Shown: piece after piece, positions 1 to 64,000 of the stretch
Layout of the letters: each line of letters starts with the position of its first letter
Position numbering within the stretch: the stretch's first letter is position 1
Assembly (NCBI RefSeq): GCF_014645315.1
Contig: NZ_BMLQ01000001.1
Coordinates: 119,665-183,664, forward strand
DNA from: Citricoccus zhacaiensis
GTDB taxonomy: Bacteria > Actinomycetota > Actinomycetes > Actinomycetales > Micrococcaceae
DNA length: 64,000 bases
Direction: 5' to 3'
Position numbers and translations under genes: made by a program
The notes under the pieces: model-generated
What the model saw: the letters and a program-made list of their open reading frames with translations, nothing else
Databases searched by the model: none
Told to the model about the DNA's origin: nothing

Positions 1-58
1 ACTGGGAGCGGCGGGCACGGGTGTTGGAACGGGACATCTTCCGCTTCGGAACTGCCAC
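1..58 (-). CDS. rpmF: 50S ribosomal protein L32 (partial, N-terminus)
   Basis: The minus strand from a GTG at 58 reads (fM)AVPKRKMSRSNTRARRSQ before the window ends. This is the conserved N-terminus of ribosomal protein L32 (AVPKRKxSRSxTRxRRSQ), a zinc-ribbon protein of the large ribosomal subunit. Only about 19 codons are present, so the zinc-binding part is outside the window. It starts two bases after the stop of the DUF177 gene, and a purine-rich stretch inside that gene's end serves as ribosome binding site. The DUF177-rpmF pair is a very common bacterial operon, which supports the call despite the short length. Confidence 0.9.
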   Translation of the reverse strand, partial: MAVPKRKMSRSNTRARRSQ

Positions 59-60
59 GG

Positions 61-669
61 CTATCTCTCTTCTGTCTCGTCGGATGAGGTCTTCGTCTCC
101 GGGCCGGCGGTGCCGGACTCGGAGGTCTTCGTCAGTTCGGCCAAGGCCGCCCAGCGCGGATCCAGCTGTTCGTGGACATGGTCCTCCGGTGCGTCCTCCA
201 GTCGGATGCCGCATTCGGAGCACAGGCCCTGACATCCTGGCCGGCAGACCGGCTGGAAGGGCAAGGCCGTGACCACGGCGTCCCGGAGGACTGGCTCCAG
301 ATCCACCGCCTCGTGCACCACCAGACGCTCTTCGTCGCTCCCACCCTCCGGGGCGGACGCGAGGAACAGCTCCTGCAGGTCAACGGTGATCCCGTCCTGG
401 ATCGGGTCCAGGCAGCGACTGCACTCTCCCACGAGGTCGGCGTGAGCCTCACCGGTGACCAGGATGCCTTCGTGGACCGACTCCAGACGCAGGTCGACGT
501 CCACGGCTGAACCAGCCGGGATGCCGATGAGCGGAGTGGACAGTGCCTCGGGGGCTGGCCACTGCTCCTCCAGAGTCCTCATGGACCCCGGACTGCGCAC
601 CAGGTCCTTGACGGAGACCACCCACCTGTCAGCTGCACCGGCTACAGTCGGGGACGATGACGCGGACAT
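61..669 (-). CDS. DUF177 (YceD) family protein
   Basis: A 202-residue protein of the DUF177/YceD family, almost always encoded directly upstream of rpmF and in some bacteria linked to 23S rRNA accumulation; its exact activity here is inferred from family only. Visible are the paired cysteines CSRC (about residues 83-86) and a second cluster CRPGCQGLCSEC (142-153), the usual YceD pattern that could bind a metal. Its acidic C-terminus is typical. The ATG at 669 is preferred over the one at 675 because AAGAAGGA sits six bases before 669, while it would directly abut 675. It overlaps nothing and is followed after two bases by rpmF. Confidence 0.9.
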   Translation of the reverse strand: MSASSSPTVAGAADRWVVSVKDLVRSPGSMRTLEEQWPAPEALSTPLIGIPAGSAVDVDLRLESVHEGILVTGEAHADLVGECSRCLDPIQDGITVDLQELFLASAPEGGSDEERLVVHEAVDLEPVLRDAVVTALPFQPVCRPGCQGLCSECGIRLEDAPEDHVHEQLDPRWAALAELTKTSESGTAGPETKTSSDETEER

Positions 670-837
670 CAGCATTCCTTCTTCAGCGGGCGGTGGTGGC
701 GGTACGGATCCCTGCGCATGGCTTCCACCGTACGCTGGGATCCAGGCAGGGTAGAACCCTCAGGACCGACTCACCAGTCTAGCCGCTCCGTTCCGCCGTT
801 CCAAATGACCCGCCGGGCGGACCAGGGTCCGTGATGC

Positions 838-1749
838 TCAGAGCTCCGCGACGAACTCCTTGAGCCAGGGGCGCAGGCCCGGCCCCAGGTCATCGCGGGC
901 ACTGGCCAGTTCGATCACGGCCTTGAGGTAGCTCAGCTTGTCACCGGTGTCATAGCGCTTGCCGCTGAACACCACGGCGTGCACGCCGAAACCCTTCCCG
1001 TGCCCCTCGGCCAGGACCTGCAGGGCGTCGGTCAGCTGGATCTCATTGCCGCGGCCGGGCTGCGTGCGCTCCAGGATGTCGAAGACTGCAGGGTCCAGGA
1101 CATAGCGTCCGATCACGGCCAAATTGGAGGGCGCGTCCTCCACCGGGGGCTTCTCCACGAGCCCGGTGACACGCACCACGTCCTCTGGTCCCCCTGCCAC
1201 CGTGGAGACCTCGGCCACCCCGTAGGCGGAGATGTTCTCGCGGGGGACCTCCATGAGGGCGATGACCGAGCCGCCCTTCTCCTGCTGGACGTCGATCATC
1301 CGCTCCAGCAGGTCCTCCTTCTCGTCGATCAGGTCGTCACCGAGCAGCACGGCGAACGGCTCGCGGCCCACGTGCTGCTTGGCACACCACACCGCGTGGC
1401 CCAGGCCCTTGGCATCGTTCTGGCGCACGTAGTGGATGTTGCCGAGGTTGGTGGCCTCCTGGATCTTGTCCAGTTTGCCGAAGTCCCCCTTGAGCTCCAG
1501 GCTGCGTTCGAGGGCGGGAACCCGGTCGAAGTGGTCCTCCAGAGCACGCTTGCTGCGGCCCGTGATCATCAACAGGTCCTTCAGCCCGGCGGCCTTGGCC
1601 TCCGCCACCACGTACTGGATGGCCGGCTTGTCCACCACCGGGAGCATCTCCTTGGGCATGGCCTTGGTGGCCGGCAGGAACCGGGTCCCCAGTCCGGCGG
1701 CGGGGATGATGGCCTTCTTGGTGCGGGGATTCTGCGAGCGCTCAGTCAT
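838..1749 (-). CDS. galU: UTP-glucose-1-phosphate uridylyltransferase
   Basis: Cytoplasmic enzyme making UDP-glucose from UTP and glucose-1-phosphate, the precursor for glycan and teichuronic-type polymers. The N-terminus carries the nucleotidyltransferase signature AAGLGTRFLPATKAMPKEM (about residues 17-35), followed by VVDKPAIQYVV; the 303-residue length fits GalU. The ATG at 1749 was chosen because TATCCT lies exactly six bases upstream, the spacing of a leaderless transcript; an upstream in-frame GTG at 1776 would lie ahead of that promoter. UDP-glucose made here would feed the UDP-glucose dehydrogenase at 18.4 kb. It is monocistronic, with about 170 bases before DUF177. Confidence 0.95.
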   Translation of the reverse strand: MTERSQNPRTKKAIIPAAGLGTRFLPATKAMPKEMLPVVDKPAIQYVVAEAKAAGLKDLLMITGRSKRALEDHFDRVPALERSLELKGDFGKLDKIQEATNLGNIHYVRQNDAKGLGHAVWCAKQHVGREPFAVLLGDDLIDEKEDLLERMIDVQQEKGGSVIALMEVPRENISAYGVAEVSTVAGGPEDVVRVTGLVEKPPVEDAPSNLAVIGRYVLDPAVFDILERTQPGRGNEIQLTDALQVLAEGHGKGFGVHAVVFSGKRYDTGDKLSYLKAVIELASARDDLGPGLRPWLKEFVAEL

Positions 1750-1854
1750 GGGTGCAGGATAGCCCGTCCGGGTCACCCGGGGGCGGCGACGGGTGGTCGA
1801 CCAGTAGGCGACCGGTAGTCGACCGATCCGGCGCAGCGCCGGCTCCAGGCCGGC

Positions 1855-2325
1855 TCACGACTCGTTCAGCCGCCGTATGACGGCCCGCGGAACGAACTCC
1901 GAGACGTCCCCGCCGAGCTGGCTCACTTCCTTGATGAGGGTGGAGGACAGGTGCGCGTAGCGGCTGTCGGTGGGCAGGAACACGGTCTCCACACCGGTCA
2001 GGTGCCGGTTCATCGCCGCCATCGGCATCTCGTACTCCAGATCGGCGGTGTTGCGCAGGCCCTTGATGATGGCATTGGCACCGGCCTTGCGGCAGAACTC
2101 GGCCAGCAGTCCCTCCCCCATGGGCACCACGGAGATCCCCTGGAGCGAGGAGACGGTCTCGCGGATCATCTCGATCCTGGTGTCCACGTCGAACCGGTAC
2201 TTCTTCGCGTAGTTCGTGGAGACCGCCACGATGACGTCATCGAAGAGGTTGGTGGCCCGTGCGATCACCTCCACGTGGCCGTGGTGCAGGGGGTCAAAGG
2301 ATCCGGGGCAGACGGCTCGACGCAT
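1855..2325 (-). CDS. coaD: Pantetheine-phosphate adenylyltransferase
   Basis: Fourth step of coenzyme A synthesis: transfers AMP from ATP to 4'-phosphopantetheine. The 156-residue length is typical. The (H/T)xGH nucleotidyltransferase motif is in GSFDPLHHGH (residues 8-17), and the second signature SSTLIKE lies near residue 130. The start codon at 2325 has TATGTT six bases upstream, so the mRNA is probably leaderless. It diverges from the aminotransferase gene only 23 bases away. In many actinobacteria coaD follows rsmD; here the aminotransferase gene sits between them. Confidence 0.97.
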   Translation of the reverse strand: MRRAVCPGSFDPLHHGHVEVIARATNLFDDVIVAVSTNYAKKYRFDVDTRIEMIRETVSSLQGISVVPMGEGLLAEFCRKAGANAIIKGLRNTADLEYEMPMAAMNRHLTGVETVFLPTDSRYAHLSSTLIKEVSQLGGDVSEFVPRAVIRRLNES

Positions 2326-2348
2326 GCACCGAACATACTATGGAGCCC
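2326..2348. promoter_or_regulatory. Overlapping divergent leaderless promoters (coaD / aminotransferase)
   Basis: Only 23 bases separate the two start codons. On the minus strand TATGTT (2337-2332) lies six bases before the coaD ATG. On the plus strand TACTAT (2336-2341) lies seven bases before the aminotransferase ATG. The two -10 hexamers overlap by two bases, so RNA polymerase could probably occupy only one direction at a time. The -10 assignments are read from sequence; mutual exclusion is inference. Confidence 0.6.
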
Positions 2349-3599
2349 ATGCCCGCCGCACGACAGCCGCACCACCGAGGTGCCGTCCCCCACGTTTCCG
2401 CGCGAACCCCCGTCACACCCCGCAACCCGCCCTCGATCTTTGAGACCATGACCCGGTTGGCGCGCCGCCACGGTGCGGTCAACCTGGGGCAGGGCTTCCC
2501 GGACGCCGACGGCCCGGAGTGGGTGCGGACCCTGGCCGCCGAGGCGATCGTCATCGGCCGGGCGGACGGAGTCGAGCACGCCAACCAATACGCGCCAGGC
2601 CGGGGCGACCCCTTGCTCCGCGGGGCGGTGGCTGATCACCAACACCGCCACTATGGGCTGGAGGTGGACCCGGACCGCGAGGTCCTGGTGACCACAGGTG
2701 CCACCGAGGGCATCGCCGCGGCCCTGCTGGCCCTCGTGCAGCCCGGTGACGAGGTCCTGGCCTTCGAGCCGTACTACGACTCCTATGCGGCCGTCGCGGA
2801 CCTGGCCGGGGCCCGGTTCGTCACCGTGCCGCTCGCCGCACCGGATTTCCAACCGGATCCCGAGGCGCTCGAGTCGGCCATCACCGGGCGCACCCGGATC
2901 CTGCTGCTGAACACGCCGCACAATCCCACCGGGGCCGTGATTCCACCGGCGGGCCTCTCCCGGATCGTCGCGATCTGTGCGCGGCACGATGTCCTCATCC
3001 TCAGCGACGAGGTCTACGAGCACCTGGTCTACGAGGGCCGCCATCACCCCGTCGCCTCCGTGCCCGGAGGGTGGGAGCGCACGCTGACCGTCTCCTCCGC
3101 CGGCAAGAGCTTCTCCCTCACCGGCTGGAAGGTCGGGTGGCTCACCGGTCCCCCTGACCTCGTGGAGTCGGTGTACTCGGTCAAGCAGTTCCTCACCTAC
3201 TCCTCCGGCCCCGCCTACCAGGCGGCCATCGCCAGGGCCCTGCCGGAGGGAGACGGGTTCCTGGCCGGGCAGCGCGACCGTTACCGCTTCGCCCGTGACG
3301 TTCTGGTGGCCGGCTTGCGCTCGGCCGGGCTCGAACCCGTGGTGCCGGCTGCCGGGTACTTCACCGTGGCCGACCTGGCCGCCCTCGGAGTGGACGACGC
3401 GCAGGACACGGCCGCGGTGCTGGCCGAGCGGGCCGGCGTCGTGGGCATCCCGGTGGGAGCCCTGTGCGGGCCGCCGGCACACCCGGGTGATCCCACGCCG
3501 TACGGGTCCTGGATGCGGTGGGCCTTCTGCAAGTCGCCCGAAGTGCTGACCGAGGCGGTGGCCCGGCTACAGGGGCTGGGCCGGGCCCTCTCCGGCTGA
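2349..3599 (+). CDS. Class I/II pyridoxal-phosphate aminotransferase (DapC-like)
   Basis: A 416-residue fold-type I aminotransferase. Visible are NPTG (in NTPHNPTGAV), the YEHLVYEG region, and the PLP-binding lysine at about residue 253 in SAGKSFSLTGWKVGW. Such proteins in actinobacteria are often annotated as N-succinyldiaminopimelate, methionine or kynurenine aminotransferases; the sequence does not decide the substrate. The ATG at 2349 is chosen because TACTAT is seven bases upstream; another ATG at 2340 lies inside that hexamer. The 3' end overlaps the convergent rsmD by 33 bases. Confidence 0.88.
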   Translation: MPAARQPHHRGAVPHVSARTPVTPRNPPSIFETMTRLARRHGAVNLGQGFPDADGPEWVRTLAAEAIVIGRADGVEHANQYAPGRGDPLLRGAVADHQHRHYGLEVDPDREVLVTTGATEGIAAALLALVQPGDEVLAFEPYYDSYAAVADLAGARFVTVPLAAPDFQPDPEALESAITGRTRILLLNTPHNPTGAVIPPAGLSRIVAICARHDVLILSDEVYEHLVYEGRHHPVASVPGGWERTLTVSSAGKSFSLTGWKVGWLTGPPDLVESVYSVKQFLTYSSGPAYQAAIARALPEGDGFLAGQRDRYRFARDVLVAGLRSAGLEPVVPAAGYFTVADLAALGVDDAQDTAAVLAERAGVVGIPVGALCGPPAHPGDPTPYGSWMRWAFCKSPEVLTEAVARLQGLGRALSG

Positions 3600-4253
3600 C
3601 GTCCCGGCCCCCGCCGCCCTTTCCCCCGGGGCATCCCGCGAGGCCTGATCGCCCTCATCCTCCGCCTCGTCCTTCGCCTCGTCCGGACCGGATCGCAGGC
3701 AGAAGTACAGGATGGTCTCGCCGTAGGTCCGGGATTCCAGCAATTCGAAGGCCTCCGGCCAGTCCGGTGCGGCCGACCGGGCCGAGCGTTCCAGCACCAG
3801 CAGGCCGTCCGGCACCAGGACGGTGGAGATCCGCTGGAGCGTCTCCGCCAGGCCCGACCCGCCCAGTGGATACGGCGGATCGGCCAGAACCAGGTCCCAG
3901 GGGCCGGCGCCGGTGGGTTCGGAGAGCACCCGGTCCACGTCCCCGGCGGCCACCTGGACCACGTTCCGGCCCACCCTCTGGTTGATGGCGGCCGCATTCC
4001 GCCGGCACACGGCGGCGGCCCGCCGATCCCGCTCCACCAGCAGCACCCTCTCGGCGCCCCTGCTCGCCGCCTCGCCACCCAGGGCACCGGACCCGGCGAA
4101 CAGGTCCACGACGGCGGCGCCTTCCAACCAGCCCCGGCTCGCCAGCCAGGAGAAGAGGGCCTCCCGGGTGCGGTCAGTGGTGGGCCGGGTGGCCTGTCCC
4201 GGGACGGACTCGAGCTGCAGTGATCCGGCCTGGCCGGCAATGATCCGTGGCAT
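3567..4253 (-). CDS. rsmD: 16S rRNA (guanine(966)-N2)-methyltransferase
   Basis: Methylates G966 of 16S rRNA using S-adenosylmethionine. The 228-residue protein has the SAM-binding loop DLFAGSGALG (about 50-59) and the N2-guanine methyltransferase motif DPPY (125-128). A low-complexity, charged tail of about 30 residues after the core is longer than usual and overlaps the aminotransferase gene end by 33 bases on the opposite strand. AAGGAG is placed four bases before the ATG. It follows recG by 23 bases, the usual actinobacterial order. Confidence 0.93.
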   Translation of the reverse strand: MPRIIAGQAGSLQLESVPGQATRPTTDRTREALFSWLASRGWLEGAAVVDLFAGSGALGGEAASRGAERVLLVERDRRAAAVCRRNAAAINQRVGRNVVQVAAGDVDRVLSEPTGAGPWDLVLADPPYPLGGSGLAETLQRISTVLVPDGLLVLERSARSAAPDWPEAFELLESRTYGETILYFCLRSGPDEAKDEAEDEGDQASRDAPGERAAGAGTSAGEGPAQPL

Positions 4254-4276
4254 CTATCTCCTTCGGGCGGGCCCGG

Positions 4277-6517
4277 TCAACCCTTCTCGATGTAGTCGCC
4301 GGTGTCCTCATGGCCTGCCTCCCAGGCCTGCACGGCCGCCGCCAGCTCCGGGTGGTCCAGGGTGCCTGTTGCGGACTGGTGCAGCGCAACCCATCCGGCG
4401 GCCAGCTCGATGAGGTCCGCATGCTGGAGCACCCGCAGGACCTTCAGCCGGCTCCCGCCGTGCTGGGCGGCCCCGAGCACGTCCCCCTCGCCACGCTGCT
4501 GGACGTCGGCGCGCGCGATCTTCAGCCCCTCCTGGGTGCCGGCCACCACCTCGAGCCGGTCGATCGCCGGATGCCCGTCCGGCAGCCGCGTGGTGAGCAG
4601 GCAGGTGGCCGGCGCCGTGCCACGGCCCACCCGCCCGCGCAGCTGGTGGAGGGTGGACAGGCCGAAGGCGTCCGCATCGAGGATGGCCATGACGGTGGCG
4701 TTGGGCACGTCCACGCCGACCTCGACCACGGTGGTGGCCACCACGATGTCGAGGTCCCCGGCCACGAAGCGGCTCATGGTCTCGGCCTGGGTCTGCTGGT
4801 CCTGCCGACCGTGCAGTCCGGCGATGCGCACGCCCTGCAGCACGGGCAGGGAAGCGAGCCGGGGCACCATGTCCTCGACCGCAGCGTCGTGGCGGTGGTC
4901 CCGGGCCGTGCCGTCGGGGCTGTCAGGGCCGCCTGGATTGCCGAGGCCGTCAGGATCGTCGGGGTTGTCCCGGCGGTCGGTCGGGTCGATCTTGGGGCAC
5001 ACCACGAAGGCCTGGTGTCCCGCGGCCACCTGTTCGGCGATCACCTCCCAGACGCGCCCGATGATCCGGGGGCCGTGAGCCATCCGGGCGAGGTGGGTGA
5101 CCACCGGCTGCCGGCCGGACGGCAACCCCGGCAGGAGGGTCAGGTCCAGGTCACCGAACACGGTCATCGCCACGGAGCGCGGGATCGGGGTAGCGCTCAT
5201 GACCAGCAAGTGGGTACCCGGGTTTTCCCGGCGCAGCGCCTCGCGCTGGTCCACGCCGAAACGGTGCTGCTCGTCCACGACCGCCAGCCCCAGGTCAGCG
5301 AATTGCACGGTTCCGGAGAACAGAGCATGGGTACCGACCACCAGACCGGCCTGACCGGAGGCGATCTTCAACAACGCCTCACGCCGCTGGGCGGTCGTCA
5401 GCGAACCGGTCAACAGGACGACCTCGGTGGCGGGTCCGTCCGGGGCGTCCAGCCGGCCGGCGTGCGCCAGAGGTCCGAGCGTGGCCGTCAGTGAGCGGTA
5501 GTGCTGCGCGGCCAGCACCTCCGTGGGGGCCACCAGGGCGGCTTGCCCGCCGGCATCCACGACCTGCGCCATGGCGCGCAGGGCCACGAGCGTCTTACCG
5601 GAGCCCACCTCGCCCTGCAGCAGCCGGCTCATGGGCCGGTCACGGGCCAGGTCGGCGGAGATCGTCTCCCCGGCGGAGACCTGCCCGTCGGTCAGCGTGA
5701 AGGGCAGCCGTGCGTCCAGCGCGGCCAGCAGCCCGTTCACGACGGCAGGGCGAGACACCGCGTCCGGCATCGCCGCCACGTGGCGCCGCACGGCCAGCGC
5801 CCCCTGGAGCACCAGGGCCTCCTGCAGGGCGAACCGGCGCTGGGCCCTGAGCGCGTCCGCCACCACGGCCGGGCGGTGGATGTCCCGGTAGGCGGCGGCG
5901 AGTCCAGGCAGGGGGACGCCGTCCGTAGACGCCTCTTCGAGCAGGTCGGCCGGGACCGGATCCCGGAGTGCATCCACGTCCAGGGCGTCCAGAACGGTGC
6001 TGATGCTGGCCCGCAGGACCCAGCTGGGGACCTTGGCCGTGGCCGGGTAGAGCGGCACCGGGGTCAGGTCCTCCGCGTCCGGCTCCTCGGCCTCGTCCAG
6101 CACGGAGAAGTCAGGGTTGTTGAGCGTCTTCTCGCCCCGGTAGAGGGCGGTCTTCCCGTGGAACATGGCCCGGTGGCCGGGCTGCAGCCGACGCAGTGCC
6201 TCGTAGCTGTTGAAGAAGGCCAAGTCGAGGGAGGCCGGACGCAGCGGATCGTCGTCCGTCACCGTGACGTCCACGATGAACCCGCGCCGGGAGTGCATGT
6301 TCCGGCGGTCCACGGACACCACCCGGGCGACCACGGTGACCTGGTCGCCGACGGGCAGGGAGGCGATCGGTGTCAGCTCCCCGCGTTCGATCCAGCGCCG
6401 GGGGAAGTGCTCCACGAGGTCCCGGACGGTGCCGAGGCCCATCTCCCGGTCCAGGCGCTGGCCGGTGCGGCCGCCCAGGAGCCGGTCGAGCGGCTGGTCG
6501 AGCGGATCGGATCTCAC
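4277..6517 (-). CDS. recG: ATP-dependent DNA helicase RecG
   Basis: Superfamily 2 helicase that remodels stalled forks and Holliday junctions. From N to C: an OB-fold wedge region (VGDQVTVVARVVSVDRR), Walker A (GEVGSGKT), the DEQHRFG box, the RecG signature SATPIPRS, then the helicase C domain ending in QLRGRVGRG. The reading frame is open for 38 more codons upstream, but the GTG at 6517 forms a GTGA overlap with the stop of the DAK2 gene, giving 746 residues. A variable proline/aspartate-rich insert (PTDRRDNPDDPDG and beyond) sits in the C-terminal helicase half. Confidence 0.96.
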   Translation of the reverse strand: MRSDPLDQPLDRLLGGRTGQRLDREMGLGTVRDLVEHFPRRWIERGELTPIASLPVGDQVTVVARVVSVDRRNMHSRRGFIVDVTVTDDDPLRPASLDLAFFNSYEALRRLQPGHRAMFHGKTALYRGEKTLNNPDFSVLDEAEEPDAEDLTPVPLYPATAKVPSWVLRASISTVLDALDVDALRDPVPADLLEEASTDGVPLPGLAAAYRDIHRPAVVADALRAQRRFALQEALVLQGALAVRRHVAAMPDAVSRPAVVNGLLAALDARLPFTLTDGQVSAGETISADLARDRPMSRLLQGEVGSGKTLVALRAMAQVVDAGGQAALVAPTEVLAAQHYRSLTATLGPLAHAGRLDAPDGPATEVVLLTGSLTTAQRREALLKIASGQAGLVVGTHALFSGTVQFADLGLAVVDEQHRFGVDQREALRRENPGTHLLVMSATPIPRSVAMTVFGDLDLTLLPGLPSGRQPVVTHLARMAHGPRIIGRVWEVIAEQVAAGHQAFVVCPKIDPTDRRDNPDDPDGLGNPGGPDSPDGTARDHRHDAAVEDMVPRLASLPVLQGVRIAGLHGRQDQQTQAETMSRFVAGDLDIVVATTVVEVGVDVPNATVMAILDADAFGLSTLHQLRGRVGRGTAPATCLLTTRLPDGHPAIDRLEVVAGTQEGLKIARADVQQRGEGDVLGAAQHGGSRLKVLRVLQHADLIELAAGWVALHQSATGTLDHPELAAAVQAWEAGHEDTGDYIEKG

Positions 6518-7521
6518 CCGGCGGTCTCCGGGTCCTGGAGAGAAGTGATCACCAGGTTCTCCGGTTCGCCGGCCTTGCGGACCAGGGCCTCTGCGGCCGC
6601 GTGGTCGTCCACGTGGACGTGTAGTCTCCACCGCACGGGGGCGTTGGCCTCACCGCTCTCCTCACCGGAGGTGCCGACGGGGCTCATGATCACGGAGTCC
6701 CCCATGTCATTGAGCTCGAACCGGAGGGTGGCGGCGGTGAGGGGATCCAGCGAGATGCTGCACATCAGCTCATAGCCCACCGGTGAGTCCAGGCCCTCGT
6801 GGATGTGCGGGTCCGAGGCGGAGAACCCGTGCAGTCCGTCCAGCAGACTCGGATCGATGCTGGTGCCCATGACCGTGGCCCGCAGGGAGTCGAGCACCAG
6901 CAGCAGTCCCATGCCACCCGCATCGACCACGTGTGCTGCCGTCAGGGCCGGCAGCTGGCCCTCCGTCTGGACGACGGCCTGCCAGGCGGCGCCCACGATC
7001 GCATCCAGTGCGGCACCGAGTTCCCGGCGGCTCATGACCTGGTCGTCCGGTTGCCCCCGCAGCCCGGCGGCATGCGCGGACGCCGCGCGGGCGGCCGCCG
7101 CGAGCACCGTCAGCATGGTGCCCTCCTGCGGATCGGACAGGGCGGCCCAGCAGCTGGTCTGGGCGCGTTCGAGAGCCGCGGCCAGGGTCGGGGCCGCGAG
7201 CCGCTCGTGGCCGGTCAGCGGTTCGGACATGCCGATCAGCATCACGGCCAGCAGCGTCCCGGAATTGCCGCGTGCCTGGTCCAGCGCGGCGCGGCCGGCC
7301 ACGGACATCAGGGCACCGACGTCCTCCGTGGTCTCCTCGGCCACCGCGGCACGGGCAGCGCGGACGGTTCCGTACAGGTTGCTGCCGGTGTCACCGTCCG
7401 GGACCGGGAAGATGTTGATGGCATCCATCCGGTCGGAGGCATTGCCCAGGACGGTCTCCGCCAGCTCCAGCCACTGGTGCACCCGCGAGGGACTCCGGCG
7501 TGGAGCGTCCTCCATGGTCAT
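6514..7521 (-). CDS. DAK2 (DhaL) domain-containing protein
   Basis: A 335-residue protein with a DhaL/DAK2 kinase-type domain. The Asp motif PVPDGDTGSN (about 39-48) and the RGNSGTLLAVML helix are visible; these residues bind ADP-Mg in dihydroxyacetone kinase and FakA proteins. FakA-type fatty-acid kinases are usually longer, with a C-terminal region beyond DAK2. This protein keeps only about 130 residues after the domain, so calling it a fatty-acid kinase would be a guess. Position upstream of recG with a GTGA overlap is conserved in actinobacteria. It starts ten bases after the tyrosine kinase stop, so it may be read through from there. Confidence 0.85.
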   Translation of the reverse strand: MTMEDAPRRSPSRVHQWLELAETVLGNASDRMDAINIFPVPDGDTGSNLYGTVRAARAAVAEETTEDVGALMSVAGRAALDQARGNSGTLLAVMLIGMSEPLTGHERLAAPTLAAALERAQTSCWAALSDPQEGTMLTVLAAAARAASAHAAGLRGQPDDQVMSRRELGAALDAIVGAAWQAVVQTEGQLPALTAAHVVDAGGMGLLLVLDSLRATVMGTSIDPSLLDGLHGFSASDPHIHEGLDSPVGYELMCSISLDPLTAATLRFELNDMGDSVIMSPVGTSGEESGEANAPVRWRLHVHVDDHAAAEALVRKAGEPENLVITSLQDPETAG

Positions 7522-7531
7522 GCCCGGTGCC

Positions 7532-9010
7532 TCACCGGAATCGCATACCCGTCAGGGCCTTCTGGTTGGACTGTCCCCTGCCCCGGGTGGAGGCACCACC
7601 GGCGCCGGAGGCACGGCCGCCCTGGGAACGGCGGGCCGACGTGGGTTCCACGACGTCCGACTCATAGGCGTACTGGTACGCGTAGTACGTGCCACGCTTC
7701 TGCGGCACGCGGGTCAGCACCAGGCCCAGTACGCGGGCGTCCACGGAGGCCAGGCTGTCCAAGCCGCCCTGGAGCTGCTCACGGTGGACGTAACCGTCCA
7801 CGCGGGTGACGAGCATGACACCGGAGGCCATGGAGGCCAGGACCGTCGGGTCGGTCACCGGCTGCAGCGGCGGCGCGTCGAGGAGCACCACGTCGTACCG
7901 TCCCTCGAGCTGGCGCAGCAGGCGGCGCATGGCCTCGGATCCGAGCAGCTCGGAGGGGTTCGGCGGGATCTCGCCGGAGGTGATGATGTCCAGTTCGCCG
8001 TCCGGGCCCCAGGACTGGATGGCGTCCTCGAGGTCGATCTGGCCGGACAGGATCGTGGACAGGCCCACGGCTCCTTCCAGGCCGAGTGTCTTCGCGACGC
8101 GCGGACGGCGGAGGTCGGCGTCGATGATGACGACCCGGCTGCCCGACTCGGCCATCATGACGCCGAGGTTGCACGAGGTGGTGGTCTTGCCCTCGCCCGG
8201 GATGGAGGAGGTCACGACGACGGACTGCGTGCCGCCGTCCACGTTGGTGAACTTCAGGTGGGTGCGCAGCTGACGGTAGTTCTCGGCCCGCGGATCGAAC
8301 TGGTCGTCCAGCGAGATGATCGGATCCTCCTCGGCCGACTTGTGGTCGGCGAAGGCACCCAGGATCGGGGCGTCGGTGATGCGCTCGACATCCTCGCGGT
8401 TGCGGACCCGGGAGTCCAGGAGAGTCCGGAGCAGGGCGAAGGCCACGCCGAGTGCGGCGCCCACCACCAGGCCCAGGACGAGGTTCAGGGCCACTCGGGG
8501 GCTCGATGGGGTCAACGGCACGGAGGCCTGCTCCACCACGGACAGGTCCACCAGCGGATCGTTGGAGCCCTCCGGGTCCTCGACCTCATACACGGTCGAG
8601 ATCAGCGATTCCGCCACGGCGTTGGCGATCTCCGCCGACTGGGCGGGGTCCTCGTGACTGGCCGAGAGGTTGATCAGCACGGTCTGCGGCGGGGCCGTGG
8701 CCTCGATCGTGGCGGCCAGGCCCTGCACGGTCAGGTCCAGATCGAGGTCTTCGATGACAGGCGACAGGACTCGCGGACTGGTGGCGAGGGTGACATAGGA
8801 CGTGACCCGCTTCTCGGAGAAGCTGGAGCCCTGCAGGATGTCGCTCGCGGTGTCACCGGAGTTCACGGCCACGAAGATCTGTGTCCGGGCGGTGTAGGTC
8901 GGCTTCGTCAGCGCCGTGGCACCGGCTGCGACGGCCACCCCCAAGAGGGTCACCAGCAGGATTGACAGCCAGTTGTTCCGCAGGATCCGGATGTAGTCGC
9001 GAAGGTCCAA
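7532..9010 (-). CDS. Polysaccharide-biosynthesis tyrosine autokinase (Wzz/BY-kinase fusion)
   Basis: A 492-residue fusion of a chain-length determinant (Wzz) half and a bacterial tyrosine kinase half that steers export or length of capsular or secondary wall polysaccharide. Membrane segments lie at about 13-35 and near residues 170-190. The kinase half shows Walker A (SSIPGEGKTTT), Walker A' (VVIIDADLRRP) and Walker B (VVLLDAPP). A tyrosine-rich stretch, YYAYQYAYESD, near the C-terminus is the likely autophosphorylation cluster. The TTG at 9010 is chosen because AAAGGA lies seven to eight bases upstream and the protein then starts MDLRDYIRILRNNW; a GTG at 9043 lacks such a site. The LCP gene directly upstream fits a surface-polymer role. 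Confidence 0.88.
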   Translation of the reverse strand: MDLRDYIRILRNNWLSILLVTLLGVAVAAGATALTKPTYTARTQIFVAVNSGDTASDILQGSSFSEKRVTSYVTLATSPRVLSPVIEDLDLDLTVQGLAATIEATAPPQTVLINLSASHEDPAQSAEIANAVAESLISTVYEVEDPEGSNDPLVDLSVVEQASVPLTPSSPRVALNLVLGLVVGAALGVAFALLRTLLDSRVRNREDVERITDAPILGAFADHKSAEEDPIISLDDQFDPRAENYRQLRTHLKFTNVDGGTQSVVVTSSIPGEGKTTTSCNLGVMMAESGSRVVIIDADLRRPRVAKTLGLEGAVGLSTILSGQIDLEDAIQSWGPDGELDIITSGEIPPNPSELLGSEAMRRLLRQLEGRYDVVLLDAPPLQPVTDPTVLASMASGVMLVTRVDGYVHREQLQGGLDSLASVDARVLGLVLTRVPQKRGTYYAYQYAYESDVVEPTSARRSQGGRASGAGGASTRGRGQSNQKALTGMRFR

Positions 9011-9039
9011 GTCGCGGTCCTTTCGTAAGTGTGTGCCGG

Positions 9040-10125
9040 TCACTGACCGGAAAGGTATGAGGCCACATCGTCTTGGCTCAATGCCGCGCCGATCTCCTCA
9101 ATCGCCTGTTCGTCCGGCCAGACGACTGACTGGCCCCTCGCGCGGCCCACGCCATTGGTGGGCACCGTGAACATTTCCAGGTCGTCCGAACGGATGTCCG
9201 TCATGGTCCTGCCGATGGAGATCATCTCCCCTGAGTTAAGGGTTTCATCGAGCGTCAGGTATGGAGACAACCCACCAACCATATCCGAGATCCTGCCGGG
9301 GTTTGTCAGCGTTTCCGCAGTCAGTACCTTCTGGGCCACGGCCTTCAGGAACAACTGCTGATTTCGGACGCGCGAATAGTCGCCGTCGGAGAAGGCATAC
9401 CGCTCGCGAACGAAGGACAATGCCGTGTCGCCGTCCATGTGCTGGTCGCCGGCCTGGAAGGACTGGCCGCCATTGCCCGCCTGGAAGGACTCCGGAACGG
9501 TGATGTCCACGCCTCCGAGCGAATCCACCAGGCCTTCGAAACCAGCCATGTCCACGGAGGCCACGTGGTCGATCCGGGTGCCGAACAGACCCTCCAGGGT
9601 CTGGACTGTCTTCGGCACGCCACCGAAGGAGTAGGCGGCATTGAGCTTGTGGGTTCCCTCGCCCGGGATCTCCACCCAAAGGTCGCGCATGACGGACATC
9701 ACATAGACAGCCTCCCGGTCACCGGGGATGTGGACCCACATCATCGTGTCGGACCGCCCTGACTGGGGTACCCCGGCCAGGTTCTCCGACTCGCCCGAGC
9801 CGCCGCCGGAGTCGGATCCGAGCAGCAGGATGTTGAGCGGCTCCTCCTTGCCCTCTGCGGCCGGTGCCTTGGTGGGACGGGACTCCGCCTCCGGGAACGC
9901 CGTCTCGAAGCGCTGCGTGTCGTTGTCGAACGTGGAGGCAAGGTTCGCCAGGTATCCGATGGCCACGGCGCCGGCCCCGATGACCAGGACCAGGACGATG
10001 CCGAGTGTCAGCCAGACGGCCCGGTTCTTCCGCTTCTTGCGGTGACCGCGGTCGCGCTGGCCCCCGGATCCGTCGTCGCCCAGGTCACCCATGGAGTCGG
10101 AGAGGTCAGACGAGGGTTCAGACAC
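9040..10125 (-). CDS. LytR-CpsA-Psr (LCP) family glycopolymer transferase
   Basis: Membrane-anchored LCP protein of 361 residues; the family attaches lipid-linked glycopolymers (teichoic or teichuronic acid, capsule) to peptidoglycan at the outer membrane face. A basic cytoplasmic N-terminus is followed by one transmembrane segment (about 37-60). The LCP domain starts with LNILLLGSDS and RSDTMMWVHI and continues with a DGDTALSFVRERY region. The GTG at 10125 has GGAGG six bases upstream. It precedes the tyrosine autokinase by 29 bases, so the two likely form one unit for surface polysaccharide. Confidence 0.93.
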   Translation of the reverse strand: MSEPSSDLSDSMGDLGDDGSGGQRDRGHRKKRKNRAVWLTLGIVLVLVIGAGAVAIGYLANLASTFDNDTQRFETAFPEAESRPTKAPAAEGKEEPLNILLLGSDSGGGSGESENLAGVPQSGRSDTMMWVHIPGDREAVYVMSVMRDLWVEIPGEGTHKLNAAYSFGGVPKTVQTLEGLFGTRIDHVASVDMAGFEGLVDSLGGVDITVPESFQAGNGGQSFQAGDQHMDGDTALSFVRERYAFSDGDYSRVRNQQLFLKAVAQKVLTAETLTNPGRISDMVGGLSPYLTLDETLNSGEMISIGRTMTDIRSDDLEMFTVPTNGVGRARGQSVVWPDEQAIEEIGAALSQDDVASYLSGQ

Positions 10126-10298
10126 AGAGGTCCTCCGGGGTCGGTCGGTATCGGCGGCAGTGGGTCTCGCACGCAGTCATCGTGGCCGCAGGGCCCTCGG
10201 TGCGCGTGCCACAGGGAACCTGCCCGTCATGGCCCCTCGCCTGTGGTGCTCGTCCCATGATAAGGCACTGTCGCAGGCCCTCATCGTAGGCTGTCAGC
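10126..10298. promoter_or_regulatory. Divergent intergenic region (LCP / DUF3515)
   Basis: These 173 bases hold the divergent control regions. On the plus strand TAGGCT (10287-10292) lies six bases before the DUF3515 ATG and is the likely leaderless promoter of that gene. On the minus strand only the GGAGG ribosome binding site of the LCP gene is clear; its promoter is not obvious. No open frame of its own was recognised. Confidence 0.5.
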
Positions 10299-10922
10299 AT
10301 GCTTTCCCCCGGCGTGCCTCCCTGTAGTCCTGTGACGACCACCCCTGCCGAGCGTTCCACCGCACTGTGTCTGCCCCGGTTGCCCCGGCTGTCCCGGTTG
10401 TCCCGCCTCCGGCCGTCCCGGATTCGCCGGTTCAGGTCCGTCGGGGCCGTCGCCGTGGTGGGCCTCGGTCTGATCGTCAGTGGATGCGGCGCGCCCGTCG
10501 CCGATGTCGAGGCCGCCCCCGAGGCGACCGATCCGGTGTGTGCCGAGGCCATGGTGTCCCTGCCGGACGCCGTCGCCGGTTTCGACCGCCGGGAGACGGA
10601 CAGCCAGGCCACAGCCGCCTGGGGCGAGCCCTCAGCCGTCATCCTCCGCTGTGGCGTCCCCGTCCCGGGGCCCACCACCGAGCACTGCGTGACAGCCAAC
10701 GGCATCGACTGGGTCACCCGGGACGACGGGGAGTTCTGGACCCTGACCACCTATGGCCGCTCCCCCGCGGTCGAGGTGCTGTTCGACGACACCCGGGCGG
10801 CGTCGAGCTCGGTCATGGTGGACCTCTCCTCGGCCGTGGGACGCATCCCCGCCACCGGCGGGTGCACCACCTCGGCCCCCACTCAGGCGCCGATCCCGGG
10901 GACGGACGCGCCGTCGTCGTAG
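10299..10922 (+). CDS. DUF3515 family lipoprotein
   Basis: A 207-residue secreted lipoprotein. A basic leader with two LSRL repeats is followed by a hydrophobic segment and the lipobox LIVSGC, with the acylated cysteine at residue 63. The mature part has the DUF3515 core: TAAWGEPSAVILRCGVP, the ...GIDW motif and a C-terminal cysteine. The family is found in actinobacteria beside ddl and thiL, and here ddl is the convergent neighbour; its function is unknown. TAGGCT sits six bases before the ATG, suggesting a leaderless mRNA. Confidence 0.88.
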   Translation: MLSPGVPPCSPVTTTPAERSTALCLPRLPRLSRLSRLRPSRIRRFRSVGAVAVVGLGLIVSGCGAPVADVEAAPEATDPVCAEAMVSLPDAVAGFDRRETDSQATAAWGEPSAVILRCGVPVPGPTTEHCVTANGIDWVTRDDGEFWTLTTYGRSPAVEVLFDDTRAASSSVMVDLSSAVGRIPATGGCTTSAPTQAPIPGTDAPSS

Positions 10923-10960
10923 TGGTGGTGTCGGCGCGCTGAGGAGGCCGCGCACCGAAC

Positions 10961-12115
10961 CTAGTGGAGCCCGGTGCCGCGCTCCAGAGCGAGCTGCAGG
11001 AGTTCGTCGATCAGGTCCCCGTACGCCAGCCCGGACCGCTCCCACATGGCGGGGTACATGCTGATCGGGGTGAAGCCCGGCATCGTGTTGATCTCGTTGA
11101 TGACGAACTCACCGGCGGGCGTGTAGAAGAAGTCCACACGGGACAGGCCCTCGGCATCCACGGCGTCGAAGGCCACGACGGCGAGCCGGCGCACCGTGTC
11201 GATGGCCGCCTCGGGCAGATCGGCCGGGCAGGACAGGTCAGCCGCGGTGTCGTCCTGGTACTTGGCCTGAAAATCGTAGAACTCGTGCTGAGCAGAGCCG
11301 TCGTGGACCACGATCTCGCCGGGCAGGGAGGCCCGCGGTGCCTGGACTCCATGGCCATCCAGCACCGCGCACTCGATCTCGCGGCCGACGATCCCGGCCT
11401 CGACCACGACCTTGGGATCGAACCGGCGGGCCTCCTCGATCGCGGCGACGAGGCCGTCGGCACCCGCCACTCGGGTGATGCCGAAGGAGGAACCCGCCCG
11501 GGCCGGCTTGACGAACACGGGGAAGGCCAGGGCGGCGACCCTCTCGAGAACCGCCTCCCTCTCACCGCGCCACTGGCGGTCCGTGATGGTCTCCCACGGG
11601 CCGACCTGCAGGCCGGCGGCCTGGAAGGCGACCTTCATGAAGTGCTTGTCCATGCCCACGGCCGAGGCGAGCACGCCGGCGCCCGCGTAGGGCACGGCCG
11701 CCATCTCGAGCTCTCCCTGCAGCGTCCCGTCCTCCCCGAACGGCCCGTGCAGCAGCGGGAACACCACATCGATGGCCCCGCGTGATTCCCCGCTGGCCAC
11801 GGAGACGAGCTCATGGCCCTCCCCGTCGGTACAGCGCAACGCGAGCGGATCGGCCGGCTCCGGGACCTGCGGCAGAGCCCCGCCGGGCAGATTCCAGTGC
11901 ACCGGGTCTGCCGCGAAACCGTGCCACCGGCCGGTCGCCGTGATCCCGACGGGCACCGCCTCGTACCGGTCCGGGTCCATGGCGTTCAGCACGCCGGAGG
12001 CGGTGATGCAGCTGATCGGGTGCTCGCTGGAGCGGCCTCCGAAGAGCACGAGCACGCGGAGCCGGCCGTCGGCGCCAGACCCGAGCCGTGCGTTGCGGTC
12101 TGGTTCCGTGGTCAC
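10961..12115 (-). CDS. ddl: D-alanine-D-alanine ligase
   Basis: ATP-grasp ligase making D-Ala-D-Ala for peptidoglycan stems. The 384-residue protein shows LVLFGGRSSEHPIS at the N-terminus, HGPFGEDGTLQG, VGMDKHFMK, KPARAGSSFGI and the C-terminal metal/ATP motif INEINTMPGFT. The reading frame is open far upstream through gpsA, but the GTG at 12115 gives a GTGA overlap with the gpsA stop and a normal length. Last gene of the run murA-plsC-gpsA-ddl. Confidence 0.96.
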   Translation of the reverse strand: MTTEPDRNARLGSGADGRLRVLVLFGGRSSEHPISCITASGVLNAMDPDRYEAVPVGITATGRWHGFAADPVHWNLPGGALPQVPEPADPLALRCTDGEGHELVSVASGESRGAIDVVFPLLHGPFGEDGTLQGELEMAAVPYAGAGVLASAVGMDKHFMKVAFQAAGLQVGPWETITDRQWRGEREAVLERVAALAFPVFVKPARAGSSFGITRVAGADGLVAAIEEARRFDPKVVVEAGIVGREIECAVLDGHGVQAPRASLPGEIVVHDGSAQHEFYDFQAKYQDDTAADLSCPADLPEAAIDTVRRLAVVAFDAVDAEGLSRVDFFYTPAGEFVINEINTMPGFTPISMYPAMWERSGLAYGDLIDELLQLALERGTGLH

Positions 12116-13149
12116 GATCGTCCTTCCGGTTTGAGGTCGCGGGCCAGCAGCAGCCCGGCCAGGGTGTCTACATCGAGGGCGCCCGCGATCACGGCATTCA
12201 TGGCCTCGCTGATCGGCATCTCCACGCCGTGCCGCCGGGCGAGGTCGACCACTGCGGAGACCGACTTCATGCCCTCGGCGGTCTGCTTGAGCCGCGCGGT
12301 CGCCTCGTCCACGCTGAGGCCCTGGCCGAGGTGCCGGCCGGCCGTCCTGTTGCGGGACAGGGGCGAGGCACACGTGGCCACGAGGTCGCCCAGCCCGGCG
12401 AGCCCGGCGAGCGTCTCGGCCTGCCCCCCGAGGCTCTCGGCCAGGCGTGCGGTCTCGGCCAGCCCTCGGGTGATGACGGAGGCCTTGGAGTTGTCCCCGT
12501 AGCCCAGCCCGTCGCAGATCCCCACGGCCAGCGCGATCACGTTCTTGACCACGCCGCAGATCTCGACGCCGGTCACGTCCGTATTGGTGTAGGGCCGGAA
12601 GTACGGGCCCGAGGTCCGCACCGCGATCCACTCGGCCGTGGCCGGGTCCGCGGAGGCCACCACGGTCGCCGTCGGCTCCTGGCGCGCGATCTCCAGCGCC
12701 AGGTTCGGCCCCGACACCACGGCGAACCGCTCGTCCGGCAGGCCGAGTTCCTCGGCGCACAGTTCGCTCATCCGGGCGTCGGTACCGCGTTCCAGCCCCT
12801 TGACCAGGGACACCACGACGGCGGCCGGGTCCAGGTGGGCGCGAATGGACGGCAGGTGCCCGCGGACCTCCTGGGCGGGGATGGCCAGCACCACGAGCCC
12901 GGCACCGGCCACGGCCTCCGCCAGGTCGGTGGTGGCGCTCAGGCACGCCGGCAGGTCGATGTCCGGGAGGTAGTCGGTATTGCGCTTCCGGGCGGTGATG
13001 TCCTCGGCCACCTCGGGACGGCGGGCCCAGAGCACGATCTCCGGCTCGACCACTCCACGTTCGATGGCGCTGTCCGCCAGAACCTTCGCGAAGGTGGTCC
13101 CCCAGCTGCCGGCTCCCACCACCACCAGCTTCTCGGGGCGCGCGTTCAC
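12112..13149 (-). CDS. gpsA: Glycerol-3-phosphate dehydrogenase [NAD(P)+]
   Basis: Reduces dihydroxyacetone phosphate to sn-glycerol-3-phosphate for phospholipid synthesis. It begins with a Rossmann motif GAGSWGTTFAKVLAD at about residue 12; VKGLERG and the catalytic-lysine motif EICGVVKNVIA follow, then the C-terminal GLAGLGDLVATC signature. The 345-residue version starts at GTG 13149, which overlaps the plsC stop as GTGA. It makes the substrate that PlsC-type enzymes acylate, so this operon joins wall and membrane precursor synthesis. Confidence 0.96.
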   Translation of the reverse strand: MNARPEKLVVVGAGSWGTTFAKVLADSAIERGVVEPEIVLWARRPEVAEDITARKRNTDYLPDIDLPACLSATTDLAEAVAGAGLVVLAIPAQEVRGHLPSIRAHLDPAAVVVSLVKGLERGTDARMSELCAEELGLPDERFAVVSGPNLALEIARQEPTATVVASADPATAEWIAVRTSGPYFRPYTNTDVTGVEICGVVKNVIALAVGICDGLGYGDNSKASVITRGLAETARLAESLGGQAETLAGLAGLGDLVATCASPLSRNRTAGRHLGQGLSVDEATARLKQTAEGMKSVSAVVDLARRHGVEMPISEAMNAVIAGALDVDTLAGLLLARDLKPEGRS

Positions 13150-13883
13150 GAGATCCCCTGGCCGCGGTGGTCCGCTTCCCGTTGACCGGTGCGCGGATTC
13201 CACCGTCCCTCCGGCGCATCCTCGCCACGGAGGACCTCGAGTTCGCCGGTGATGGCCGTCATGATGCGTTCACTGGCGGTCTCCAGCACGGACCGCGTCA
13301 GCGTGGACTCCCGCAGGTCCTCCAGGGGCACGGGGGCGCCGATGCGGATCCGCCCTGTCCCGCGGGGCCGGAGCCGGGGCGCCTTGGCCGTCTTCGGCAA
13401 CACCTCATGGATACCCCACTGGGCCACCGGGATGACCGGCACCCCGGTCTTGAGCGCCAATCGTGCCGCCCCGGTCTTCGCCTTCATGGGCCACAGGTCA
13501 GGGTCCGCGGTCAGGGTCCCCTCGGGGTAGATGATGATCGCCCCGCCCTCGGCGAGCACCCGGTCGGCCGCCACGAGCGATTCATTGCCGCCGCGGGCTC
13601 GGTCCACGGGGATTTGTCGCATGCGCGTCAGTATCCCTCCCACGACCGGCAGCTGGAACAGCTCGGACTTGGCCAGGAAGTGTGGCAGGTGGCCCTGGCT
13701 GTAGACCATGTGGCCCAGGGCCAGCGGGTCCAGATTGGAGATGTGGTTGGCGCACACGATGAATCCCGACTCCGGGATGTGGTGGCCGCCCTGCCACTCC
13801 TTGGACATGATGGCGTTGAGCGCGGGACGGACGAGAGAGGCCGCCGCGAGGTAGCCGGCGCGCAGCCCGGTGGATTCGGTCAC
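13146..13883 (-). CDS. plsC: 1-acyl-sn-glycerol-3-phosphate acyltransferase
   Basis: Membrane-associated acyltransferase forming phosphatidic acid from lysophosphatidic acid. The 245-residue protein has the HX4D motif NHISNLD (His47, Asp52) and the substrate motif YPEGT (119-123). It starts with GTG at 13883, eight bases after the murA stop with a purine-rich site upstream, and its stop overlaps the gpsA start. Related lysophospholipid acyltransferases share these motifs, so exact acceptor is inferred from the gpsA neighbour. Confidence 0.9.
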   Translation of the reverse strand: MTESTGLRAGYLAAASLVRPALNAIMSKEWQGGHHIPESGFIVCANHISNLDPLALGHMVYSQGHLPHFLAKSELFQLPVVGGILTRMRQIPVDRARGGNESLVAADRVLAEGGAIIIYPEGTLTADPDLWPMKAKTGAARLALKTGVPVIPVAQWGIHEVLPKTAKAPRLRPRGTGRIRIGAPVPLEDLRESTLTRSVLETASERIMTAITGELEVLRGEDAPEGRWNPRTGQREADHRGQGIS

Positions 13884-13893
13884 GAGAGGTCCC

Positions 13894-15222
13894 CTAGCGG
13901 TCCAGGCTGCTCAGCTCGACGTCCGCCCCGAGGCCGGTCAGCTTGTCCATGAACTTCTCGTAGCCGCGGTTGATGATCTCGATGCCGGTGGCCCGTGAGG
14001 TGCCCTGGGCCGCGAGGGCGGCGATGAGGTGGGAGAACCCGCCCCGCAGATCGGGGATGTCGAAGTCGGCGCCGTGCAACTCGGTGGGTCCCGAGATGAC
14101 GGCCGAGTGCAGGAAGTTGCGCTGGCCGAACCGGCAGGGCACGGACCCGAGGCATTCACGGTGCAGCTGGATGGAGGCACCCATGCGGACCAGGGCATCG
14201 GTGAACCCGAAGCGGTTCTCGTAGACGGTCTCATGCACGATCGAGACACCGTCCGCCTGGGTCAGCGCCACCACGAGCGGCTGCTGCCAGTCGGTCATGA
14301 AGCCCGGGTGCACGTTGGTCTCCAGCACGAGGGGCTTGAGCCGGCCCCCGCCGTGCCAGAAGCGAATGCCGTGGTCGTCGACCTCGAACTCCCCGCCGAT
14401 CTTGCGGTAGGTGTTCAGGAAGGCGGTGAGGTCCCGCTGGATGGCGCCTTCGACGTAGATGTCCCCCTGCGTCACGAGGGCGGCCGAGGCCCATGAGGCC
14501 GACTCGTTGCGGTCCGGAATGGCGTGGTGGTTGAAGCCGGTGAGCTGGTCCACGCCCTCGATCCGGATGGTGCGATCGGTCTGCACCGTGATGATGGCGC
14601 CCATCTTCTGGAGGATGTGGATCAGGTCGTGGATCTCCGGCTCCACGGCGGCGCCCTTGAGCTCGGTGATGCCCTCCGCCTTCACGGCGGTCAGCAGCAC
14701 CTGCTCCGTGGCCCCGACCGAGGGGTACGGCAGTTCCAGCTTTGCCCCGGTCAGACCCTTCGGCGCGGAGATGTGGATGCCGCCGGGGCGCTTCTCCACC
14801 ACGGCACCGAAGCTGCGCAGCACGGTGAGGTGGAAGTCGATCGGCCGGTCGCCGATCTTGCAGCCGCCGAGGTCCGGGATGAAGGCCTCGCCGATGGAGT
14901 GCATCAGGGGACCGCAGAACAGGATCGGGATGCGGGAGTCGCCGGCGTGGGCGTCGATCTCCGAGCTGGTGGCGGACTTGGTGGCCGCCGGGTCCAGACT
15001 GAGGTCCCCCGTCTCCGGGTCCTTGGTGACCTTGACCCCGTGGACGGAGAGCAGACCAGTGACGATCTCGACGTCTCGGATCTCCGGGACGTTGCGCAGG
15101 ACCGACGGTTTGCTGCCTAGTAGTGAGGCCACCATGGCCTTCGGCACCAGGTTCTTGGCGCCACGGACGGTCACGCGTCCCTCGAGCGGCTTACCGCCGT
15201 TGATCGTCAGCAGATTTCCCAT
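13894..15222 (-). CDS. murA: UDP-N-acetylglucosamine 1-carboxyvinyltransferase
   Basis: First committed step of peptidoglycan synthesis, transferring enolpyruvyl from PEP to UDP-GlcNAc. The 442-residue protein has KN in GAKNLVPKAM (Lys23-Asn24), which contacts the substrate, and the PEP-binding cysteine in GGCKIGDRP (Cys121), the residue attacked by fosfomycin. The start at 15222 (MGNLLTINGG) is chosen because GGAGGA would directly abut the other candidate at 15234; here it stands twelve bases away, somewhat long. The frame is open further upstream, but nothing there resembles MurA. Confidence 0.96.
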   Translation of the reverse strand: MGNLLTINGGKPLEGRVTVRGAKNLVPKAMVASLLGSKPSVLRNVPEIRDVEIVTGLLSVHGVKVTKDPETGDLSLDPAATKSATSSEIDAHAGDSRIPILFCGPLMHSIGEAFIPDLGGCKIGDRPIDFHLTVLRSFGAVVEKRPGGIHISAPKGLTGAKLELPYPSVGATEQVLLTAVKAEGITELKGAAVEPEIHDLIHILQKMGAIITVQTDRTIRIEGVDQLTGFNHHAIPDRNESASWASAALVTQGDIYVEGAIQRDLTAFLNTYRKIGGEFEVDDHGIRFWHGGGRLKPLVLETNVHPGFMTDWQQPLVVALTQADGVSIVHETVYENRFGFTDALVRMGASIQLHRECLGSVPCRFGQRNFLHSAVISGPTELHGADFDIPDLRGGFSHLIAALAAQGTSRATGIEIINRGYEKFMDKLTGLGADVELSSLDR

Positions 15223-15263
15223 AGACAGTGGCATTCCTCCGTGGCCCGCCGGGACGGGCCGTC

Positions 15264-15313
15264 GCTGGTGTGCGGATGGCCGGGACGGGCCCGGCGCAGA
15301 TCCGCACACCAGC
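15264..15313 (-). terminator. Long perfect hairpin between leuD and murA
   Basis: Fourteen-base arms GCTGGTGTGCGGAT (15264-15277) and ATCCGCACACCAGC (15300-15313) are exact reverse complements, and the loop can pair further (GCCGGG with CCCGGC). It lies 29 bases after the leuD stop and before the murA ribosome binding site. No U-run follows, so it would be a tail-less terminator or an mRNA-stabilising stem. A second GC-rich hairpin (GGCCCG/CGGGCC) sits immediately beside it near 15243-15260. Confidence 0.55.
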
Positions 15314-15342
15314 ATACGGGGCGAAGCCGGATCAGTCCGGGA

Positions 15343-15945
15343 TCAGGCGGTCCGGGCCGGAAGCGTGGCGGGCTTGTAGGCCGGTCGGCTCGCCTCGAAG
15401 TCGGTGATCTCCTGCTCCGTGCGCAGGGTGAGCCCGATGTCGTCGAGCCCCTCCCTCAGGCGCCAGCGCGTGTAGTCGTCCACCTGGAAGCCGGTGCTGA
15501 ACGAGCCGCAGGTCACGGTGCGGCCCTCCAGGTCCACCGTCACCTGCGTGCCGGGGTGGTTTTCGAGCTCCTTCCAGATCAGCTCGATGTCCTGCTGGTC
15601 CACCTCGGCGGCCAGCAGGCCCTGCTTGCCGGAGTTGCCGCGGAAGATGTCCGCGAAGCGGGCGGACAGGACCACTTTGAACCCGAAGTCCTTCAGGGCC
15701 CACACCGCGTGCTCGCGGGACGAGCCCGTGCCGAAGTCCGGGCCCGCCACCAGGACGGAACCGGCCGAGTAGGGTTCCCGGTTCAGGATGAACTCCGGGT
15801 CCTTGCGCCAGCCGGCGAACAGGGCGTCCTCGAAACCGGTGCGGGTGATCCGTTTGAGGTAGACAGCCGGGATGATCTGGTCCGTGTCCACATTGGACTG
15901 CTTCAGCGGAACGCCGATCCCGGTGTGGGTGATGAAGGGTTCCAT
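15343..15945 (-). CDS. leuD: 3-isopropylmalate dehydratase small subunit
   Basis: Small (swivel) subunit of isopropylmalate isomerase, acting with LeuC in leucine synthesis. The 200-residue protein starts [14 protein letters not shown] and carries [13 protein letters not shown] and the [14 protein letters not shown] signature. ATG 15945 has GGAGG six to seven bases upstream; the upstream open frame overlaps the end of leuC and is not LeuD-like. The start is one base after the leuC stop, so leuCD are co-transcribed. Confidence 0.96.
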
Positions 15946-15946
15946 G

Positions 15947-17455
15947 TCAGGCCTCCTGCAATTCGGATTCGGATGCCGCCAGGTCGGACGGCGAGGACAG
16001 CGTGCCGCGGATCGCGGTCGCGGCCGCGACCACCGGCGAGACCAGGTGGGTGCGGCCACCCTTGCCCTGGCGCCCCTCGAAGTTGCGGTTGGACGTGGAC
16101 GCGCACCGCTCTCCCGGCGCCAACTGGTCCGGGTTCATCCCGAGGCACATGGAGCAGCCGGCGAAGCGCCATTCCGCACCGAAATCCTTGAACACGCGGT
16201 CCAGGCCCTCGGCCTCCGCCTCCAGGCGCACCCGGGCGGATCCGGGGACCACGATCATCCGCACGTTCTCGTCCTTGGTCCGGCCCTCGATGATCGCGGC
16301 CGCGGTGCGCAGGTCCTCGAGCCGGGAGTTGGTGCAGGAGCCCAGGAAGACGGTGTCCACCCGGATGTCCTTCATCGGCATACCGGCGGTCAGGTCCATG
16401 TACTCCAGCGCCCGCTCGGCGGCGGCCCGGGCGTTCGGGTCGTCGAAGTGCTCCGGGACCGGAACGGTGTCACTCAGGGACACGCCCTGCCCCGGGTTCG
16501 TTCCCCAGGTGACGAAGGGCTCCAGCTCGTCGGCGTCCAGGAAGACCTCGGCGTCGAAGGCCGCGCCCTCGTCCGTGGGCAGGCTGGACCAGTACTCGAC
16601 GGCGGCGTCCCAGTCCTCGCCCTGGGGGGCATGGGGACGGCCCTTGATGTACTCGAAGGTCGTCTCGTCCGGGGCGACCATGCCGGCGCGGGCACCGGCC
16701 TCGATCGACATGTTGCAGATGGTCATGCGCGCGTCCATGGACAGCGCCCGGATGGCCGAACCCCGGTACTCCAGGACATACCCCTGCCCGCCACCGGTGC
16801 CGATCTTCGCGATGACCGCAAGGATGATGTCCTTGGCGGTCACGCCCTCCCGGAGGGTGCCCTCGACGGTGATGGCCATGGTCTTGAACGGCTTCAGCGG
16901 CAGGGACTGGGTGGCCAGCACATGCTCGACCTCGGAGGTGCCGATGCCGAAGGCCAGGGCCCCGAAAGCGCCGTGCGTGGAGGTGTGCGAGTCGCCGCAC
17001 ACCACGGTCATGCCCGGCTGGGTGAGGCCCAACTGCGGCCCCACCACGTGGACGATGCCCTGTTCGGCATCCCCCAGGGAATGGAGCCGGATGCCGAACT
17101 CCTGGGCGTTGTCCCGCAGGGTCTGGATCTGCTTGGCCGAGACCGGATCGGCGATCGGCTGGTCGATCTCCAGCGTGGGGGTGTTGTGGTCCTCGGTGGC
17201 GATCGTCAGGTCGGGGCGCCGGACGGTGCGACCTGCCAGGCGCAGCCCCTCGAAGGCCTGCGGGCTGGTGACCTCGTGCATGATGTGGAGGTCGATATAC
17301 AGCAGGTCCGGGGTCTGCGCGTCGCCGGCACCGTTGCCGGGGACCACCACGTGATCCTGCCAGACCTTCTCGGCCAGCGTGCGCGGAACTGCTTCTGCTG
17401 CAGGGGCCGTTGCGACTGTTGCGGCTACGTTTTCAGGGGATGCCTTGGCTACCAT
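15947..17455 (-). CDS. leuC: 3-isopropylmalate dehydratase large subunit
   Basis: Catalytic aconitase-family subunit, converting 2-isopropylmalate to 3-isopropylmalate with a [4Fe-4S] cluster. Cluster ligands are visible in [14 protein letters not shown] and in [25 protein letters not shown] is the other family signature. An N-terminal extension of about 30 residues rich in Ala and Val precedes [14 protein letters not shown] 17455 has GGAAGGA six bases upstream; an in-frame ATG at 17479 lacks such a site. It is divergent from the IclR regulator and has the GTCTCA-N5-TGAGAC palindrome in its upstream region. Confidence 0.96.
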
Positions 17456-17527
17456 CTCGTGTCCTTCCACCAGTGACATCCATACTCTGGCACCGCGGTG
17501 CCGACGGTGGCCATCACTGCGGCGGAT

Positions 17528-17544
17528 GTCTCACATATTGAGAC
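17528..17544. promoter_or_regulatory. Palindromic operator in the leuC / IclR intergenic region
   Basis: GTCTCA (17528-17533), spacer CATAT, TGAGAC (17539-17544): a perfect six-base inverted repeat centred between the divergent genes and upstream of the regulator's -10 (TAGTAT, 17547-17552). NdgR/LtbR regulators are known to bind upstream of leuCD in Streptomyces and Corynebacterium. The same 17-bp architecture recurs upstream of ilvB at 39596-39612, which makes it the best candidate site for the regulator encoded here. That the IclR protein binds it is inference. Confidence 0.7.
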
Positions 17545-17558
17545 GCTAGTATCAGAGT

Positions 17559-18320
17559 ATGGACACTTCGGAGCAGGAGACACCGCAGGCCCTCCACACC
17601 CCCAGCGGGGTCGGCGTGGTGGACAAGGCCGCCGCCATCCTGGACGCCCTCGAGGCCGGGCCGACGTCGCTGGCCGAGCTGGTCTCCGCCACGGGCATCG
17701 CGCGGCCGACCCTCCATCGCCTCGCCTCGGCACTCGCCCACCACCGGCTGGTCGGCCGTGACCTCCAGGGCCGCTACGTCCTGGGCAGCCGGCTCTCCGA
17801 GCTGGCCTCGGCCGCCGGTGAGGACCGGCTGACGGCGGCCGCCGGCCCGGTGCTGTCCCGGCTGCGGGATGCCACCGGGGAGAGCTCCCAGCTCTTCCGC
17901 CGGCAGGCCGACGCCCGCGTGTGCGTCGCCAGTGCCGAGAGGCCCGTGGGGCTCCGCGACACCATTCCGGTCGGGACCCGGCTGTCCATGAAGGCCGGCT
18001 CCGCCGCACAGGTGCTGCTGGCCTGGGAGGACAACGAACGGCTCGTCGAGGGCCTCAACGGGGCCGTCTACACCCCCACGGTGCTGGCCGCCGTCCGGCG
18101 CCGCGGGTGGGCCCAGTCGCTGGGGGAACGCGAGCCCGGAGTCGCCTCCGTCTCGGCGCCGGTGCGCGGTCCGAGCGGACGGGTGATCGCCGCCGTGTCC
18201 ATCTCCGGGCCCATCGAACGGTTGACCCGCCAACCCGGACGGGTCCACGCGGAGACGGTGATGCGCCACGCGCACAACCTCACCGAACTGATCCGGACCA
18301 CGCACACCCAGGCACGCTAG
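17559..18320 (+). CDS. IclR-family regulator of leucine genes (NdgR/LtbR type)
   Basis: A 253-residue IclR protein: a winged helix at about 20-85 (TSLAELVSATGIARPTLHRL) and a C-terminal effector domain ending in SVSAPVRGPSGRVIAAVSIS. The whole sequence strongly resembles NdgR of Streptomyces and LtbR of Corynebacterium, which sit next to leuCD and control leucine and other amino-acid genes. TAGTAT lies six bases before the ATG, so the transcript is probably leaderless and would be controlled by the adjacent palindrome. Orientation, neighbour and sequence all agree. Confidence 0.92.
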   Translation: MDTSEQETPQALHTPSGVGVVDKAAAILDALEAGPTSLAELVSATGIARPTLHRLASALAHHRLVGRDLQGRYVLGSRLSELASAAGEDRLTAAAGPVLSRLRDATGESSQLFRRQADARVCVASAERPVGLRDTIPVGTRLSMKAGSAAQVLLAWEDNERLVEGLNGAVYTPTVLAAVRRRGWAQSLGEREPGVASVSAPVRGPSGRVIAAVSISGPIERLTRQPGRVHAETVMRHAHNLTELIRTTHTQAR

Positions 18321-18423
18321 GGACGCTAGGCACTCGGACAGCAGCGAAGTGTTCGCGCATTCGAGGCATGGTGTTCGCCTCCCCGCCGTGACCTCGGACG
18401 CGGCCGTCCCTACGATGGGCCAC

Positions 18424-19947
18424 GTGACCAACCCAGCCATCGATGCCGTCCAGACCGAGCCTGCCGTCCGTACCGGGACTGCAGCATCCACTGCCCCCAG
18501 ACCGGAGAGCGCCGCGGGCGGGGGGCCACCGCTGCGCGTCTCAGTGGTCGGGACGGGCTATCTGGGAGCCACGCATGCGGCGTGCATGGCGGAGCTGGGT
18601 TTCGAGGTCCTGGGGCTGGACATCGATCAGGCGAAGATCGACGCGTTGACCCGCGGGGAACTGCCCTTCCACGAGCCCGGCCTGCCGGAACTGCTGACCC
18701 AGCACGTTCAGTCCGGCCGGTTGCGGTTCACCACGTCCTACGAGGAGGTCGGCGCCTGGGCCGATGTGCACTTCATCGGGGTCGGCACCCCGCAGAAGCC
18801 CGGCGAGTCGGCAGCGGATCTGCGCTTCGTGGATGCCGCCGTGAGATCCCTGGCCGAGCACATCACCCGGGACGCGTTGATCGTGGGCAAGTCCACCGTC
18901 CCGGTCGGCACCGCCGCTCGCCTCAAGGACCTGCTCGCCTCCACCCGGCAGGCGGCCGGCCTGCCGGGCACGGTTGAGCTGGCCTGGAATCCGGAGTTCC
19001 TGCGCGAGGGCTACGCGGTCAAGGACACCCTGACCCCGGACCGCCTGGTCGCCGGCGTGGAATCGGCCCATGCCGAGGACATCCTGCGGCAGGTGTATGC
19101 CAAGTCCCTGGCCGAGGGCACACCGTGGATCGCCACCGACTTTGAGACCGCCGAACTGGTCAAAGTCGCCGCCAACGCGTTCCTGGCCACCAAGATCTCC
19201 TTCATCAACGCCTTCTCCGAGATCACCGAGCAGGTCGGCGGGGACATCGGCACCCTGGCCGACGCGATCGGCCACGACCCTCGGATCGGGCGGAAGTTCC
19301 TCAACGCCGGCGTCGGCTTCGGTGGTGGCTGCCTGCCCAAGGACATCCGGGCGCTGCAGGCGAGGGTCTCCGAACTCGGGCTGGACCGCACCATGCGTTT
19401 TCTGGCCGAGATGGACGACATCAACCTGCGCCGCCGCGACCGCGTGGTCGACCTCGCCGTGCAGGTCCTCTCCCACAGCCTCCACGGCTCGGTCCGCGTC
19501 GCCGGCGCCGACGGAGCGGGCAGCGTCCCCTCCCCGGCCGCCGTCGAGATCCTGAACGGCGCGAAGATCGCGATCCTCGGCGTCACCTTCAAGCCGAACT
19601 CGGACGATGTGCGCGACTCCCCCGCCCTGGATGTGGCCAACCGGCTCTACACCGCCGGGGCCGAGGTGGCCGTCTACGACCCGAAGGGCAACGCCAACGC
19701 CGCCAAACGGTTTCCCCGCCTGGGCTACGTCAACACCCTCGCCAAGGCCGTCATCGGTGCCGACCTGCTCATCCTGCTCACCGAATGGGACGAGTTCCGC
19801 CAGATGGACCCCGAGGACATCGGCCGGCTCATGGACCGCCGCACCCTCATCGACGCCCGCAACGTCCTGGACCCCTCCCCCTGGCACGCCGCCGGATTCA
19901 CCCACGCCGCCCTCGGACACCGCTTCGCCCCGGACTCGTCGGGGTGA
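18424..19947 (+). CDS. UDP-glucose/GDP-mannose dehydrogenase family protein
   Basis: A 507-residue NAD-dependent sugar-nucleotide dehydrogenase, most likely oxidising UDP-glucose to UDP-glucuronate for an acidic wall or capsular polymer. An N-terminal Ala/Pro-rich stretch precedes the Rossmann motif VGTGYLGATHA. The catalytic cysteine lies in GFGGGCLPKDIRAL, and LGVTFKPNSDDVRDSPALD marks the C-terminal domain. GTG 18424 is chosen because TACGAT is seven bases upstream; an ATG at 18415 falls inside that hexamer. GalU at 0.8 kb supplies the expected substrate. GDP-mannose dehydrogenase is the main alternative. Confidence 0.88.
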   Translation: MTNPAIDAVQTEPAVRTGTAASTAPRPESAAGGGPPLRVSVVGTGYLGATHAACMAELGFEVLGLDIDQAKIDALTRGELPFHEPGLPELLTQHVQSGRLRFTTSYEEVGAWADVHFIGVGTPQKPGESAADLRFVDAAVRSLAEHITRDALIVGKSTVPVGTAARLKDLLASTRQAAGLPGTVELAWNPEFLREGYAVKDTLTPDRLVAGVESAHAEDILRQVYAKSLAEGTPWIATDFETAELVKVAANAFLATKISFINAFSEITEQVGGDIGTLADAIGHDPRIGRKFLNAGVGFGGGCLPKDIRALQARVSELGLDRTMRFLAEMDDINLRRRDRVVDLAVQVLSHSLHGSVRVAGADGAGSVPSPAAVEILNGAKIAILGVTFKPNSDDVRDSPALDVANRLYTAGAEVAVYDPKGNANAAKRFPRLGYVNTLAKAVIGADLLILLTEWDEFRQMDPEDIGRLMDRRTLIDARNVLDPSPWHAAGFTHAALGHRFAPDSSG

Positions 19948-19972
19948 TGCCACGGAGAACGACGCCGGCCGG

Positions 19973-21148
19973 TCACCGGTCCGTGAAGTGGTCCCACCCG
20001 TCAGCACCGCCAACGCTGCCGGTGCTGCCGGTGCTGCCCTCGTGCTCTGCTGCCGCGGGTGTTCCCGACTCGGCGACCAGGCGTCCGATCCGCCGGAATC
20101 CCGCGGGCACCGCGGCGCCTGCGGGCAGGGCGGCGAGGAGGCCGTAGTCCTCTCCCCCAGCGGACACCCAGCGTTCGGCGGTCCGCTGCCCGCTCGCGGG
20201 ATCCAGGGCGCAGGCCAGGGGCATGAGGGCCGAGGCCTCGCGGCGCACCCAGTCCGGATCGAGCTCCGCCCGCAGACCGTTGGCCGCGGCCAGGCGGCCG
20301 GCGTCCTTCAGCACACCATCGGAGACATCCATCATGGCCAGTGCCCCGGCCTCGGCGGCCACCCGTCCTGCCCCCAGCACGGGCCGGGGCCGGAGTTGGG
20401 CGGCGGCCGCCAGCGCGGCGAGCCGCCGGACGCCGGGTTCCGCGTGTTCCGACTGTTCTGCCTGTTCGGCAGCGCGCAGCAGTTCACTCAACCGCCCGCG
20501 GGGCGTCTCCAGCACGTTCAGGCCGGCGGCGGCCCAGCCGGCCCGGCCACACAGGACCAGGTCCAGTTCATGGCCAGCCGTGACCGCACGGGCTGCAGGC
20601 GGCAGGGTGCGCCGCACCGCCGGCCGGCCATCCAGGTCGCCCGTGGCGGTGACGGCCACGGTGATGCGATCGTCCGAGCCCAGGTCTCCGCCGACGATCC
20701 GGCAGCGAGTCGCCCCGAGGTGACGCACCGCCCCGGCGAGCCCGGCCGCGAGGCCGTCGATCCAGGCCACAGGGGTGGCAGGGGGCATGGTCAGGGCCAG
20801 GAGGAGGCCGGAGGGCTCACCGCCCATGGCGTTGATGTCGGAGAGGTTCTGGGCGGCGGCCTTCCAACCGGTGGAATAGCCGCCCGCCAAGCCATGTCCG
20901 TCGAACATCACGCCGTGAACGGCTGGCCAGTCCAGCCGGAAGTCACGGTCCTGCGCCATGGCATCCGTCGTGATGACGAACCGGCCATCCGGGGCGGCCA
21001 CCACGGCGGCATCGTCTCCGGGGCCGACGGTCCCCTCCGGCCAGTCTCCCGCGGCCGGCACGGCGGCGAAACGGCGGTTCAGGATCCGCAGGATCCCCGA
21101 TTCGCCCAGTCCGCCGACGGTCTGGCGGGCTCGCGGGGCCGGTGTCAT
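19973..21148 (-). CDS. thiL: Thiamine-monophosphate kinase
   Basis: Phosphorylates thiamine monophosphate to the pyrophosphate cofactor. The 391-residue protein has the ThiL N-terminus GPGDDAAVV, the TTDAM...DFRLDW motif, NLSDINAMGGEP, and DVSDGVLKDAGRLA. The start at 21148 (MTPAPRARQTV) leaves eleven bases after the GTPase stop; upstream in-frame sequence is not ThiL-like. Ala-rich inserts make it longer than E. coli ThiL. It is the last gene of a three-gene run with two GTPases. Confidence 0.94.
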   Translation of the reverse strand: MTPAPRARQTVGGLGESGILRILNRRFAAVPAAGDWPEGTVGPGDDAAVVAAPDGRFVITTDAMAQDRDFRLDWPAVHGVMFDGHGLAGGYSTGWKAAAQNLSDINAMGGEPSGLLLALTMPPATPVAWIDGLAAGLAGAVRHLGATRCRIVGGDLGSDDRITVAVTATGDLDGRPAVRRTLPPAARAVTAGHELDLVLCGRAGWAAAGLNVLETPRGRLSELLRAAEQAEQSEHAEPGVRRLAALAAAAQLRPRPVLGAGRVAAEAGALAMMDVSDGVLKDAGRLAAANGLRAELDPDWVRREASALMPLACALDPASGQRTAERWVSAGGEDYGLLAALPAGAAVPAGFRRIGRLVAESGTPAAAEHEGSTGSTGSVGGADGWDHFTDR

Positions 21149-21159
21149 GCCAGGCGCGG

Positions 21160-22878
21160 TCAATGGCGCCCGCTGGCCGCCGCCAGCGCCTCCCGGAACG
21201 CACCGTAGCGTTCGATCTCCGCCGTCACCGGCTCGGCGATGCGCTCGCGGGCGACCTTCGAGACCGCGGCGCGCAGCCGGCGTCGGGCACGGCGCGCACG
21301 GTTCCGTGCCCCCAGCCGCACCAGCGGGGTCATCAGCAGTGCCAGCAGCAGCCCGAAGGCCAGTCCGCCGAACACGAGCAGGGTGGGGATCGGGAAACCC
21401 TCCACGGCCGGGGCGGGTGGCACGTCGAACTGGAAGTACCCGGCCAGGGCCAGGACGCCCAGCCAGGCGAGGCCGGCCACGGCGGCCACCAGCGCGATCC
21501 ACTGGAGGGCGTTGACCACGTGCCACCACCAGGAACCCTTCCCGGCCCCCAGGTCGGTGGAGGTGATTGCCTGGTCCAGTTCGTCCGGGAGCGTGTCCGC
21601 ATGGCTCCGGGCGGCACGGCGGATGGCCGAACGCCACGCGTCCGGGGCGCCGGCGCCCGTGACCTCGGCGAAGGCGCGGATGGCGCCGTCGGCCTGCGCC
21701 CGCTGCGCCGGGCTGCGCTCGGGCAGCGAGCTCCGGTGCAGTCGCGGATCGTCTGCCGTGGAGGCCGGCGCCCGGTTCGTCCCGCGCTGCGGATCGTCCC
21801 CGCGTCGCAACCCGAGCCGGCGCAGCGGGTCCTGACGGAGGCGCGTGGCCCACCGGACCACGGGCCATCCGGTGCGGCGGCCGCCCTCCATCCGGTAGGA
21901 CCGCTGCACGGCCCGCACCACGGTGGTGACGCCGGCAGCCTCGGTCAGAGCGTCCACGAGCCTGGCCTCATCCGCCTTCCCGACGCCGGCCGGAACGCCT
22001 CCCGCGTCCCCGGCGCCGAGGGCCTTGGCGGCCGTGCGCACATCCGAGAGCAGCCGTTCACTGGCGGCGCTCTGCCGTTCAGCCACCTCCGCGATGGCGG
22101 ACCGGAGCGGCTCGACGCCGGCACCGGTGGTGGCCGAGGCAGGATAGACGGGCACGCGGGCGAGGCCGTCCTGAGCCAGGATGCCCTTCAGGGATGTGGT
22201 CACGGCCCCCACGTCCGCCTCGGCGAGCCGGTCGACCTGGTTCAGGACCACGAGGGTGACGCCGCGGTGGGCGGCCAACGGCTCGAGGAATTCGCGGTGC
22301 AGGGCGGCATCCGCGTACTTCTGCGGATCGACGACCCAGACGAGCACGTCCACCTGGCCGGCCAGCCGGGTCACGATCTCCCGGTGCCGGACGGCGATCG
22401 AGTCGAAGTCCGGCAGGTCCAGCAGGATCAGGCCCCCGGGTTGGTCGTTCTGTCGGCCATTCAGCCGACCCCAGCGCTCGCCGAGCAGCCGGGACCACGG
22501 GCCCGAGGGCTCGGTTCCGGCCGCGGGGCCGTCCAACTGGTGGCGCTGGGAGACCTCCAGCCAGTCGAGCAGCGGTGCGGACCCGTCCGCACCCCACACG
22601 GCGGCCAGGGGCTCGGAGGTCGTGGGCCGCGTGGCAGCGGCGCGGGCGAGCGGGTGACCGGTGACCGCGTTGAAGAGGCTGGACTTGCCGGACCCGGTGG
22701 CGCCGAAGAAGCCGACGACCGTGTGGTCGGCCGAGAGCCGGCGTCGTTCCCGGGCCCGCTCCACCACTTGACCGGCTGCGGCCAGCATCTCCTCGGACAC
22801 CCGCCCCTCGCCCAGCTGGGTGGCGGTCTCGAGCGCGGTGAGCTTGCGGTCCAGCGGACCGGAGTCGAAGATCGTCAC
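21160..22878 (-). CDS. Membrane-associated GTPase, second of a tandem pair
   Basis: A 572-residue protein with an N-terminal G domain: G1 GATGSGKSS, G2 region RPTTSEP, G3 DLPDFDS and G4 NQVD. A basic, helical central region is followed by two hydrophobic segments around VVNALQWIALVAAVAGLAWLG and PTLLVFGGLAFGLLLALLM, and then an Arg-rich tail. The layout recalls dynamin-like or YfjP-type GTPases of actinobacteria. It starts with GTG three bases after the first GTPase. Membrane remodelling or division is a possible role; none can be proven from sequence. Confidence 0.75.
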   Translation of the reverse strand: MTIFDSGPLDRKLTALETATQLGEGRVSEEMLAAAGQVVERARERRRLSADHTVVGFFGATGSGKSSLFNAVTGHPLARAAATRPTTSEPLAAVWGADGSAPLLDWLEVSQRHQLDGPAAGTEPSGPWSRLLGERWGRLNGRQNDQPGGLILLDLPDFDSIAVRHREIVTRLAGQVDVLVWVVDPQKYADAALHREFLEPLAAHRGVTLVVLNQVDRLAEADVGAVTTSLKGILAQDGLARVPVYPASATTGAGVEPLRSAIAEVAERQSAASERLLSDVRTAAKALGAGDAGGVPAGVGKADEARLVDALTEAAGVTTVVRAVQRSYRMEGGRRTGWPVVRWATRLRQDPLRRLGLRRGDDPQRGTNRAPASTADDPRLHRSSLPERSPAQRAQADGAIRAFAEVTGAGAPDAWRSAIRRAARSHADTLPDELDQAITSTDLGAGKGSWWWHVVNALQWIALVAAVAGLAWLGVLALAGYFQFDVPPAPAVEGFPIPTLLVFGGLAFGLLLALLMTPLVRLGARNRARRARRRLRAAVSKVARERIAEPVTAEIERYGAFREALAAASGRH

Positions 22879-22881
22879 GGG

Positions 22882-24657
22882 TCAGCCCTCCCGTCCGGCC
22901 AGCCGGCGCAGTTCGGGGACGAGGGAAAGCAGCTGATCGGTCTCCTCCTGGTCACGGACGCCGTCCAACAGCGCGGTGAACCGGCGGGCGTCGGATTGCA
23001 GCAGCCCGGTGATCCGGTCCACGAGGTTCGCCTGGGAGCGTTGGGCCAGCCGGCGGACGGCGTCCTCGCCGAAGATCGATTCGAGCAGCTTCTGCGCCAC
23101 TACCGCAGTCCCGCCGGCGATCCCGACCTCGATGCCCAGCAGCCCACCGGTGGCGGCGAAGGAGACGATCATCAGGGTCACGGCCACGCCGTTCACCCCC
23201 AGAGCGGAGATCCGGGCCATCGTCCGCTTGCCGGCACCCTCGCGTTCGATCAGGGCGATCAGGTCACCCTGCCAGCCGCGGATCTCGGCGGCCGCGCGGT
23301 CGCTGAAGTCGGCGGGGAGCCTGGCCGGATCCTGACCGGTGACGAGCGCGCGTCCGGCGGCGTCCTGACGCCAGCGCTGGGCGGACTCCTCGGAGGCCGC
23401 CGCAGCCTGTTCCACGAGGACGGCGTGCAGGCCCGTCTCGATCGCCGTCTCGACCTCCTCCGGTGGGGCCGGCCGGCCGCGGAAGAAGGACGTGATCCGG
23501 TCCCTCAGCCGCCCGATCCCCGATTCCAGCGTGCGGAAGAACTCTCCCGTGCCGACAAAGTCCTGCCAGCGGGAGAGCACCTCGCCGCGCAGCAGCGTCC
23601 CGTCCTGGGTGGAGGCCAGCACGCCCGCCAGCGCCTGCTCGTAAGCGGAGTCCACGTCACCGGCCAGCCGGGCCGACGCGTGGCGCTGGTCGTCCTCGGC
23701 GTCCGCCAGGTCCGAAGTCTTCTCAGCCAGTTGCCGGACCACCCCGTTGAGCGTGCGGCGGGCAACCTCCGCACGGGAACCGGCATCGCCGGCAATGGAT
23801 TCCAGCCACTCTCGCAGCGGCCGCACGGCGCCCGCCGGGAGCATCCCCTGGACGTCGAGGGCGGATTCCGTGACGACGAAGAGCCCGGCCGAGCCCAGCC
23901 CCTGACGCTCGAGGAGTCCGCGCAGGTCCGTGGCCACCTCGTCCTCCACGCCGGCCGGAACGCGGTCCAGCACCACGGCGACCGTGATGTCCCGGGCGGC
24001 GGCGTCCAGGAGCAGCTCCCAGGGGACGGCATCCGCATAGCGGTTCGCGGTGGTGACGAAGATCCACAGGTCTGCGGCCGAGAGCAGCTGACCGGCCAGT
24101 CGCCGGTTCTCGTCCGCGATGGAGTCGATGTCCGGGGCGTCCAGCAGGGCCAGGCCGGCGGGCAGGGCCGGTTCGGCCACCAGGACCAGGGAATTGATGG
24201 CCTCGGGATCCGGATCCACCCCTGCGCGTTCCGCGGGCACCGCGGTTCCGGGCACGGCGCGGCGGCCGGTGGTCCGGGAGAGGTTCGGCAGCACGCGGGC
24301 GGTGGTGAACCAGTCGACGTCCTCCGGGTGGTGGAGGAGGATCGGTTGCCGTGTGGTCGGGCGGATGGCGCCGGAACGGGTCACGGCGTGCCCCACCAGG
24401 GCATTGACGAGCGTGGACTTGCCGGCACCGGTGGATCCCCCGACGACGGCCAGCAGCGGTGCGTCCAGGCTGCGGTACCGCGGCAGGACGTAGTCGTCCA
24501 GTTGGGCCACGGCGGAATTCCGCACCCGGGCGGCCTCGGCGGCCCCGTCGATCCCGAGCGGCAGGGACACCCCGGCCAGTTCGCTGCGCAGCCGGCTCAG
24601 CAGGTCCACGGCCTGGGCCGCTCGCTGCGGCGGGACGGGGGTGGGATCAGTGCTCAC
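22882..24657 (-). CDS. Membrane-associated GTPase, first of a tandem pair
   Basis: A 591-residue GTPase: G1 GGSTGAGKST, G2 region RPTTRQP, G3 DAPDIDS, G4 VLDRVP (a departure from the usual N/TKxD). One or two hydrophobic stretches lie near the C-terminus (GVAVTLMIVSFAATGGLLG). The open frame extends upstream through tRNA-Glu, which cannot be coding. GTG 24657 is preferred because CATGAT stands seven bases upstream, the leaderless arrangement. The pair arrangement resembles tandem bacterial dynamin operons, but orthology to DynAB is not claimed. Confidence 0.75.
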   Translation of the reverse strand: MSTDPTPVPPQRAAQAVDLLSRLRSELAGVSLPLGIDGAAEAARVRNSAVAQLDDYVLPRYRSLDAPLLAVVGGSTGAGKSTLVNALVGHAVTRSGAIRPTTRQPILLHHPEDVDWFTTARVLPNLSRTTGRRAVPGTAVPAERAGVDPDPEAINSLVLVAEPALPAGLALLDAPDIDSIADENRRLAGQLLSAADLWIFVTTANRYADAVPWELLLDAAARDITVAVVLDRVPAGVEDEVATDLRGLLERQGLGSAGLFVVTESALDVQGMLPAGAVRPLREWLESIAGDAGSRAEVARRTLNGVVRQLAEKTSDLADAEDDQRHASARLAGDVDSAYEQALAGVLASTQDGTLLRGEVLSRWQDFVGTGEFFRTLESGIGRLRDRITSFFRGRPAPPEEVETAIETGLHAVLVEQAAAASEESAQRWRQDAAGRALVTGQDPARLPADFSDRAAAEIRGWQGDLIALIEREGAGKRTMARISALGVNGVAVTLMIVSFAATGGLLGIEVGIAGGTAVVAQKLLESIFGEDAVRRLAQRSQANLVDRITGLLQSDARRFTALLDGVRDQEETDQLLSLVPELRRLAGREG

Positions 24658-24714
24658 GCATCCCATCATGGCACCGGAACTGGACACCGGAGCGCAGCAG
24701 GTTCCGACAGGCAA

Positions 24715-24747
24715 AGAAAAAGACCCGGTCCTGATGGACCGGGTCTT
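24715..24747 (-). terminator. Intrinsic terminator of tRNA-Glu
   Basis: A perfect 12-bp stem (24720-24731 with 24736-24747) and a TGAT loop, followed on the minus strand by TTTTTCTTT. It starts seven bases after the encoded CCA of tRNA-Glu, so it ends the tRNA transcript and isolates the GTPase promoter downstream. Confidence 0.9.
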
Positions 24748-24753
24748 CTCACA

Positions 24754-24829
24754 TGGTGACCCCAGCGGGATTCGAACCCGCGTTACCGCCGTGAGAGGGC
24801 AGCGTACTAGGCCGCTATACGATGGGGCC
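24754..24829 (-). tRNA. tRNA-Glu (CTC)
   Basis: Cloverleaf on the minus strand: acceptor GGCCCCA pairs with TGGGGTC, the T arm reads GCGGG-TTCGAAT-CCCGC, and the anticodon loop CTCTCAC gives anticodon CTC for glutamate. CCA is encoded at 24756-24754. It lies downstream of tRNA-Gln and not far from gltX, a common actinobacterial arrangement. No strong promoter is evident between the two tRNAs, so joint transcription from the tRNA-Gln promoter is likely. Confidence 0.95.
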
Positions 24830-24943
24830 GTCACCGTTGCTCAACCGTCCTGCCGTGAGGCATTTCCGCTTGGGCAACCCCAGTAGTATTTCACACTCTG
24901 GGGGATTCCACCAAATCGATCGAAACCGAACCGATGGACTCCG

Positions 24944-25015
24944 CTGGGGTACCAGGACTCGAACCTAGAATGACGGTACCAGAAACCGTTGTGTTGCCGA
25001 TTACACCATACCCCA
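24944..25015 (-). tRNA. tRNA-Gln (CTG)
   Basis: Minus-strand cloverleaf: acceptor TGGGGTA/TACCCCA, anticodon stem ACGGT/ACCGT around loop TTCTGGT, anticodon CTG for glutamine, T loop TTCGAGT. The discriminator is G and CCA is not encoded. A good promoter lies 80-108 bases upstream. Confidence 0.95.
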
Positions 25016-25094
25016 ATGGCTGTCAAGGAGATGATCCGGTGGCCCGGATCCCTCCTACGCCATTCATGCCGGACTCACTCCGGCACGGGTGTTT

Positions 25095-25123
25095 ACTATA
25101 CCGGCGTTCCGGCCCAATGACAA
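25095..25123 (-). promoter_or_regulatory. Sigma70-type promoter of tRNA-Gln/tRNA-Glu
   Basis: On the minus strand TTGTCA (25123-25118), a 17-base spacer and TATAGT (25100-25095): near-consensus housekeeping promoter. Transcription would begin about 25088, 70 bases before mature tRNA-Gln. Its -35 lies 41 bases from the divergent permease start codon. Confidence 0.8.
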
Positions 25124-25164
25124 AACGGCCGCCACGCGGCCTCCCCCGCGCTTACAGTGTGTCC

Positions 25165-26550
25165 ATGACAGCCTCCTCCGATCAGCAAGTTTCCCTGCGC
25201 CGGACGGTCACCACCGCGGGGCTCTTCTTCTTCATCCTCGGCGATGTCCTCGGCGCGGGCGTCTACGTCCTGGCCGGGGAGATCGCCGCCACGGCGGGCG
25301 GCGCTGTCTGGGTCCCCCTCGTGGTCGCCCTGGTCCTGGCCCTGCTGACGGCCGGTTCCTACGCCGAACTGGCCACCAAGTATCCGCGCGCCGGAGGCTC
25401 CGCCCACTACACCATGCGCGCCTTCGGCCCCTTCGTCGGCTTCCTGGTCGGGTTCTGCATGCTCTCGGCCGGCATCGTGTCCGTGGGCACCCTGGCGCTC
25501 GGCTTCGCCGGCGACTACCTCACCGAGTTCGTCACCCTCCCCACGGCCCTCGTGGTGGTGGTCTTCCTGGGTCTGCTGGCCGCGCTGAACGCGCGGGGCA
25601 TCTCCGAGTCGATGGGCGCCAACCGCGTGGCGACCATCATCGAGGTCTCCGGCCTGATCCTGGTGGTCGTCCTCGGCATCATCGTCGTGGCCCGCGGCGA
25701 CGGGGACCTCGGCCGGCTGACCGAACTGGGCACGGGCGATCATGGTCCGCTGCCCGCCGTCCTGGCCGGCACCGTCCTCGCCTTCTACTCCTACGTGGGC
25801 TTCGAGACGAGCGTGAACATCGCCGAGGAGACAAAGGACCCGGCGCGGTCCTACCCCCGGGCCCTCTTCGGCGCCCTGATCGTGGCCGGCGTCGTCTACG
25901 CGCTCGTCGGCGCGGCTGCCGCAGCCGTCATCCCCACGGCGGAGCTGGCCGAGAGTTCCGCTCCACTGCTCCAGGTGGTCACGGCCGCCGGATTCATCCC
26001 GCCGGTCCTCTTCAGTGTGATCGCCCTCGTGGCAGTGGCCAACGGTGCTCTGCTGACCGGCATCATGTCCTCGCGTCTGGCCTACGGCATGGCCCGGGAC
26101 GGGCTGCTGCCGGCCGTGCTGACCCGGCTGCTCCCGCAGCGGCGGACGCCCTGGGTGGCCATCATCGCCACCACCGGCCTGTCCCTGGTGCTCGCCCTGA
26201 CCGGCACGCTGGAGATCTTGGCGGGCACCATGGTGCTCCTGCTGCTCGTGGTGTTCACGGCGGTCAACGCCGCCGTGCTGGTACTGCGGCGGGATCCGGT
26301 GGATCGGCGCCACTTCCGCGTCCCGGCCTTCCTGCCCGTGGCCGGGATCGTCTCCTGCCTCGGTCTGGCCACCCAGGTCGAGGGTGAGGTCTGGCGACTC
26401 GGCCTGCCGTTCCTCGCCCTCGCGGCGGTGCTCGCCGGCCTGGCCGCCTGGCGCCGACGGGCCCGCCGTGAACACGCCTCCGGACCAGACGGAACCGGGC
26501 CGGAGGCCTCCAGTGAGAACTCCGGCCCGGACTCCCGCCCGGCGTCCTAG
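25165..26550 (+). CDS. APC-family amino acid permease
   Basis: A 461-residue integral membrane transporter of the amino acid-polyamine-organocation superfamily, with about 12 hydrophobic segments. TM1 has the unwound [10 protein letters not shown] motif typical of substrate binding in this superfamily, and [20 protein letters not shown] is the signature after TM6. The C-terminal 35 residues are hydrophilic. ATG 25165 has TACAGT six bases upstream (leaderless). The end overlaps the convergent gltX stop by four bases. Substrate cannot be told; cationic amino acids are one possibility for this subgroup. Confidence 0.88.
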
Positions 26551-28124
26551 GCTTCCGGCGTTGCCGCGGTCTGCTGCTGCGCCTGTTCGGCCCGTTCTGC
26601 CTGTTCAGCCGCAAACCGGTCCAGGCGCGAGAGGGTGGAGTCCTTGCCCAGGATCTCCAGGGACTCGAACAGGGGCGGTGAGACCTTCTTGCCGGACACG
26701 GCGGTGCGCACAGGGCCGAAGGCCTGCCGCGGCTTGAGTCCCAGGCCGTCGATCAACGCGGCACGCAGGGCAGCCTCGATGGACTCGACGGTCCACGAGC
26801 CGGCGTCGATCCCGTCCAGACCGGCCCGGGCCGCGGCCAGGGCCGCCGGCAGATCGGCGGGCATGCCCTTCAGGGCCCCGTCCGCCGTCCTGATGTCCGC
26901 GTCCGGCTGGAAGAGGAAGGCGAGCATGTCCACGGCCTCCCCGAGGAGGGCGACGCGCTCCTGGACGAGGGGGGCACCGGCATCGAGGATCTCGTTCTCC
27001 CGGTCGGTCAGGGCTTCACCCACGAGGCCCGCGGCCTGCAGGTAGGGCACCAGCCGGCCACGGAAGTCGGCGGCGTCCAGCAACCGGATGTGGGTGCCGT
27101 TGATCGCCGTGGCCTTCTTCTCGTCGAAACGGGCGGGGTTGGCCAGGACCTGGTGGATGTCGAAGGCCTCGATGAACTGCTCGCGGGTGAAGATGTCCTC
27201 GTCCGCGGAGAGGGACCAGCCCAGCAGGGCCAGGTAGTTGATGAGCCCCTCGGGGATGAAGCCGCGCTCTCGGTGCAGGAACAGGTTCGACTGCGGGTCA
27301 CGCTTGGACAGCTTCTTGTTGCCCTCGCCCATGACGTAGGGCAGGTGCCCGAACTCCGGCATGTACTTCGCCACGCCCACCGCGTAGAGAGCTCGGTAGA
27401 GCGCGATCTGGCGGGGCGTGGAGGAGAGCAGGTCCTCACCGCGCAGCACATGGGTGATCTCCATCAGGGCGTCGTCCACGGGGTTCACCAGGGTGTACAG
27501 GGGGTTCCCATCGGCCCGGACCACCACGAAGTCCGGGACGGAACCGGCCCGGAAGGTGATCTCTCCGCGGACGGTGTCCGTGAAGGTGATGTCCGTGTCC
27601 GGCATGCGCAGACGCAGGACCGGCTGGCGGCCCTCCGCCCGGAAGGCCTGCTTCTGCTCCTCGGACAGCTCACGGTCGAAGTTGTCATAGCCCAGCTTCG
27701 GGTCCCGGCCGGCGGCCCGGTGCCGGGCCTCGACCTCGTCAGCCGTGGAGAAGGCCTCGTAGATGTAGCCCGCGTCCCGGAGCTTGCCGATGACCTCCTG
27801 GTAGAGGTCAGCGCGCTGTGACTGCCGGTACGGGCCGTGCGGTCCACCGACCTCCACGCCCTCGTCCCAGTCGATGCCGAGCCAGTCCATGGCCTCCAGC
27901 AGCTGCTGGTAGCTCTCCTCGGAATCGCGCTTGGCGTCGGTGTCCTCGATGCGGAACACCATCTTGCCGCCGGTGTGGCGCGCCCAGCCCCAGTTGAACA
28001 GGGCCGTGCGGATCAGCCCGACGTGCGGGGTTCCGGTGGGTGAGGGACAGAAGCGAACGCGGACGGGCGTCTCGGCGGGGACAACGGGAACATCGGCAGG
28101 GGCCGGTCGGGTTTCAGGGCTCAT
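26547..28124 (-). CDS. gltX: Glutamyl-tRNA synthetase
   Basis: Charges tRNA-Glu (in many Gram-positives also tRNA-Gln) with glutamate. The HIGH-like motif is in [14 protein letters not shown] and the KMSKS equivalent is KLSKRD. The 525-residue length fits a class I GluRS, with an anticodon-binding C-terminal domain. The C-terminus ends in a Gln/Ala-rich tail. Start is uncertain: ATG 28124 (MSPETRP) or 28136; TAGGAT lies at 28140-28135, so 28124 is more consistent with transcription start, though ten bases away. Confidence 0.96.
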
Positions 28125-28252
28125 GATGGCCACCATCCTAGTGCGGCCCCCGCCGCCTTCTCGTCACGGGCGGTCCGGCGGCCGCTGCGGAGTCCACTGC
28201 GGAGGTCCTCCCCCGGGCCGGCCAGGTGGTGGGGCAGCGTCAGCGGCGGAAC

Positions 28253-29056
28253 TCAGCGGCGGAACAGCGTGGTGAGGGTGCCGATGCCCTCCACGGTCGC
28301 CTCGGTCCGCTGCCCGCCTTCCACGAGCCCGACGCCGGCCGGTGTCCCCGTGAGGATGACGTCACCGGGAAGCAGGGTGAAGGCCTGGGAGACGGCGGAG
28401 ACGATCTCCTTCACCCCGAAGACCATGTCCGAGGTGCGACCGTCCTGGACGACGGCACCGCCCAGTTCCATCCGGATACCCAGGTCCTCGGTGTCCGCAC
28501 TGGTCAGGCCAGTCTCGATCCATGGCCCGAGGGGACAGGCGCCGTCGAAGCCCTTGGCGCGGGCCCACTGCAGGTCGGACTTCTGCGCATCCCGGGCCGT
28601 GAGGTCGTTGCCGACCGTGTAGCCGAAGACCACATCGTCCACGCGCTCGGCGGGAACGTCCTTGCAGATGGTGCCGATGACCACGGCCAGCTCGGCCTCA
28701 TAGGAGATCTGCTCGCTCCAGGCCGGCAGGGTGACCGGCTCGCCCGGTCCCACCACGGAGGTGTTGGGCTTGAGGAAGAACTGGGGGCTGTCCGGGACGG
28801 CGTTGCCGAGCTCGGACGCGTGGTCCGCCCAATTGCGCCCAATGCCCACGATCTTCGACCGAGGGATGATGGGGGCCACGAGGCGCACGTCCGCCAGGCG
28901 GTGGCGCGTGGAGGTGGGCTGGATGCCCTGGAAGAACGGGTCCCCGTGGAGGACCACGACCTCGAGGTCATCCGAGTCGGCCTGGGGATTCTCGGCCTCC
29001 CCCTCGACGAGTCCGTACTGAGGTTCGGCGTCTACTACAAATCGGGCAATGCGCAT
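28253..29056 (-). CDS. Fumarylacetoacetate hydrolase (FAH) family protein
   Basis: A 267-residue FAH-fold enzyme, a family including 2-hydroxyhepta-2,4-diene-1,7-dioate isomerases, acylpyruvases and oxaloacetate decarboxylases. The core GIGRNWADHASE, the metal ligand region SYEAELAVVIG, GYTVGNDLTARD and the C-terminal LTGTPAGVG are all present. TAGGCT lies six bases before the ATG (leaderless). It precedes gltX by 128 bases, a usual actinobacterial neighbour. No aromatic catabolic gene lies near, so acylpyruvate or oxaloacetate metabolism is more likely than phenylacetate degradation; this is inference. Confidence 0.85.
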   Translation of the reverse strand: MRIARFVVDAEPQYGLVEGEAENPQADSDDLEVVVLHGDPFFQGIQPTSTRHRLADVRLVAPIIPRSKIVGIGRNWADHASELGNAVPDSPQFFLKPNTSVVGPGEPVTLPAWSEQISYEAELAVVIGTICKDVPAERVDDVVFGYTVGNDLTARDAQKSDLQWARAKGFDGACPLGPWIETGLTSADTEDLGIRMELGGAVVQDGRTSDMVFGVKEIVSAVSQAFTLLPGDVILTGTPAGVGLVEGGQRTEATVEGIGTLTTLFRR

Positions 29057-29142
29057 GCCACCAGCCTAAGTCAGTGCAGCCCGTGTGACGGTCCGCCGGA
29101 TCATGCCTGCCGAATCACGCCCCCGGGATCACGCTCGGGGAA

Positions 29143-30273
29143 TCACACCAGCCGGTACAGCCAGCCGTGCCGGTCATCGCCATGGCCGGTCTGCAGGTCC
29201 AGCAGCTCGCGGCGGATGTCCAGCGCGACCGAGGTGGCCGGATCGACCGCCGGCGACGTGAAGGAGTCCTCTCCGTCCACCAGGGTGCCGATCGGGGTGA
29301 TGACCGCGGCCGTGCCGCAGGCGAAGACCTCGGTGATCTCACCGCTGGCCACGCCCGCGCGCCATTCCTCGACGGTGATGGTGCGCTCGACCACGTTCAT
29401 GCCGCGATCCCGGCCCAGCTGGAGCACGGAAGAGCGCGTCACGCCCTCCAGGATGGTGCCGGTCAGCTCCGGAGTGACCAGGCTGCCGTCCGCGAAGACG
29501 AAGAAGACGTTCATGCCGCCGAGTTCCTCGACAGCGTTGTCCCGGACCGGATCCAGGAACAGTACCTGGTCGCAGCCGAGCGCCGAGGCCTCGAGCTGGG
29601 CTGCCAGCGACGCGGCGTAGTTGCCCCCGAACTTGGCGGCACCCGTACCACCGTGGCCGGCACGGGCCAACTCGCGCGACACCCAGATGGACACGGGCTT
29701 GAGTTCGCCGCCGAAGTAGTTGCCGGCCGGGGAGGCGATGACCTTGAAGCCGACCTCGTTGGCCGGCCGCACCCCGAGGAACTCCTCGGTGGCGATCATG
29801 AAGGGCCGCAGGTAGAGCGATTGGCCGTCGCCATCGGGGACCCAGGACTGGTCCGTGGAGACCAGCACGCGCAGCGCCTCCAGGAAGACCTCCTCGGGCA
29901 GCTCCGGTAGCGCCAGGCGACGGGCGGAACGGTTGAGCCGTGCGGCGTTGGCCTGCGGGCGGAAGGTCCACACGCTGCCGTCGTCATGCCGGTAGGCCTT
30001 GAGGCCCTCGAAGATTTCCTGGGCATAGTGGAACACGGCGGCGGCCGGTGAGAGGGACAGCGGGCCGAACGGCTCGAGGCGGGCGTCATGCCATTCGCCT
30101 CCGCTGTGGGGTGCCGAGGACACGGCGGCGGCATCCCCGGACGCCCGGGTCCAGTCGATGGAGACCATGTGATCGGTGAAGTGCTGCCCGAAGCCGGGGC
30201 TGACCAGGATCTCCCGGCGCCGCTCCTCGGCGATCGGCGAGGGATGGGGGTGGCGGGCGAATTCCATGGTCAC
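29143..30273 (-). CDS. ilvE: Branched-chain amino acid aminotransferase
   Basis: Fold-type IV PLP enzyme carrying out the final transamination to Leu, Ile and Val. The 376-residue protein has the catalytic-lysine region AAKFGGNYAASL, EELGGMNVFFV, and the TGTILEGVTRSSVLQL signature of IlvE. The start is probably GTG 30273 (reads MTMEFARH), with AAAGAAG five bases upstream; ATG 30267 is possible. TATGAT at 30307-30302 gives it its own promoter 46 bases after leuB, with a short leader. Confidence 0.95.
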   Translation of the reverse strand: MTMEFARHPHPSPIAEERRREILVSPGFGQHFTDHMVSIDWTRASGDAAAVSSAPHSGGEWHDARLEPFGPLSLSPAAAVFHYAQEIFEGLKAYRHDDGSVWTFRPQANAARLNRSARRLALPELPEEVFLEALRVLVSTDQSWVPDGDGQSLYLRPFMIATEEFLGVRPANEVGFKVIASPAGNYFGGELKPVSIWVSRELARAGHGGTGAAKFGGNYAASLAAQLEASALGCDQVLFLDPVRDNAVEELGGMNVFFVFADGSLVTPELTGTILEGVTRSSVLQLGRDRGMNVVERTITVEEWRAGVASGEITEVFACGTAAVITPIGTLVDGEDSFTSPAVDPATSVALDIRRELLDLQTGHGDDRHGWLYRLV

Positions 30274-30319
30274 GGCAACTTCTTTCTCATCGGGTGCATC
30301 CATCATAGAACCCGCCGGC

Positions 30320-31432
30320 TCAGACAGAGCGGGCGATGGCATCACCGATCTCGGCGGTGCTCCGAGCAGTCGCACTGTCCGCCCCGCCGCGGGCCGCGAT
30401 GTCCGCGTACACAGCCTCGTTGATGCGGCGGGCGGCCTCGGAGCGGCCCGCGTGCTCGAGCAGCAGGGCGCCGGAGAGGATGGCTGCCGTCGGGTCGGCC
30501 TTCTGCTGGCCGGCGATGTCCGGGGCGGAGCCGTGGACCGGCTCGAACATGGACGGTGCGGTGCCGGAGATGTTGACGTTGCCGGAGGCGGCCAGACCGA
30601 TGCCCCCGGTGACGGCCGCGGCGAGATCCGTGAGGATGTCACCGAACAGGTTGTCCGTCACGATGACGTCGAAGCGGGCCGGGTCCGTGGTCATGAAGAT
30701 GGTGGCGGCATCGACGTGCATGTAGTCGTGGGTGACGTCCGGGTGCTCGGCGGCCACGGCTTCCACGGTGCGGCGCCACAGGTGGCCGGCGTGGACCAGG
30801 ACGTTGTGCTTGTGCACCAGGGTGACGTGGCGACGATCGCGGGTGGCGGCCAGGGCGAAGGCATGGCGGACCACACGGTCCACGCCGAAGGCGGTGTTGA
30901 TGGAGACCTCGGTCGCGATCTCCTGCGCCGTGCCGGTCCGGATGGCGCCACCGTTGCCCACGTAGGGGCCCTCGGTGCCCTCACGGACCACCACGAAGTC
31001 GATGTCCCCGGGGTGGGCCAGCGGGCTCGGGACTCCAGGGTAGAGGCGAGACGGGCGCAGGTTCACGCCGTGGTCGAGCGAGAACCGGAGCTTGAGCAGC
31101 AGCTCGCGTTCGATCAGCCCCGAGGGGATCCGGGTGTCGTTCGGGGCAGCGCCGACGGCGCCGAACAGGATGGCGTCATGGCCTCGCAACTGCTCCAGCG
31201 CCTCGTCGGTGAGGGTCTCTCCCGTCGCGAGCCAATGGGCGGCACCGAGGGTGTACTCGGTGGCCGTGATCTCGGCGTCGCCGGCGGCAGCGGTGGCCGC
31301 ACGCATGACTTTGAGGGCCTCGGCGGTGACTTCCGGGCCGATCCCGTCGCCACCGATGACGGCGAGGTCCAGGGCCGTGGTCGCACCGGAGGAGGTAGCG
31401 GACGGAGCGGTGGCGGAGGCTGTGTTGTCCAT
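30320..31432 (-). CDS. leuB: 3-isopropylmalate dehydrogenase
   Basis: Oxidative decarboxylation of 3-isopropylmalate in leucine synthesis. The 370-residue protein shows GGDGIGPEV, the RLYPGV/REGTEG region, VHKHNVL, the metal-binding [18 protein letters not shown] stretch and [14 protein letters not shown] 31432 has TAGCCT six bases upstream (leaderless), and a perfect 13-bp inverted repeat lies just further upstream. It is separated from leuCD, as in many actinobacteria. Confidence 0.96.
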
Positions 31433-31463
31433 GGCGACAGGCTAGGCCGACGCCCTCATGACC

Positions 31464-31498
31464 GTCCACCATGTGGTCGAGCTGTCCACATGGTGGAC
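31464..31498. repeat. Perfect 13-bp inverted repeat between metG and leuB
   Basis: GTCCACCATGTGG (31464-31476) and CCACATGGTGGAC (31486-31498) are exact reverse complements around a 9-base spacer. It lies six bases after the metG stop and about 20 bases upstream of the leuB -10, so its proximal arm falls over the leuB -35. It could be a tail-less terminator of metG, an operator of leuB, or both. No U-run follows on the minus strand. Confidence 0.6.
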
Positions 31499-31504
31499 GC
31501 GGTC

Positions 31505-33151
31505 TCAGCCGGCGTCCGGCTCCTCGTGCCGCGGGAAGACCGGCTGGGGCGCGGGCAGGGAGCTGCCCGGCACCAGGGCCTCGTCCCAGGCCGCGAAGGA
31601 GCGCGGGCCGGCGCCCGAGGCACCGGTGCGGCCGGCGTCGCCACTGGGGGCGATACCCAAGAAGTCCAGCAGTTTCGCGGCGGACCCGGGCATGACCGGC
31701 TGCACCAGCAGGGCCACGCGCCGCACGGTCTCCAGGGTCACGTAGAGCACCGTGGCCATCCGCGCGGGGTCGGTCTTGCGCAGCACCCAGGGCTGCTGCT
31801 CCGCGAAGTAGGCGTTCGCATCGCCCAACAGCGCCCAACTGACCTCGAGGGCATGGTGGTAGTCCTGCACGCGGTAGTCCGCGCGGGCCGTGTCCAACAG
31901 GCCGGCGGCTGCGTCCAGCAGGGCACGGTCCGCCCCGGTGTACTCCCCCGGCTGGGGCACCACACCGTCCAGGTTCTTGGCCACCATGGACAGGGACCGC
32001 TGGGCGAGGTTCCCGAGGTTGTTGGCCAGGTCCGCGTTCTTGCGCCCGACGACGGCCTCGTGGCTGTACGAGCCATCGGCACCGAAGGGGAACTCGCGCA
32101 GCAGGAAGTAGCGCACGGCGTCCAGACCGTAGTGCTCGACCCACTCCGCGGGACCGACCACGTTGCCCAGGGACTTGGACATCTTCTCGCCGTTGTTGTT
32201 GAGGAAGCCGTGGATCATGACCCGCCGGGGCAACTCGAGTCCGGCACTCATCAGGAAGGCGGGCCAGAAGATGCAGTGGAACCGCGAGATGTCCTTGCCG
32301 ATCACGTGCAGGTCGGCGGGCCAGAAGCGGAACTGCTCCGAGTCCTCCGCCGGGAAGCCGGCACCGGTGAGGTAGTTGGTCAGGGCGTCCACCCACACGT
32401 ACATGACGTGGTCCTGCGTGGGCCGGTTGCCGGAGCCCGCAGCGGGTGCCGGGACTTCGATCCCCCAGTCGAAGGAGGTCCGGGAGATGGACAGGTCCTC
32501 CAGGCCGGACTCGACGAAGCGGATGACCTCGTTGAACCGGGACTGCGGCGCGGCGAAGTCCGGGCGGGTGTGGTACAACTCGAGCAGCCGGTCCTGGTAC
32601 TGGGACAGACGGAAGAAGTAGCTCTCCTCCTCGGTCCACGTCACCTCGGTGCCGGTCTCGGTGGCGTAGCGCTTTCCGTCCGGGCGGACCTCGGTCTCGT
32701 CCTCGCCGAAGAAGCGCTCGTCCCGGACGGAGTACCAGCCGGCGTACTGGTCCAGGTAGATGTCCCCGGCGGCCTCCATGCGACGCCAGATCTCCTGGAC
32801 CGCCAGGGTGTGGTCGGCATCCGTGGTGCGGATGAACCGGTCATAGGAGATGTCCAGCACCTCGTCGTCGACCGCCTTGAACGCCGCCGAGTTCCGGGTG
32901 GCGAGCTCCAGGGCCGTGATGCCCTCGGCCTGCGCCGTCTGCTGCATCTTCTGGCCGTGCTCGTCCGTGCCCGTCAGGAAGTACACGTCCTTGCCGTCCA
33001 GCCGCTGGAACCGGGCCATCACGTCCGTGCCGACGAACTCGTAGGCGTGCCCGATGTGGGGTTCACCGTTCGGGTACGAGATGGCGGTCGTCAGGTAGTA
33101 CGGCTCCCGCTCGGGGGTCTGGTTCTGGGGCTCGGCATCCGGAGAAGTCAC
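31505..33151 (-). CDS. metG: Methionyl-tRNA synthetase
   Basis: Class I synthetase charging methionine to initiator and elongator tRNA. The HIGH motif is PHIGH (residues 31-35) and KMSKS is at 323-327. The 548-residue protein lacks the C-terminal tRNA-binding dimerisation domain of longer MetRS. The stretch [28 protein letters not shown] is typical. GTG 33151 has TAGATT exactly six bases upstream, so the mRNA is probably leaderless; that hexamer overlaps the stop codon of the preceding membrane-protein gene. Confidence 0.97.
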
Positions 33152-33160
33152 CCGTCGAAT

Positions 33161-33997
33161 CTATCGCATCGCCGACGCCGGCCGGTCCGGTTCGCTGCCC
33201 CGCCGGCGGCCGGCGTGCCACGTCAGTTCCAGCCCGCTGGCCACCCGATCGGGCGCCAGCCGGACGGCTGCCAGCGGCGCGACCACCAGGAGGGCGGAGC
33301 CGGTGAACTCCAGCAGTTCCTCCACGTGATAGCTCGCCACGTAGGCCCACGAGTCCAAGGGCACCCCGGCCGCCACCACCACGGCCTCAGCACCGAGCGC
33401 CCCGAGGAAGAACACCAGGATGCCCAGCACATACAGCGCCATGGACGGGGCCGGCAGCACGCGGGCGCACAGCCACAGGAACACGACGACGGCCCCGGCC
33501 ACCGGTACGCCCAGCATCAGCCACTCGAAGGCCGGCAGCGGGTTGTCCCCCACGAGCCGCCGCCACAGCCCGTCCAGGCGTTCGTGGATGCCGGCGAACT
33601 CGTCCAGGGACATCAGGGCCAGCAGGGCGCCCAAGCCGCCCCAGGCGGCCCACCCACTGCGACCGTCCAGGCGCGTGGGGCGGCGCAGCAGTCCGACGGC
33701 GACGCTGAGGGCACCGGCCATCAACAACAGGCCCGTGTTCCACCAGGTCGGCAGGTTGCGCTCGCCGGCCACGTCGAAGAACACCCGCACCGGGGAGGTG
33801 CGGTCCACGGGGCCGACTCCCAGGACCAGGGGCACCACCGCGGAGAGGATGACCAACACCAGCCCGGCGGCGAGCAGGAACCACACGGTGGGCTGCCACC
33901 ACGGGCCCGTGCTTCCGCGGCGCGTGTCAGAGCGGGCCTCGGGCATCCCGCGGTCGTCTGCGACTTCAAGGGCCTCTGGTACCAACGTCTTCTGCAT
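33161..33997 (-). CDS. Multi-spanning membrane protein of unknown function
   Basis: Not assigned to a family. The 278-residue protein has a hydrophilic N-terminus of about 30 residues and about six hydrophobic segments (for example TVWFLLAAGLVLVILSAVVPL and GVPVAGAVVVFLWLCARVL). Charged motifs lie inside or next to membrane segments: DEFAGIHERLDGLW in the middle and YHVEELLEFTG near the end; the conserved-looking His/Glu residues could bind metal or heme. It ends with an Arg-rich tail. It is followed by metG, whose -10 overlaps its stop. The start could also be a TTG at 34009. Confidence 0.7.
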   Translation of the reverse strand: MQKTLVPEALEVADDRGMPEARSDTRRGSTGPWWQPTVWFLLAAGLVLVILSAVVPLVLGVGPVDRTSPVRVFFDVAGERNLPTWWNTGLLLMAGALSVAVGLLRRPTRLDGRSGWAAWGGLGALLALMSLDEFAGIHERLDGLWRRLVGDNPLPAFEWLMLGVPVAGAVVVFLWLCARVLPAPSMALYVLGILVFFLGALGAEAVVVAAGVPLDSWAYVASYHVEELLEFTGSALLVVAPLAAVRLAPDRVASGLELTWHAGRRRGSEPDRPASAMR

Positions 33998-34051
33998 GGC
34001 AGAAGTCAAGCAACCGCGGATGAGAGCGTGATGAGGGACACGCCGGGAGGG

Positions 34052-35650
34052 TCAGTCCTCCAGGTCGATGCCGGCCACCTTCGAGGCGCCGATGGCGTTG
34101 CCCAGCTCCTCCGCCACGCCGGACGGCAGCGTGGCGTCCAGGGTCAGCAGGGCCAGGGCCTCCCCGCCCTCCTCCTGGCGGGACACGTCCATGCCGGCGA
34201 TGTTCACGCCGGCATCCCCGAGGACCTGGCCGATGGTGCCGATGACGCCCGGGCGGTCGGTGTAGCGGAACACGAGCAGGTGCTCGGCCATGGGGACCTC
34301 GAGCTCGTAGCCATCGATGCCGACGACCTTCTGCACCTGCTTCGGTCCCGTCAGGGTGCCGGCCACGGAGAGCTGGGTGCCGTTGGAGGTGGCGCCCTTG
34401 ACGGTGACGGTGTTCCGGTAGGCCGGGGACTCGGCGGTGGTGGTCAGGCGGGACTCGACGCCACGCTGCTCGGCCAGGACCGGGGCGTTGACGTAGGAGA
34501 CCTGATCCGAGACCACGTCCGTGAACACGCCCTTGAGGGCGGCCAGCTGCAGGGACTTCACGTCCTTGTCCGCGATCTCACCGGCGACCTCGAGTTCCAC
34601 CACGGTGAGCGAGTCCCCCGTGGACAGGGCCGTGAGGATGCGGCCGAGCTTCTCGGCCAGCGGGATGCCGGGACGGACATCCTCGTGGATGACGCCGCCA
34701 GCCACGTTGACGGCGTCCGGGACGAGCTCGCCGGCCAGCGCCAGGCGCACGGACTTGGCCACGGACACGCCGGCCTTCTCCTGGGCCTCCTCGGTGGAGG
34801 CGCCCAGGTGCGGGGTGACCACGGCGTTGTCATGGGCGAAGAACGGCAGGTCCACAGCCGGTTCGGAGGAGAAGACGTCGATGGCCGCGCCACCGATGAT
34901 GCCCGCCTCGAGGGCGCGGTGCAGGGCGTCCTCGTCGATCAGGCCACCGCGGGCGACGTTCACCACGAAGGCGCTGTCCTTCATGATCCGGAACTGCTCG
35001 TCCGAGATCATGCCGAGGGTCTCCGGGGTGCGCGGCATGTGGATGGTGATGAAGTCGGACTCGGCCAGCAGCTCGTCGAGGGACAGCAGCCGGGCACCGA
35101 TCTGCTGGGCGCGGGCGGAGGTGACGTACGGGTCGTAGGCCAGGATCTCCATGCCGAAGGAGCGCATGCGCTCGGCCACGAGCGAGCCGATCCGGCCCAG
35201 GCCGATGATGCCGAGCTTCTTCTCGTAGAGTTCGACACCCGAGTACTTGGAACGCTTCCACTCGCCGCCCTTGAGCGCACGGTTGGCCGGGGCGATGTTG
35301 CGGGCCACCCCGAGGATGTGGCCGCAGGTCAGTTCCGCGGCCGAGAGGATGTTGGAGGTCGGGGCGTTGACGACCATGACGCCGGCCTGGGTGGCGGACT
35401 TCGTGTCCACGTTGTCCAGCCCGACTCCGGCGCGGGCGATGACCTTCAGGTTCGGAGCGGCCGCGATGGCCTCGGCGTCCATCTTCGTGGCCGAGCGGAC
35501 CAGCACCGCGTTGGCCTCCGGCAGGGCCGCCAGCAGCTGGGCCCGGTCCGCACCGTCCGTGGTCCTGATCTCGAAGTCCGGACCGAGCGCGTCCACCGTG
35601 GCCGGGGAGAGTTCTTCAGCAATGAGGACAACGGGCTTGGTCTCAGACAC
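34052..35650 (-). CDS. serA: D-3-phosphoglycerate dehydrogenase
   Basis: First step of serine synthesis: 3-phosphoglycerate to 3-phosphohydroxypyruvate with NAD. The 532-residue protein is the long type: substrate and nucleotide domains with IIGLGRIGSLVAERM, an allosteric-substrate-binding domain at about 315-450, and a C-terminal ACT domain (VFRYTDRPGVIGTIGQ) for serine feedback. GTG 35650 has GAAGGTGA about seven bases upstream. TAGAAT (about 35718-35713) directly behind the ilvC terminator is the likely promoter, giving a leader of roughly 55 bases. Confidence 0.96.
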   Translation of the reverse strand: MSETKPVVLIAEELSPATVDALGPDFEIRTTDGADRAQLLAALPEANAVLVRSATKMDAEAIAAAPNLKVIARAGVGLDNVDTKSATQAGVMVVNAPTSNILSAAELTCGHILGVARNIAPANRALKGGEWKRSKYSGVELYEKKLGIIGLGRIGSLVAERMRSFGMEILAYDPYVTSARAQQIGARLLSLDELLAESDFITIHMPRTPETLGMISDEQFRIMKDSAFVVNVARGGLIDEDALHRALEAGIIGGAAIDVFSSEPAVDLPFFAHDNAVVTPHLGASTEEAQEKAGVSVAKSVRLALAGELVPDAVNVAGGVIHEDVRPGIPLAEKLGRILTALSTGDSLTVVELEVAGEIADKDVKSLQLAALKGVFTDVVSDQVSYVNAPVLAEQRGVESRLTTTAESPAYRNTVTVKGATSNGTQLSVAGTLTGPKQVQKVVGIDGYELEVPMAEHLLVFRYTDRPGVIGTIGQVLGDAGVNIAGMDVSRQEEGGEALALLTLDATLPSGVAEELGNAIGASKVAGIDLED

Positions 35651-35727
35651 GGGTCAATCACCTTCGTTTGGATCAGTGGCGCCGACGCGGTGGCTCGGGT
35701 CGGCCAGTTTCGATTCTAGGGGCAGAC

Positions 35728-35764
35728 GACGCCGGCCCCTCGCGCAAGACGAGGGGCCGGCGTC
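35728..35764 (-). terminator. Terminator hairpin after ilvC
   Basis: A perfect 15-bp stem, GACGCCGGCCCCTCG (35728-35742) with its exact complement (35750-35764), loop CGCAAGA. It begins 33 bases after the ilvC stop and ends ten bases before the serA -10 hexamer. No U-run follows on the minus strand, so this is a GC-rich, tail-less terminator. Confidence 0.75.
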
Positions 35765-35797
35765 GGGCATTTCACGGGAACTGCGAGGTCAGGCGAC

Positions 35798-37398
<1,601 letters not shown>

Positions 37399-37400
37399 GG

Positions 37401-39272
37401 TCAGTCCTCCTCGTCCCAGTCCGGGGTCATGTCCTTGGCGACCTGGATCTCGCTGTTGCCCACGCCGGCCGGAACCATCGGCCACACCATGGAGTCACGG
37501 GAGACCACGAAGTCGACGACCACGGGGCGGTCGTTGATCGCCAGGGCCTGTTCGATCGTCGCGTCCAGGTCCTCCTCGTTCTCGCACCGCAGGCCGACAC
37601 AGCCGTAGGCCTCCGCGAGCTTGACGAAGTCGGGCACCCGGATGGTGTCATGCCCGGTGTTCAGGTCCGTGTTCGAGTAGCGGGACTCGTAGAACAGGGT
37701 CTGCCATTGGCGGACCATGCCCAACGAGGAATTGTTGATGATCGCCACCTTGATCGGGATCTTGTTGATCAGGCAGGTGGCCAGCTCCTGGTTGGTCATC
37801 TGGAAGCAGCCGTCCCCGTCGATGGCCCAGACCACGCGGTCCGGGTTGCCGACCTGGGCGCCCATGGCGGCGGGGACCGCGAAGCCCATGGTCCCGAGCC
37901 CGGCGGAGTTCAGCCACTGATGTGGGCGCTCGTACTTCACGAACTGGCTGGCCCACATCTGGTGCTGGCCCACGCCGGCCACGTACACGGCCTCGGACCC
38001 GGAGTGCTCGGAGAGCCGCTCGATGACCTTCTGCGGGCTCATCAGGCCGTCCTCGGTGGGCGCGTAGCCCATCGGGTAGGTCTCGCGGAGCCGGTTCAGC
38101 ACGGTCCACCACTCGGCCAGGTCCGGCGTCCCGGCCTCGGCATGGGTGTCCCGTACGGCATCGGTGAGCTCGGGGATGATCTCCTTGACCGAGCCCACGA
38201 TCGGCACGTCCGCGGTCCGGTTCTTGGAGATCTCGGCCGGGTCGATGTCGGCGTGGATGACCTTGGCCTTCGGCGCGAAGGAGGCCAGCTGGCCGGTGAC
38301 GCGGTCGTCGAACCGAGCCCCGAGCGTGATCAGCAGGTCGGACATCTGCAGGGCGGAGACGGCGGCCACGGAGCCGTGCATGCCCGGCATGCCCAGGTGC
38401 TGCTCATGGGAGTCCGGGAAGACGCCGCGCGCCGTCAGGGTGGTCACGACCGGCGCGCCGGTCAGTTCGGCGAGTTCGGCCAGCTCGACGCTGGCATGGC
38501 CGCGGGAGACGCCGCCGCCCACGTACAGGACCGGACGCTCGGCCCGCTGGATGAGCCGGGCCGCCTCCCGCACCTGCTTGGAGTGACCGCGGACCACCGG
38601 CCGGTAGCCCGGCAGGTCGATCTTCGGGGGCCAGGAGAACTCCATCATCGCTTGCTGGGCGTCCTTGGCGACGTCCACCAGGACGGGGCCGGGACGGCCG
38701 GTGGTGGCGATGTGGAAGGCCTCGGCCATGGCCTGGGGGATGTCGGCGGCGTTCGTGATCAGCCGGGAATGCTTGGTGATCGGCATGGTGATGCCGACGA
38801 TGTCCGCCTCCTGGAAGGCATCGGAGCCGATGGCCGTCGAGGCGACCTGACCCGTGATGAACACGCAGGCCTGGGAGTCCATGTGGGCGTCCGCAATGGC
38901 CGTCACGAGGTTGGTGGCACCGGGACCCGAGGTGGCGATCGCCACGCCCGGCCGGCCCGACGCCAGGTAGTAGCCCTGTGCCGCGTGGCCCGCGCCCTGC
39001 TCGTGGCGCACCAGGATGTGACGGATGGTGGTGGAGTCCATCAACGGGTCGTAGGTCGGCAGGATGGCTCCGCCCGGAAGGCCGAACACGTCCGTCACGC
39101 CCAGTTCCTCCAGCGCCCGCACGATCGCCTGTGATCCGGTCATCTGCGCCGGCTCGACGACCCGGTTGGGGCCGGGGACCAGACTGTCGGCCGACGACTC
39201 GTTCCTGTCCCGCTTGTCGCGGGCCGTATGGGATGGCATCACCGACGGGGTGATGCGAGATCCGTTGCTCAT
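37401..39272 (-). CDS. ilvB: Acetolactate synthase large (catalytic) subunit
   Basis: Thiamine-diphosphate enzyme joining two pyruvates or pyruvate and 2-oxobutyrate. The 623-residue protein carries an N-terminal hydrophilic extension of about 40 residues, the catalytic Glu in [22 protein letters not shown], and the cofactor-binding [15 protein letters not shown]...[11 protein letters not shown] 39272 is chosen because the homologous core starts soon after; the frame is open through the leader but not coding there. It is the first gene of ilvBNC, behind a 270-base leader with an attenuator. Confidence 0.97.
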
Positions 39273-39417
39273 TGCTGTGCCTTCTTCGTCACTGCTAGTC
39301 CGATGGCTACTCAAAGCCCCTTGGGTGCCCGGCCCGGGTGTCCCCCGGGTCGTCCGCCTGCTGGCGGAGAAACCAGTGAAGCCGATGTGGTGGCCGGCTT
39401 CGTTCCGCTTCCCCAAC

Positions 39418-39458
39418 AAAAAAACCCCGACGGCGGCCGGTTGGCCTACTCGGGGTTT
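39418..39458 (-). terminator. Attenuator terminator of the ilvBNC leader
   Basis: On the minus strand AAACCCCGA (39458-39450) pairs with TCGGGGTTT (39430-39422), with an internal GGCC-GGTT-GGCC mini-hairpin, followed by seven T (39424-39418). It lies between the leader peptide and ilvB, so it ends transcription early unless prevented. Just upstream, GCGCCTGGC at the 3' end of the leader ORF can pair over 9 bp with GCCAGGCGC (39468-39460), directly next to the terminator stem: the usual competing-helix layout. Confidence 0.85.
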
Positions 39459-39499
39459 CGCGCCTGGCAGCGGGCGGACCCGCCGTACCGAACCGTGGT

Positions 39500-39544
39500 T
39501 CAGGCCAGGCGCTGGATAACGACGACTAGTCGTGTGTTGGACAT
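39500..39544 (-). CDS. ilvB leader peptide (attenuation)
   Basis: A 14-residue [17 protein letters not shown], read from ATG 39544. Five consecutive codons, Leu-Val-Val-Val-Ile (CTA GTC GTC GTT ATC), name exactly the three end products of the pathway, and another Leu follows. GATACT lies six bases before the ATG with TTGACA 19 bases further up, so this ORF is itself leaderless. Ribosome stalling on these codons when branched-chain amino acids are scarce would favour read-through of the terminator at 39418-39458. Leader-peptide attenuation is known for ilvBNC in Corynebacterium; here it is read from sequence. Confidence 0.85.
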
Positions 39545-39550
39545 GCGACC

Positions 39551-39581
39551 AGTATCCCCGAGTGGGTGCTGACGGTGTCAA
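39551..39581 (-). promoter_or_regulatory. Promoter of the ilvBNC leader
   Basis: Minus strand TTGACA (39581-39576), a 19-base spacer and GATACT (39556-39551). The -35 is perfect; the spacer is two bases longer than ideal, which leaves room for control by a factor bound at the palindrome centred at 39604, directly upstream. Confidence 0.7.
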
Positions 39582-39595
39582 TCTACCGGACACCC

Positions 39596-39612
39596 GTCTC
39601 ACATCGTGAGAC
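39596..39612. promoter_or_regulatory. Second copy of the NdgR/LtbR-like palindrome, upstream of ilvB
   Basis: GTCTCA-CATCG-TGAGAC, the same arms and spacer length as the palindrome at 17528-17544. It is the apex of a longer perfect 17-bp inverted repeat (39586-39602 with 39606-39622, loop ATC) that begins twelve bases after the ilvD stop and ends four bases before the ilvB -35. So one element could serve both as ilvD terminator and as operator of ilvBNC. Binding is inferred. Confidence 0.65.
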
Positions 39613-39633
39613 GGGTGTCCGGTTCGTGGACAT

Positions 39634-41391
39634 TCAGCCGAGGTAGGCGCCCTCGGCCGCGGAGTGCACGAGCTTGGCGTACTTGCCGAGCACCCCGGTG
39701 GTGAACTTCGGCGGGATCGGCTCCCAGCCGACCTTGCGAGCCTCCAGCTCGTCCTCCGGGACCAGGAGGTCCAGCGTGCGGGCGGCGATGTCCACGCGGA
39801 TCCGGTCGCCGTCGCGCACGAAGGCGATCGGGCCGGCGTCGGACGCCTCCGGGGCCACGTGGCCGATGCACAAGCCGGTGGTACCGCCCGAGAAGCGACC
39901 ATCCGTCAGCAACAGGACGTCCTTGCCCAGGCCGGCACCCTTGATAGCCCCGGTGATCGCCAGCATCTCGCGCATGCCGGGACCACCCTTGGGCCCCTCG
40001 TAGCGGATGACGACGACGTCGCCCGCCTGCAGCTCGTTCGCCTCCAGGGCGTCCATGGCCTGGCGTTCGCGCTCGAAGACGCGGGCGGTGCCCTCGAAGA
40101 CGTCGGCGTCGAAACCGGCGGACTTCACCACGGCGCCCTCGGGGGCCAGGGATCCCTTGAGGATCGCGAGGCCGCCGTTGTGGTGCAGCGGGTTGTCCAG
40201 GGCACGCAGGACCTTGCCGTCCAGGTCCGGGGGCGTGATGTCCGCCAGGTTCTCGGCCACGGTCTTGCCCGTGACGGTCAGGGCGTCGCCATGGATGAGC
40301 CCGGCGTCCAGCAGGGCCTTCATGACCACGGGAACGCCGCCGACCTTGTCCACATCCGTCATGACGTACTGACCGAAGGGCTTGAGGTCGCCCAGGTGCG
40401 GGACCTTGTCACCGATGCGGTTGAAATCGTCGAGGGTGAGGTCGACGCCGGCCTCGCGGGCGATCGCGAGCAGGTGTAGCACCGCGTTGGAGGAGCCGCC
40501 GAAGGCCATGGTCACGGCGATGGCGTTCTCGAAGGCCTTCATGGTCATGATGTCCCGCGAGGTGATGCCCAGGCGCAGCAGGTTGACGACGGCCTCGCCG
40601 GACTTGCGGGAGAAGGCGTCGCGGCGGCGGTCGGCCGAGGGCGGGGCGGCAGAGCCGGGCAGGGACATGCCGAGTGCCTCGCCGATGCAGGCCATGGTGT
40701 TGGCCGTGTACATGCCGCCACAGGCGCCCTCGCCCGGGCAGATGGCCCGTTCGATGGTGTCCAGGTCCTTCTCGCTCATCAATCCACGAGCGCACGCGCC
40801 CACGGCCTCGAAGGCGTCGATCAGGGTGACCTGCTTCTCCGTGCCGTCCTCCAGGGTGGCGTACCCCGGCATGGTGGACCCGGCATAAATGAACACGCTG
40901 GAGACGTCCAGACGGGCGGCGGCCATCAGCATGCCCGGCAGGGACTTGTCACAGCCGGCCAGCAACACGGAGCCGTCCAGGCGCTCGGCCTGCATCACGG
41001 TCTCCACGGAGTCAGCGATGACCTCGCGGGACACGAGCGAGTAGTGCATGCCGTCGTGGCCCATGGAGATGCCGTCAGACACGGAGATGGTGCCGAACTC
41101 GAGCGGGTAGCCACCACCGGCGTGGACACCCTCCTTGGAGGCCTGTGCGAGGCGGTCCAGGGAGAGGTTGCACGGGGTGATCTCGTTCCAGGAGCTGGCG
41201 ATGCCGATCTGGGGCTTGGCGAAGTCCTCGTCGCCCATGCCGACCGCACGGAGCATGCCGCGTGCGGGGGCGCGCTCCATTCCGTCGGTGACCGCGCGGG
41301 AGCGTGGCTTGATGTCCGGGGTGGAGGCACCGGAGTTGCCTCCGCCCTCCGAACCGCCGGGAAGGGTGGTGTCTGCGGTGGGGGTGGTCAT
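39634..41391 (-). CDS. ilvD: Dihydroxy-acid dehydratase
   Basis: Iron-sulfur dehydratase forming 2-oxoisovalerate and 2-oxo-3-methylvalerate. The 585-residue protein has cluster-ligand cysteines in [20 protein letters not shown] and [16 protein letters not shown], and the C-terminal [20 protein letters not shown] 41391 is chosen since TAGGAT stands seven bases upstream (leaderless); ATG 41400 overlaps that hexamer. The frame stays open to 42075 across the divergent neighbour, which is not coding on this strand. It has its own promoter and is not co-transcribed with ilvBNC if the 39586-39622 hairpin terminates. Confidence 0.97.
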
Positions 41392-41502
41392 GGGCAACAT
41401 CCTAGGACCGCCCGCCACTGCCGGCCCCCACGTGACACCGCACACGACATCCCCCACGACTTCCCACACGCGGGCCGGCCTCGCGGTCCGTAGACTGACC
41501 CC

Positions 41503-42039
41503 ATGGACGGCGAAGACCTGAAGCACCTGCTCCGCGGGGTCTTCGACACCCGCGTGTTCAACCACGGCGACTTCAATCTCGTCTATGCGCAGCCCTCCGG
41601 CGCCGGCAATCCCTGGACGATCGGCTATCGCCGGCAGCCCCTCGAGTTGCTGCTGTGCCCCGTCGACCTGGACGTCCTGCCCCAGGTGCCGGCCGACACC
41701 TCCATCGCGACGGTGGCCCTGGGCAATGTGGCCACCCTGGCGGACACGGGTACCGGCTACCAGGTCGAGACCGTGACCGGCTTCCGGACCTGGTTCGAGG
41801 TCTCCGGGGCGCCCCGGGTGCCGCTGACGGAGAACCTGCGGGCCCACCTCACCGCCCTCAGGCCCAGCCCGGAGCAGGACGAGGACGACGGCACCCTCGT
41901 TCTGGAGCAGGACGAGGACGCCGAGGACTTCCACCAGTTCATGTCCCACTTCATGGACACCCTGGAGTCCTACTACGCCGAGACCGGCGAGACCGGTGAG
42001 TCTCCCGAGCCGGCCGCGTCCGGAGATCCCCGCCCGTAG
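41503..42039 (+). CDS. Conserved-looking acidic protein of unknown function
   Basis: I do not recognise a family. The 178-residue cytoplasmic protein has an alpha/beta-looking core ([38 protein letters not shown]) and a strongly acidic C-terminal third ([20 protein letters not shown]) ending Pro-rich. No signal peptide or membrane segment. Coding is supported by GC-skewed codon use and TAGACT six bases before the ATG (leaderless). It diverges from ilvD with 111 bases between, and is followed by tRNA-Lys. Confidence 0.75.
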
Positions 42040-42136
42040 TGGCGAAGGCCACGCCTCCGTGGATTTCGCGTCCACCCCGGTTCTCTGCTAAAGTTTTTCC
42101 TCGTTGCACGGACGGTTTATCGGTCCAGAACAACAG

Positions 42137-42209
42137 GCACCTCTAGCTCAACTGGCAGAGCAATTGACTCTTAATCAATGGGTTCCGGGTTCGAGTCCCG
42201 GGGGGTGCA
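42137..42209 (+). tRNA. tRNA-Lys (CTT)
   Basis: Acceptor GCACCTC pairs with GGGGTGC, the anticodon stem ATTGA/TCAAT encloses CTCTTAA with anticodon CTT for lysine, T arm CCGGG-TTCGAGT-CCCGG. The CCA end is not encoded (ACCC follows). TAAAGT at 42089-42094 is a plausible -10. Confidence 0.95.
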
Positions 42210-42214
42210 CCCGC

Positions 42215-42253
42215 CAGAAGGGCCCCGGTCACAGGACCGGGGCCCTTCTGTGT
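42215..42253 (+). terminator. Terminator of tRNA-Lys
   Basis: Perfect 16-bp stem CAGAAGGGCCCCGGTC (42215-42230) with its complement (42235-42250), loop ACAG, followed by TGTTT. It starts six bases after the tRNA. Confidence 0.85.
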
Positions 42254-42446
42254 TTCCGGCTGTATTCCCTCCTCTCCGCCACCGGCACGAGTGCTCCCGC
42301 GAGGGAACCGCGGGCACCGTTGCGGGAATCGACACGCCCGACGCACTCTCCGTTCACCTTCAGGTCTACCTCCCGTGTCCAAAGCGTGCGACGCTATCGG
42401 CTATCGACAGTCGCTGCGATGAGGGAAGATCGAGGTAAACCGGATC
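42254..42446 (+). promoter_or_regulatory. Upstream region of the M23 peptidase gene
   Basis: About 190 bases without an ORF. It must hold the promoter of the secreted peptidase; no clear -10/-35 pair was found. Pieces such as GGCTATCG are weak. A c-di-AMP (ydaO) riboswitch, common upstream of actinobacterial wall hydrolases, was looked for but its conserved motifs were not seen. A GAGGT ribosome binding site stands ten bases before the GTG. Confidence 0.35.
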
Positions 42447-44159
42447 GTGAAGCATGGATGGGCACCTGCTGGTGCTGCAACGACGGCACTGGTTCTGCTG
42501 GCAGTCTCCGGAGGAGTGGGCACCTCGATGGCTCTTCCGTCACTGGGGACAGAGCTTCCCTCCACCGCGACGGATGCCACCCACAGCCAGGACGCGCAAC
42601 GAGGATCTACCTTCCTCCTGCCCGATTCGCTCACCACGACCGACCCGTCCGACAGTGCGTCCTCCGGGGAACTCGCTCCGGCGACGCACGGCACCTTCGC
42701 CACCGCCCGGAGCGCCTACACGGGCTCCTTCGTCGTCCTCTCGGCATCCCAGCAGCAGACGCTGCAGGAACGGACCGGGTCCGCTGACGCCACCTCGGGT
42801 CATGTGCCGGCCTCGGCCCATCGAGGCGCGATCCCAGGCATCAATGTGGTGATGGACCATCCCGTGTCTGGGCCCATCTCCCTCAGCTCCGCCTTCGGCT
42901 GGCGCGTCAACCCGACCAATGTCGGTCCGGCCATGCAGTTCCACATCGGTCAGGACTACCCGGTGGCCTGTGGCACTCCGGTCCGGGCCTCCGCCGATGG
43001 CACCGTGCGCTTCGCCGCGGACCGGGGGACGTCCGGACTGCGGATCGACGTGGACCACGGTGACGGACTGGCCACCGCCTATCACCACAACTCGGTTCTC
43101 CTGGTGTCCGCCGGCGACCGGGTGACCCGAGGTGACGTGATCGCCCTGGCCGGGACGACCGGCAACTCCACCGGCTGCCACGTCCACTTCGGCATCACCC
43201 TGGACGGCCGGTATCTGGATCCCTCCCTCGTGCTGCCGGCCGTGGCGGGCCAGCCGGCCGCCCTCTCCCCGGAGGACCTGGAACGCATCCGCAACGCCTC
43301 CCACGGCAATCCGACGACGGCCCCGCCGACCAGCATCGCGTCCGGCCCAAAGGACTCCACCTCTGGTGGCCGTGGCCCCGACCCACAGGATCAGGGCGAT
43401 CAGAAGCAAGACGAACAGGACGGTCGCCAAGGCGGCAAGAGTGGCTCCGAGGCCCCTCGGGCCGATGTCCCACCGGCGAAGAGCCCCGGACGGCCTGAAC
43501 AGCCCTCGAGCCCGTCCGCCACGGCGGAGCCGAAGCCCACCAAGCCGAGTAACCCGAGTAAGCCGAGCAAGCCGACCGAGCCGGCCCAGCCAACGGTCCC
43601 GCAGCCGAGTGCCACCGCCGAACCCACGACGCCGGCGCCCACGCCTACCGCCACTCCGACGCCTACCCCAACGCCGACACCCACGACCACGCCTGTGCCC
43701 ACGCCAACACCGTCGGCACCCACGCCTACCCCGACGCCGGCACCCACGCCGACGCCGTCGGTTCCGGTGCCCTCTCCGGGGCAGCCAACGGAGTCATCGG
43801 CAGCACCGTCCACGTCGCCGTCCACTCCTGCACCCACCACCCCGACCACCACTTCACCCACGACCCCGGTGCCGGAACCCGCGGCTCCGAAGGCGCTGGA
43901 CGAGGTTGAGGCAGCCCGCTGGTGTGTGGACCTGGACCCGGACGACCTCAACGGCGACGGCCTGGACATCACCGCCGAGACCGTGCCGACGGAGGTCATC
44001 GCCGTCCTGAGCGCGGCCGGCGAGCCCGAGCAGGTGGACGCACGCCGCCTGGCAGACGTGGATCCCAGCACCGCCTGGCTGGAATCCCTCCCCGCGTGCT
44101 CGGATGAGGACTTCCTCACGGCAGCGGCGTCGGCCACCTCGGCGCCAGCGACCTCCTGA
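42447..44159 (+). CDS. Secreted M23-family (lysostaphin-type) peptidase with Pro/Thr linker and C-terminal domain
   Basis: A 570-residue exported protein. Signal peptide at 1-29 (hydrophobic TTALVLLAVSGGVG). The M23 zinc domain at about 130-275 has HIGQD (first His and Asp ligands) and HVHFG. It is followed by a hydrophilic Lys/Glu/Pro part, a Pro-Thr spacer of about 80 residues that can span the wall, and a C-terminal domain of about 100 residues with two cysteines and a DLNGDGLDITAE loop resembling an EF-hand. M23 enzymes cut peptidoglycan cross-bridges; the exact bond is unknown. GTG start, RBS ten bases upstream. Confidence 0.88.
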   Translation: MKHGWAPAGAATTALVLLAVSGGVGTSMALPSLGTELPSTATDATHSQDAQRGSTFLLPDSLTTTDPSDSASSGELAPATHGTFATARSAYTGSFVVLSASQQQTLQERTGSADATSGHVPASAHRGAIPGINVVMDHPVSGPISLSSAFGWRVNPTNVGPAMQFHIGQDYPVACGTPVRASADGTVRFAADRGTSGLRIDVDHGDGLATAYHHNSVLLVSAGDRVTRGDVIALAGTTGNSTGCHVHFGITLDGRYLDPSLVLPAVAGQPAALSPEDLERIRNASHGNPTTAPPTSIASGPKDSTSGGRGPDPQDQGDQKQDEQDGRQGGKSGSEAPRADVPPAKSPGRPEQPSSPSATAEPKPTKPSNPSKPSKPTEPAQPTVPQPSATAEPTTPAPTPTATPTPTPTPTPTTTPVPTPTPSAPTPTPTPAPTPTPSVPVPSPGQPTESSAAPSTSPSTPAPTTPTTTSPTTPVPEPAAPKALDEVEAARWCVDLDPDDLNGDGLDITAETVPTEVIAVLSAAGEPEQVDARRLADVDPSTAWLESLPACSDEDFLTAAASATSAPATS

Positions 44160-44264
44160 GCTCCGACGACGGGGTGAGAGCGCGGTGAGTGCCTTGCACC
44201 GACGGTGTACCGCCTGCTCACCTTGGACACGTTGTACATCGGCAGAAGCCCTACAGTGGTGCGC

Positions 44265-44741
44265 ATGACTGATCAGCAGCGACTCGCCCCGGGCGACACG
44301 GCCCCCGCCTTCAGCTTGACCGACCAGGAAGGCAACACCGTCTCCCTCGCCGACTACACCGGCCAACGGGTCATCGTGTACTTCTACCCCGCCGCTGCCA
44401 CGCCCGGCTGCACCACCCAGGCCTGCGACTTCCGTGACAACCTCGCGGCGTTCACGGCCGAGGGCTTCGCCGTGCTGGGAATCTCGCCCGACGGGCCGGC
44501 CAAACTGACGAAGTTCGCCGAGGCCGAGTCGCTGGCCTTCCCCCTGCTCTCGGACGAGGACCACACCGTGGCTGCCGCCTACGGGGCCTGGGGAGAGAAG
44601 AAGAACTACGGACGGACCTACGAGGGCCTGATCCGCTCCACTGTGGTGGTCGGTACCGACGGCACCGTGGAACTGGCCCAGTACAACGTCCGGGCGACGG
44701 GACACGTGGCCAAGCTGCGCCGGGATCTCCACCTCGCCTGA
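44265..44741 (+). CDS. bcp: Thioredoxin-dependent peroxiredoxin (BCP/PrxQ type)
   Basis: Cytoplasmic thiol peroxidase reducing H2O2 and organic peroxides. The 158-residue protein has the peroxidatic Cys and the resolving Cys five residues later in TPGCTTQAC, after FYPAAATP (the usual P-x-x-x-T/S-x-x-C). The start at 44265 (MTDQQRL) is supported by TACAGT seven bases upstream (leaderless); upstream in-frame codons from 44205 precede that hexamer. Monocistronic. Confidence 0.93.
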   Translation: MTDQQRLAPGDTAPAFSLTDQEGNTVSLADYTGQRVIVYFYPAAATPGCTTQACDFRDNLAAFTAEGFAVLGISPDGPAKLTKFAEAESLAFPLLSDEDHTVAAAYGAWGEKKNYGRTYEGLIRSTVVVGTDGTVELAQYNVRATGHVAKLRRDLHLA

Positions 44742-44878
44742 GTCGCCTCAGGACTGCCCCGGGGCGCGTCAGGGAGGCATCAGCGCGGCCTTTCCGGCCC
44801 GCGCCGCCTCGGGCCCACGACGGATCCGCCCCCGCCCCAGCGGGTATGATGGGCCGTTGTCCCCGTCAGCGGGGGCCT

Positions 44879-44963
<85 letters not shown>

Positions 44964-45008
44964 GAAGTACCAGACCCTTTCACCTCAGTTTCAGGGAGGC
45001 CCGGACGC

Positions 45009-46742
45009 GTGGAGATCTCGCGCCGCACCGTCATCACGTCCCTGGCGGCGGCGTTCGTCTTGCCGATGAGCGGGTGCGCGTCCCAGATCCGCAGCGAATC
45101 CGAACCGGCGGGCTCCAGTTCGCCCCCATCGGCACCCCGCGCTCCGGCCACGGTGCCCGTGACCATCGGCGTTCCGGCCCGGCCCCAGTCGCTGGACCCG
45201 TCCCTCACCGTGGACGCCGAGTCCCATCGCAGCACGCGCCAGGTCCTGGAGACGCTCCTCGGGGTCGACCACAACACGGGTGCCCCGATCCCCCACCTGG
45301 CCAGTGACTGGACCGTCACCGACGACGGTCTGCGCTATACCTTCTCCCTCACACCGGATGTCGAATTCCATGACGGCACCGCCTTGACTGCCGAGGTCGT
45401 CGCCGCCAACTTCGAGCGGTGGGCGCGACTGCCCGAACTCCTGGGACAGGACCGACTGGACCGGCTGCCCCGCTTGGCCTTTGCCTCCGTCTTCGGCGGT
45501 TACGCCGGTGATGAGCAGTGCCGCTACATCGAGTGCCAGACCGTTGGTGAACGGACGGTGTCCCTCGTCCTGTCCGAACCGATCGTCTTCCTCGCCGCAG
45601 CACTCACCTCTCCCCCGTTCGGCCTCAGCTCGCCAGATTCCTGGGCCGATTTCGACCGCGCCCTGTCGGACACTGAGCCCGGCGAGCTCCCGGAGGCTCG
45701 ACCCTCAGGGACCGGCCCGTTCCGGTGGGGCGAAACACCGGCAGACGGGACCGGCAAGACCGACGGCACCGACCAGTCCACCGCGGAGGACCTTCTGGTG
45801 CTGGAAGCCGACCCGGACTACCGTGGCGGGCCCTCCGCCGTCGGGCCGGTGACCCTGTCCACGATCACCGGCGTCCAGCAACGGCTCCGGGAGCTGCGCC
45901 GCGGCCGCCTCGATGCCTTCGACTACGTCTCACCGTCCACGCTGCGCCCCCTGGTACAGGGAGGTGCGCAGGTGCTCCAACGGGATCCCTTCTCCGTCCT
46001 GTACCTGGGGATGAACACCCGGCATCCGATCCTGGGCCAGCTGTATGTTCGTCAGGCCGTGGCACACGCCGTCGACCGAAGGGCCCTGGCCGAGGAGTAC
46101 TTCCTGGCGGGGTCCTCGCGGGCCGACGAATTCGTTCCACCATCCCTGGGGGTGGCCCATCCGGAGTTGACGACCTACGGCTACGACGCCGAGAAGGCCC
46201 GGGAGCTGCTGGAATTGGCCGGATACCGCGGTGAGCCGTTGGAATTCCTGTACCCCGTGGAGACGTCACGGCCCTATCTGCCCTCCCCGGAACCCGTGTA
46301 TGCCCGGATCGCCGAGGACTTGGCGAACGTCGGACTCGTCCTGGAACCGGTGCCTGTCCGGTGGGAGGACGGCTATCTCGACCGGCTCACCGCGGACACT
46401 GGCCGGGCCTTCCACCTGTCCGGCCGAACCGGCGAGTACCGCGATCCGCACCACTTCCTCGAGCCGCTCTTCGGCAGTCACTCCACCGAATTCGGCTACT
46501 CGAACCAGTTCGTGGTCGAGACCCTGGCCGAGGCCGTGTCCATCAGGGATGCCGAGACCCGCACGACCCTGTACCGGCGCAGTGCGGAATCGCTGGCGCT
46601 GGATCTGCCCGCCCTGCCCCTGGTGTATCCGATCTCCGCGGTCGCCTCGGGACACACGCTGGTCTCCTACCCGACCTCACCGGTCTTGGACGAGCGTTTC
46701 GACCGGATCGTTCCCGTGGATCAGACCGGTCCGCGCCGGTAG
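45009..46742 (+). CDS. ABC transporter substrate-binding lipoprotein (SBP_bac_5, peptide/nickel type)
   Basis: A 577-residue extracytoplasmic binding lipoprotein. The N-terminus ISRRTVITSLAAAFVLPMSGCAS has a twin-arginine pattern (SRRTVI), a hydrophobic run and the lipobox PMSGC, so it is probably a Tat-exported lipoprotein. The family 5 signature region YTFSLTPDVEFHDGTALTAEVVAAN is present near residue 120. Family members bind oligopeptides, nickel or sugars; the ligand is unknown. GTG 45009 has GGGAGG nine bases upstream; the open frame before it lies in tRNA-Leu. No permease or ATPase genes are next to it. Confidence 0.87.
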   Translation: MEISRRTVITSLAAAFVLPMSGCASQIRSESEPAGSSSPPSAPRAPATVPVTIGVPARPQSLDPSLTVDAESHRSTRQVLETLLGVDHNTGAPIPHLASDWTVTDDGLRYTFSLTPDVEFHDGTALTAEVVAANFERWARLPELLGQDRLDRLPRLAFASVFGGYAGDEQCRYIECQTVGERTVSLVLSEPIVFLAAALTSPPFGLSSPDSWADFDRALSDTEPGELPEARPSGTGPFRWGETPADGTGKTDGTDQSTAEDLLVLEADPDYRGGPSAVGPVTLSTITGVQQRLRELRRGRLDAFDYVSPSTLRPLVQGGAQVLQRDPFSVLYLGMNTRHPILGQLYVRQAVAHAVDRRALAEEYFLAGSSRADEFVPPSLGVAHPELTTYGYDAEKARELLELAGYRGEPLEFLYPVETSRPYLPSPEPVYARIAEDLANVGLVLEPVPVRWEDGYLDRLTADTGRAFHLSGRTGEYRDPHHFLEPLFGSHSTEFGYSNQFVVETLAEAVSIRDAETRTTLYRRSAESLALDLPALPLVYPISAVASGHTLVSYPTSPVLDERFDRIVPVDQTGPRR

Positions 46743-46797
46743 TAAAGTCAAGGGCAGACCCCTATCTGTCACCCATCCGTAACCCTGGGAGAGAATC

Positions 46798-48282
46798 GTG
46801 AGCCAGCAGTCTGCCGCAACCACCTACGACGTTGTCCTGGTGGGGGGTGGCATCATGAGCGCCACGCTGGGGACCTTCCTGCAGCAGCTGCAGCCGGACT
46901 GGTCGATCGGCCTGTTCGAGAATCTCAACCAGGCCGGTCTCGAGTCCTCCGACCCCTGGAACAACGCCGGCACCGGTCACGCCGCCCTCTGCGAGCTGAA
47001 CTACTCCCCGCTGGGTCCCGATGGCACGGTTGATCCGACCAAGGCACTGGCCATCAACGAGCAGTTCCAGGTCAGCCGTCAGTTCTGGTCCTACCTGGTC
47101 AACGAGGGCAAGCTCGGCGACCCGAAGACCTTCATCAATCCGCTGCCGCACATGAGCTTTGTGTGGGGCAACGACCACGCCGACTACCTCAAGACCCGCC
47201 ACGAGTCCCTCAGCGCCCACCCGCTGTTCGAGACCATGGAGTACACGGAGGACCCGGACACCATCCGCGGCTGGGCCCCGCTGCTCATTGACGGTCGCAA
47301 GGGCGGCCAGCGGCTGGCCGCCTCCCGCCAGACCAACGGCACGGACGTGGACTTCGGCTCGCTGACCCGGCAGTTGACCACCAACCTGGCCAACTCCGGT
47401 GTGGACGTGCGCTTCGGCCACAAGGTCACCTCCGTGGACCGCGGCACCGACGGGCGATGGGAACTCAAGGTCAAGAACAAGGCCGCCGGCGAGTCCTTCA
47501 CCGCCCGGGCCCGCTTCGTCTTCCTGGGGGCCGGGGGCGGTGCCCTGCACCTGCTGCAGTCCTCCGGCATCCCCGAGGGCAAGGGCTTCGGCGGCTTCCC
47601 CGTCTCCGGCAAGTTCCTCAAGTGCACTGACGAGTCGATCGTCAACCAGCACATGGCCAAGGTCTACGGCCAGGCCTCGGTCGGCGCCCCGCCGATGTCC
47701 GTTCCGCACCTGGACACCCGCTTCGTGGACGGGCGCCGTTCGCTGCTGTTCGGCCCCTATGGCGGCTTCTCCTCGAACTTCCTGAAGTCCGGGTCCTACC
47801 TGGACCTGCCCCTGTCGGTCCGGGCGCACAACCTGTTGCCCATGCTCAACGTCGCCAAGGACAACGTGGACCTGGTGAAGTACCTCGTCACCGAGGTCAC
47901 CAAGAGTCAGGCCAAGAAGGTCGATGCCCTCCAGGACTTCTACCCGCTCGCCAACGGTGGCGACTGGGAGATGATCACCGCTGGCCAGCGTGTGCAGGTC
48001 ATGAAGAAGGACCCGAAGAAGGGCGGCGTGCTGCAGTTCGGCACCGAGGTCGTCACGGCGGGTGACGGCTCGATCGGCGCTTTGCTGGGTGCCTCCCCGG
48101 GCGCATCTCAGGCGGCTCCGATCATGGTCGGACTACTGGAGAAGTGCTTCCCCGCCATGATGGAGGCGTGGAAGCCGAAGCTGCAGGAGATGATCCCTTC
48201 CCGCGGTCACCGGCTCAACGAGAACCGGTCCCTGATGGAAGAGGTCGAGCAGGCCACCAACGCCGCGCTCAAGCTCGCCTGA
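46798..48282 (+). CDS. mqo: Malate:quinone oxidoreductase
   Basis: FAD-dependent peripheral membrane enzyme oxidising malate to oxaloacetate and passing electrons to menaquinone. The 494-residue protein starts with the FAD motif [17 protein letters not shown], then [20 protein letters not shown], a strong Mqo signature, and [18 protein letters not shown] 46798 follows GGGAGA. TAAAGT at 46743-46748 is a plausible -10, leaving a leader of about 45 bases. The 3' end overlaps the convergent sbcC gene by 14 bases. Confidence 0.96.
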
Positions 48283-51200
48283 CCGGCCCCGCCCGGTCCG
48301 GCACTCGGACCTGAAGGTGTGAACCCTGCTGGGTCTTCTGCACCTCGAGCCGGTAGCCGATGTCCTGCTTCATCCGGTCCACGTGGCTGACGATGCCGAT
48401 GGTCCGGCCACCGGCCTGCAGTCCGTCCAGCACGTCCATGACGTCGGCCAGGGTGGCGGTGTCCAGGGATCCGAAGCCCTCGTCCACGAACAGGGTGTCC
48501 ATATCCACTCCCCCGGCCTCGGCCTGCACGGTGTCCGCCAGCCCCAGGGCCAGGGCCAGCGAGGCCATGAACGTCTCCCCGCCGGACAGGGTCGAGGCGG
48601 CCCGCTCGTCCTCGGTGTACCGGTCGAACACCGTGATGTCGAGCCCACGGATGCCGCGGCCCCGCGCCGAGTCGTCGTGGCGCAACTCGTACCGGCCCTG
48701 GGTCATGCCCAGGAGCCGTTCCGTGGCGGCTGCCACCACCTCCTCCAGGCGACCGGCGAGCACGTAACTGCCGAGAGTCATCTTGTAGGAGTTCTCCCCC
48801 GCGCCGCGGACGAGCCTGAGCAGCCCCTCCGTCTCTTCGAGATCCGCCACCTGGCCGGCGGAGCGTCCGGCGACCTCGGTCAGCACGCCGGCCTGCCGGG
48901 CCGTCTGCCGGTGCAGTGACTCCAGCACGCCGACCCGTTCACCCGCGGCATCACGATGCTGCGTGGCGGCGTCCAGGGCCGCCTCGAACTGTGCCACCTC
49001 CTGCTCCGACGGCGGTTCGACGCCGGCCCGGAGAAGCTCACGTCCGCGTTGCACCGGCTCACTGGCGGCCAGCTCGGCCAGGCGTGCCTCCTCGTGGTCC
49101 CAGTCCCGGACTGAAGCCGCGAGCCGGGCCTCCTCCTCGGACGGCAACACGGCGGCACGAACGTCCTCGACCGTGGCGAAGGGACTCGCCCCCAGCTCAG
49201 CGGAGAGGTGTTCGGCGGCCTGGACGGCCAATGACCGGTGGGTGGATTCAGCAGCCGCAGCCGCGACCACGGTGTCCACGAGTTGCTTGGCCGCCTCCAG
49301 TTCCCGACGCACCTCAGCGAGGTCGGTCCGGCCGTCCAGGGCCTCTGCCACCACCCTGCGGAGGCGATCGATGTCCTCGTCCGCCGCCGTCAACCGGGCC
49401 TGCGCCGCAGCGAGGTCTCCGCGAGCCGTCTCGGCGGCCTTGGCCTGGGCCAGCTGGTCCTGTTCGTTCTGCTGCACAGCGGTACGGGCCAGCTCGAGGT
49501 CCCGGGCTGCTTGCTGTGCGGCGGACACCGCATCATGGGCCTGTGCCAGCGCCGCTTCGGCCTCCTGCGGTGACAGGCCGGCCGAGGCCAGCCGGCTGGC
49601 CTCAGCCGTCCGGCGCGCCTCGTCCACGGCGGCCTCGGCACGGCGCCGGACTGCCGTGAGTTCGTCCATGTCCTGTCGGGCCCGGTCCTGGGCCTCGGCG
49701 GAGATCTCGGAGCCCCCCGGGGCCGCCGGGGACGGGTGGTCCACGGATCCACACACCTGGCATGCCTGGCCGTCCTGCAGAGCAGCCGCCAACAGTGAGG
49801 CGGCCCCGGCCAGCCGCCGTTCGACGAGATCCTGCCAGGCATCCACGGCCGCTTGGGCCCGGTCGGTGGCAGTCCGCAACGCGTCCTCGGCGGCCGCCCT
49901 GGCGTGGTGGTCCCGCTCATGGGCCAGTGCTGCTTCCCTCCGGGCGGTGGACTGTTCAAGGAGCAACCCGGCCGGGCCCAGGCTCGCGGCCGGACTGGCC
50001 AGGTCCTCGAGGCGCTGGTGCAGGCTACGCTGCGCTGCCACCAGCACGTCCCGTTCGGCCTCTGCCGACGTGGCGGTGCGGGTCGAGACCTCGATGGAGT
50101 CGATCAGCCGGGCACGTTCCTCCTCGGCCCGGGTCAGGGCTGTAGCGTCCCGCTCGCGGTCGGCCAGCCGGTCGAGGTCCCGTTCGGCCCGTTGGCGCAG
50201 GTCGTCGAAGCGGGACACCAGGTCGGCTGACGTCTCGACGCCGGCCCGGTCCCCGGCTCTGTCCCACGCCAGACAGTAGTCATCCGCCCACGCCCGTTCC
50301 ACGGCACGGTCCAGAGCCACACGATGCTCGCGGTGGGCGTCCTCGGCCGCCCGGGCCTCCGTGGCCCTGCGGTGCACGGGCACTGCCGCCCCGTGCTGTT
50401 CGACGGCAGACCGGGCGGAGACCGCGTGGTCTCGCTTCTCCTCGTGGCGGCTGGTCCGGTCCGCCCAGGCCTGTGCGGCCTGCAGGTCCTGGCGGGTCCG
50501 GTTCACCGCGTCCACGGCCCGTTGAGCACGGGACGCCTCCACCACGGCGTCTTGGCGTGCGGCGCGGGAGGCCTCCAGGGCAGCGGCGACGGCACCGGTC
50601 GACTGGGACACGAGCTCGGCGTCCGGCCACCCCTCCGGCTCGGCTTCGGAGCCCCACCATCCCTCTCCCAGTCCGTCCTGCAGCGAGTACAGGAGATCCT
50701 GGCGGGCTGTGGCCACGAGATCCCGGTCCCGCCGCGCCGCTTGTTCCAGAGCCTGCTGCCGTGCGGCCAGGGACGTCGCAACCCCGTCATACCGGCCCGT
50801 GCCGAAAAGCTTGCGCAGCAGCGTCTCCTTCTCCTGGGAGCCGGCCCTCAGGAAGGCGGCGAACTCCCCCTGGGGCAACAGCACGACACGCATGAACTGC
50901 TCGGCGTCCAGATACAGCTCCTGGCGCAACAGCTGGCCGATCTCGTCCGCCCGCACCGAGACCTCGGCCCACTCCCCGTCCCGGAGTTCACGGAGCACCG
51001 CACCGGCCTTCTCCTCGGTCAGGCTGATGCCGGCCTCGCCCTGGCGTTGCCGTTTGGCCGGACGCCGGTACTTCGGCCACCGCAGAACCTCGAAGTTCCG
51101 GGCGCCGATGGTGAAGTCCAGCAGGACCTCGGGCCGAGTCCCGATCGGGGACTGGGTGCTCGCCAGCCCCTCGGCGCTCCGGCCACCGGGGACCGTTCCG

Positions 51201-51358
51201 TAGAGCGCGAAGCAGATCCCGGCCAGCACGGTGGATTTGCCGGCACCGGTGGGGCCGTCGAGCAAGAACAATCCGGCCTCGTTGAGTTCGGAGAAGTCGA
51301 TGTTCTCCCGTCCGGCGAAGGGGCCGAAGGCCTGCAGCTCAAGACGATGGATCCTCAT
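48269..51358 (-). CDS. sbcC: Nuclease SbcCD subunit C
   Basis: SMC-like ATPase of the Mre11-Rad50-type complex that opens hairpins and trims DNA ends. The 1029-residue protein has Walker [10 protein letters not shown] (35-43), long coiled coils on both sides of a zinc hook CQVC (Cys533, Cys536), and the C-terminal ABC signature [17 protein letters not shown] and Walker [14 protein letters not shown]. The ATG overlaps the sbcD stop as ATGA, so the subunits are translationally coupled. Confidence 0.96.
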
Positions 51359-52638
51359 GCGGCGCCTCCCTCATACTCGAGCGCGGTCCGGCTCTCCGCC
51401 AACGCGGCCGTCAACAGCGCTGTCTCGGAGGCGGACGCCGGGCGCTGCCGCACATGCTCCACGAATCCGGTGCACACCTCGAGGTCCGAGGTCGCGGCGG
51501 CCAGCCGGGCGGCGTAGGTCGACGTCACCGCGGCGGCGCCGACGTCGGGATGGAGGACGAAGTTCAACAGCCCGTCGAAGCGCTCCTTCAGCCGGCGGTA
51601 GGCCTGCGGGGGGCGTACCGGGTCCGTGACGGTGATCTGGCACCAGCGGTCCTCCGCCCACGCGTGGTCCGGGTTGTCCAACAGGTCCTCGATCCGTCCT
51701 CGCAGGACGGCAAGCTTCCTGCCGGCGGACCAGTCCACGGTCTCGACGCCCGTCACCGCGCCCCCGGCCGTCCTCACGAGCAGTCCGCCCTTGGTGTGGT
51801 TGGCCTCGGAGAAGGAGTAAGGCAGTGGCGATCCCGAGTACCGCACCGTCTCCGCCATCCGCTGGCGGCCATGAAGGTGGCCCAGTGCCACGTAGTCGAT
51901 GCCCTCGAAGACCGAGACCGGGACCTGGCCGAGGGTGCCCACCAGTAGCTCCTCCGGCGCGCAGTCCGCCTGCCCCGTCTGGTTCCCGGGCACCTGGTTC
52001 TTGAGCACGTGGTTCTCGGGAGCCTCCGCCCCGATGTCCCGCTCACTGTCCGACCCGGCACCGCCTGCGGCGAAGAGATGCGCCATGGCGACCACGGCCA
52101 CGTCTTGCTCCTGCTCCTGCTCGTGCTCCTGGCCGCCGAACCGCGCCGCAGCGTCCTCCCGGATCCTTCGCACCGCCTCGGCCGTCACCGCAGTGTGGTT
52201 CGGTTCCACCTCCCACACCTGTCCGGCGTGCCGGGGTTCGAGGTAGGGCACACCGTAGACGGCGACCAGGCCGCCGTCGGGATCCTCCAGCACCACCGGT
52301 GCGGTGACCTGGTCCATCCGGGTCCGGAAGTGCACCCCGGAGGCGCCCATGAGGTGGCCGCCGAAGCCCAGCCGGATGGCGGAATCGTGGTTCCCGCTGG
52401 TCAGCACCACGGCCGCCCCGGCGGTCACCAGCTCAGCGAGCGCCCGGTCGAGGACCTCCACGGCATCAGCGGCGGGCAGGGCACGGTCATACACGTCACC
52501 GGACACCAGGACCAGGTCCACGCCCCGGTCCCGGACCGTGGCCGCCATCTGGCCGAGGACCTCACGCTGTGCCTCGAGCAGTCCGGTTCCGTGGAACGAC
52601 CGGCCCAGGTGCCAGTCAGAGGTGTGCAGGATCAACAT
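51355..52638 (-). CDS. sbcD: Nuclease SbcCD subunit D
   Basis: Mn2+-dependent nuclease subunit. The 427-residue protein has the calcineurin-type phosphoesterase motifs HTSDWHLG (start), SGDVYD, SGNHDS and, later, ALGHLHGRQ. The start at 52638 (MLILHTSDWHLG) is chosen because TAGCGT lies seven bases upstream; an in-frame GTG at 52647 overlaps this. A Gln/Glu-rich insert (GQEHEQEQEQD) and a second polar insert lie between the motifs. Confidence 0.96.
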   Translation of the reverse strand: MLILHTSDWHLGRSFHGTGLLEAQREVLGQMAATVRDRGVDLVLVSGDVYDRALPAADAVEVLDRALAELVTAGAAVVLTSGNHDSAIRLGFGGHLMGASGVHFRTRMDQVTAPVVLEDPDGGLVAVYGVPYLEPRHAGQVWEVEPNHTAVTAEAVRRIREDAAARFGGQEHEQEQEQDVAVVAMAHLFAAGGAGSDSERDIGAEAPENHVLKNQVPGNQTGQADCAPEELLVGTLGQVPVSVFEGIDYVALGHLHGRQRMAETVRYSGSPLPYSFSEANHTKGGLLVRTAGGAVTGVETVDWSAGRKLAVLRGRIEDLLDNPDHAWAEDRWCQITVTDPVRPPQAYRRLKERFDGLLNFVLHPDVGAAAVTSTYAARLAAATSDLEVCTGFVEHVRQRPASASETALLTAALAESRTALEYEGGAA

Positions 52639-52699
52639 GGACTCCACGCTATCCGGCACCGGGGACGCGTTTGGCACTTCTCCACAACCGCGGTCGTCC

Positions 52700-52737
52700 C
52701 GATGTGGTCCTGCAGGTGTCGTCCTACCGATGTGGTC
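52700..52737. repeat. Direct 10-bp repeats between sbcD and the ADP-ribosylglycohydrolase gene
   Basis: CGATGTGGTC occurs at 52700-52709 and 52728-52737, each preceded by GTCGTCC, in the 134-base divergent intergenic region. The 28-base period places both copies on nearly opposite helix faces. They lie upstream of the TACGAT (52760-52765) of the plus-strand gene, over its -35 region, so they could be protein binding sites. Confidence 0.4.
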
Positions 52738-52772
52738 GTGCCATGCCGCCGGCAGTGCCTACGATGGAGGTC

Positions 52773-53933
52773 ATGAGCGAATCCGCCGCGCCGTCCTCCC
52801 CCTCCTACCCCTCACGGGTGCTGGGCCTGCTGTCCGGCGGTGCCGCCGGGGACGCCCTGGGCTATACCGTCGAGTTCTCCTCCCTGGCGCAGATCCGCGC
52901 CGAGCACGGGGACGGCGGGCTGACGCACCCCCTCCAGGTCCCCACCATCCGTGCGGGCGGGACGATCCCCGTCAGCGACGACACGCAGATGACGCTCTTC
53001 GTCCTTGACGGCCTGCTCGACTGGATCGAATGGGCCAACGAGGGCTCCATGGCCGATCCCTCCGCCTGCGTGTGGCTCTCCTGCCTGCGCTGGTACCGCA
53101 CCCAGACCGGCACCCTCCCCGAGGGTGCCCCCGAGCCGCCCACTCGGTGGCTCGAGGAGCACCCGGAGATGCACGTGCGCCGGGCTCCCGGCAACGCCTG
53201 CCTGTCCGGCCTGTCCTCGCGTGACATGGGCCTGCCCCACCAGCCGCAGAACCCAGAGTCGAAGGGCTGCGGGACCGTCATGCGCTCGGCCCCCTACGGC
53301 ATGGTCCCCGGCCTGGAGGACACCATGGTCGTGTCCCTCGCCCGCCGGGGTGCCGTCCTGACCCACGGCCATCCGGCGGCCTGGACCTCGGCCGCCGCCT
53401 TCGGCCTGATGATCTCCCGGCTCATGGCAGGGCACACGGTCGACGCGTCCGTCACCGCCGCGCTGGAGTGGCTGGACACCGTGCCCGACGACGGCGGCAC
53501 GGCCGCGGCGGTCCGTGCGGCCGTCGCTCTGGCCGGGTCGGTCGGCGCTGACCGACCGGACGGATCTGACGGATCTGCAAGTACCGGTGCTCTCCCCGCC
53601 GCACTGGGCGAGGGCTGGGTGGCCGAGGAGGCCCTGGCCATCGCCGTCTACGCCGTGCTGGTGACGGGCGGTGCGGTGGATCCCGTCGCCATGGACCCGG
53701 AAGCCGAGGCGTTGGTGCCCGTCGATTTCCGCGCGGCGCTGCATTTCCGATCGGCCCTGCATCTGGCCGTCAACCACGGCGGCGATTCCGATTCGACCGG
53801 CTCCCTGGCCGGCCAACTCCTCGGGGCCCACTACGGGATGACCATCTTCCCCGATGCCGCTGTCCCCGCATGGATCGGTGAGCGGGATATCGTGGCCGAG
53901 GCCGCCCGCCGGTGGGTCGCCGCGACCAGCTGA
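52773..53933 (+). CDS. ADP-ribosylglycohydrolase family protein
   Basis: A 386-residue protein of the DraG/ARH fold, which removes ADP-ribose from proteins (or other molecules) with two Mg2+ ions. Visible metal and substrate motifs: GGAAGDALGYTVEF, VSDDTQMTLF and C-terminal NHGGDSDSTGSLAGQLLGA. A short Gly/Asp-rich insert lies around residue 265. TACGAT is seven bases upstream of the ATG, and GGAGG overlaps this gap. Its substrate is unknown. It is divergent from the DNA-repair pair sbcDC. Confidence 0.88.
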   Translation: MSESAAPSSPSYPSRVLGLLSGGAAGDALGYTVEFSSLAQIRAEHGDGGLTHPLQVPTIRAGGTIPVSDDTQMTLFVLDGLLDWIEWANEGSMADPSACVWLSCLRWYRTQTGTLPEGAPEPPTRWLEEHPEMHVRRAPGNACLSGLSSRDMGLPHQPQNPESKGCGTVMRSAPYGMVPGLEDTMVVSLARRGAVLTHGHPAAWTSAAAFGLMISRLMAGHTVDASVTAALEWLDTVPDDGGTAAAVRAAVALAGSVGADRPDGSDGSASTGALPAALGEGWVAEEALAIAVYAVLVTGGAVDPVAMDPEAEALVPVDFRAALHFRSALHLAVNHGGDSDSTGSLAGQLLGAHYGMTIFPDAAVPAWIGERDIVAEAARRWVAATS

Positions 53934-53971
53934 GCCGGAGCACGATCAGAGACTGGTATCAAAGGCTGGCA

Positions 53972-55444
53972 TCAGAGTCCGACGCTGATGTACTTCGTCT
54001 CCAGGAACTCGTCGATGCCGCTGAATCCGCCCTCACGGCCCACCCCGGACTCCTTGACACCGCCGAAGGGTGCCGCCGGGTTGGAGACCACCCCGCGGTT
54101 GAGGCCGACCATCCCCGTCTCCAGTGCGTGGCTGACGCGGAAGCCGCGCGCCAGGTCGGTGGTGTAGAGGTACGAGACCAGCCCGTAGGGGGTGTCGTTG
54201 GCGATCGCCACGGCCTCCTCCTCGGTGTCGAACTCGGAGAGCGCGGCCACGGGCCCGAAGATCTCGGCACTGCACATCTCGGCGTCGGCCGGCACCCCGG
54301 TGAGCACCGTCGCCGGATAGTAGTGACCCGGCCGGTCCACGGCCTGCCCGCCCAGCCGCACCTCCGCCCCGCGCCCGACGGCGTCGCGCACGAGTTCGGT
54401 GACCTTGTCCACGGCCCCGGCATTGATGAGCGGCCCCACGACCACACCGTCCTCCACACCGCGCCCGAGCGGCAGCTCGGCCATGCGCCGGGTGAGCCGA
54501 TCGGCGAAGTCCGCGGCCACCGAGCGCTGGACCAGGATGCGGTTGGCGGCGGTGCAGGCCTGGCCGATGTTGCGCATCTTGGCCTGCATCGCGCCCTCCA
54601 CGGCGGCATCCAGGTCGGCGTCCTCGAAGACCAGGAACGGGGCGTTGCCGCCCAGTTCCATCGAGGTGCGCATGACGGTCTTCGCGGCGAGTTCCAGCAG
54701 TCCCTTGCCCACCTCGGTGGAGCCGGTGAAGGACAGCTTGCGGGACCTCGGGTCGAGGATCAGAGGGGTCATCACGTCGTTGCTGCGTTTCGTGGTGACC
54801 ACGTTGACCACCCCGTCCGGAACCCCGGCGCGGACGAGGATCTCGGCCAGGGCCAGGATGGACAGCGGCGTGTGGGAGGCGGGCTTGATGACGCAGGTGC
54901 ACCCGGCAGCCAGCGCCGGGCCGATCTTGCGGGTCCCCATGGCCAGCGGGAAGTTCCACGGCGTGATGAGGATGCAGGGCCCCACGGGCTCGCGGGCCAC
55001 CAGGAAGCGGGAGTCGCCGGCAGGGGCGGTCATGTAGCCCCCGTCGATCCGCACCGCCTCCTCGGCGAACCAGCGGAAGAACTCGGCCGCGTAGGCCACC
55101 TCACCGCGGGCCTCCGCCAGAGGTTTGCCCATCTCCAGGGTCATGACCAGGGCCAGCCGGTCGGTCTCCTCGACCATGAGCCGGTGGGCCCGGCTCAGGA
55201 TCTCGCTGCGCTGCCGTGGCGGGGTCGCCGCCCAGTCGGCCTGGGCCGTCGCCGCGGCGTCCAGGGCGCCGGCGGCCTCCTCCGGGCTGGCGTCGGCCAC
55301 CTCGGTCAGGACCTCTCCCGTGGACGGATCCTCCACGGGCATGGAACGGGCGGTGGTCTGCCACCGGCCGCCGGCGAACAGGCCGGTCGGCACGGAGGCG
55401 ATGGCCGCTGCCTCGGTGGTTGAAGAGGGGGTTGACTGGCGCAT
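53972..55444 (-). CDS. gabD: NAD(P)-dependent succinate-semialdehyde dehydrogenase
   Basis: Aldehyde dehydrogenase of 490 residues, most like GabD, which oxidises succinate semialdehyde to succinate. PWNFPLAM, the Gly motif FTGSTEVGK, catalytic Glu in MELGGNAPF and catalytic Cys in GQACTAANR are present, as is the C-terminal GGVKESGVGREGG. ATG 55444 has GGAGG six bases upstream; the longer open frame crosses the intergenic region. Divergent from gabT, which generates the expected substrate. Other aldehydes are possible. Confidence 0.9.
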   Translation of the reverse strand: MRQSTPSSTTEAAAIASVPTGLFAGGRWQTTARSMPVEDPSTGEVLTEVADASPEEAAGALDAAATAQADWAATPPRQRSEILSRAHRLMVEETDRLALVMTLEMGKPLAEARGEVAYAAEFFRWFAEEAVRIDGGYMTAPAGDSRFLVAREPVGPCILITPWNFPLAMGTRKIGPALAAGCTCVIKPASHTPLSILALAEILVRAGVPDGVVNVVTTKRSNDVMTPLILDPRSRKLSFTGSTEVGKGLLELAAKTVMRTSMELGGNAPFLVFEDADLDAAVEGAMQAKMRNIGQACTAANRILVQRSVAADFADRLTRRMAELPLGRGVEDGVVVGPLINAGAVDKVTELVRDAVGRGAEVRLGGQAVDRPGHYYPATVLTGVPADAEMCSAEIFGPVAALSEFDTEEEAVAIANDTPYGLVSYLYTTDLARGFRVSHALETGMVGLNRGVVSNPAAPFGGVKESGVGREGGFSGIDEFLETKYISVGL

Positions 55445-55554
55445 GGGCTGCCTCCGCGTCGTGGATCCTTGCCGGTCCGCCCATCGTAGAAGTACTGTCA
55501 ACACCCAACCGCAGCCACCGACCCAGTACCCACTCCTCGACCGGAGGCTCATCT

Positions 55555-56814
55555 ATGACGGCGTTGTCACCCCATCTGAAGCAGGCCAGTCCCGTGATCG
55601 TGGACCATGCCCTCGGAAGTTGCCTCTACGACCAGGACGGGCGACGGTTCCTCGACTTCACCGCCGGCATCGGGGTAGTCAGCACGGGCCACTGCCATCC
55701 GCGCGTGGTGGCAGCCGCCCAGGAGCAGGTGGCCTCCCTCATCCACGGCCAGTACACGACCGTCATGCACCGGCCCCTGCTCGAGTTGACCGAGAAACTG
55801 GCCGAGGTGCTGCCGGGCCACCTGGACTCTCTGTTCTTCGCGAACTCCGGCAGCGAGGCCGTGGAGGCGGCGCTGCGCCTGGTCCGGCAGGCCACCGCGC
55901 GGCCGAACGTCATCGTGTTCCACGGCGGCTTCCACGGCCGCACGGTGGCCGCCTCGACCATGACCACGTCCGGCACGCGGTTCTCCGCCGGGTTCAGTCC
56001 CCTGATGTCCGGGGTGCACGTGGCCCCGTTCCCCACCGCCTACCGCTACGGCTGGAGCGAGGAGGAGGCCACGGCCTTCGCCCTGCGGGAGCTGGACTAC
56101 CTCTTCGCCACCGTGACGTCCCCGCAGGAGACGGCGGCGTTCATCGTGGAGCCGGTCCTCGGCGAAGGGGGCTACATCCCCGGGAACACCGCCTTCTTCG
56201 CCGGGCTGCGCGAGCGGGCGGACCGGCACGGCATCCTGTTGGTCATGGACGAGATCCAGACCGGATTCGGCCGCACCGGACGGTACTTCGGGCACCAGCA
56301 CTTTGACGTCTTTCCGGACATCATCACCTTCGCCAAGGGCATCGCCTCCGGCTTCCCGCTGTCCGGGATCGCCGCCACCGCAGAGGTGATGGCCCGCGCC
56401 TGGCCGGGGTCCCAGGGGGGCACCTACGGTGCCAACGCCGTGTCCTGTGCGGCCGCCGTCGCGACCCTGCGGGTGATCGAGGACGAGGGGCTCGTGGGCA
56501 ACGCCGCCGAACGCGGCACCCAATTGCTCGACGGCGCCCGGTCGGCCGCCACGGCCGGCTCCCCCGGTGCCAGTGGGATCGGGGACGTCCGCGGGCTCGG
56601 GCTGATGGTGGGCAGCGAGTTCACCGCCGCCGACGGCACCCCCGATCCGGTCCGGGCCAAGGCCGCCCTGACCGTGGCGGCGGACAAGGGACTGCTGATG
56701 CTGACCTGTGGCGCCTACATGAACGTGGTACGGATGATCCCGCCGCTCGTCGTCACCGCGGAGGAGATCGATGAGGGGCTCGGCCTGTGGTCCGAGGTCC
56801 TCGCGGAGATCTAG
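55555..56814 (+). CDS. gabT: 4-aminobutyrate aminotransferase-type class III transaminase
   Basis: Fold-type I, class III omega-transaminase of 419 residues. PLP lysine at about residue 261 in ITFAKGIASGFPLSG, the DEIQTGFGRTG signature just before it, and ANSGSEAVEAALRL. Adjacent divergent gabD suggests conversion of 4-aminobutyrate (or a related omega-amino acid) to semialdehyde. ATG 55555 has GGAGG seven to eight bases upstream. The DUF3830 gene follows 19 bases later in the same direction, so it is probably co-transcribed and substrates may differ from plain GABA. Confidence 0.88.
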   Translation: MTALSPHLKQASPVIVDHALGSCLYDQDGRRFLDFTAGIGVVSTGHCHPRVVAAAQEQVASLIHGQYTTVMHRPLLELTEKLAEVLPGHLDSLFFANSGSEAVEAALRLVRQATARPNVIVFHGGFHGRTVAASTMTTSGTRFSAGFSPLMSGVHVAPFPTAYRYGWSEEEATAFALRELDYLFATVTSPQETAAFIVEPVLGEGGYIPGNTAFFAGLRERADRHGILLVMDEIQTGFGRTGRYFGHQHFDVFPDIITFAKGIASGFPLSGIAATAEVMARAWPGSQGGTYGANAVSCAAAVATLRVIEDEGLVGNAAERGTQLLDGARSAATAGSPGASGIGDVRGLGLMVGSEFTAADGTPDPVRAKAALTVAADKGLLMLTCGAYMNVVRMIPPLVVTAEEIDEGLGLWSEVLAEI

Positions 56815-56833
56815 AAAGAACTACGGAGACCCG

Positions 56834-57376
56834 ATGCCACGCCACCTCACGCTCACGCTCGCCACCCGCGGAGTGTCCTGCCGCGTCCGGTTGCTCGACG
56901 ACCTCGCTCCGGCCACGTGTGCGGCCGTCTGGGAAGCCCTCCCGCTGGCCGGGGACGCCTATCACGCGAAGTTCGCCCGCAACGAGGTGTACGCCCTGCT
57001 GCCCCGCATTACGGCGGCACCCCGGCGGGAGAACCCCACGGTCACGCCGATCCCCGGGGACGTGTGCCTGTTCGACTTCGAGCCCTGGGAGATCGGCAAC
57101 CCGGCCTACGGCTATGCTCCCGGCACCACCGCCCATGAGGCACAGGGCGCCACGGACCTGGCCCTGTTCTACGACCGGAACAACCTGCTCCTCAACGGCG
57201 ACGTCGGCTGGGTCCCGGGCAACGTGTTCGGCACGGTCGTGGCGGGCCCGGACGGCTCAGCAGACGGCCCGGACAGCTCGACCGATTCCGCCGGGCTCGA
57301 GGCCATGGCCGCGGCCTGCAATGACCTGTGGCGGAACGGATTCGCCGGCGAGCGGCTGGTGTTCGAGCGCGAGTAG
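56834..57376 (+). CDS. DUF3830 family protein (cyclophilin-like fold)
   Basis: A 180-residue protein of the DUF3830 family, predicted to have a cyclophilin-like beta-barrel; function unknown. Recognisable parts are ATCAAVWEALPL, GDAYHAKFARNEVYALLP, PGDVCLFDFEPWEIGNPAYGY and LFYDRNNLLLNGDVGWVPGNVF. A Gly/Asp/Ser-rich insert sits near residue 145. Family members occur next to racemase-like and amidase genes, as here, which suggests a binding or auxiliary role in catabolism of a nitrogen compound. RBS GGAG seven bases upstream. Confidence 0.8.
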   Translation: MPRHLTLTLATRGVSCRVRLLDDLAPATCAAVWEALPLAGDAYHAKFARNEVYALLPRITAAPRRENPTVTPIPGDVCLFDFEPWEIGNPAYGYAPGTTAHEAQGATDLALFYDRNNLLLNGDVGWVPGNVFGTVVAGPDGSADGPDSSTDSAGLEAMAAACNDLWRNGFAGERLVFERE

Positions 57377-57379
57377 GGG

Positions 57380-58762
57380 CTACTGCTCCAGCAGCCACTC
57401 CACGAACCGTGCGACGGCCAGCACGAGGTCGTCGGAGTGCCGCGGACCCACGATCTGCAGCCCCACGGGCAGACCGGCGGCGGTGACGCCCACGGGGATG
57501 CTGATGGCCGGCTGCTGGGTGAGGTTGAACGGAAAGCTGAACGTCGCCCACTGCGGCCAACGCTCCAGTCCACTGCCGGGAGGGACCTCGTGCCCGGCCT
57601 CGAACGCCGGGATCCCCACGGCGGGGGTGAGCAGCACGTTGTGCTCCTCGTGGAAGGAGCCCATCGTGATCCCCGCCTGCGCGGCGACGTCCCGGGCCCG
57701 GAGGTACTCGACCGCGCTGATCGTCTCCCCCCGGTCCCACACCCGACCCAGACCCGGATCGACCTTCTCCCGGGTGCCGGGTGAGCTGGCGGCCATCGTG
57801 TCCAGCAGGGTGGCGGCTCCGCTGGCCCACAACACCTCGAAGGCCTCGATCGGATCGGTGAAGCCGGGATCGGCCTCGGTGACGGGCAGCCCCGCCTCGT
57901 CGATCCGCCGCACCACCGCGTCCACGACGGCCGCGACCTCGCCGTCCACGGTCGCGTAGCCGAGGTCACGCGAGTAGGCCACGTGCAGTCCGGCCACCTC
58001 CCGGTTGAATTCTCCGCGGAAGGTCCGTTGCGGCGGCGCCAGCGAGGTGGGATCCCGGGGATCCGGCAGCGCCAGGATGTCCATCATCAGGGCCGCGTCC
58101 TCCACCGTGCGCGTCATCGGCCCGGCATGGGCCAGCGGACCGAACGGGCTGGCCGGGTACAGCGGGATCCGACCATGGGTGGGCTTGAAGCCCACGATGC
58201 CGCAGAAGGAGGCCGGGATGCGGACGCTGCCGCCGCCGTCGGTCCCCACGGAGCACGGCCCCATGCCAGCGGCCACCGCGGCCGCAGAACCACCGGAGGA
58301 GCCGCCGGCGGTCAACCGCGGATCGGCGGGGTTGCGGGTGATGCCCGTCAGCGGACTGTCCGTGACCGCCTTCCAGGCGAGCTCCGGCGTCGTGGTCTTG
58401 CCGAGGAAGACCATGCCGTCCGCGCGGAGCCGGGCCGCGACGGGCGAGTCCACCGTCCACGGCTGGTCCGTATCGATGGACCGGGAACCCCGAAGGGTGG
58501 GCCAGCCGTCCGTCAGGAAGATGTCCTTGATGGAGACCGGCACGCCGTCCAGGAGCCCCTGGGGGTGGTCACTGAGCCACCTGGCCTCGGACGCGCGGGC
58601 CTGGTCCAGCGCACGGTCACCGTCCACGAGGCAGTAGGCCCCCAGCTCGCCGTCCGCCGTCCCGATCCGGTCCAGGATCGCGGTGGTGGCCTCGACGGGC
58701 GAGAGCGACCGGCTCCCATAGGCGGCCACGAGCTCGACGGCGGTCATCTGGGTGGGGTCCAT
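57380..58762 (-). CDS. Amidase (amidase-signature family)
   Basis: Ser-Ser-Lys hydrolase of 460 residues. Catalytic Lys79 in VPVSIKDIF, the signature TAGGSSGGSAAAVAAG (151-166) and nucleophilic Ser about 179 in GTDGGGSVRIPASFCG. It cleaves an amide of unknown structure. ATG 58762 is chosen because GGGAG lies six bases upstream; the next ATG is 58747. It converges tail-to-tail with the DUF3830 gene, three bases apart, and diverges from the racemase-like pair. Confidence 0.88.
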   Translation of the reverse strand: MDPTQMTAVELVAAYGSRSLSPVEATTAILDRIGTADGELGAYCLVDGDRALDQARASEARWLSDHPQGLLDGVPVSIKDIFLTDGWPTLRGSRSIDTDQPWTVDSPVAARLRADGMVFLGKTTTPELAWKAVTDSPLTGITRNPADPRLTAGGSSGGSAAAVAAGMGPCSVGTDGGGSVRIPASFCGIVGFKPTHGRIPLYPASPFGPLAHAGPMTRTVEDAALMMDILALPDPRDPTSLAPPQRTFRGEFNREVAGLHVAYSRDLGYATVDGEVAAVVDAVVRRIDEAGLPVTEADPGFTDPIEAFEVLWASGAATLLDTMAASSPGTREKVDPGLGRVWDRGETISAVEYLRARDVAAQAGITMGSFHEEHNVLLTPAVGIPAFEAGHEVPPGSGLERWPQWATFSFPFNLTQQPAISIPVGVTAAGLPVGLQIVGPRHSDDLVLAVARFVEWLLEQ

Positions 58763-58999
58763 CTGCAGCTCCCGGTAGGTGACATGGTGTTCGGCGACAT
58801 CGTCCGGACGGCTTCGTGGACGCTCAGGTTCACGGCCGTCACGTCCCCGCATTATGGGGGTTTGATCTGCGCGGATGGAAGGGCCCACGCGTCGTGACCC
58901 GCCCATGGTCGCGAGGACGGTGGCGCCCCTATGATTCAGCCCATCATCAACTCGGCAGATCGACGTGGCAGACCGACGTGGAAGGGGGCGGGGGCGGCA

Positions 59000-59758
59000 G
59001 TGGACCTGTCAGACATCGATTTCGACGGTCCCGTGACCCAGCGCGGCATCGGCGTGATCGCGCCCTTCGACCTGGCCCTGGAGCGGGAACTGTGGCGGTG
59101 GACGCCGTTGGACGTCAGCCTCCACCTCGCCCGGACGCCCTTCGAGCCGGTGCCGGTCAGCCTGAGGATGGCCGAGCTCGTCTCCGAGAGGCGGCACGTG
59201 CAGACAGCCACCCGGGACGTGCTCGGCGTGGATCCGGAGGTCGTGGCCTACCTGTGCACCGCCGGCAGCTTCATCCACGGGCTCGAGTACGAATCCGAAC
59301 TCCGCCGGTCCATCCTGGAGGCCGGAGCTCCCGACGCCGTCACCACCTCCGGCGCCCTGGCGGAGGCCGTGCGGGCCCTGGGACTGCGGCGGGTCTCGGT
59401 GATCACCCCCTATGACGCCGACCTGACGGACCGCCTGGTGGCCTTCCTCGGCGAACTCGGAGTGGCCGTGCCGCAGTGTCACTACCTCGGCCTGGGCGGC
59501 GGGATCTGGCGGGTCAACTACCGCACCGTGGCCGAGCTCATCCTCGCGGCGGACACCCCAGACTCCGAGGCCATCTTCGTCTCCTGCACCAACCTGCCCA
59601 CCTACGACATCGTCGAACCGCTGGAACGCCGGCTCGGCAAGCCCGTTCTGACCGCGAACCAACTGACAGTCTGGGCCTGCCTCGGCCGCATGGGCCTGCC
59701 GATGGTCGGCCCGGGCCGCTGGCTGGCCGACGTCTTCCGAGAGGAATCCCCCTCGTGA
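59000..59758 (+). CDS. Maleate isomerase / Asp-Glu racemase superfamily protein 1
   Basis: A 252-residue member of the superfamily of aspartate/glutamate and hydantoin racemases, maleate cis-trans isomerase and arylmalonate decarboxylase. Both catalytic cysteines are present: Cys86 in AYLCTAGSF and Cys196 in VSCTNLPTYD, a pattern closest to maleate isomerase. Start uncertain: TATGAT (58930-58935) covers the ATG at 58931, so the GTG at 59000 (reads MDLSDIDFDG) after a G-rich stretch is preferred. Its stop overlaps the start of its paralog. Confidence 0.75.
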   Translation: MDLSDIDFDGPVTQRGIGVIAPFDLALERELWRWTPLDVSLHLARTPFEPVPVSLRMAELVSERRHVQTATRDVLGVDPEVVAYLCTAGSFIHGLEYESELRRSILEAGAPDAVTTSGALAEAVRALGLRRVSVITPYDADLTDRLVAFLGELGVAVPQCHYLGLGGGIWRVNYRTVAELILAADTPDSEAIFVSCTNLPTYDIVEPLERRLGKPVLTANQLTVWACLGRMGLPMVGPGRWLADVFREESPS

Positions 59759-60504
59759 CCACCATCGGCATCATCTACCCGGACCACGCTGCCGAGGACG
59801 AATACCCGACTGCGGCGAGCCTGCTCGGCGTGCGCCTGCCGGTCGTGCACATCTACGGCACCGACCTCCACGCGGTTCCCGAACTCCTCGATCTGGGCAG
59901 CCCGGAGAAGCTCGCGGAGGGGGTCTCGCGGCTGATCGCGGCCGTGGCAGCGGACGCGGTGGGCCCGGTGGACGCGTCGGCGGGCGCAGTGGACGCGGTG
60001 ATGTGGGCCTGCACCTCCGGCAGCTTCGTCTACGGCCACGCGGGCGTTCGCCAGCAGGCCGACCAGCTGGCCACGGTGGCCGGAGTGCCGGCGGCGAGCA
60101 CGTCGCAGTCGTTCGTGGCCGCCGTGGCCGCGCTCGGCGTCGGACGGGTCGCCGTGGCGGCCAGCTATCCCGAGGAGGTGGCGGTGCTCTTCACCGACTT
60201 CCTGGCCGCCTCGGGGATCGAGGTGGTGGCCCGGGGCAGTGCCGCGATCGACACGGCGGCGGAGGTGGGCTCCCTGGAGGGCGCCCGGGTGATGGATCTG
60301 GCCCTGCAGAACGACCATCCGGCCGCCGAGGCGCTGCTCATTCCGGACACAGCCATGCACACGCTGGACGTGTTGCCCGCGATCGAGGGCCGGCTGGGCA
60401 AGCCCGTTCTCACGGCCAACCAGGTCACGATCTGGCACGGTCTCCGGCTGGCCGGCTCGCCGGTGGTCTCGGACCGGCTGGGCGCGTTGTTCACGCGGGT
60501 GTAG
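59755..60504 (+). CDS. Maleate isomerase / Asp-Glu racemase superfamily protein 2 (one catalytic Cys replaced)
   Basis: A 249-residue paralog of the preceding protein, starting at GTG 59755 inside a GTGA overlap. Cys86 is kept (WACTSGSFVYG), but the second catalytic cysteine is Asp198 (LIPDTAMHTLD where the paralog has VSCTNLPTYD). The downstream helix RLGKPVLTANQ is identical in both, so the alignment is firm. A two-cysteine racemase/isomerase mechanism seems excluded; a decarboxylase-like activity or a heteromer with protein 1 is possible. GAGGA lies about ten bases upstream. Confidence 0.78.
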   Translation: MTTIGIIYPDHAAEDEYPTAASLLGVRLPVVHIYGTDLHAVPELLDLGSPEKLAEGVSRLIAAVAADAVGPVDASAGAVDAVMWACTSGSFVYGHAGVRQQADQLATVAGVPAASTSQSFVAAVAALGVGRVAVAASYPEEVAVLFTDFLAASGIEVVARGSAAIDTAAEVGSLEGARVMDLALQNDHPAAEALLIPDTAMHTLDVLPAIEGRLGKPVLTANQVTIWHGLRLAGSPVVSDRLGALFTRV

Positions 60505-60528
60505 TGGTGCCGGCAGCGCCCGGCGCGG

Positions 60529-61845
60529 TCAGGGAATGGTGATCTGGCGACCGGCGAGTGCCTCCAGGTTGGCGCTGGCGAATCCCCAGGCACTGCGCCG
60601 GGGGCTCACCCGGGCACCGCTCCATTCTGCGAGCATGTAGGCCACCTTGCCCTGCATCTCCTGCCGCAGGCGGCGGAACGAATCCTCGGGGTCGGTGCCC
60701 ACCTGACCCTGCAGCAACCACCAGGCCCAAGCCGCGGCCCCGGCGTTGGCCACGAAGTCCGGGATCACCGGGATCCCGCGCACGGCCAGGCGTTCCTCCG
60801 CGTCCGGCGTCGTGGGTGAGTTCGCGGCCTCGACCACCGCCCGGGCCGCGACGTCCGCCACGGACCCGACCCCCAGCGCATAGGAGACCGCCGCCGGGAC
60901 GAGGATGTCCGCGGGCGCCACGAGCACCGCCTCGCGCGGCAGGAACTCGACGCCGGACGGTACGGTCGCCCGGTCAATCTCGCCGTAGTGGTCGCGGGCG
61001 GCCAGCAGGGCCGGGATGTCCAGGCCGCGGGGACAGAACAGGGTGCCGGCGGCGTCGGCGATCGCGGTCACGGGGACACCGGCCTCGTGCAGGTACCAGG
61101 CGGCCCCTCCGCCCATGGTGCCGATGCCCTGGATGGCGACCGTGGTCCGCGTGGGTTCCCATCCGAGAGCGGCCGCCGTCCCCAGGCAGGCCTGGGCCAC
61201 CCCGTAGCCACCGATCACGTCACCCAGCGGCAGGCCGTCCCGGTCCACAGTCTCGAGTCCTGCGCGGACGCGGTCCAGGGTGGCCGCCGGGTCCGGCGAG
61301 CGCCGGATGGCGGCGTGAAAGGACTGGTCCAACCCCAGCCGGGTGAAGACGGCGTCGAGGTCCGACTGGGAGACGCCGAGGTCCTCGGCGGTGACCCAGG
61401 AGTTCTCGAGCCACGGCCGCATGTGCGCGAAGAAGCGCTCCAGGACCCCCAGCGCGTCCGGGTCCCGCGGATCGCAGTCGATGCCCGCCTTGGCCCCGCC
61501 GACGGGCAGGCCGAACGCCGCGGTCTTGGTGGCCATGCAGCGTGCCAGGTCGGCGACTTCGTCCCGGGTGCAGCCGGCTCGCATGCGGGTGCCGCCCGTG
61601 GCCATGCCCGCCACCAGGGTGTGCAGCACGAGCCATCCCCGGGAGCCGGTGACCGGGTCGGTCCACACGATCTCCTGCTCCGGCGGGCGGTCGAAGGGGT
61701 CTGGACGCGTGAACGGCTCTCCCGGTGGATTCCCGGACAGGGATTCTGGCCTCGCTCCGGGAAGGGTTTCTGGCCTGGTGCCGCGCGCTGCTCCACTGGT
61801 GCTGTAATGCGTTCGGTTGCCATCAGGGTTCTGGATCAGGGTCAT
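60529..61845 (-). CDS. Glu/Leu/Phe/Val dehydrogenase family protein
   Basis: NAD(P)-dependent amino-acid dehydrogenase of 438 residues. The catalytic lysine region reads LPVGGAKAGID and the catalytic Asp lies in TAEDLGVSQSD; the Rossmann motif AIQGIGTMGGGAA follows. The first 60 residues are an Arg/Pro/Ser-rich extension not typical of the family. ATG 61845 has GGAGG eight bases upstream; frame openness beyond is not meaningful. Substrate could be a branched or aromatic amino acid. Divergent LysR regulator suggests control together with the neighbouring catabolic genes. Confidence 0.85.
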   Translation of the reverse strand: MTLIQNPDGNRTHYSTSGAARGTRPETLPGARPESLSGNPPGEPFTRPDPFDRPPEQEIVWTDPVTGSRGWLVLHTLVAGMATGGTRMRAGCTRDEVADLARCMATKTAAFGLPVGGAKAGIDCDPRDPDALGVLERFFAHMRPWLENSWVTAEDLGVSQSDLDAVFTRLGLDQSFHAAIRRSPDPAATLDRVRAGLETVDRDGLPLGDVIGGYGVAQACLGTAAALGWEPTRTTVAIQGIGTMGGGAAWYLHEAGVPVTAIADAAGTLFCPRGLDIPALLAARDHYGEIDRATVPSGVEFLPREAVLVAPADILVPAAVSYALGVGSVADVAARAVVEAANSPTTPDAEERLAVRGIPVIPDFVANAGAAAWAWWLLQGQVGTDPEDSFRRLRQEMQGKVAYMLAEWSGARVSPRRSAWGFASANLEALAGRQITIP

Positions 61846-62074
61846 GCCCGCCACCTCCATCGAGTTCACGGTTGGTCCCGCAGCGGTTCGCCCTCCGGTG
61901 CGTGCTCCGGTGCGTGCTTCGGTGAATGTTCGGATTCCGCCGGCTCGGCTCCGGCTCGTACTCCCAGCGTGGAGGGGGTTGCCCTTGGCGTCTATCGCCG
62001 GTTCATGCACGATGCTGTGCACCGGGACTGCAAGGTCTCCCTCGCCATGGCAGCCCGCCCCTATGCTGACGCGC
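61846..62074. promoter_or_regulatory. Divergent control region (amino-acid dehydrogenase / LysR) with 12-bp tandem repeat
   Basis: A 229-base region. TATGCT (62062-62067) seven bases before the LysR ATG is its likely leaderless promoter. TCCGGTGCGTGC is repeated exactly at 61894-61905 and 61906-61917 with a degenerate third copy to 61929, close to the dehydrogenase start. TGCAC-N6-GTGCA (62006-62021) is a small palindrome that could be a LysR half-site pair. None is proven. Confidence 0.45.
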
Positions 62075-63022
62075 ATGGAGTTGTCGTTGCGTCGGCTGAG
62101 GATGCTGCGGGAGTTGCACCTGCGCGGCACCGTGACCGCCGTGGCGGCCGCCCTGCACTACAGCCCGTCCGGCATCTCCCAGCAGTTGGCCCAGCTGGAG
62201 CGCGACGTCGGCGCCCGGCTCGTGGAGCGGCATGGCCGCCGGCTACTGCTCACCGACCTCGGGCTCGTTCTCGCCGAACATGCCGAACAGATCCTCGGCT
62301 CGGTGGACCGGGCGACCATGGCCCTGGAGCAGGCTCAGAATGGGGTGACGGCACGTCTCACCGCGGGTGTGTGGGCGTCCGTGGCCTCTAGTCTCGTTCC
62401 GCAGGCCCTCTCCAGACTGGCGGTGAAGTATCCCGGTATCGAGGTCCGCACCGTGGAGTTGGATCCGGAGCAGACGGCGGGTGCGGTCAAGGACGGCACC
62501 TTGGACTTCTCCTTCGTCATCGACTACTCGGTGACTCCGGTGGACTGGGACCCGAGCCTGACCCGGACGGTCATCGCCGTGGAGCGGCTCCACGCCGCCG
62601 TGCCCACCGGGATGATCCCCGCCGAGACGGTGCGGCTGGCCCAGCTGGCCGACTATCCGTGGATCCTGGCCCGAGCGAGCGACCACTTCGGCCATGCGGT
62701 CCGCATCGCCTGCCACCAGAAGGGCTTCGACCCGAGGATCGTCCACACCGTGGCCGAACAGCCCACCGCCCTGGCCATGGCCGCCGGCGGGCTCGGGGTG
62801 ACACTGGTGTCCGATCTCGCACTGGAGCTGATCCCGGACGGAGTGGACATCATCGCCCTGGAGGAACCCGTGATGCGGACAGTCTCCATCGCCTACCGGA
62901 CCACCCCCACTCGTCGACCATCGCTCGAGCTCGTCATTAACGCGATCCGCACGGCCGCCGCTGAGAAGGGACTGGCCATCGGCTCAGCCCCGGCCTCGCC
63001 TGAGCCCGCTAGGGAGTCCTGA
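62075..63022 (+). CDS. LysR-family transcriptional regulator
   Basis: A 315-residue LysR protein: N-terminal helix-turn-helix at about 3-62 (LRMLRELHLRGTVTAVAAALHYSPSGISQQL spans it) and a periplasmic-binding-like effector domain (residues 90-300). The DNA-binding part resembles LysR proteins that start MELSLRRLRMLREL in actinobacteria. ATG 62075 has TATGCT seven bases upstream. It probably controls the divergent dehydrogenase and perhaps the wider 54-62 kb block; effector unknown. The C-terminus is Pro/Ala-rich. Confidence 0.9.
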   Translation: MELSLRRLRMLRELHLRGTVTAVAAALHYSPSGISQQLAQLERDVGARLVERHGRRLLLTDLGLVLAEHAEQILGSVDRATMALEQAQNGVTARLTAGVWASVASSLVPQALSRLAVKYPGIEVRTVELDPEQTAGAVKDGTLDFSFVIDYSVTPVDWDPSLTRTVIAVERLHAAVPTGMIPAETVRLAQLADYPWILARASDHFGHAVRIACHQKGFDPRIVHTVAEQPTALAMAAGGLGVTLVSDLALELIPDGVDIIALEEPVMRTVSIAYRTTPTRRPSLELVINAIRTAAAEKGLAIGSAPASPEPARES

Positions 63023-63102
63023 GCGCGCTACGGAGTCCTGAGTTCGCTGCGGTGCCCTCAGTTCGCTGCGGAATCTTGGTTCACCGTTGTCACCATCCTC
63101 AC

Positions 63103-63147
63103 CGACCGCAGCGACCGCTGCGACCGCTGCGACCGCTGCGTCCGCTG
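63103..63147. repeat. 9-bp tandem repeat
   Basis: CGACCGCTG three times in a row (63112-63138), flanked by the variants CGACCGCAG (63103-63111) and CGTCCGCTG (63139-63147). It lies between the LysR gene and the DUF222 gene. Just before it, 63005-63080 holds four imperfect copies of a motif like CGCTACGGAGTCCTGAGTT. Probably slippage-prone noncoding DNA. Confidence 0.7.
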
Positions 63148-63243
63148 CGCCCACTTTTCCCTCCGCAGTACTCCACACCCTGATTTCCTTGCTCGGCCCT
63201 CCACATTCTGGGGGAGGGTGCTTATCTCGTCCGTTACACATGA

Positions 63244-63259
63244 TCGAATATATGTACTA
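63244..63259. promoter_or_regulatory. Possible LexA (SOS) box upstream of the DUF222 gene
   Basis: TCGAATATATGTACTA matches the actinobacterial SOS consensus TCGAAC-N4-GTTCGA at 9 of 12 arm positions. It lies 40 bases upstream of the DUF222 start codon, inside the likely promoter (TTACAC at 63234-63239; TAGAAC at 63258-63263). DUF222 (13E12-type) genes in Mycobacterium tuberculosis are known LexA targets. Three mismatches keep this tentative. Confidence 0.35.
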
Positions 63260-63298
63260 GAACAATTGGCGGCGACAGGGCGGAAGGAGAGCAGAGGC

Positions 63299-64000
63299 AT
63301 GACGGCAGAGGAGAGCGAACCCTCGCGTGGCCTGGACGAGTTGGCCGAGTGGGCCACTCCGGAGGTCCTTGATGTCGCTCACCAAGCCTTGGAAGTATTG
63401 GCCGAACGCCTGTCCGGCCCCACCACGGTCGATGCCTTCGAACGCGTGATCCTGCCACCCGCTGATGCAGACTGGTCCGGGCTGACCTCTCTCGCGCCGA
63501 TTGCCCCGGGAGAGTCGCCCCACGGCCCCGACTTCGTGGCCGCACCGGAGACCTTCGCGTCCGGTTCGCTACCCGTCATCCACCGTAGGGTCGAAGATCT
63601 GGGGCGTCTTCTGACAGCGGTACATACGTCGTTGGCCGGTCATGCCGCCCATGCCATGGGTGAGGGCCCCCTCCGCGAGCCGTTGCTCGGCATCCCCGGA
63701 GGGGCCAAGCCGTTTCGGGACGCCCCGGACTGGATGGTGAAGACCCTGCGGATTCCCCGGCCGGAGGCACGCAGACGCATCCACCGTGCCCGCCAGATCC
63801 AGCCGCCGGCCCCAGAGATCACCGGCCACCAGCGCAGTGCCGCCTACCCTGTCCTGGCTGAAGCCTTCCTGCAGGGGCATCTCGACCCGGCCACACTCGA
63901 CCTGATCTCCACTGCCCTGGACCAGACGAAAAAGGAGGCCGAGGCGACGAACGCGGACCCCTCCTTGACCGCGGATTGGCTGTCCCGGGGCGAGGAGACC
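63299..64000 (+). CDS. DUF222 (13E12 repeat-type) protein, probably an HNH endonuclease (partial)
   Basis: The frame runs from ATG 63299 off the window after 234 codons. After an acidic N-terminus the sequence PDWMVKTLRIPRPEARRRI, then VLAEAFLQGHLDPATLDLI, matches the DUF222 domain, usually fused to a C-terminal HNH nuclease domain, which would lie outside the window. Actinobacterial genomes often carry several copies and they behave like mobile or selfish families. AAGGAG is about ten bases upstream. Codon use here is less GC-extreme (GTA, TTG, ATT, AAA) than in neighbouring genes. Confidence 0.8.
   Translation, partial: MTAEESEPSRGLDELAEWATPEVLDVAHQALEVLAERLSGPTTVDAFERVILPPADADWSGLTSLAPIAPGESPHGPDFVAAPETFASGSLPVIHRRVEDLGRLLTAVHTSLAGHAAHAMGEGPLREPLLGIPGGAKPFRDAPDWMVKTLRIPRPEARRRIHRARQIQPPAPEITGHQRSAAYPVLAEAFLQGHLDPATLDLISTALDQTKKEAEATNADPSLTADWLSRGEET

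Follow-up and report, generated by a model that had tools for sequence, protein, structure and literature searches.

The 17-bp palindrome GTCTCA-N5-TGAGAC is quite likely an operator bound by the product of the adjacent IclR-family gene, an ortholog of NdgR/LtbR, with repression at iclR and sites for two dimers at ilvB and leuB. It was analysed in a 64,000-nucleotide stretch of the Citricoccus zhacaiensis genome (the window) and in related genomes. The leucine, isoleucine and valine genes seem to be tied by one regulator, both here and in relatives.

The initial annotation had placed exact copies at 17528-17544 and 39596-39612 and had noticed no other; both positions were confirmed as the sole exact copies in the window, and 100 shuffles gave a mean of 0.00 and a maximum of 0. 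The motif was also checked for chance abundance in the whole genome, where three exact copies were found against none of the reversed pattern. The third copy is flanked by upp on one side and by a gene for an OmpR-type winged-helix regulator on the other, and all 16 exact copies in the genus are located at leuC/iclR, ilvB or the winged-helix locus. Allowing up to two mismatches gave 4 matches in the window (2.7 expected, which is chance level) and 55 in the genome (42 for the reversed control), and the exact palindrome was taken as the sole informative form because the relaxed search was uninformative at both scales. GTCTCACATNNTGAGAC was present in 44 of 395 family genomes (control 0). The locus was determined for 39 of its 53 copies, and all of these were at leuC/iclR, ilvB, ilvD, the winged-helix gene or an amino-acid permease gene, with 7 of the 11 permease loci assigned only from a similar flank (L038 by eye). 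A spacer of five beginning with CAT, as first described, holds for the genus (16/16 exact sites) but not for the family, in which GATNN or AATNN is common as the leuC/iclR spacer.

The predicted leuC/iclR operator, GTCTCACATATTGAGAC (17528..17544, no strand assigned), is an exact match. On its right lies iclR (17559..18320, plus strand), encoding the proposed binder, an NdgR/LtbR-like regulator of 253 aa that matched PF09339 (HTH_IclR) and PF01614 (IclR_C) of Pfam above the cut-offs. On its left lies the divergent target leuC (15947..17479, minus strand), which encodes the large subunit of 3-isopropylmalate dehydratase (NCBIfam TIGR00170, 720 bits, cut-off 560) and starts at 17479 or at a later ATG. 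The gene order, with leuD and leuC on the minus strand followed by iclR on the plus strand, places the regulator gene adjacent to and divergent from leuCD. Orthologs of IclR were found in 63/63 family genomes and 107/118 class genomes, and a LeuC match stood beside the IclR start in all 68 class loci examined, which were drawn from the 105 class genomes of other families that had an IclR match. Conservation in relatives, a point on which the initial annotation had made its reading depend, was borne out by the leuC/iclR operator in 80/80 named Micrococcaceae loci and, outside the family, in 64 of 68 loci representing 24 of 25 families, as well as by same-register sites before ilvB in 47 of 63 family genomes. 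The operator centre is 23 nt upstream of the iclR start codon, which begins exactly 14 nt past the operator in 48 of the 56 family genomes that carry the operator by that pattern. The iclR mRNA is putatively leaderless, with the sequence TAGTAT (17547..17552, plus strand), 2 nt past the operator, as its candidate -10 element.

Upstream of ilvB two predicted operators were found on the minus strand. The proximal one, GTCTCACGATGTGAGAC (39596..39612), is the second exact match and has its centre 60 nt ahead of the start codon of the leader; the distal one, TGTCCACGAACCGGACA (39616..39632), is a second palindrome centred at 80 nt. The proximal site ends 14 bp before the -35 element TTGACA (39576..39581, minus strand), which agrees with its first description as lying just upstream of the -35. 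The putative -10 is GATACT (39551-39556) with a spacer of 19, and a simple sigma-70 scan limited to spacers of 16-18 reported no ilvB promoter. A leader peptide of 14 residues was read by translation (39500..39544, minus strand), and its start codon is probably the transcription start. It is followed by an attenuator-type terminator hairpin and T7 (39421..39459, minus strand), located by the terminator scan (1 found, 0.3 expected) and the leader fold (z -3.80); Rfam reported four tRNAs only in the window and no leader family above threshold. The ilvB gene itself (37401..39272, minus strand, ATG 39270-39272) encodes the large subunit of acetolactate synthase, and its N-terminal 229 aa match the NCBIfam acetolactate synthase models. 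TTGRC begins 23 or 24 nt from the operator centre in 40 of the 47 operator-bearing family genomes (3.1/63 in random stretches), and the promoter-side half is of the TGAGA type in all 40 genomes with this fixed phase. A leader peptide was detected in 45 family genomes, and among these 29 sites were at 58-61 nt from the leader start. An operator pair spaced 19-22 bp occurred in 25/63 family genomes (0.0 expected), the tandem pair being present in only 13 of 32 genera.

A similar arrangement was predicted for leuB, which encodes 3-isopropylmalate dehydrogenase (30320..31432, minus strand; NCBIfam NF002898, 558 bits, cut-off 393) and has a putative -10, TAGCCT, at 31439-31444 on the same strand. 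Its proximal operator CGACCACATGGTGGACG (31463..31479, minus strand) and distal operator CGTCCACCATGTGGACA (31483..31499, minus strand) are of the NGTCC type and have their centres 39 and 59 nt ahead of the start codon of leuB. The 17 bases at the proximal position are GACCACATGGTGGAC in 7/8 genus loci, and both the distal site and the tandem arrangement were matched in 8/8; the distal site GTCCACCATGTGGAC agrees with the published NdgR motif GTCCAC-N3-GTGGAC. Outside the genus, a spacer-5 match was found in only 8 of 20 regions and at scattered positions, after exclusion of 13 of 41 stretches with no LeuB match. The leuB pair, the second ilvB palindrome and the hairpin around the ilvB site (see below) are all absent from the initial annotation. 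Its suggested search upstream of leu, ilv, ser and met genes succeeded for leuC/iclR, ilvB and leuB and failed for serA (34052-35650) and metG (31505-33151), where the window scan detected no upstream site of the operator kind. The same scan gave none upstream of ilvD; the ilvD start carries a site in three genomes of genus g9.

Inverted half-sites of the forms RTCTCR or NGTCCR showed a spacer peak of 5 bp at leuC/iclR, ilvB and the winged-helix gene. Such pairs were found in 49 of 62 leuC/iclR regions (0.3 expected; G035 was omitted from the 63 as its contig ends there). Among 63 regions each, ilvB gave 33 hybrid and 13 symmetric pairs (expected 0.2 and 0.1) and the winged-helix gene 30 and 14 (expected 0.3 and 0.1), so that the family sites at these two loci are mostly hybrids of both half-site types; 16/63 and 18/63 regions, respectively, had no pattern-matching site. 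A matrix trained solely on leuC/iclR sites detected ilvB in 23/63 and the winged-helix gene in 19/63 (p<=0.02). The controls were uneven: NGTCCR pairs at leuC/iclR exceeded chance at spacer 6 (4/62, 0.3 expected) and spacer 10 (3, 0.5 expected), and spacer 0 appeared in 6/68 loci of the class test (0.38 expected). We tentatively propose, as a possibility short of an even chance, that the operators form a code of two words, the half-sites RTCTCR and NGTCCR, which can be combined in one register. In this code a symmetric RTCTCR site over the promoter would mean autorepression, and tandem dimers at ilvB (-60/-80) or leuB (-39/-59) would mean class I-like or class II-like activation. The Micrococcaceae circuit would also include the OmpR-type regulator encoded next to upp, which is specific to the lineage, and in some genera the permease for branched-chain amino acids, so that the branched-chain amino-acid state would feed a second regulator. 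If this is true, the published Streptomyces motif represents only half of the code.

The sites, their register and spacing, their conservation and their co-occurrence with the iclR gene are direct observations, from which we infer that the IclR protein binds them. In genomes with no IclR match (E<=1e-45) the operator was absent at leuC (0/6), ilvB (0/6) and the winged-helix gene (0/3), in a small test that spans 7 of the 11 class genomes concerned and is confounded because in three f4 genomes ilvB begins almost directly after ilvD. At the order level, two of four genomes with IclR showed no ilvB site. A whole-genome search for RTCTCANNTNNTGAGAY in seven genomes of the order returned a single site, before ilvB of G504, and cannot separate genomes with and without IclR because three of the four that have it also gave no match. 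The shared 17-bp register at leuC/iclR, ilvB and leuB, the conservation across the class and the co-occurrence agree, and the original proposal that the IclR protein at 17559-18320 is the one regulator of the leu and ilv operons is therefore supported at the level of sequence; NdgR has a like role in Streptomyces coelicolor (PMC4340878). That the binder is another protein, such as the OmpR-type winged-helix product regulating its own gene at the third copy, appears very improbable. Its gene is preceded by a site and is present in 63/63 family genomes, but it was found in only 5/118 class genomes and is thus mostly absent where the leuC/iclR operator persists (64 of the 68 loci from other families). 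Moreover, the three f4 genomes keep the winged-helix gene, yet the IclR ortholog and the operator at leuC, at ilvB and at the gene itself are absent. Direct repeats are the usual target of winged helices of the OmpR type, which was also counted against this protein; its predicted structure (mean pLDDT 59) was too poor for a fold search.

The ilvB copy is enclosed in a perfect 18-pair hairpin (39585-39623; -39.1 kcal/mol, z -7.0) about 10 nt past the ilvD stop, and for this reason an ilvD transcription terminator, whose inner part resembles the leuC/iclR site by coincidence, was treated as a live rival. However, neither strand has a T-run, the terminator scan was silent, and four of the seven genus members in the alignment (G002, G003, G004, G005) have lost the outer arm on the promoter side, while both operators retain their half-sites. 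Together with the same-register sites in the family and their fixed distance to the promoter, these facts leave an intrinsic terminator hardly credible, and it was rejected. A weightier, though still unlikely, alternative is that IclR is a repressor everywhere, like LtbR, and that its sites upstream of ilvB and leuB act through looping or by blocking an activator. The iclR site clearly lies over the iclR promoter, and LtbR of Corynebacterium glutamicum is reported to repress leuCD and leuB (PMC6515235). Against this, the ilvB sites are upstream of the -35 with a fixed phase, and work on S. coelicolor (PMC10331944) was also weighed against it.

The preferred mechanism is that an IclR dimer would recognise a pair of inverted half-sites of 6 bp, separated by 5 bp and each either RTCTCR or NGTCCR. 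A single dimer at leuC/iclR would cover the iclR promoter (centre -23 from the leaderless start) and stand upstream of leuC; because it would sit over the promoter, iclR would be repressed, and repression of its own gene is the best reading. At ilvB (-60/-80) and leuB (-39/-59) two dimers, as one dimer of dimers, would bind side by side about two helical turns apart at a fixed distance to the promoter. Since activators usually occupy such fixed upstream positions, the regulator probably activates ilvB and leuB. Both the transcription starts and the sign of regulation are deduced from the DNA sequence. The leader peptide rich in Leu/Val/Ile codons and its terminator would form a second control layer for the ilvB operon.

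A palindrome spotted by hand has led to a proposed regulon that can be tested, with exact sites for four promoter regions, of which three lie within the window, and the site geometry predicts the sign of control for each gene. This geometry may help explain the opposite labels of NdgR (activator) and LtbR (repressor). For ilvB in Actinobacteria the operators provide a candidate for transcriptional control; changes of leader codons in S. coelicolor are reported to have had no effect on ilvB (PMC1262725).

The kind of system is already known; its layout here and the inclusion of one regulator gene as a target look new, and NdgR/LtbR sites in Micrococcaceae were not found among the matches listed from open-licence papers. 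The 12-bp LtbR motif CA(T/A)ATAGTGxGA, reportedly described by Brune in 2007, matches the middle of the present site. NdgR of Streptomyces coelicolor is likewise an IclR-family protein whose gene is divergent from leuCD, and its binding in vivo has been reported at leuC/ndgR, ilvB, leuB, ilvD and metF (PMC4340878). Its 15-bp motif reads NGTCCA-N5-TGGACN in the 17-bp register and so corresponds to the second of the two kinds of half-site described above (PMC4340878), whereas the present sites are mostly RTCTCR halves or hybrids. Winged-helix and permease genes appear among the targets here; NdgR also has cysteine and metF targets. Nine class genomes of family f19 carry GTTTCACAG[AT][GT]TGAGAC at leuC/iclR, unlike the published NdgR consensus. 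LtbR also belongs to the IclR family, is divergent from leuCD and controls leuCD and leuB; its deletion is reported to leave AHAS (IlvBN) activity unchanged (143 to 139) and to raise IPMI activity from 37 to 167 (PMC6515235). That LtbR is a repressor whose loss leaves AHAS activity unchanged counts against the preferred reading. With the NdgR/LtbR consensus KTYCRSMWYSYGRRM of an IclR-family survey the inner 15 bases agree save at one position, but the survey gives one degenerate motif, as against two half-site types with fixed placements here (PMC8222616). Finally, the short ORF before ilvB, with its many Leu/Val/Ile codons, and the terminator that follows it resemble the known actinobacterial ilvB leader and attenuator (PMC1262725), and the predicted operators would constitute a layer separate from that attenuation.

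The palindrome GTCTCA-N5-TGAGAC lies at 17528-17544, between leuC and iclR, and at 39596-39612, before ilvB; as the initial annotation had proposed, these are its sole exact copies in the window (mean of 0.00 in 100 shuffles). A search of the genome for the exact motif gave three copies, against none for the reversed pattern, and with two mismatches allowed the signal was gone in both the window and genome searches. The third copy was found outside the window (L003:1501-2580), between upp (NCBIfam) and a winged-helix regulator gene (Pfam Trans_reg_C), 226 nt before the latter. Eight genomes of the genus carry 16 exact copies and one further genome has none; all 16 fall at three loci (leuC/iclR 3, ilvD-ilvB 7, upp/winged-helix 6), and all have the expected spacer beginning CAT, in a single orientation. 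Where an exact copy was absent, a near miss was often present, such as ATCTCACATNNTGAGAC at leuC/iclR of G003 and G007.

In the family Micrococcaceae, GTCTCACATNNTGAGAC was present in 44/395 genomes and 12/32 genera (53 copies; reversed control 0). A locus was assigned for 39 of these copies, 16 of them within the genus; the other 23 comprise 11 at an amino-acid permease gene, 4 at the winged-helix gene, 3 each at leuC/iclR and the ilvD start, and 2 at ilvB. Conservation in relatives was seen at leuC/iclR (80/80 named family loci by a looser pattern, 0.3 expected) and at ilvB. The permease copies belong to genera g32 and g31 (L032-L034, L036-L042, L044), with ORFs read in four loci, six placed by flank pattern and L038 by eye. 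The gene is BcaP-like, the L034 product scoring 480 bits against the BcaP branched-chain transporter model, under the cut-off of 690. Loci of g32 also have, divergent from this permease gene, a phosphate acetyltransferase-like gene (348 bits in L039, under the cut-off of 418).

In upstream regions of 62-63 family genomes, inverted RTCTCR/NGTCCR half-site pairs stand out at spacer 5, with small excesses at some other spacers too. Symmetric RTCTCR pairs were found at leuC/iclR in 49/62 genomes (0.3 expected). Symmetric RTCTCR, hybrid and symmetric NGTCCR pairs numbered 13, 33 and 25 of 63 at ilvB (0.1, 0.2 and 0.5 expected), and 14, 30 and 4 of 63 at the winged-helix gene (0.1, 0.3 and 0.3 expected). 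A pair of any class occurred in 51/62, 47/63 and 45/63 regions, respectively. A matrix built from 55 leuC/iclR sites alone found ilvB in 23/63 and the winged-helix gene in 19/63 at p<=0.02.

Two proteins were considered as the binder of these sites. In the winged-helix product (278 aa) the winged helix is of the OmpR type, and a receiver domain was not found; its best solved-structure matches are the OmpR-family regulators 8hml, 8hig and 8hih (GlnR). It is encoded in 63/63 family genomes versus just 5/118 class genomes. The leuC/iclR operator, by the looser pattern, was found in 64/68 loci outside the family (0.3 expected) and in 24/25 families, these loci being a subset drawn from the 105 class genomes of other families in which IclR was matched. 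The winged-helix protein therefore cannot account for the leuC/iclR site and is disfavoured as the binder. At the sequence level, the IclR protein (17559-18320, forward strand) has the features expected of the NdgR/LtbR subgroup, as first described, and its closest named relatives, at 91%, come from the MAGs Micrococcus sp. Bu38 and Citricoccus sp. WCRC_4. Eleven class genomes lack an IclR match at E<=1e-45. In the seven examined, no operator was found by pattern before leuC (0/6; leuC not found in G403), ilvB (0/6; G449 left out) or the winged-helix gene (0/3). Among four genomes of the order with IclR, the ilvB site was present in two. This small loss test points to the IclR protein as the predicted binder, in line with the proposal of one regulator for the leucine and ilv operons.

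Other features were observed at these loci. In G474, G484 and G494 (family f4 of the order), which have no IclR ortholog at that threshold, ilvB follows ilvD almost directly, and in G474 an FHA-like protein (ORF reading) precedes leuC in place of IclR. At the winged-helix gene (L003:1440-1545 and equivalents), the operator is preceded in most listed relatives by a TGTGA-N6-TCACA-like box that may be a CRP/GlxR-type site, and followed by a TTGTTACTTGC-like block that could be a promoter or autoregulatory repeat.

The iclR start codon lies exactly 14 nt past the operator in 48/56 genomes (25 genera), with a -10-like box in between; from this layout the operator must cover the putative iclR promoter. 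At ilvB, distances were counted from the start codon of a leader peptide located by a simple rule in 45 genomes, and site centres lie 58-61 nt (29 sites) or 78-82 nt (22 sites) before it. Operator pairs 19-22 bp apart occur at ilvB in 25/63 genomes and 13/32 genera (0.0 expected), and none were found among leuC/iclR or winged-helix regions. TTGRC starts 23 or 24 nt from an ilvB operator centre in 40/47 genomes with a site, versus 3.1/63 random stretches; the promoter-side half is TGAGA-type in all 40, and the opposite half NGTCC-type in 30. At leuB, a distal NGTCC-type site is followed in 8/8 genus loci by a second of this type 20 bp nearer, whose centre lies 39-40 nt from the start codon (own genome from coordinates); outside the genus, 8/20 regions gave matches at scattered positions. 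The fixed upstream sites would favour activation at ilvB and leuB.

On a rival, unlikely reading the ilvB site is just part of a transcription terminator: an 18-pair hairpin encloses it in the strain's own genome. However, this hairpin has no T-run, and G002, G003, G004 and G005, which have lost its promoter-side outer arm, keep the half-sites of both operators. The hairpin arises from chance complementarity of both operators plus their flanks. Terminator scan, fold and translation placed a leader peptide and an attenuator-type terminator at 39421-39544, where no Rfam family was found at threshold: the predicted ilvB transcript opens with a leader peptide of 14 letters, followed by a terminator fold (z -3.80). 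This is a predicted second control layer at ilvB and, according to PMC1262725, a known actinobacterial feature; the same paper reports that altering the leader codons in S. coelicolor left ilvB unaffected.

Within the half-site code found here, the NGTCCA-N5-TGGACN member corresponds to the NdgR motif of Streptomyces, GTCCAC-N3-GTGGAC (PMC4340878). Nine large class genomes of family f19 (L259, L261, L262, L266, L271-L274, L276) carry GTTTCACAG[AT][GT]TGAGAC between leuC and iclR, unlike this published consensus. The ligands of NdgR are still to be characterised, according to PMC10704036. According to PMC6515235, LtbR represses leuCD and leuB, and its deletion leaves AHAS activity unchanged, whereas the site placement at ilvB and leuB described here would favour activation.
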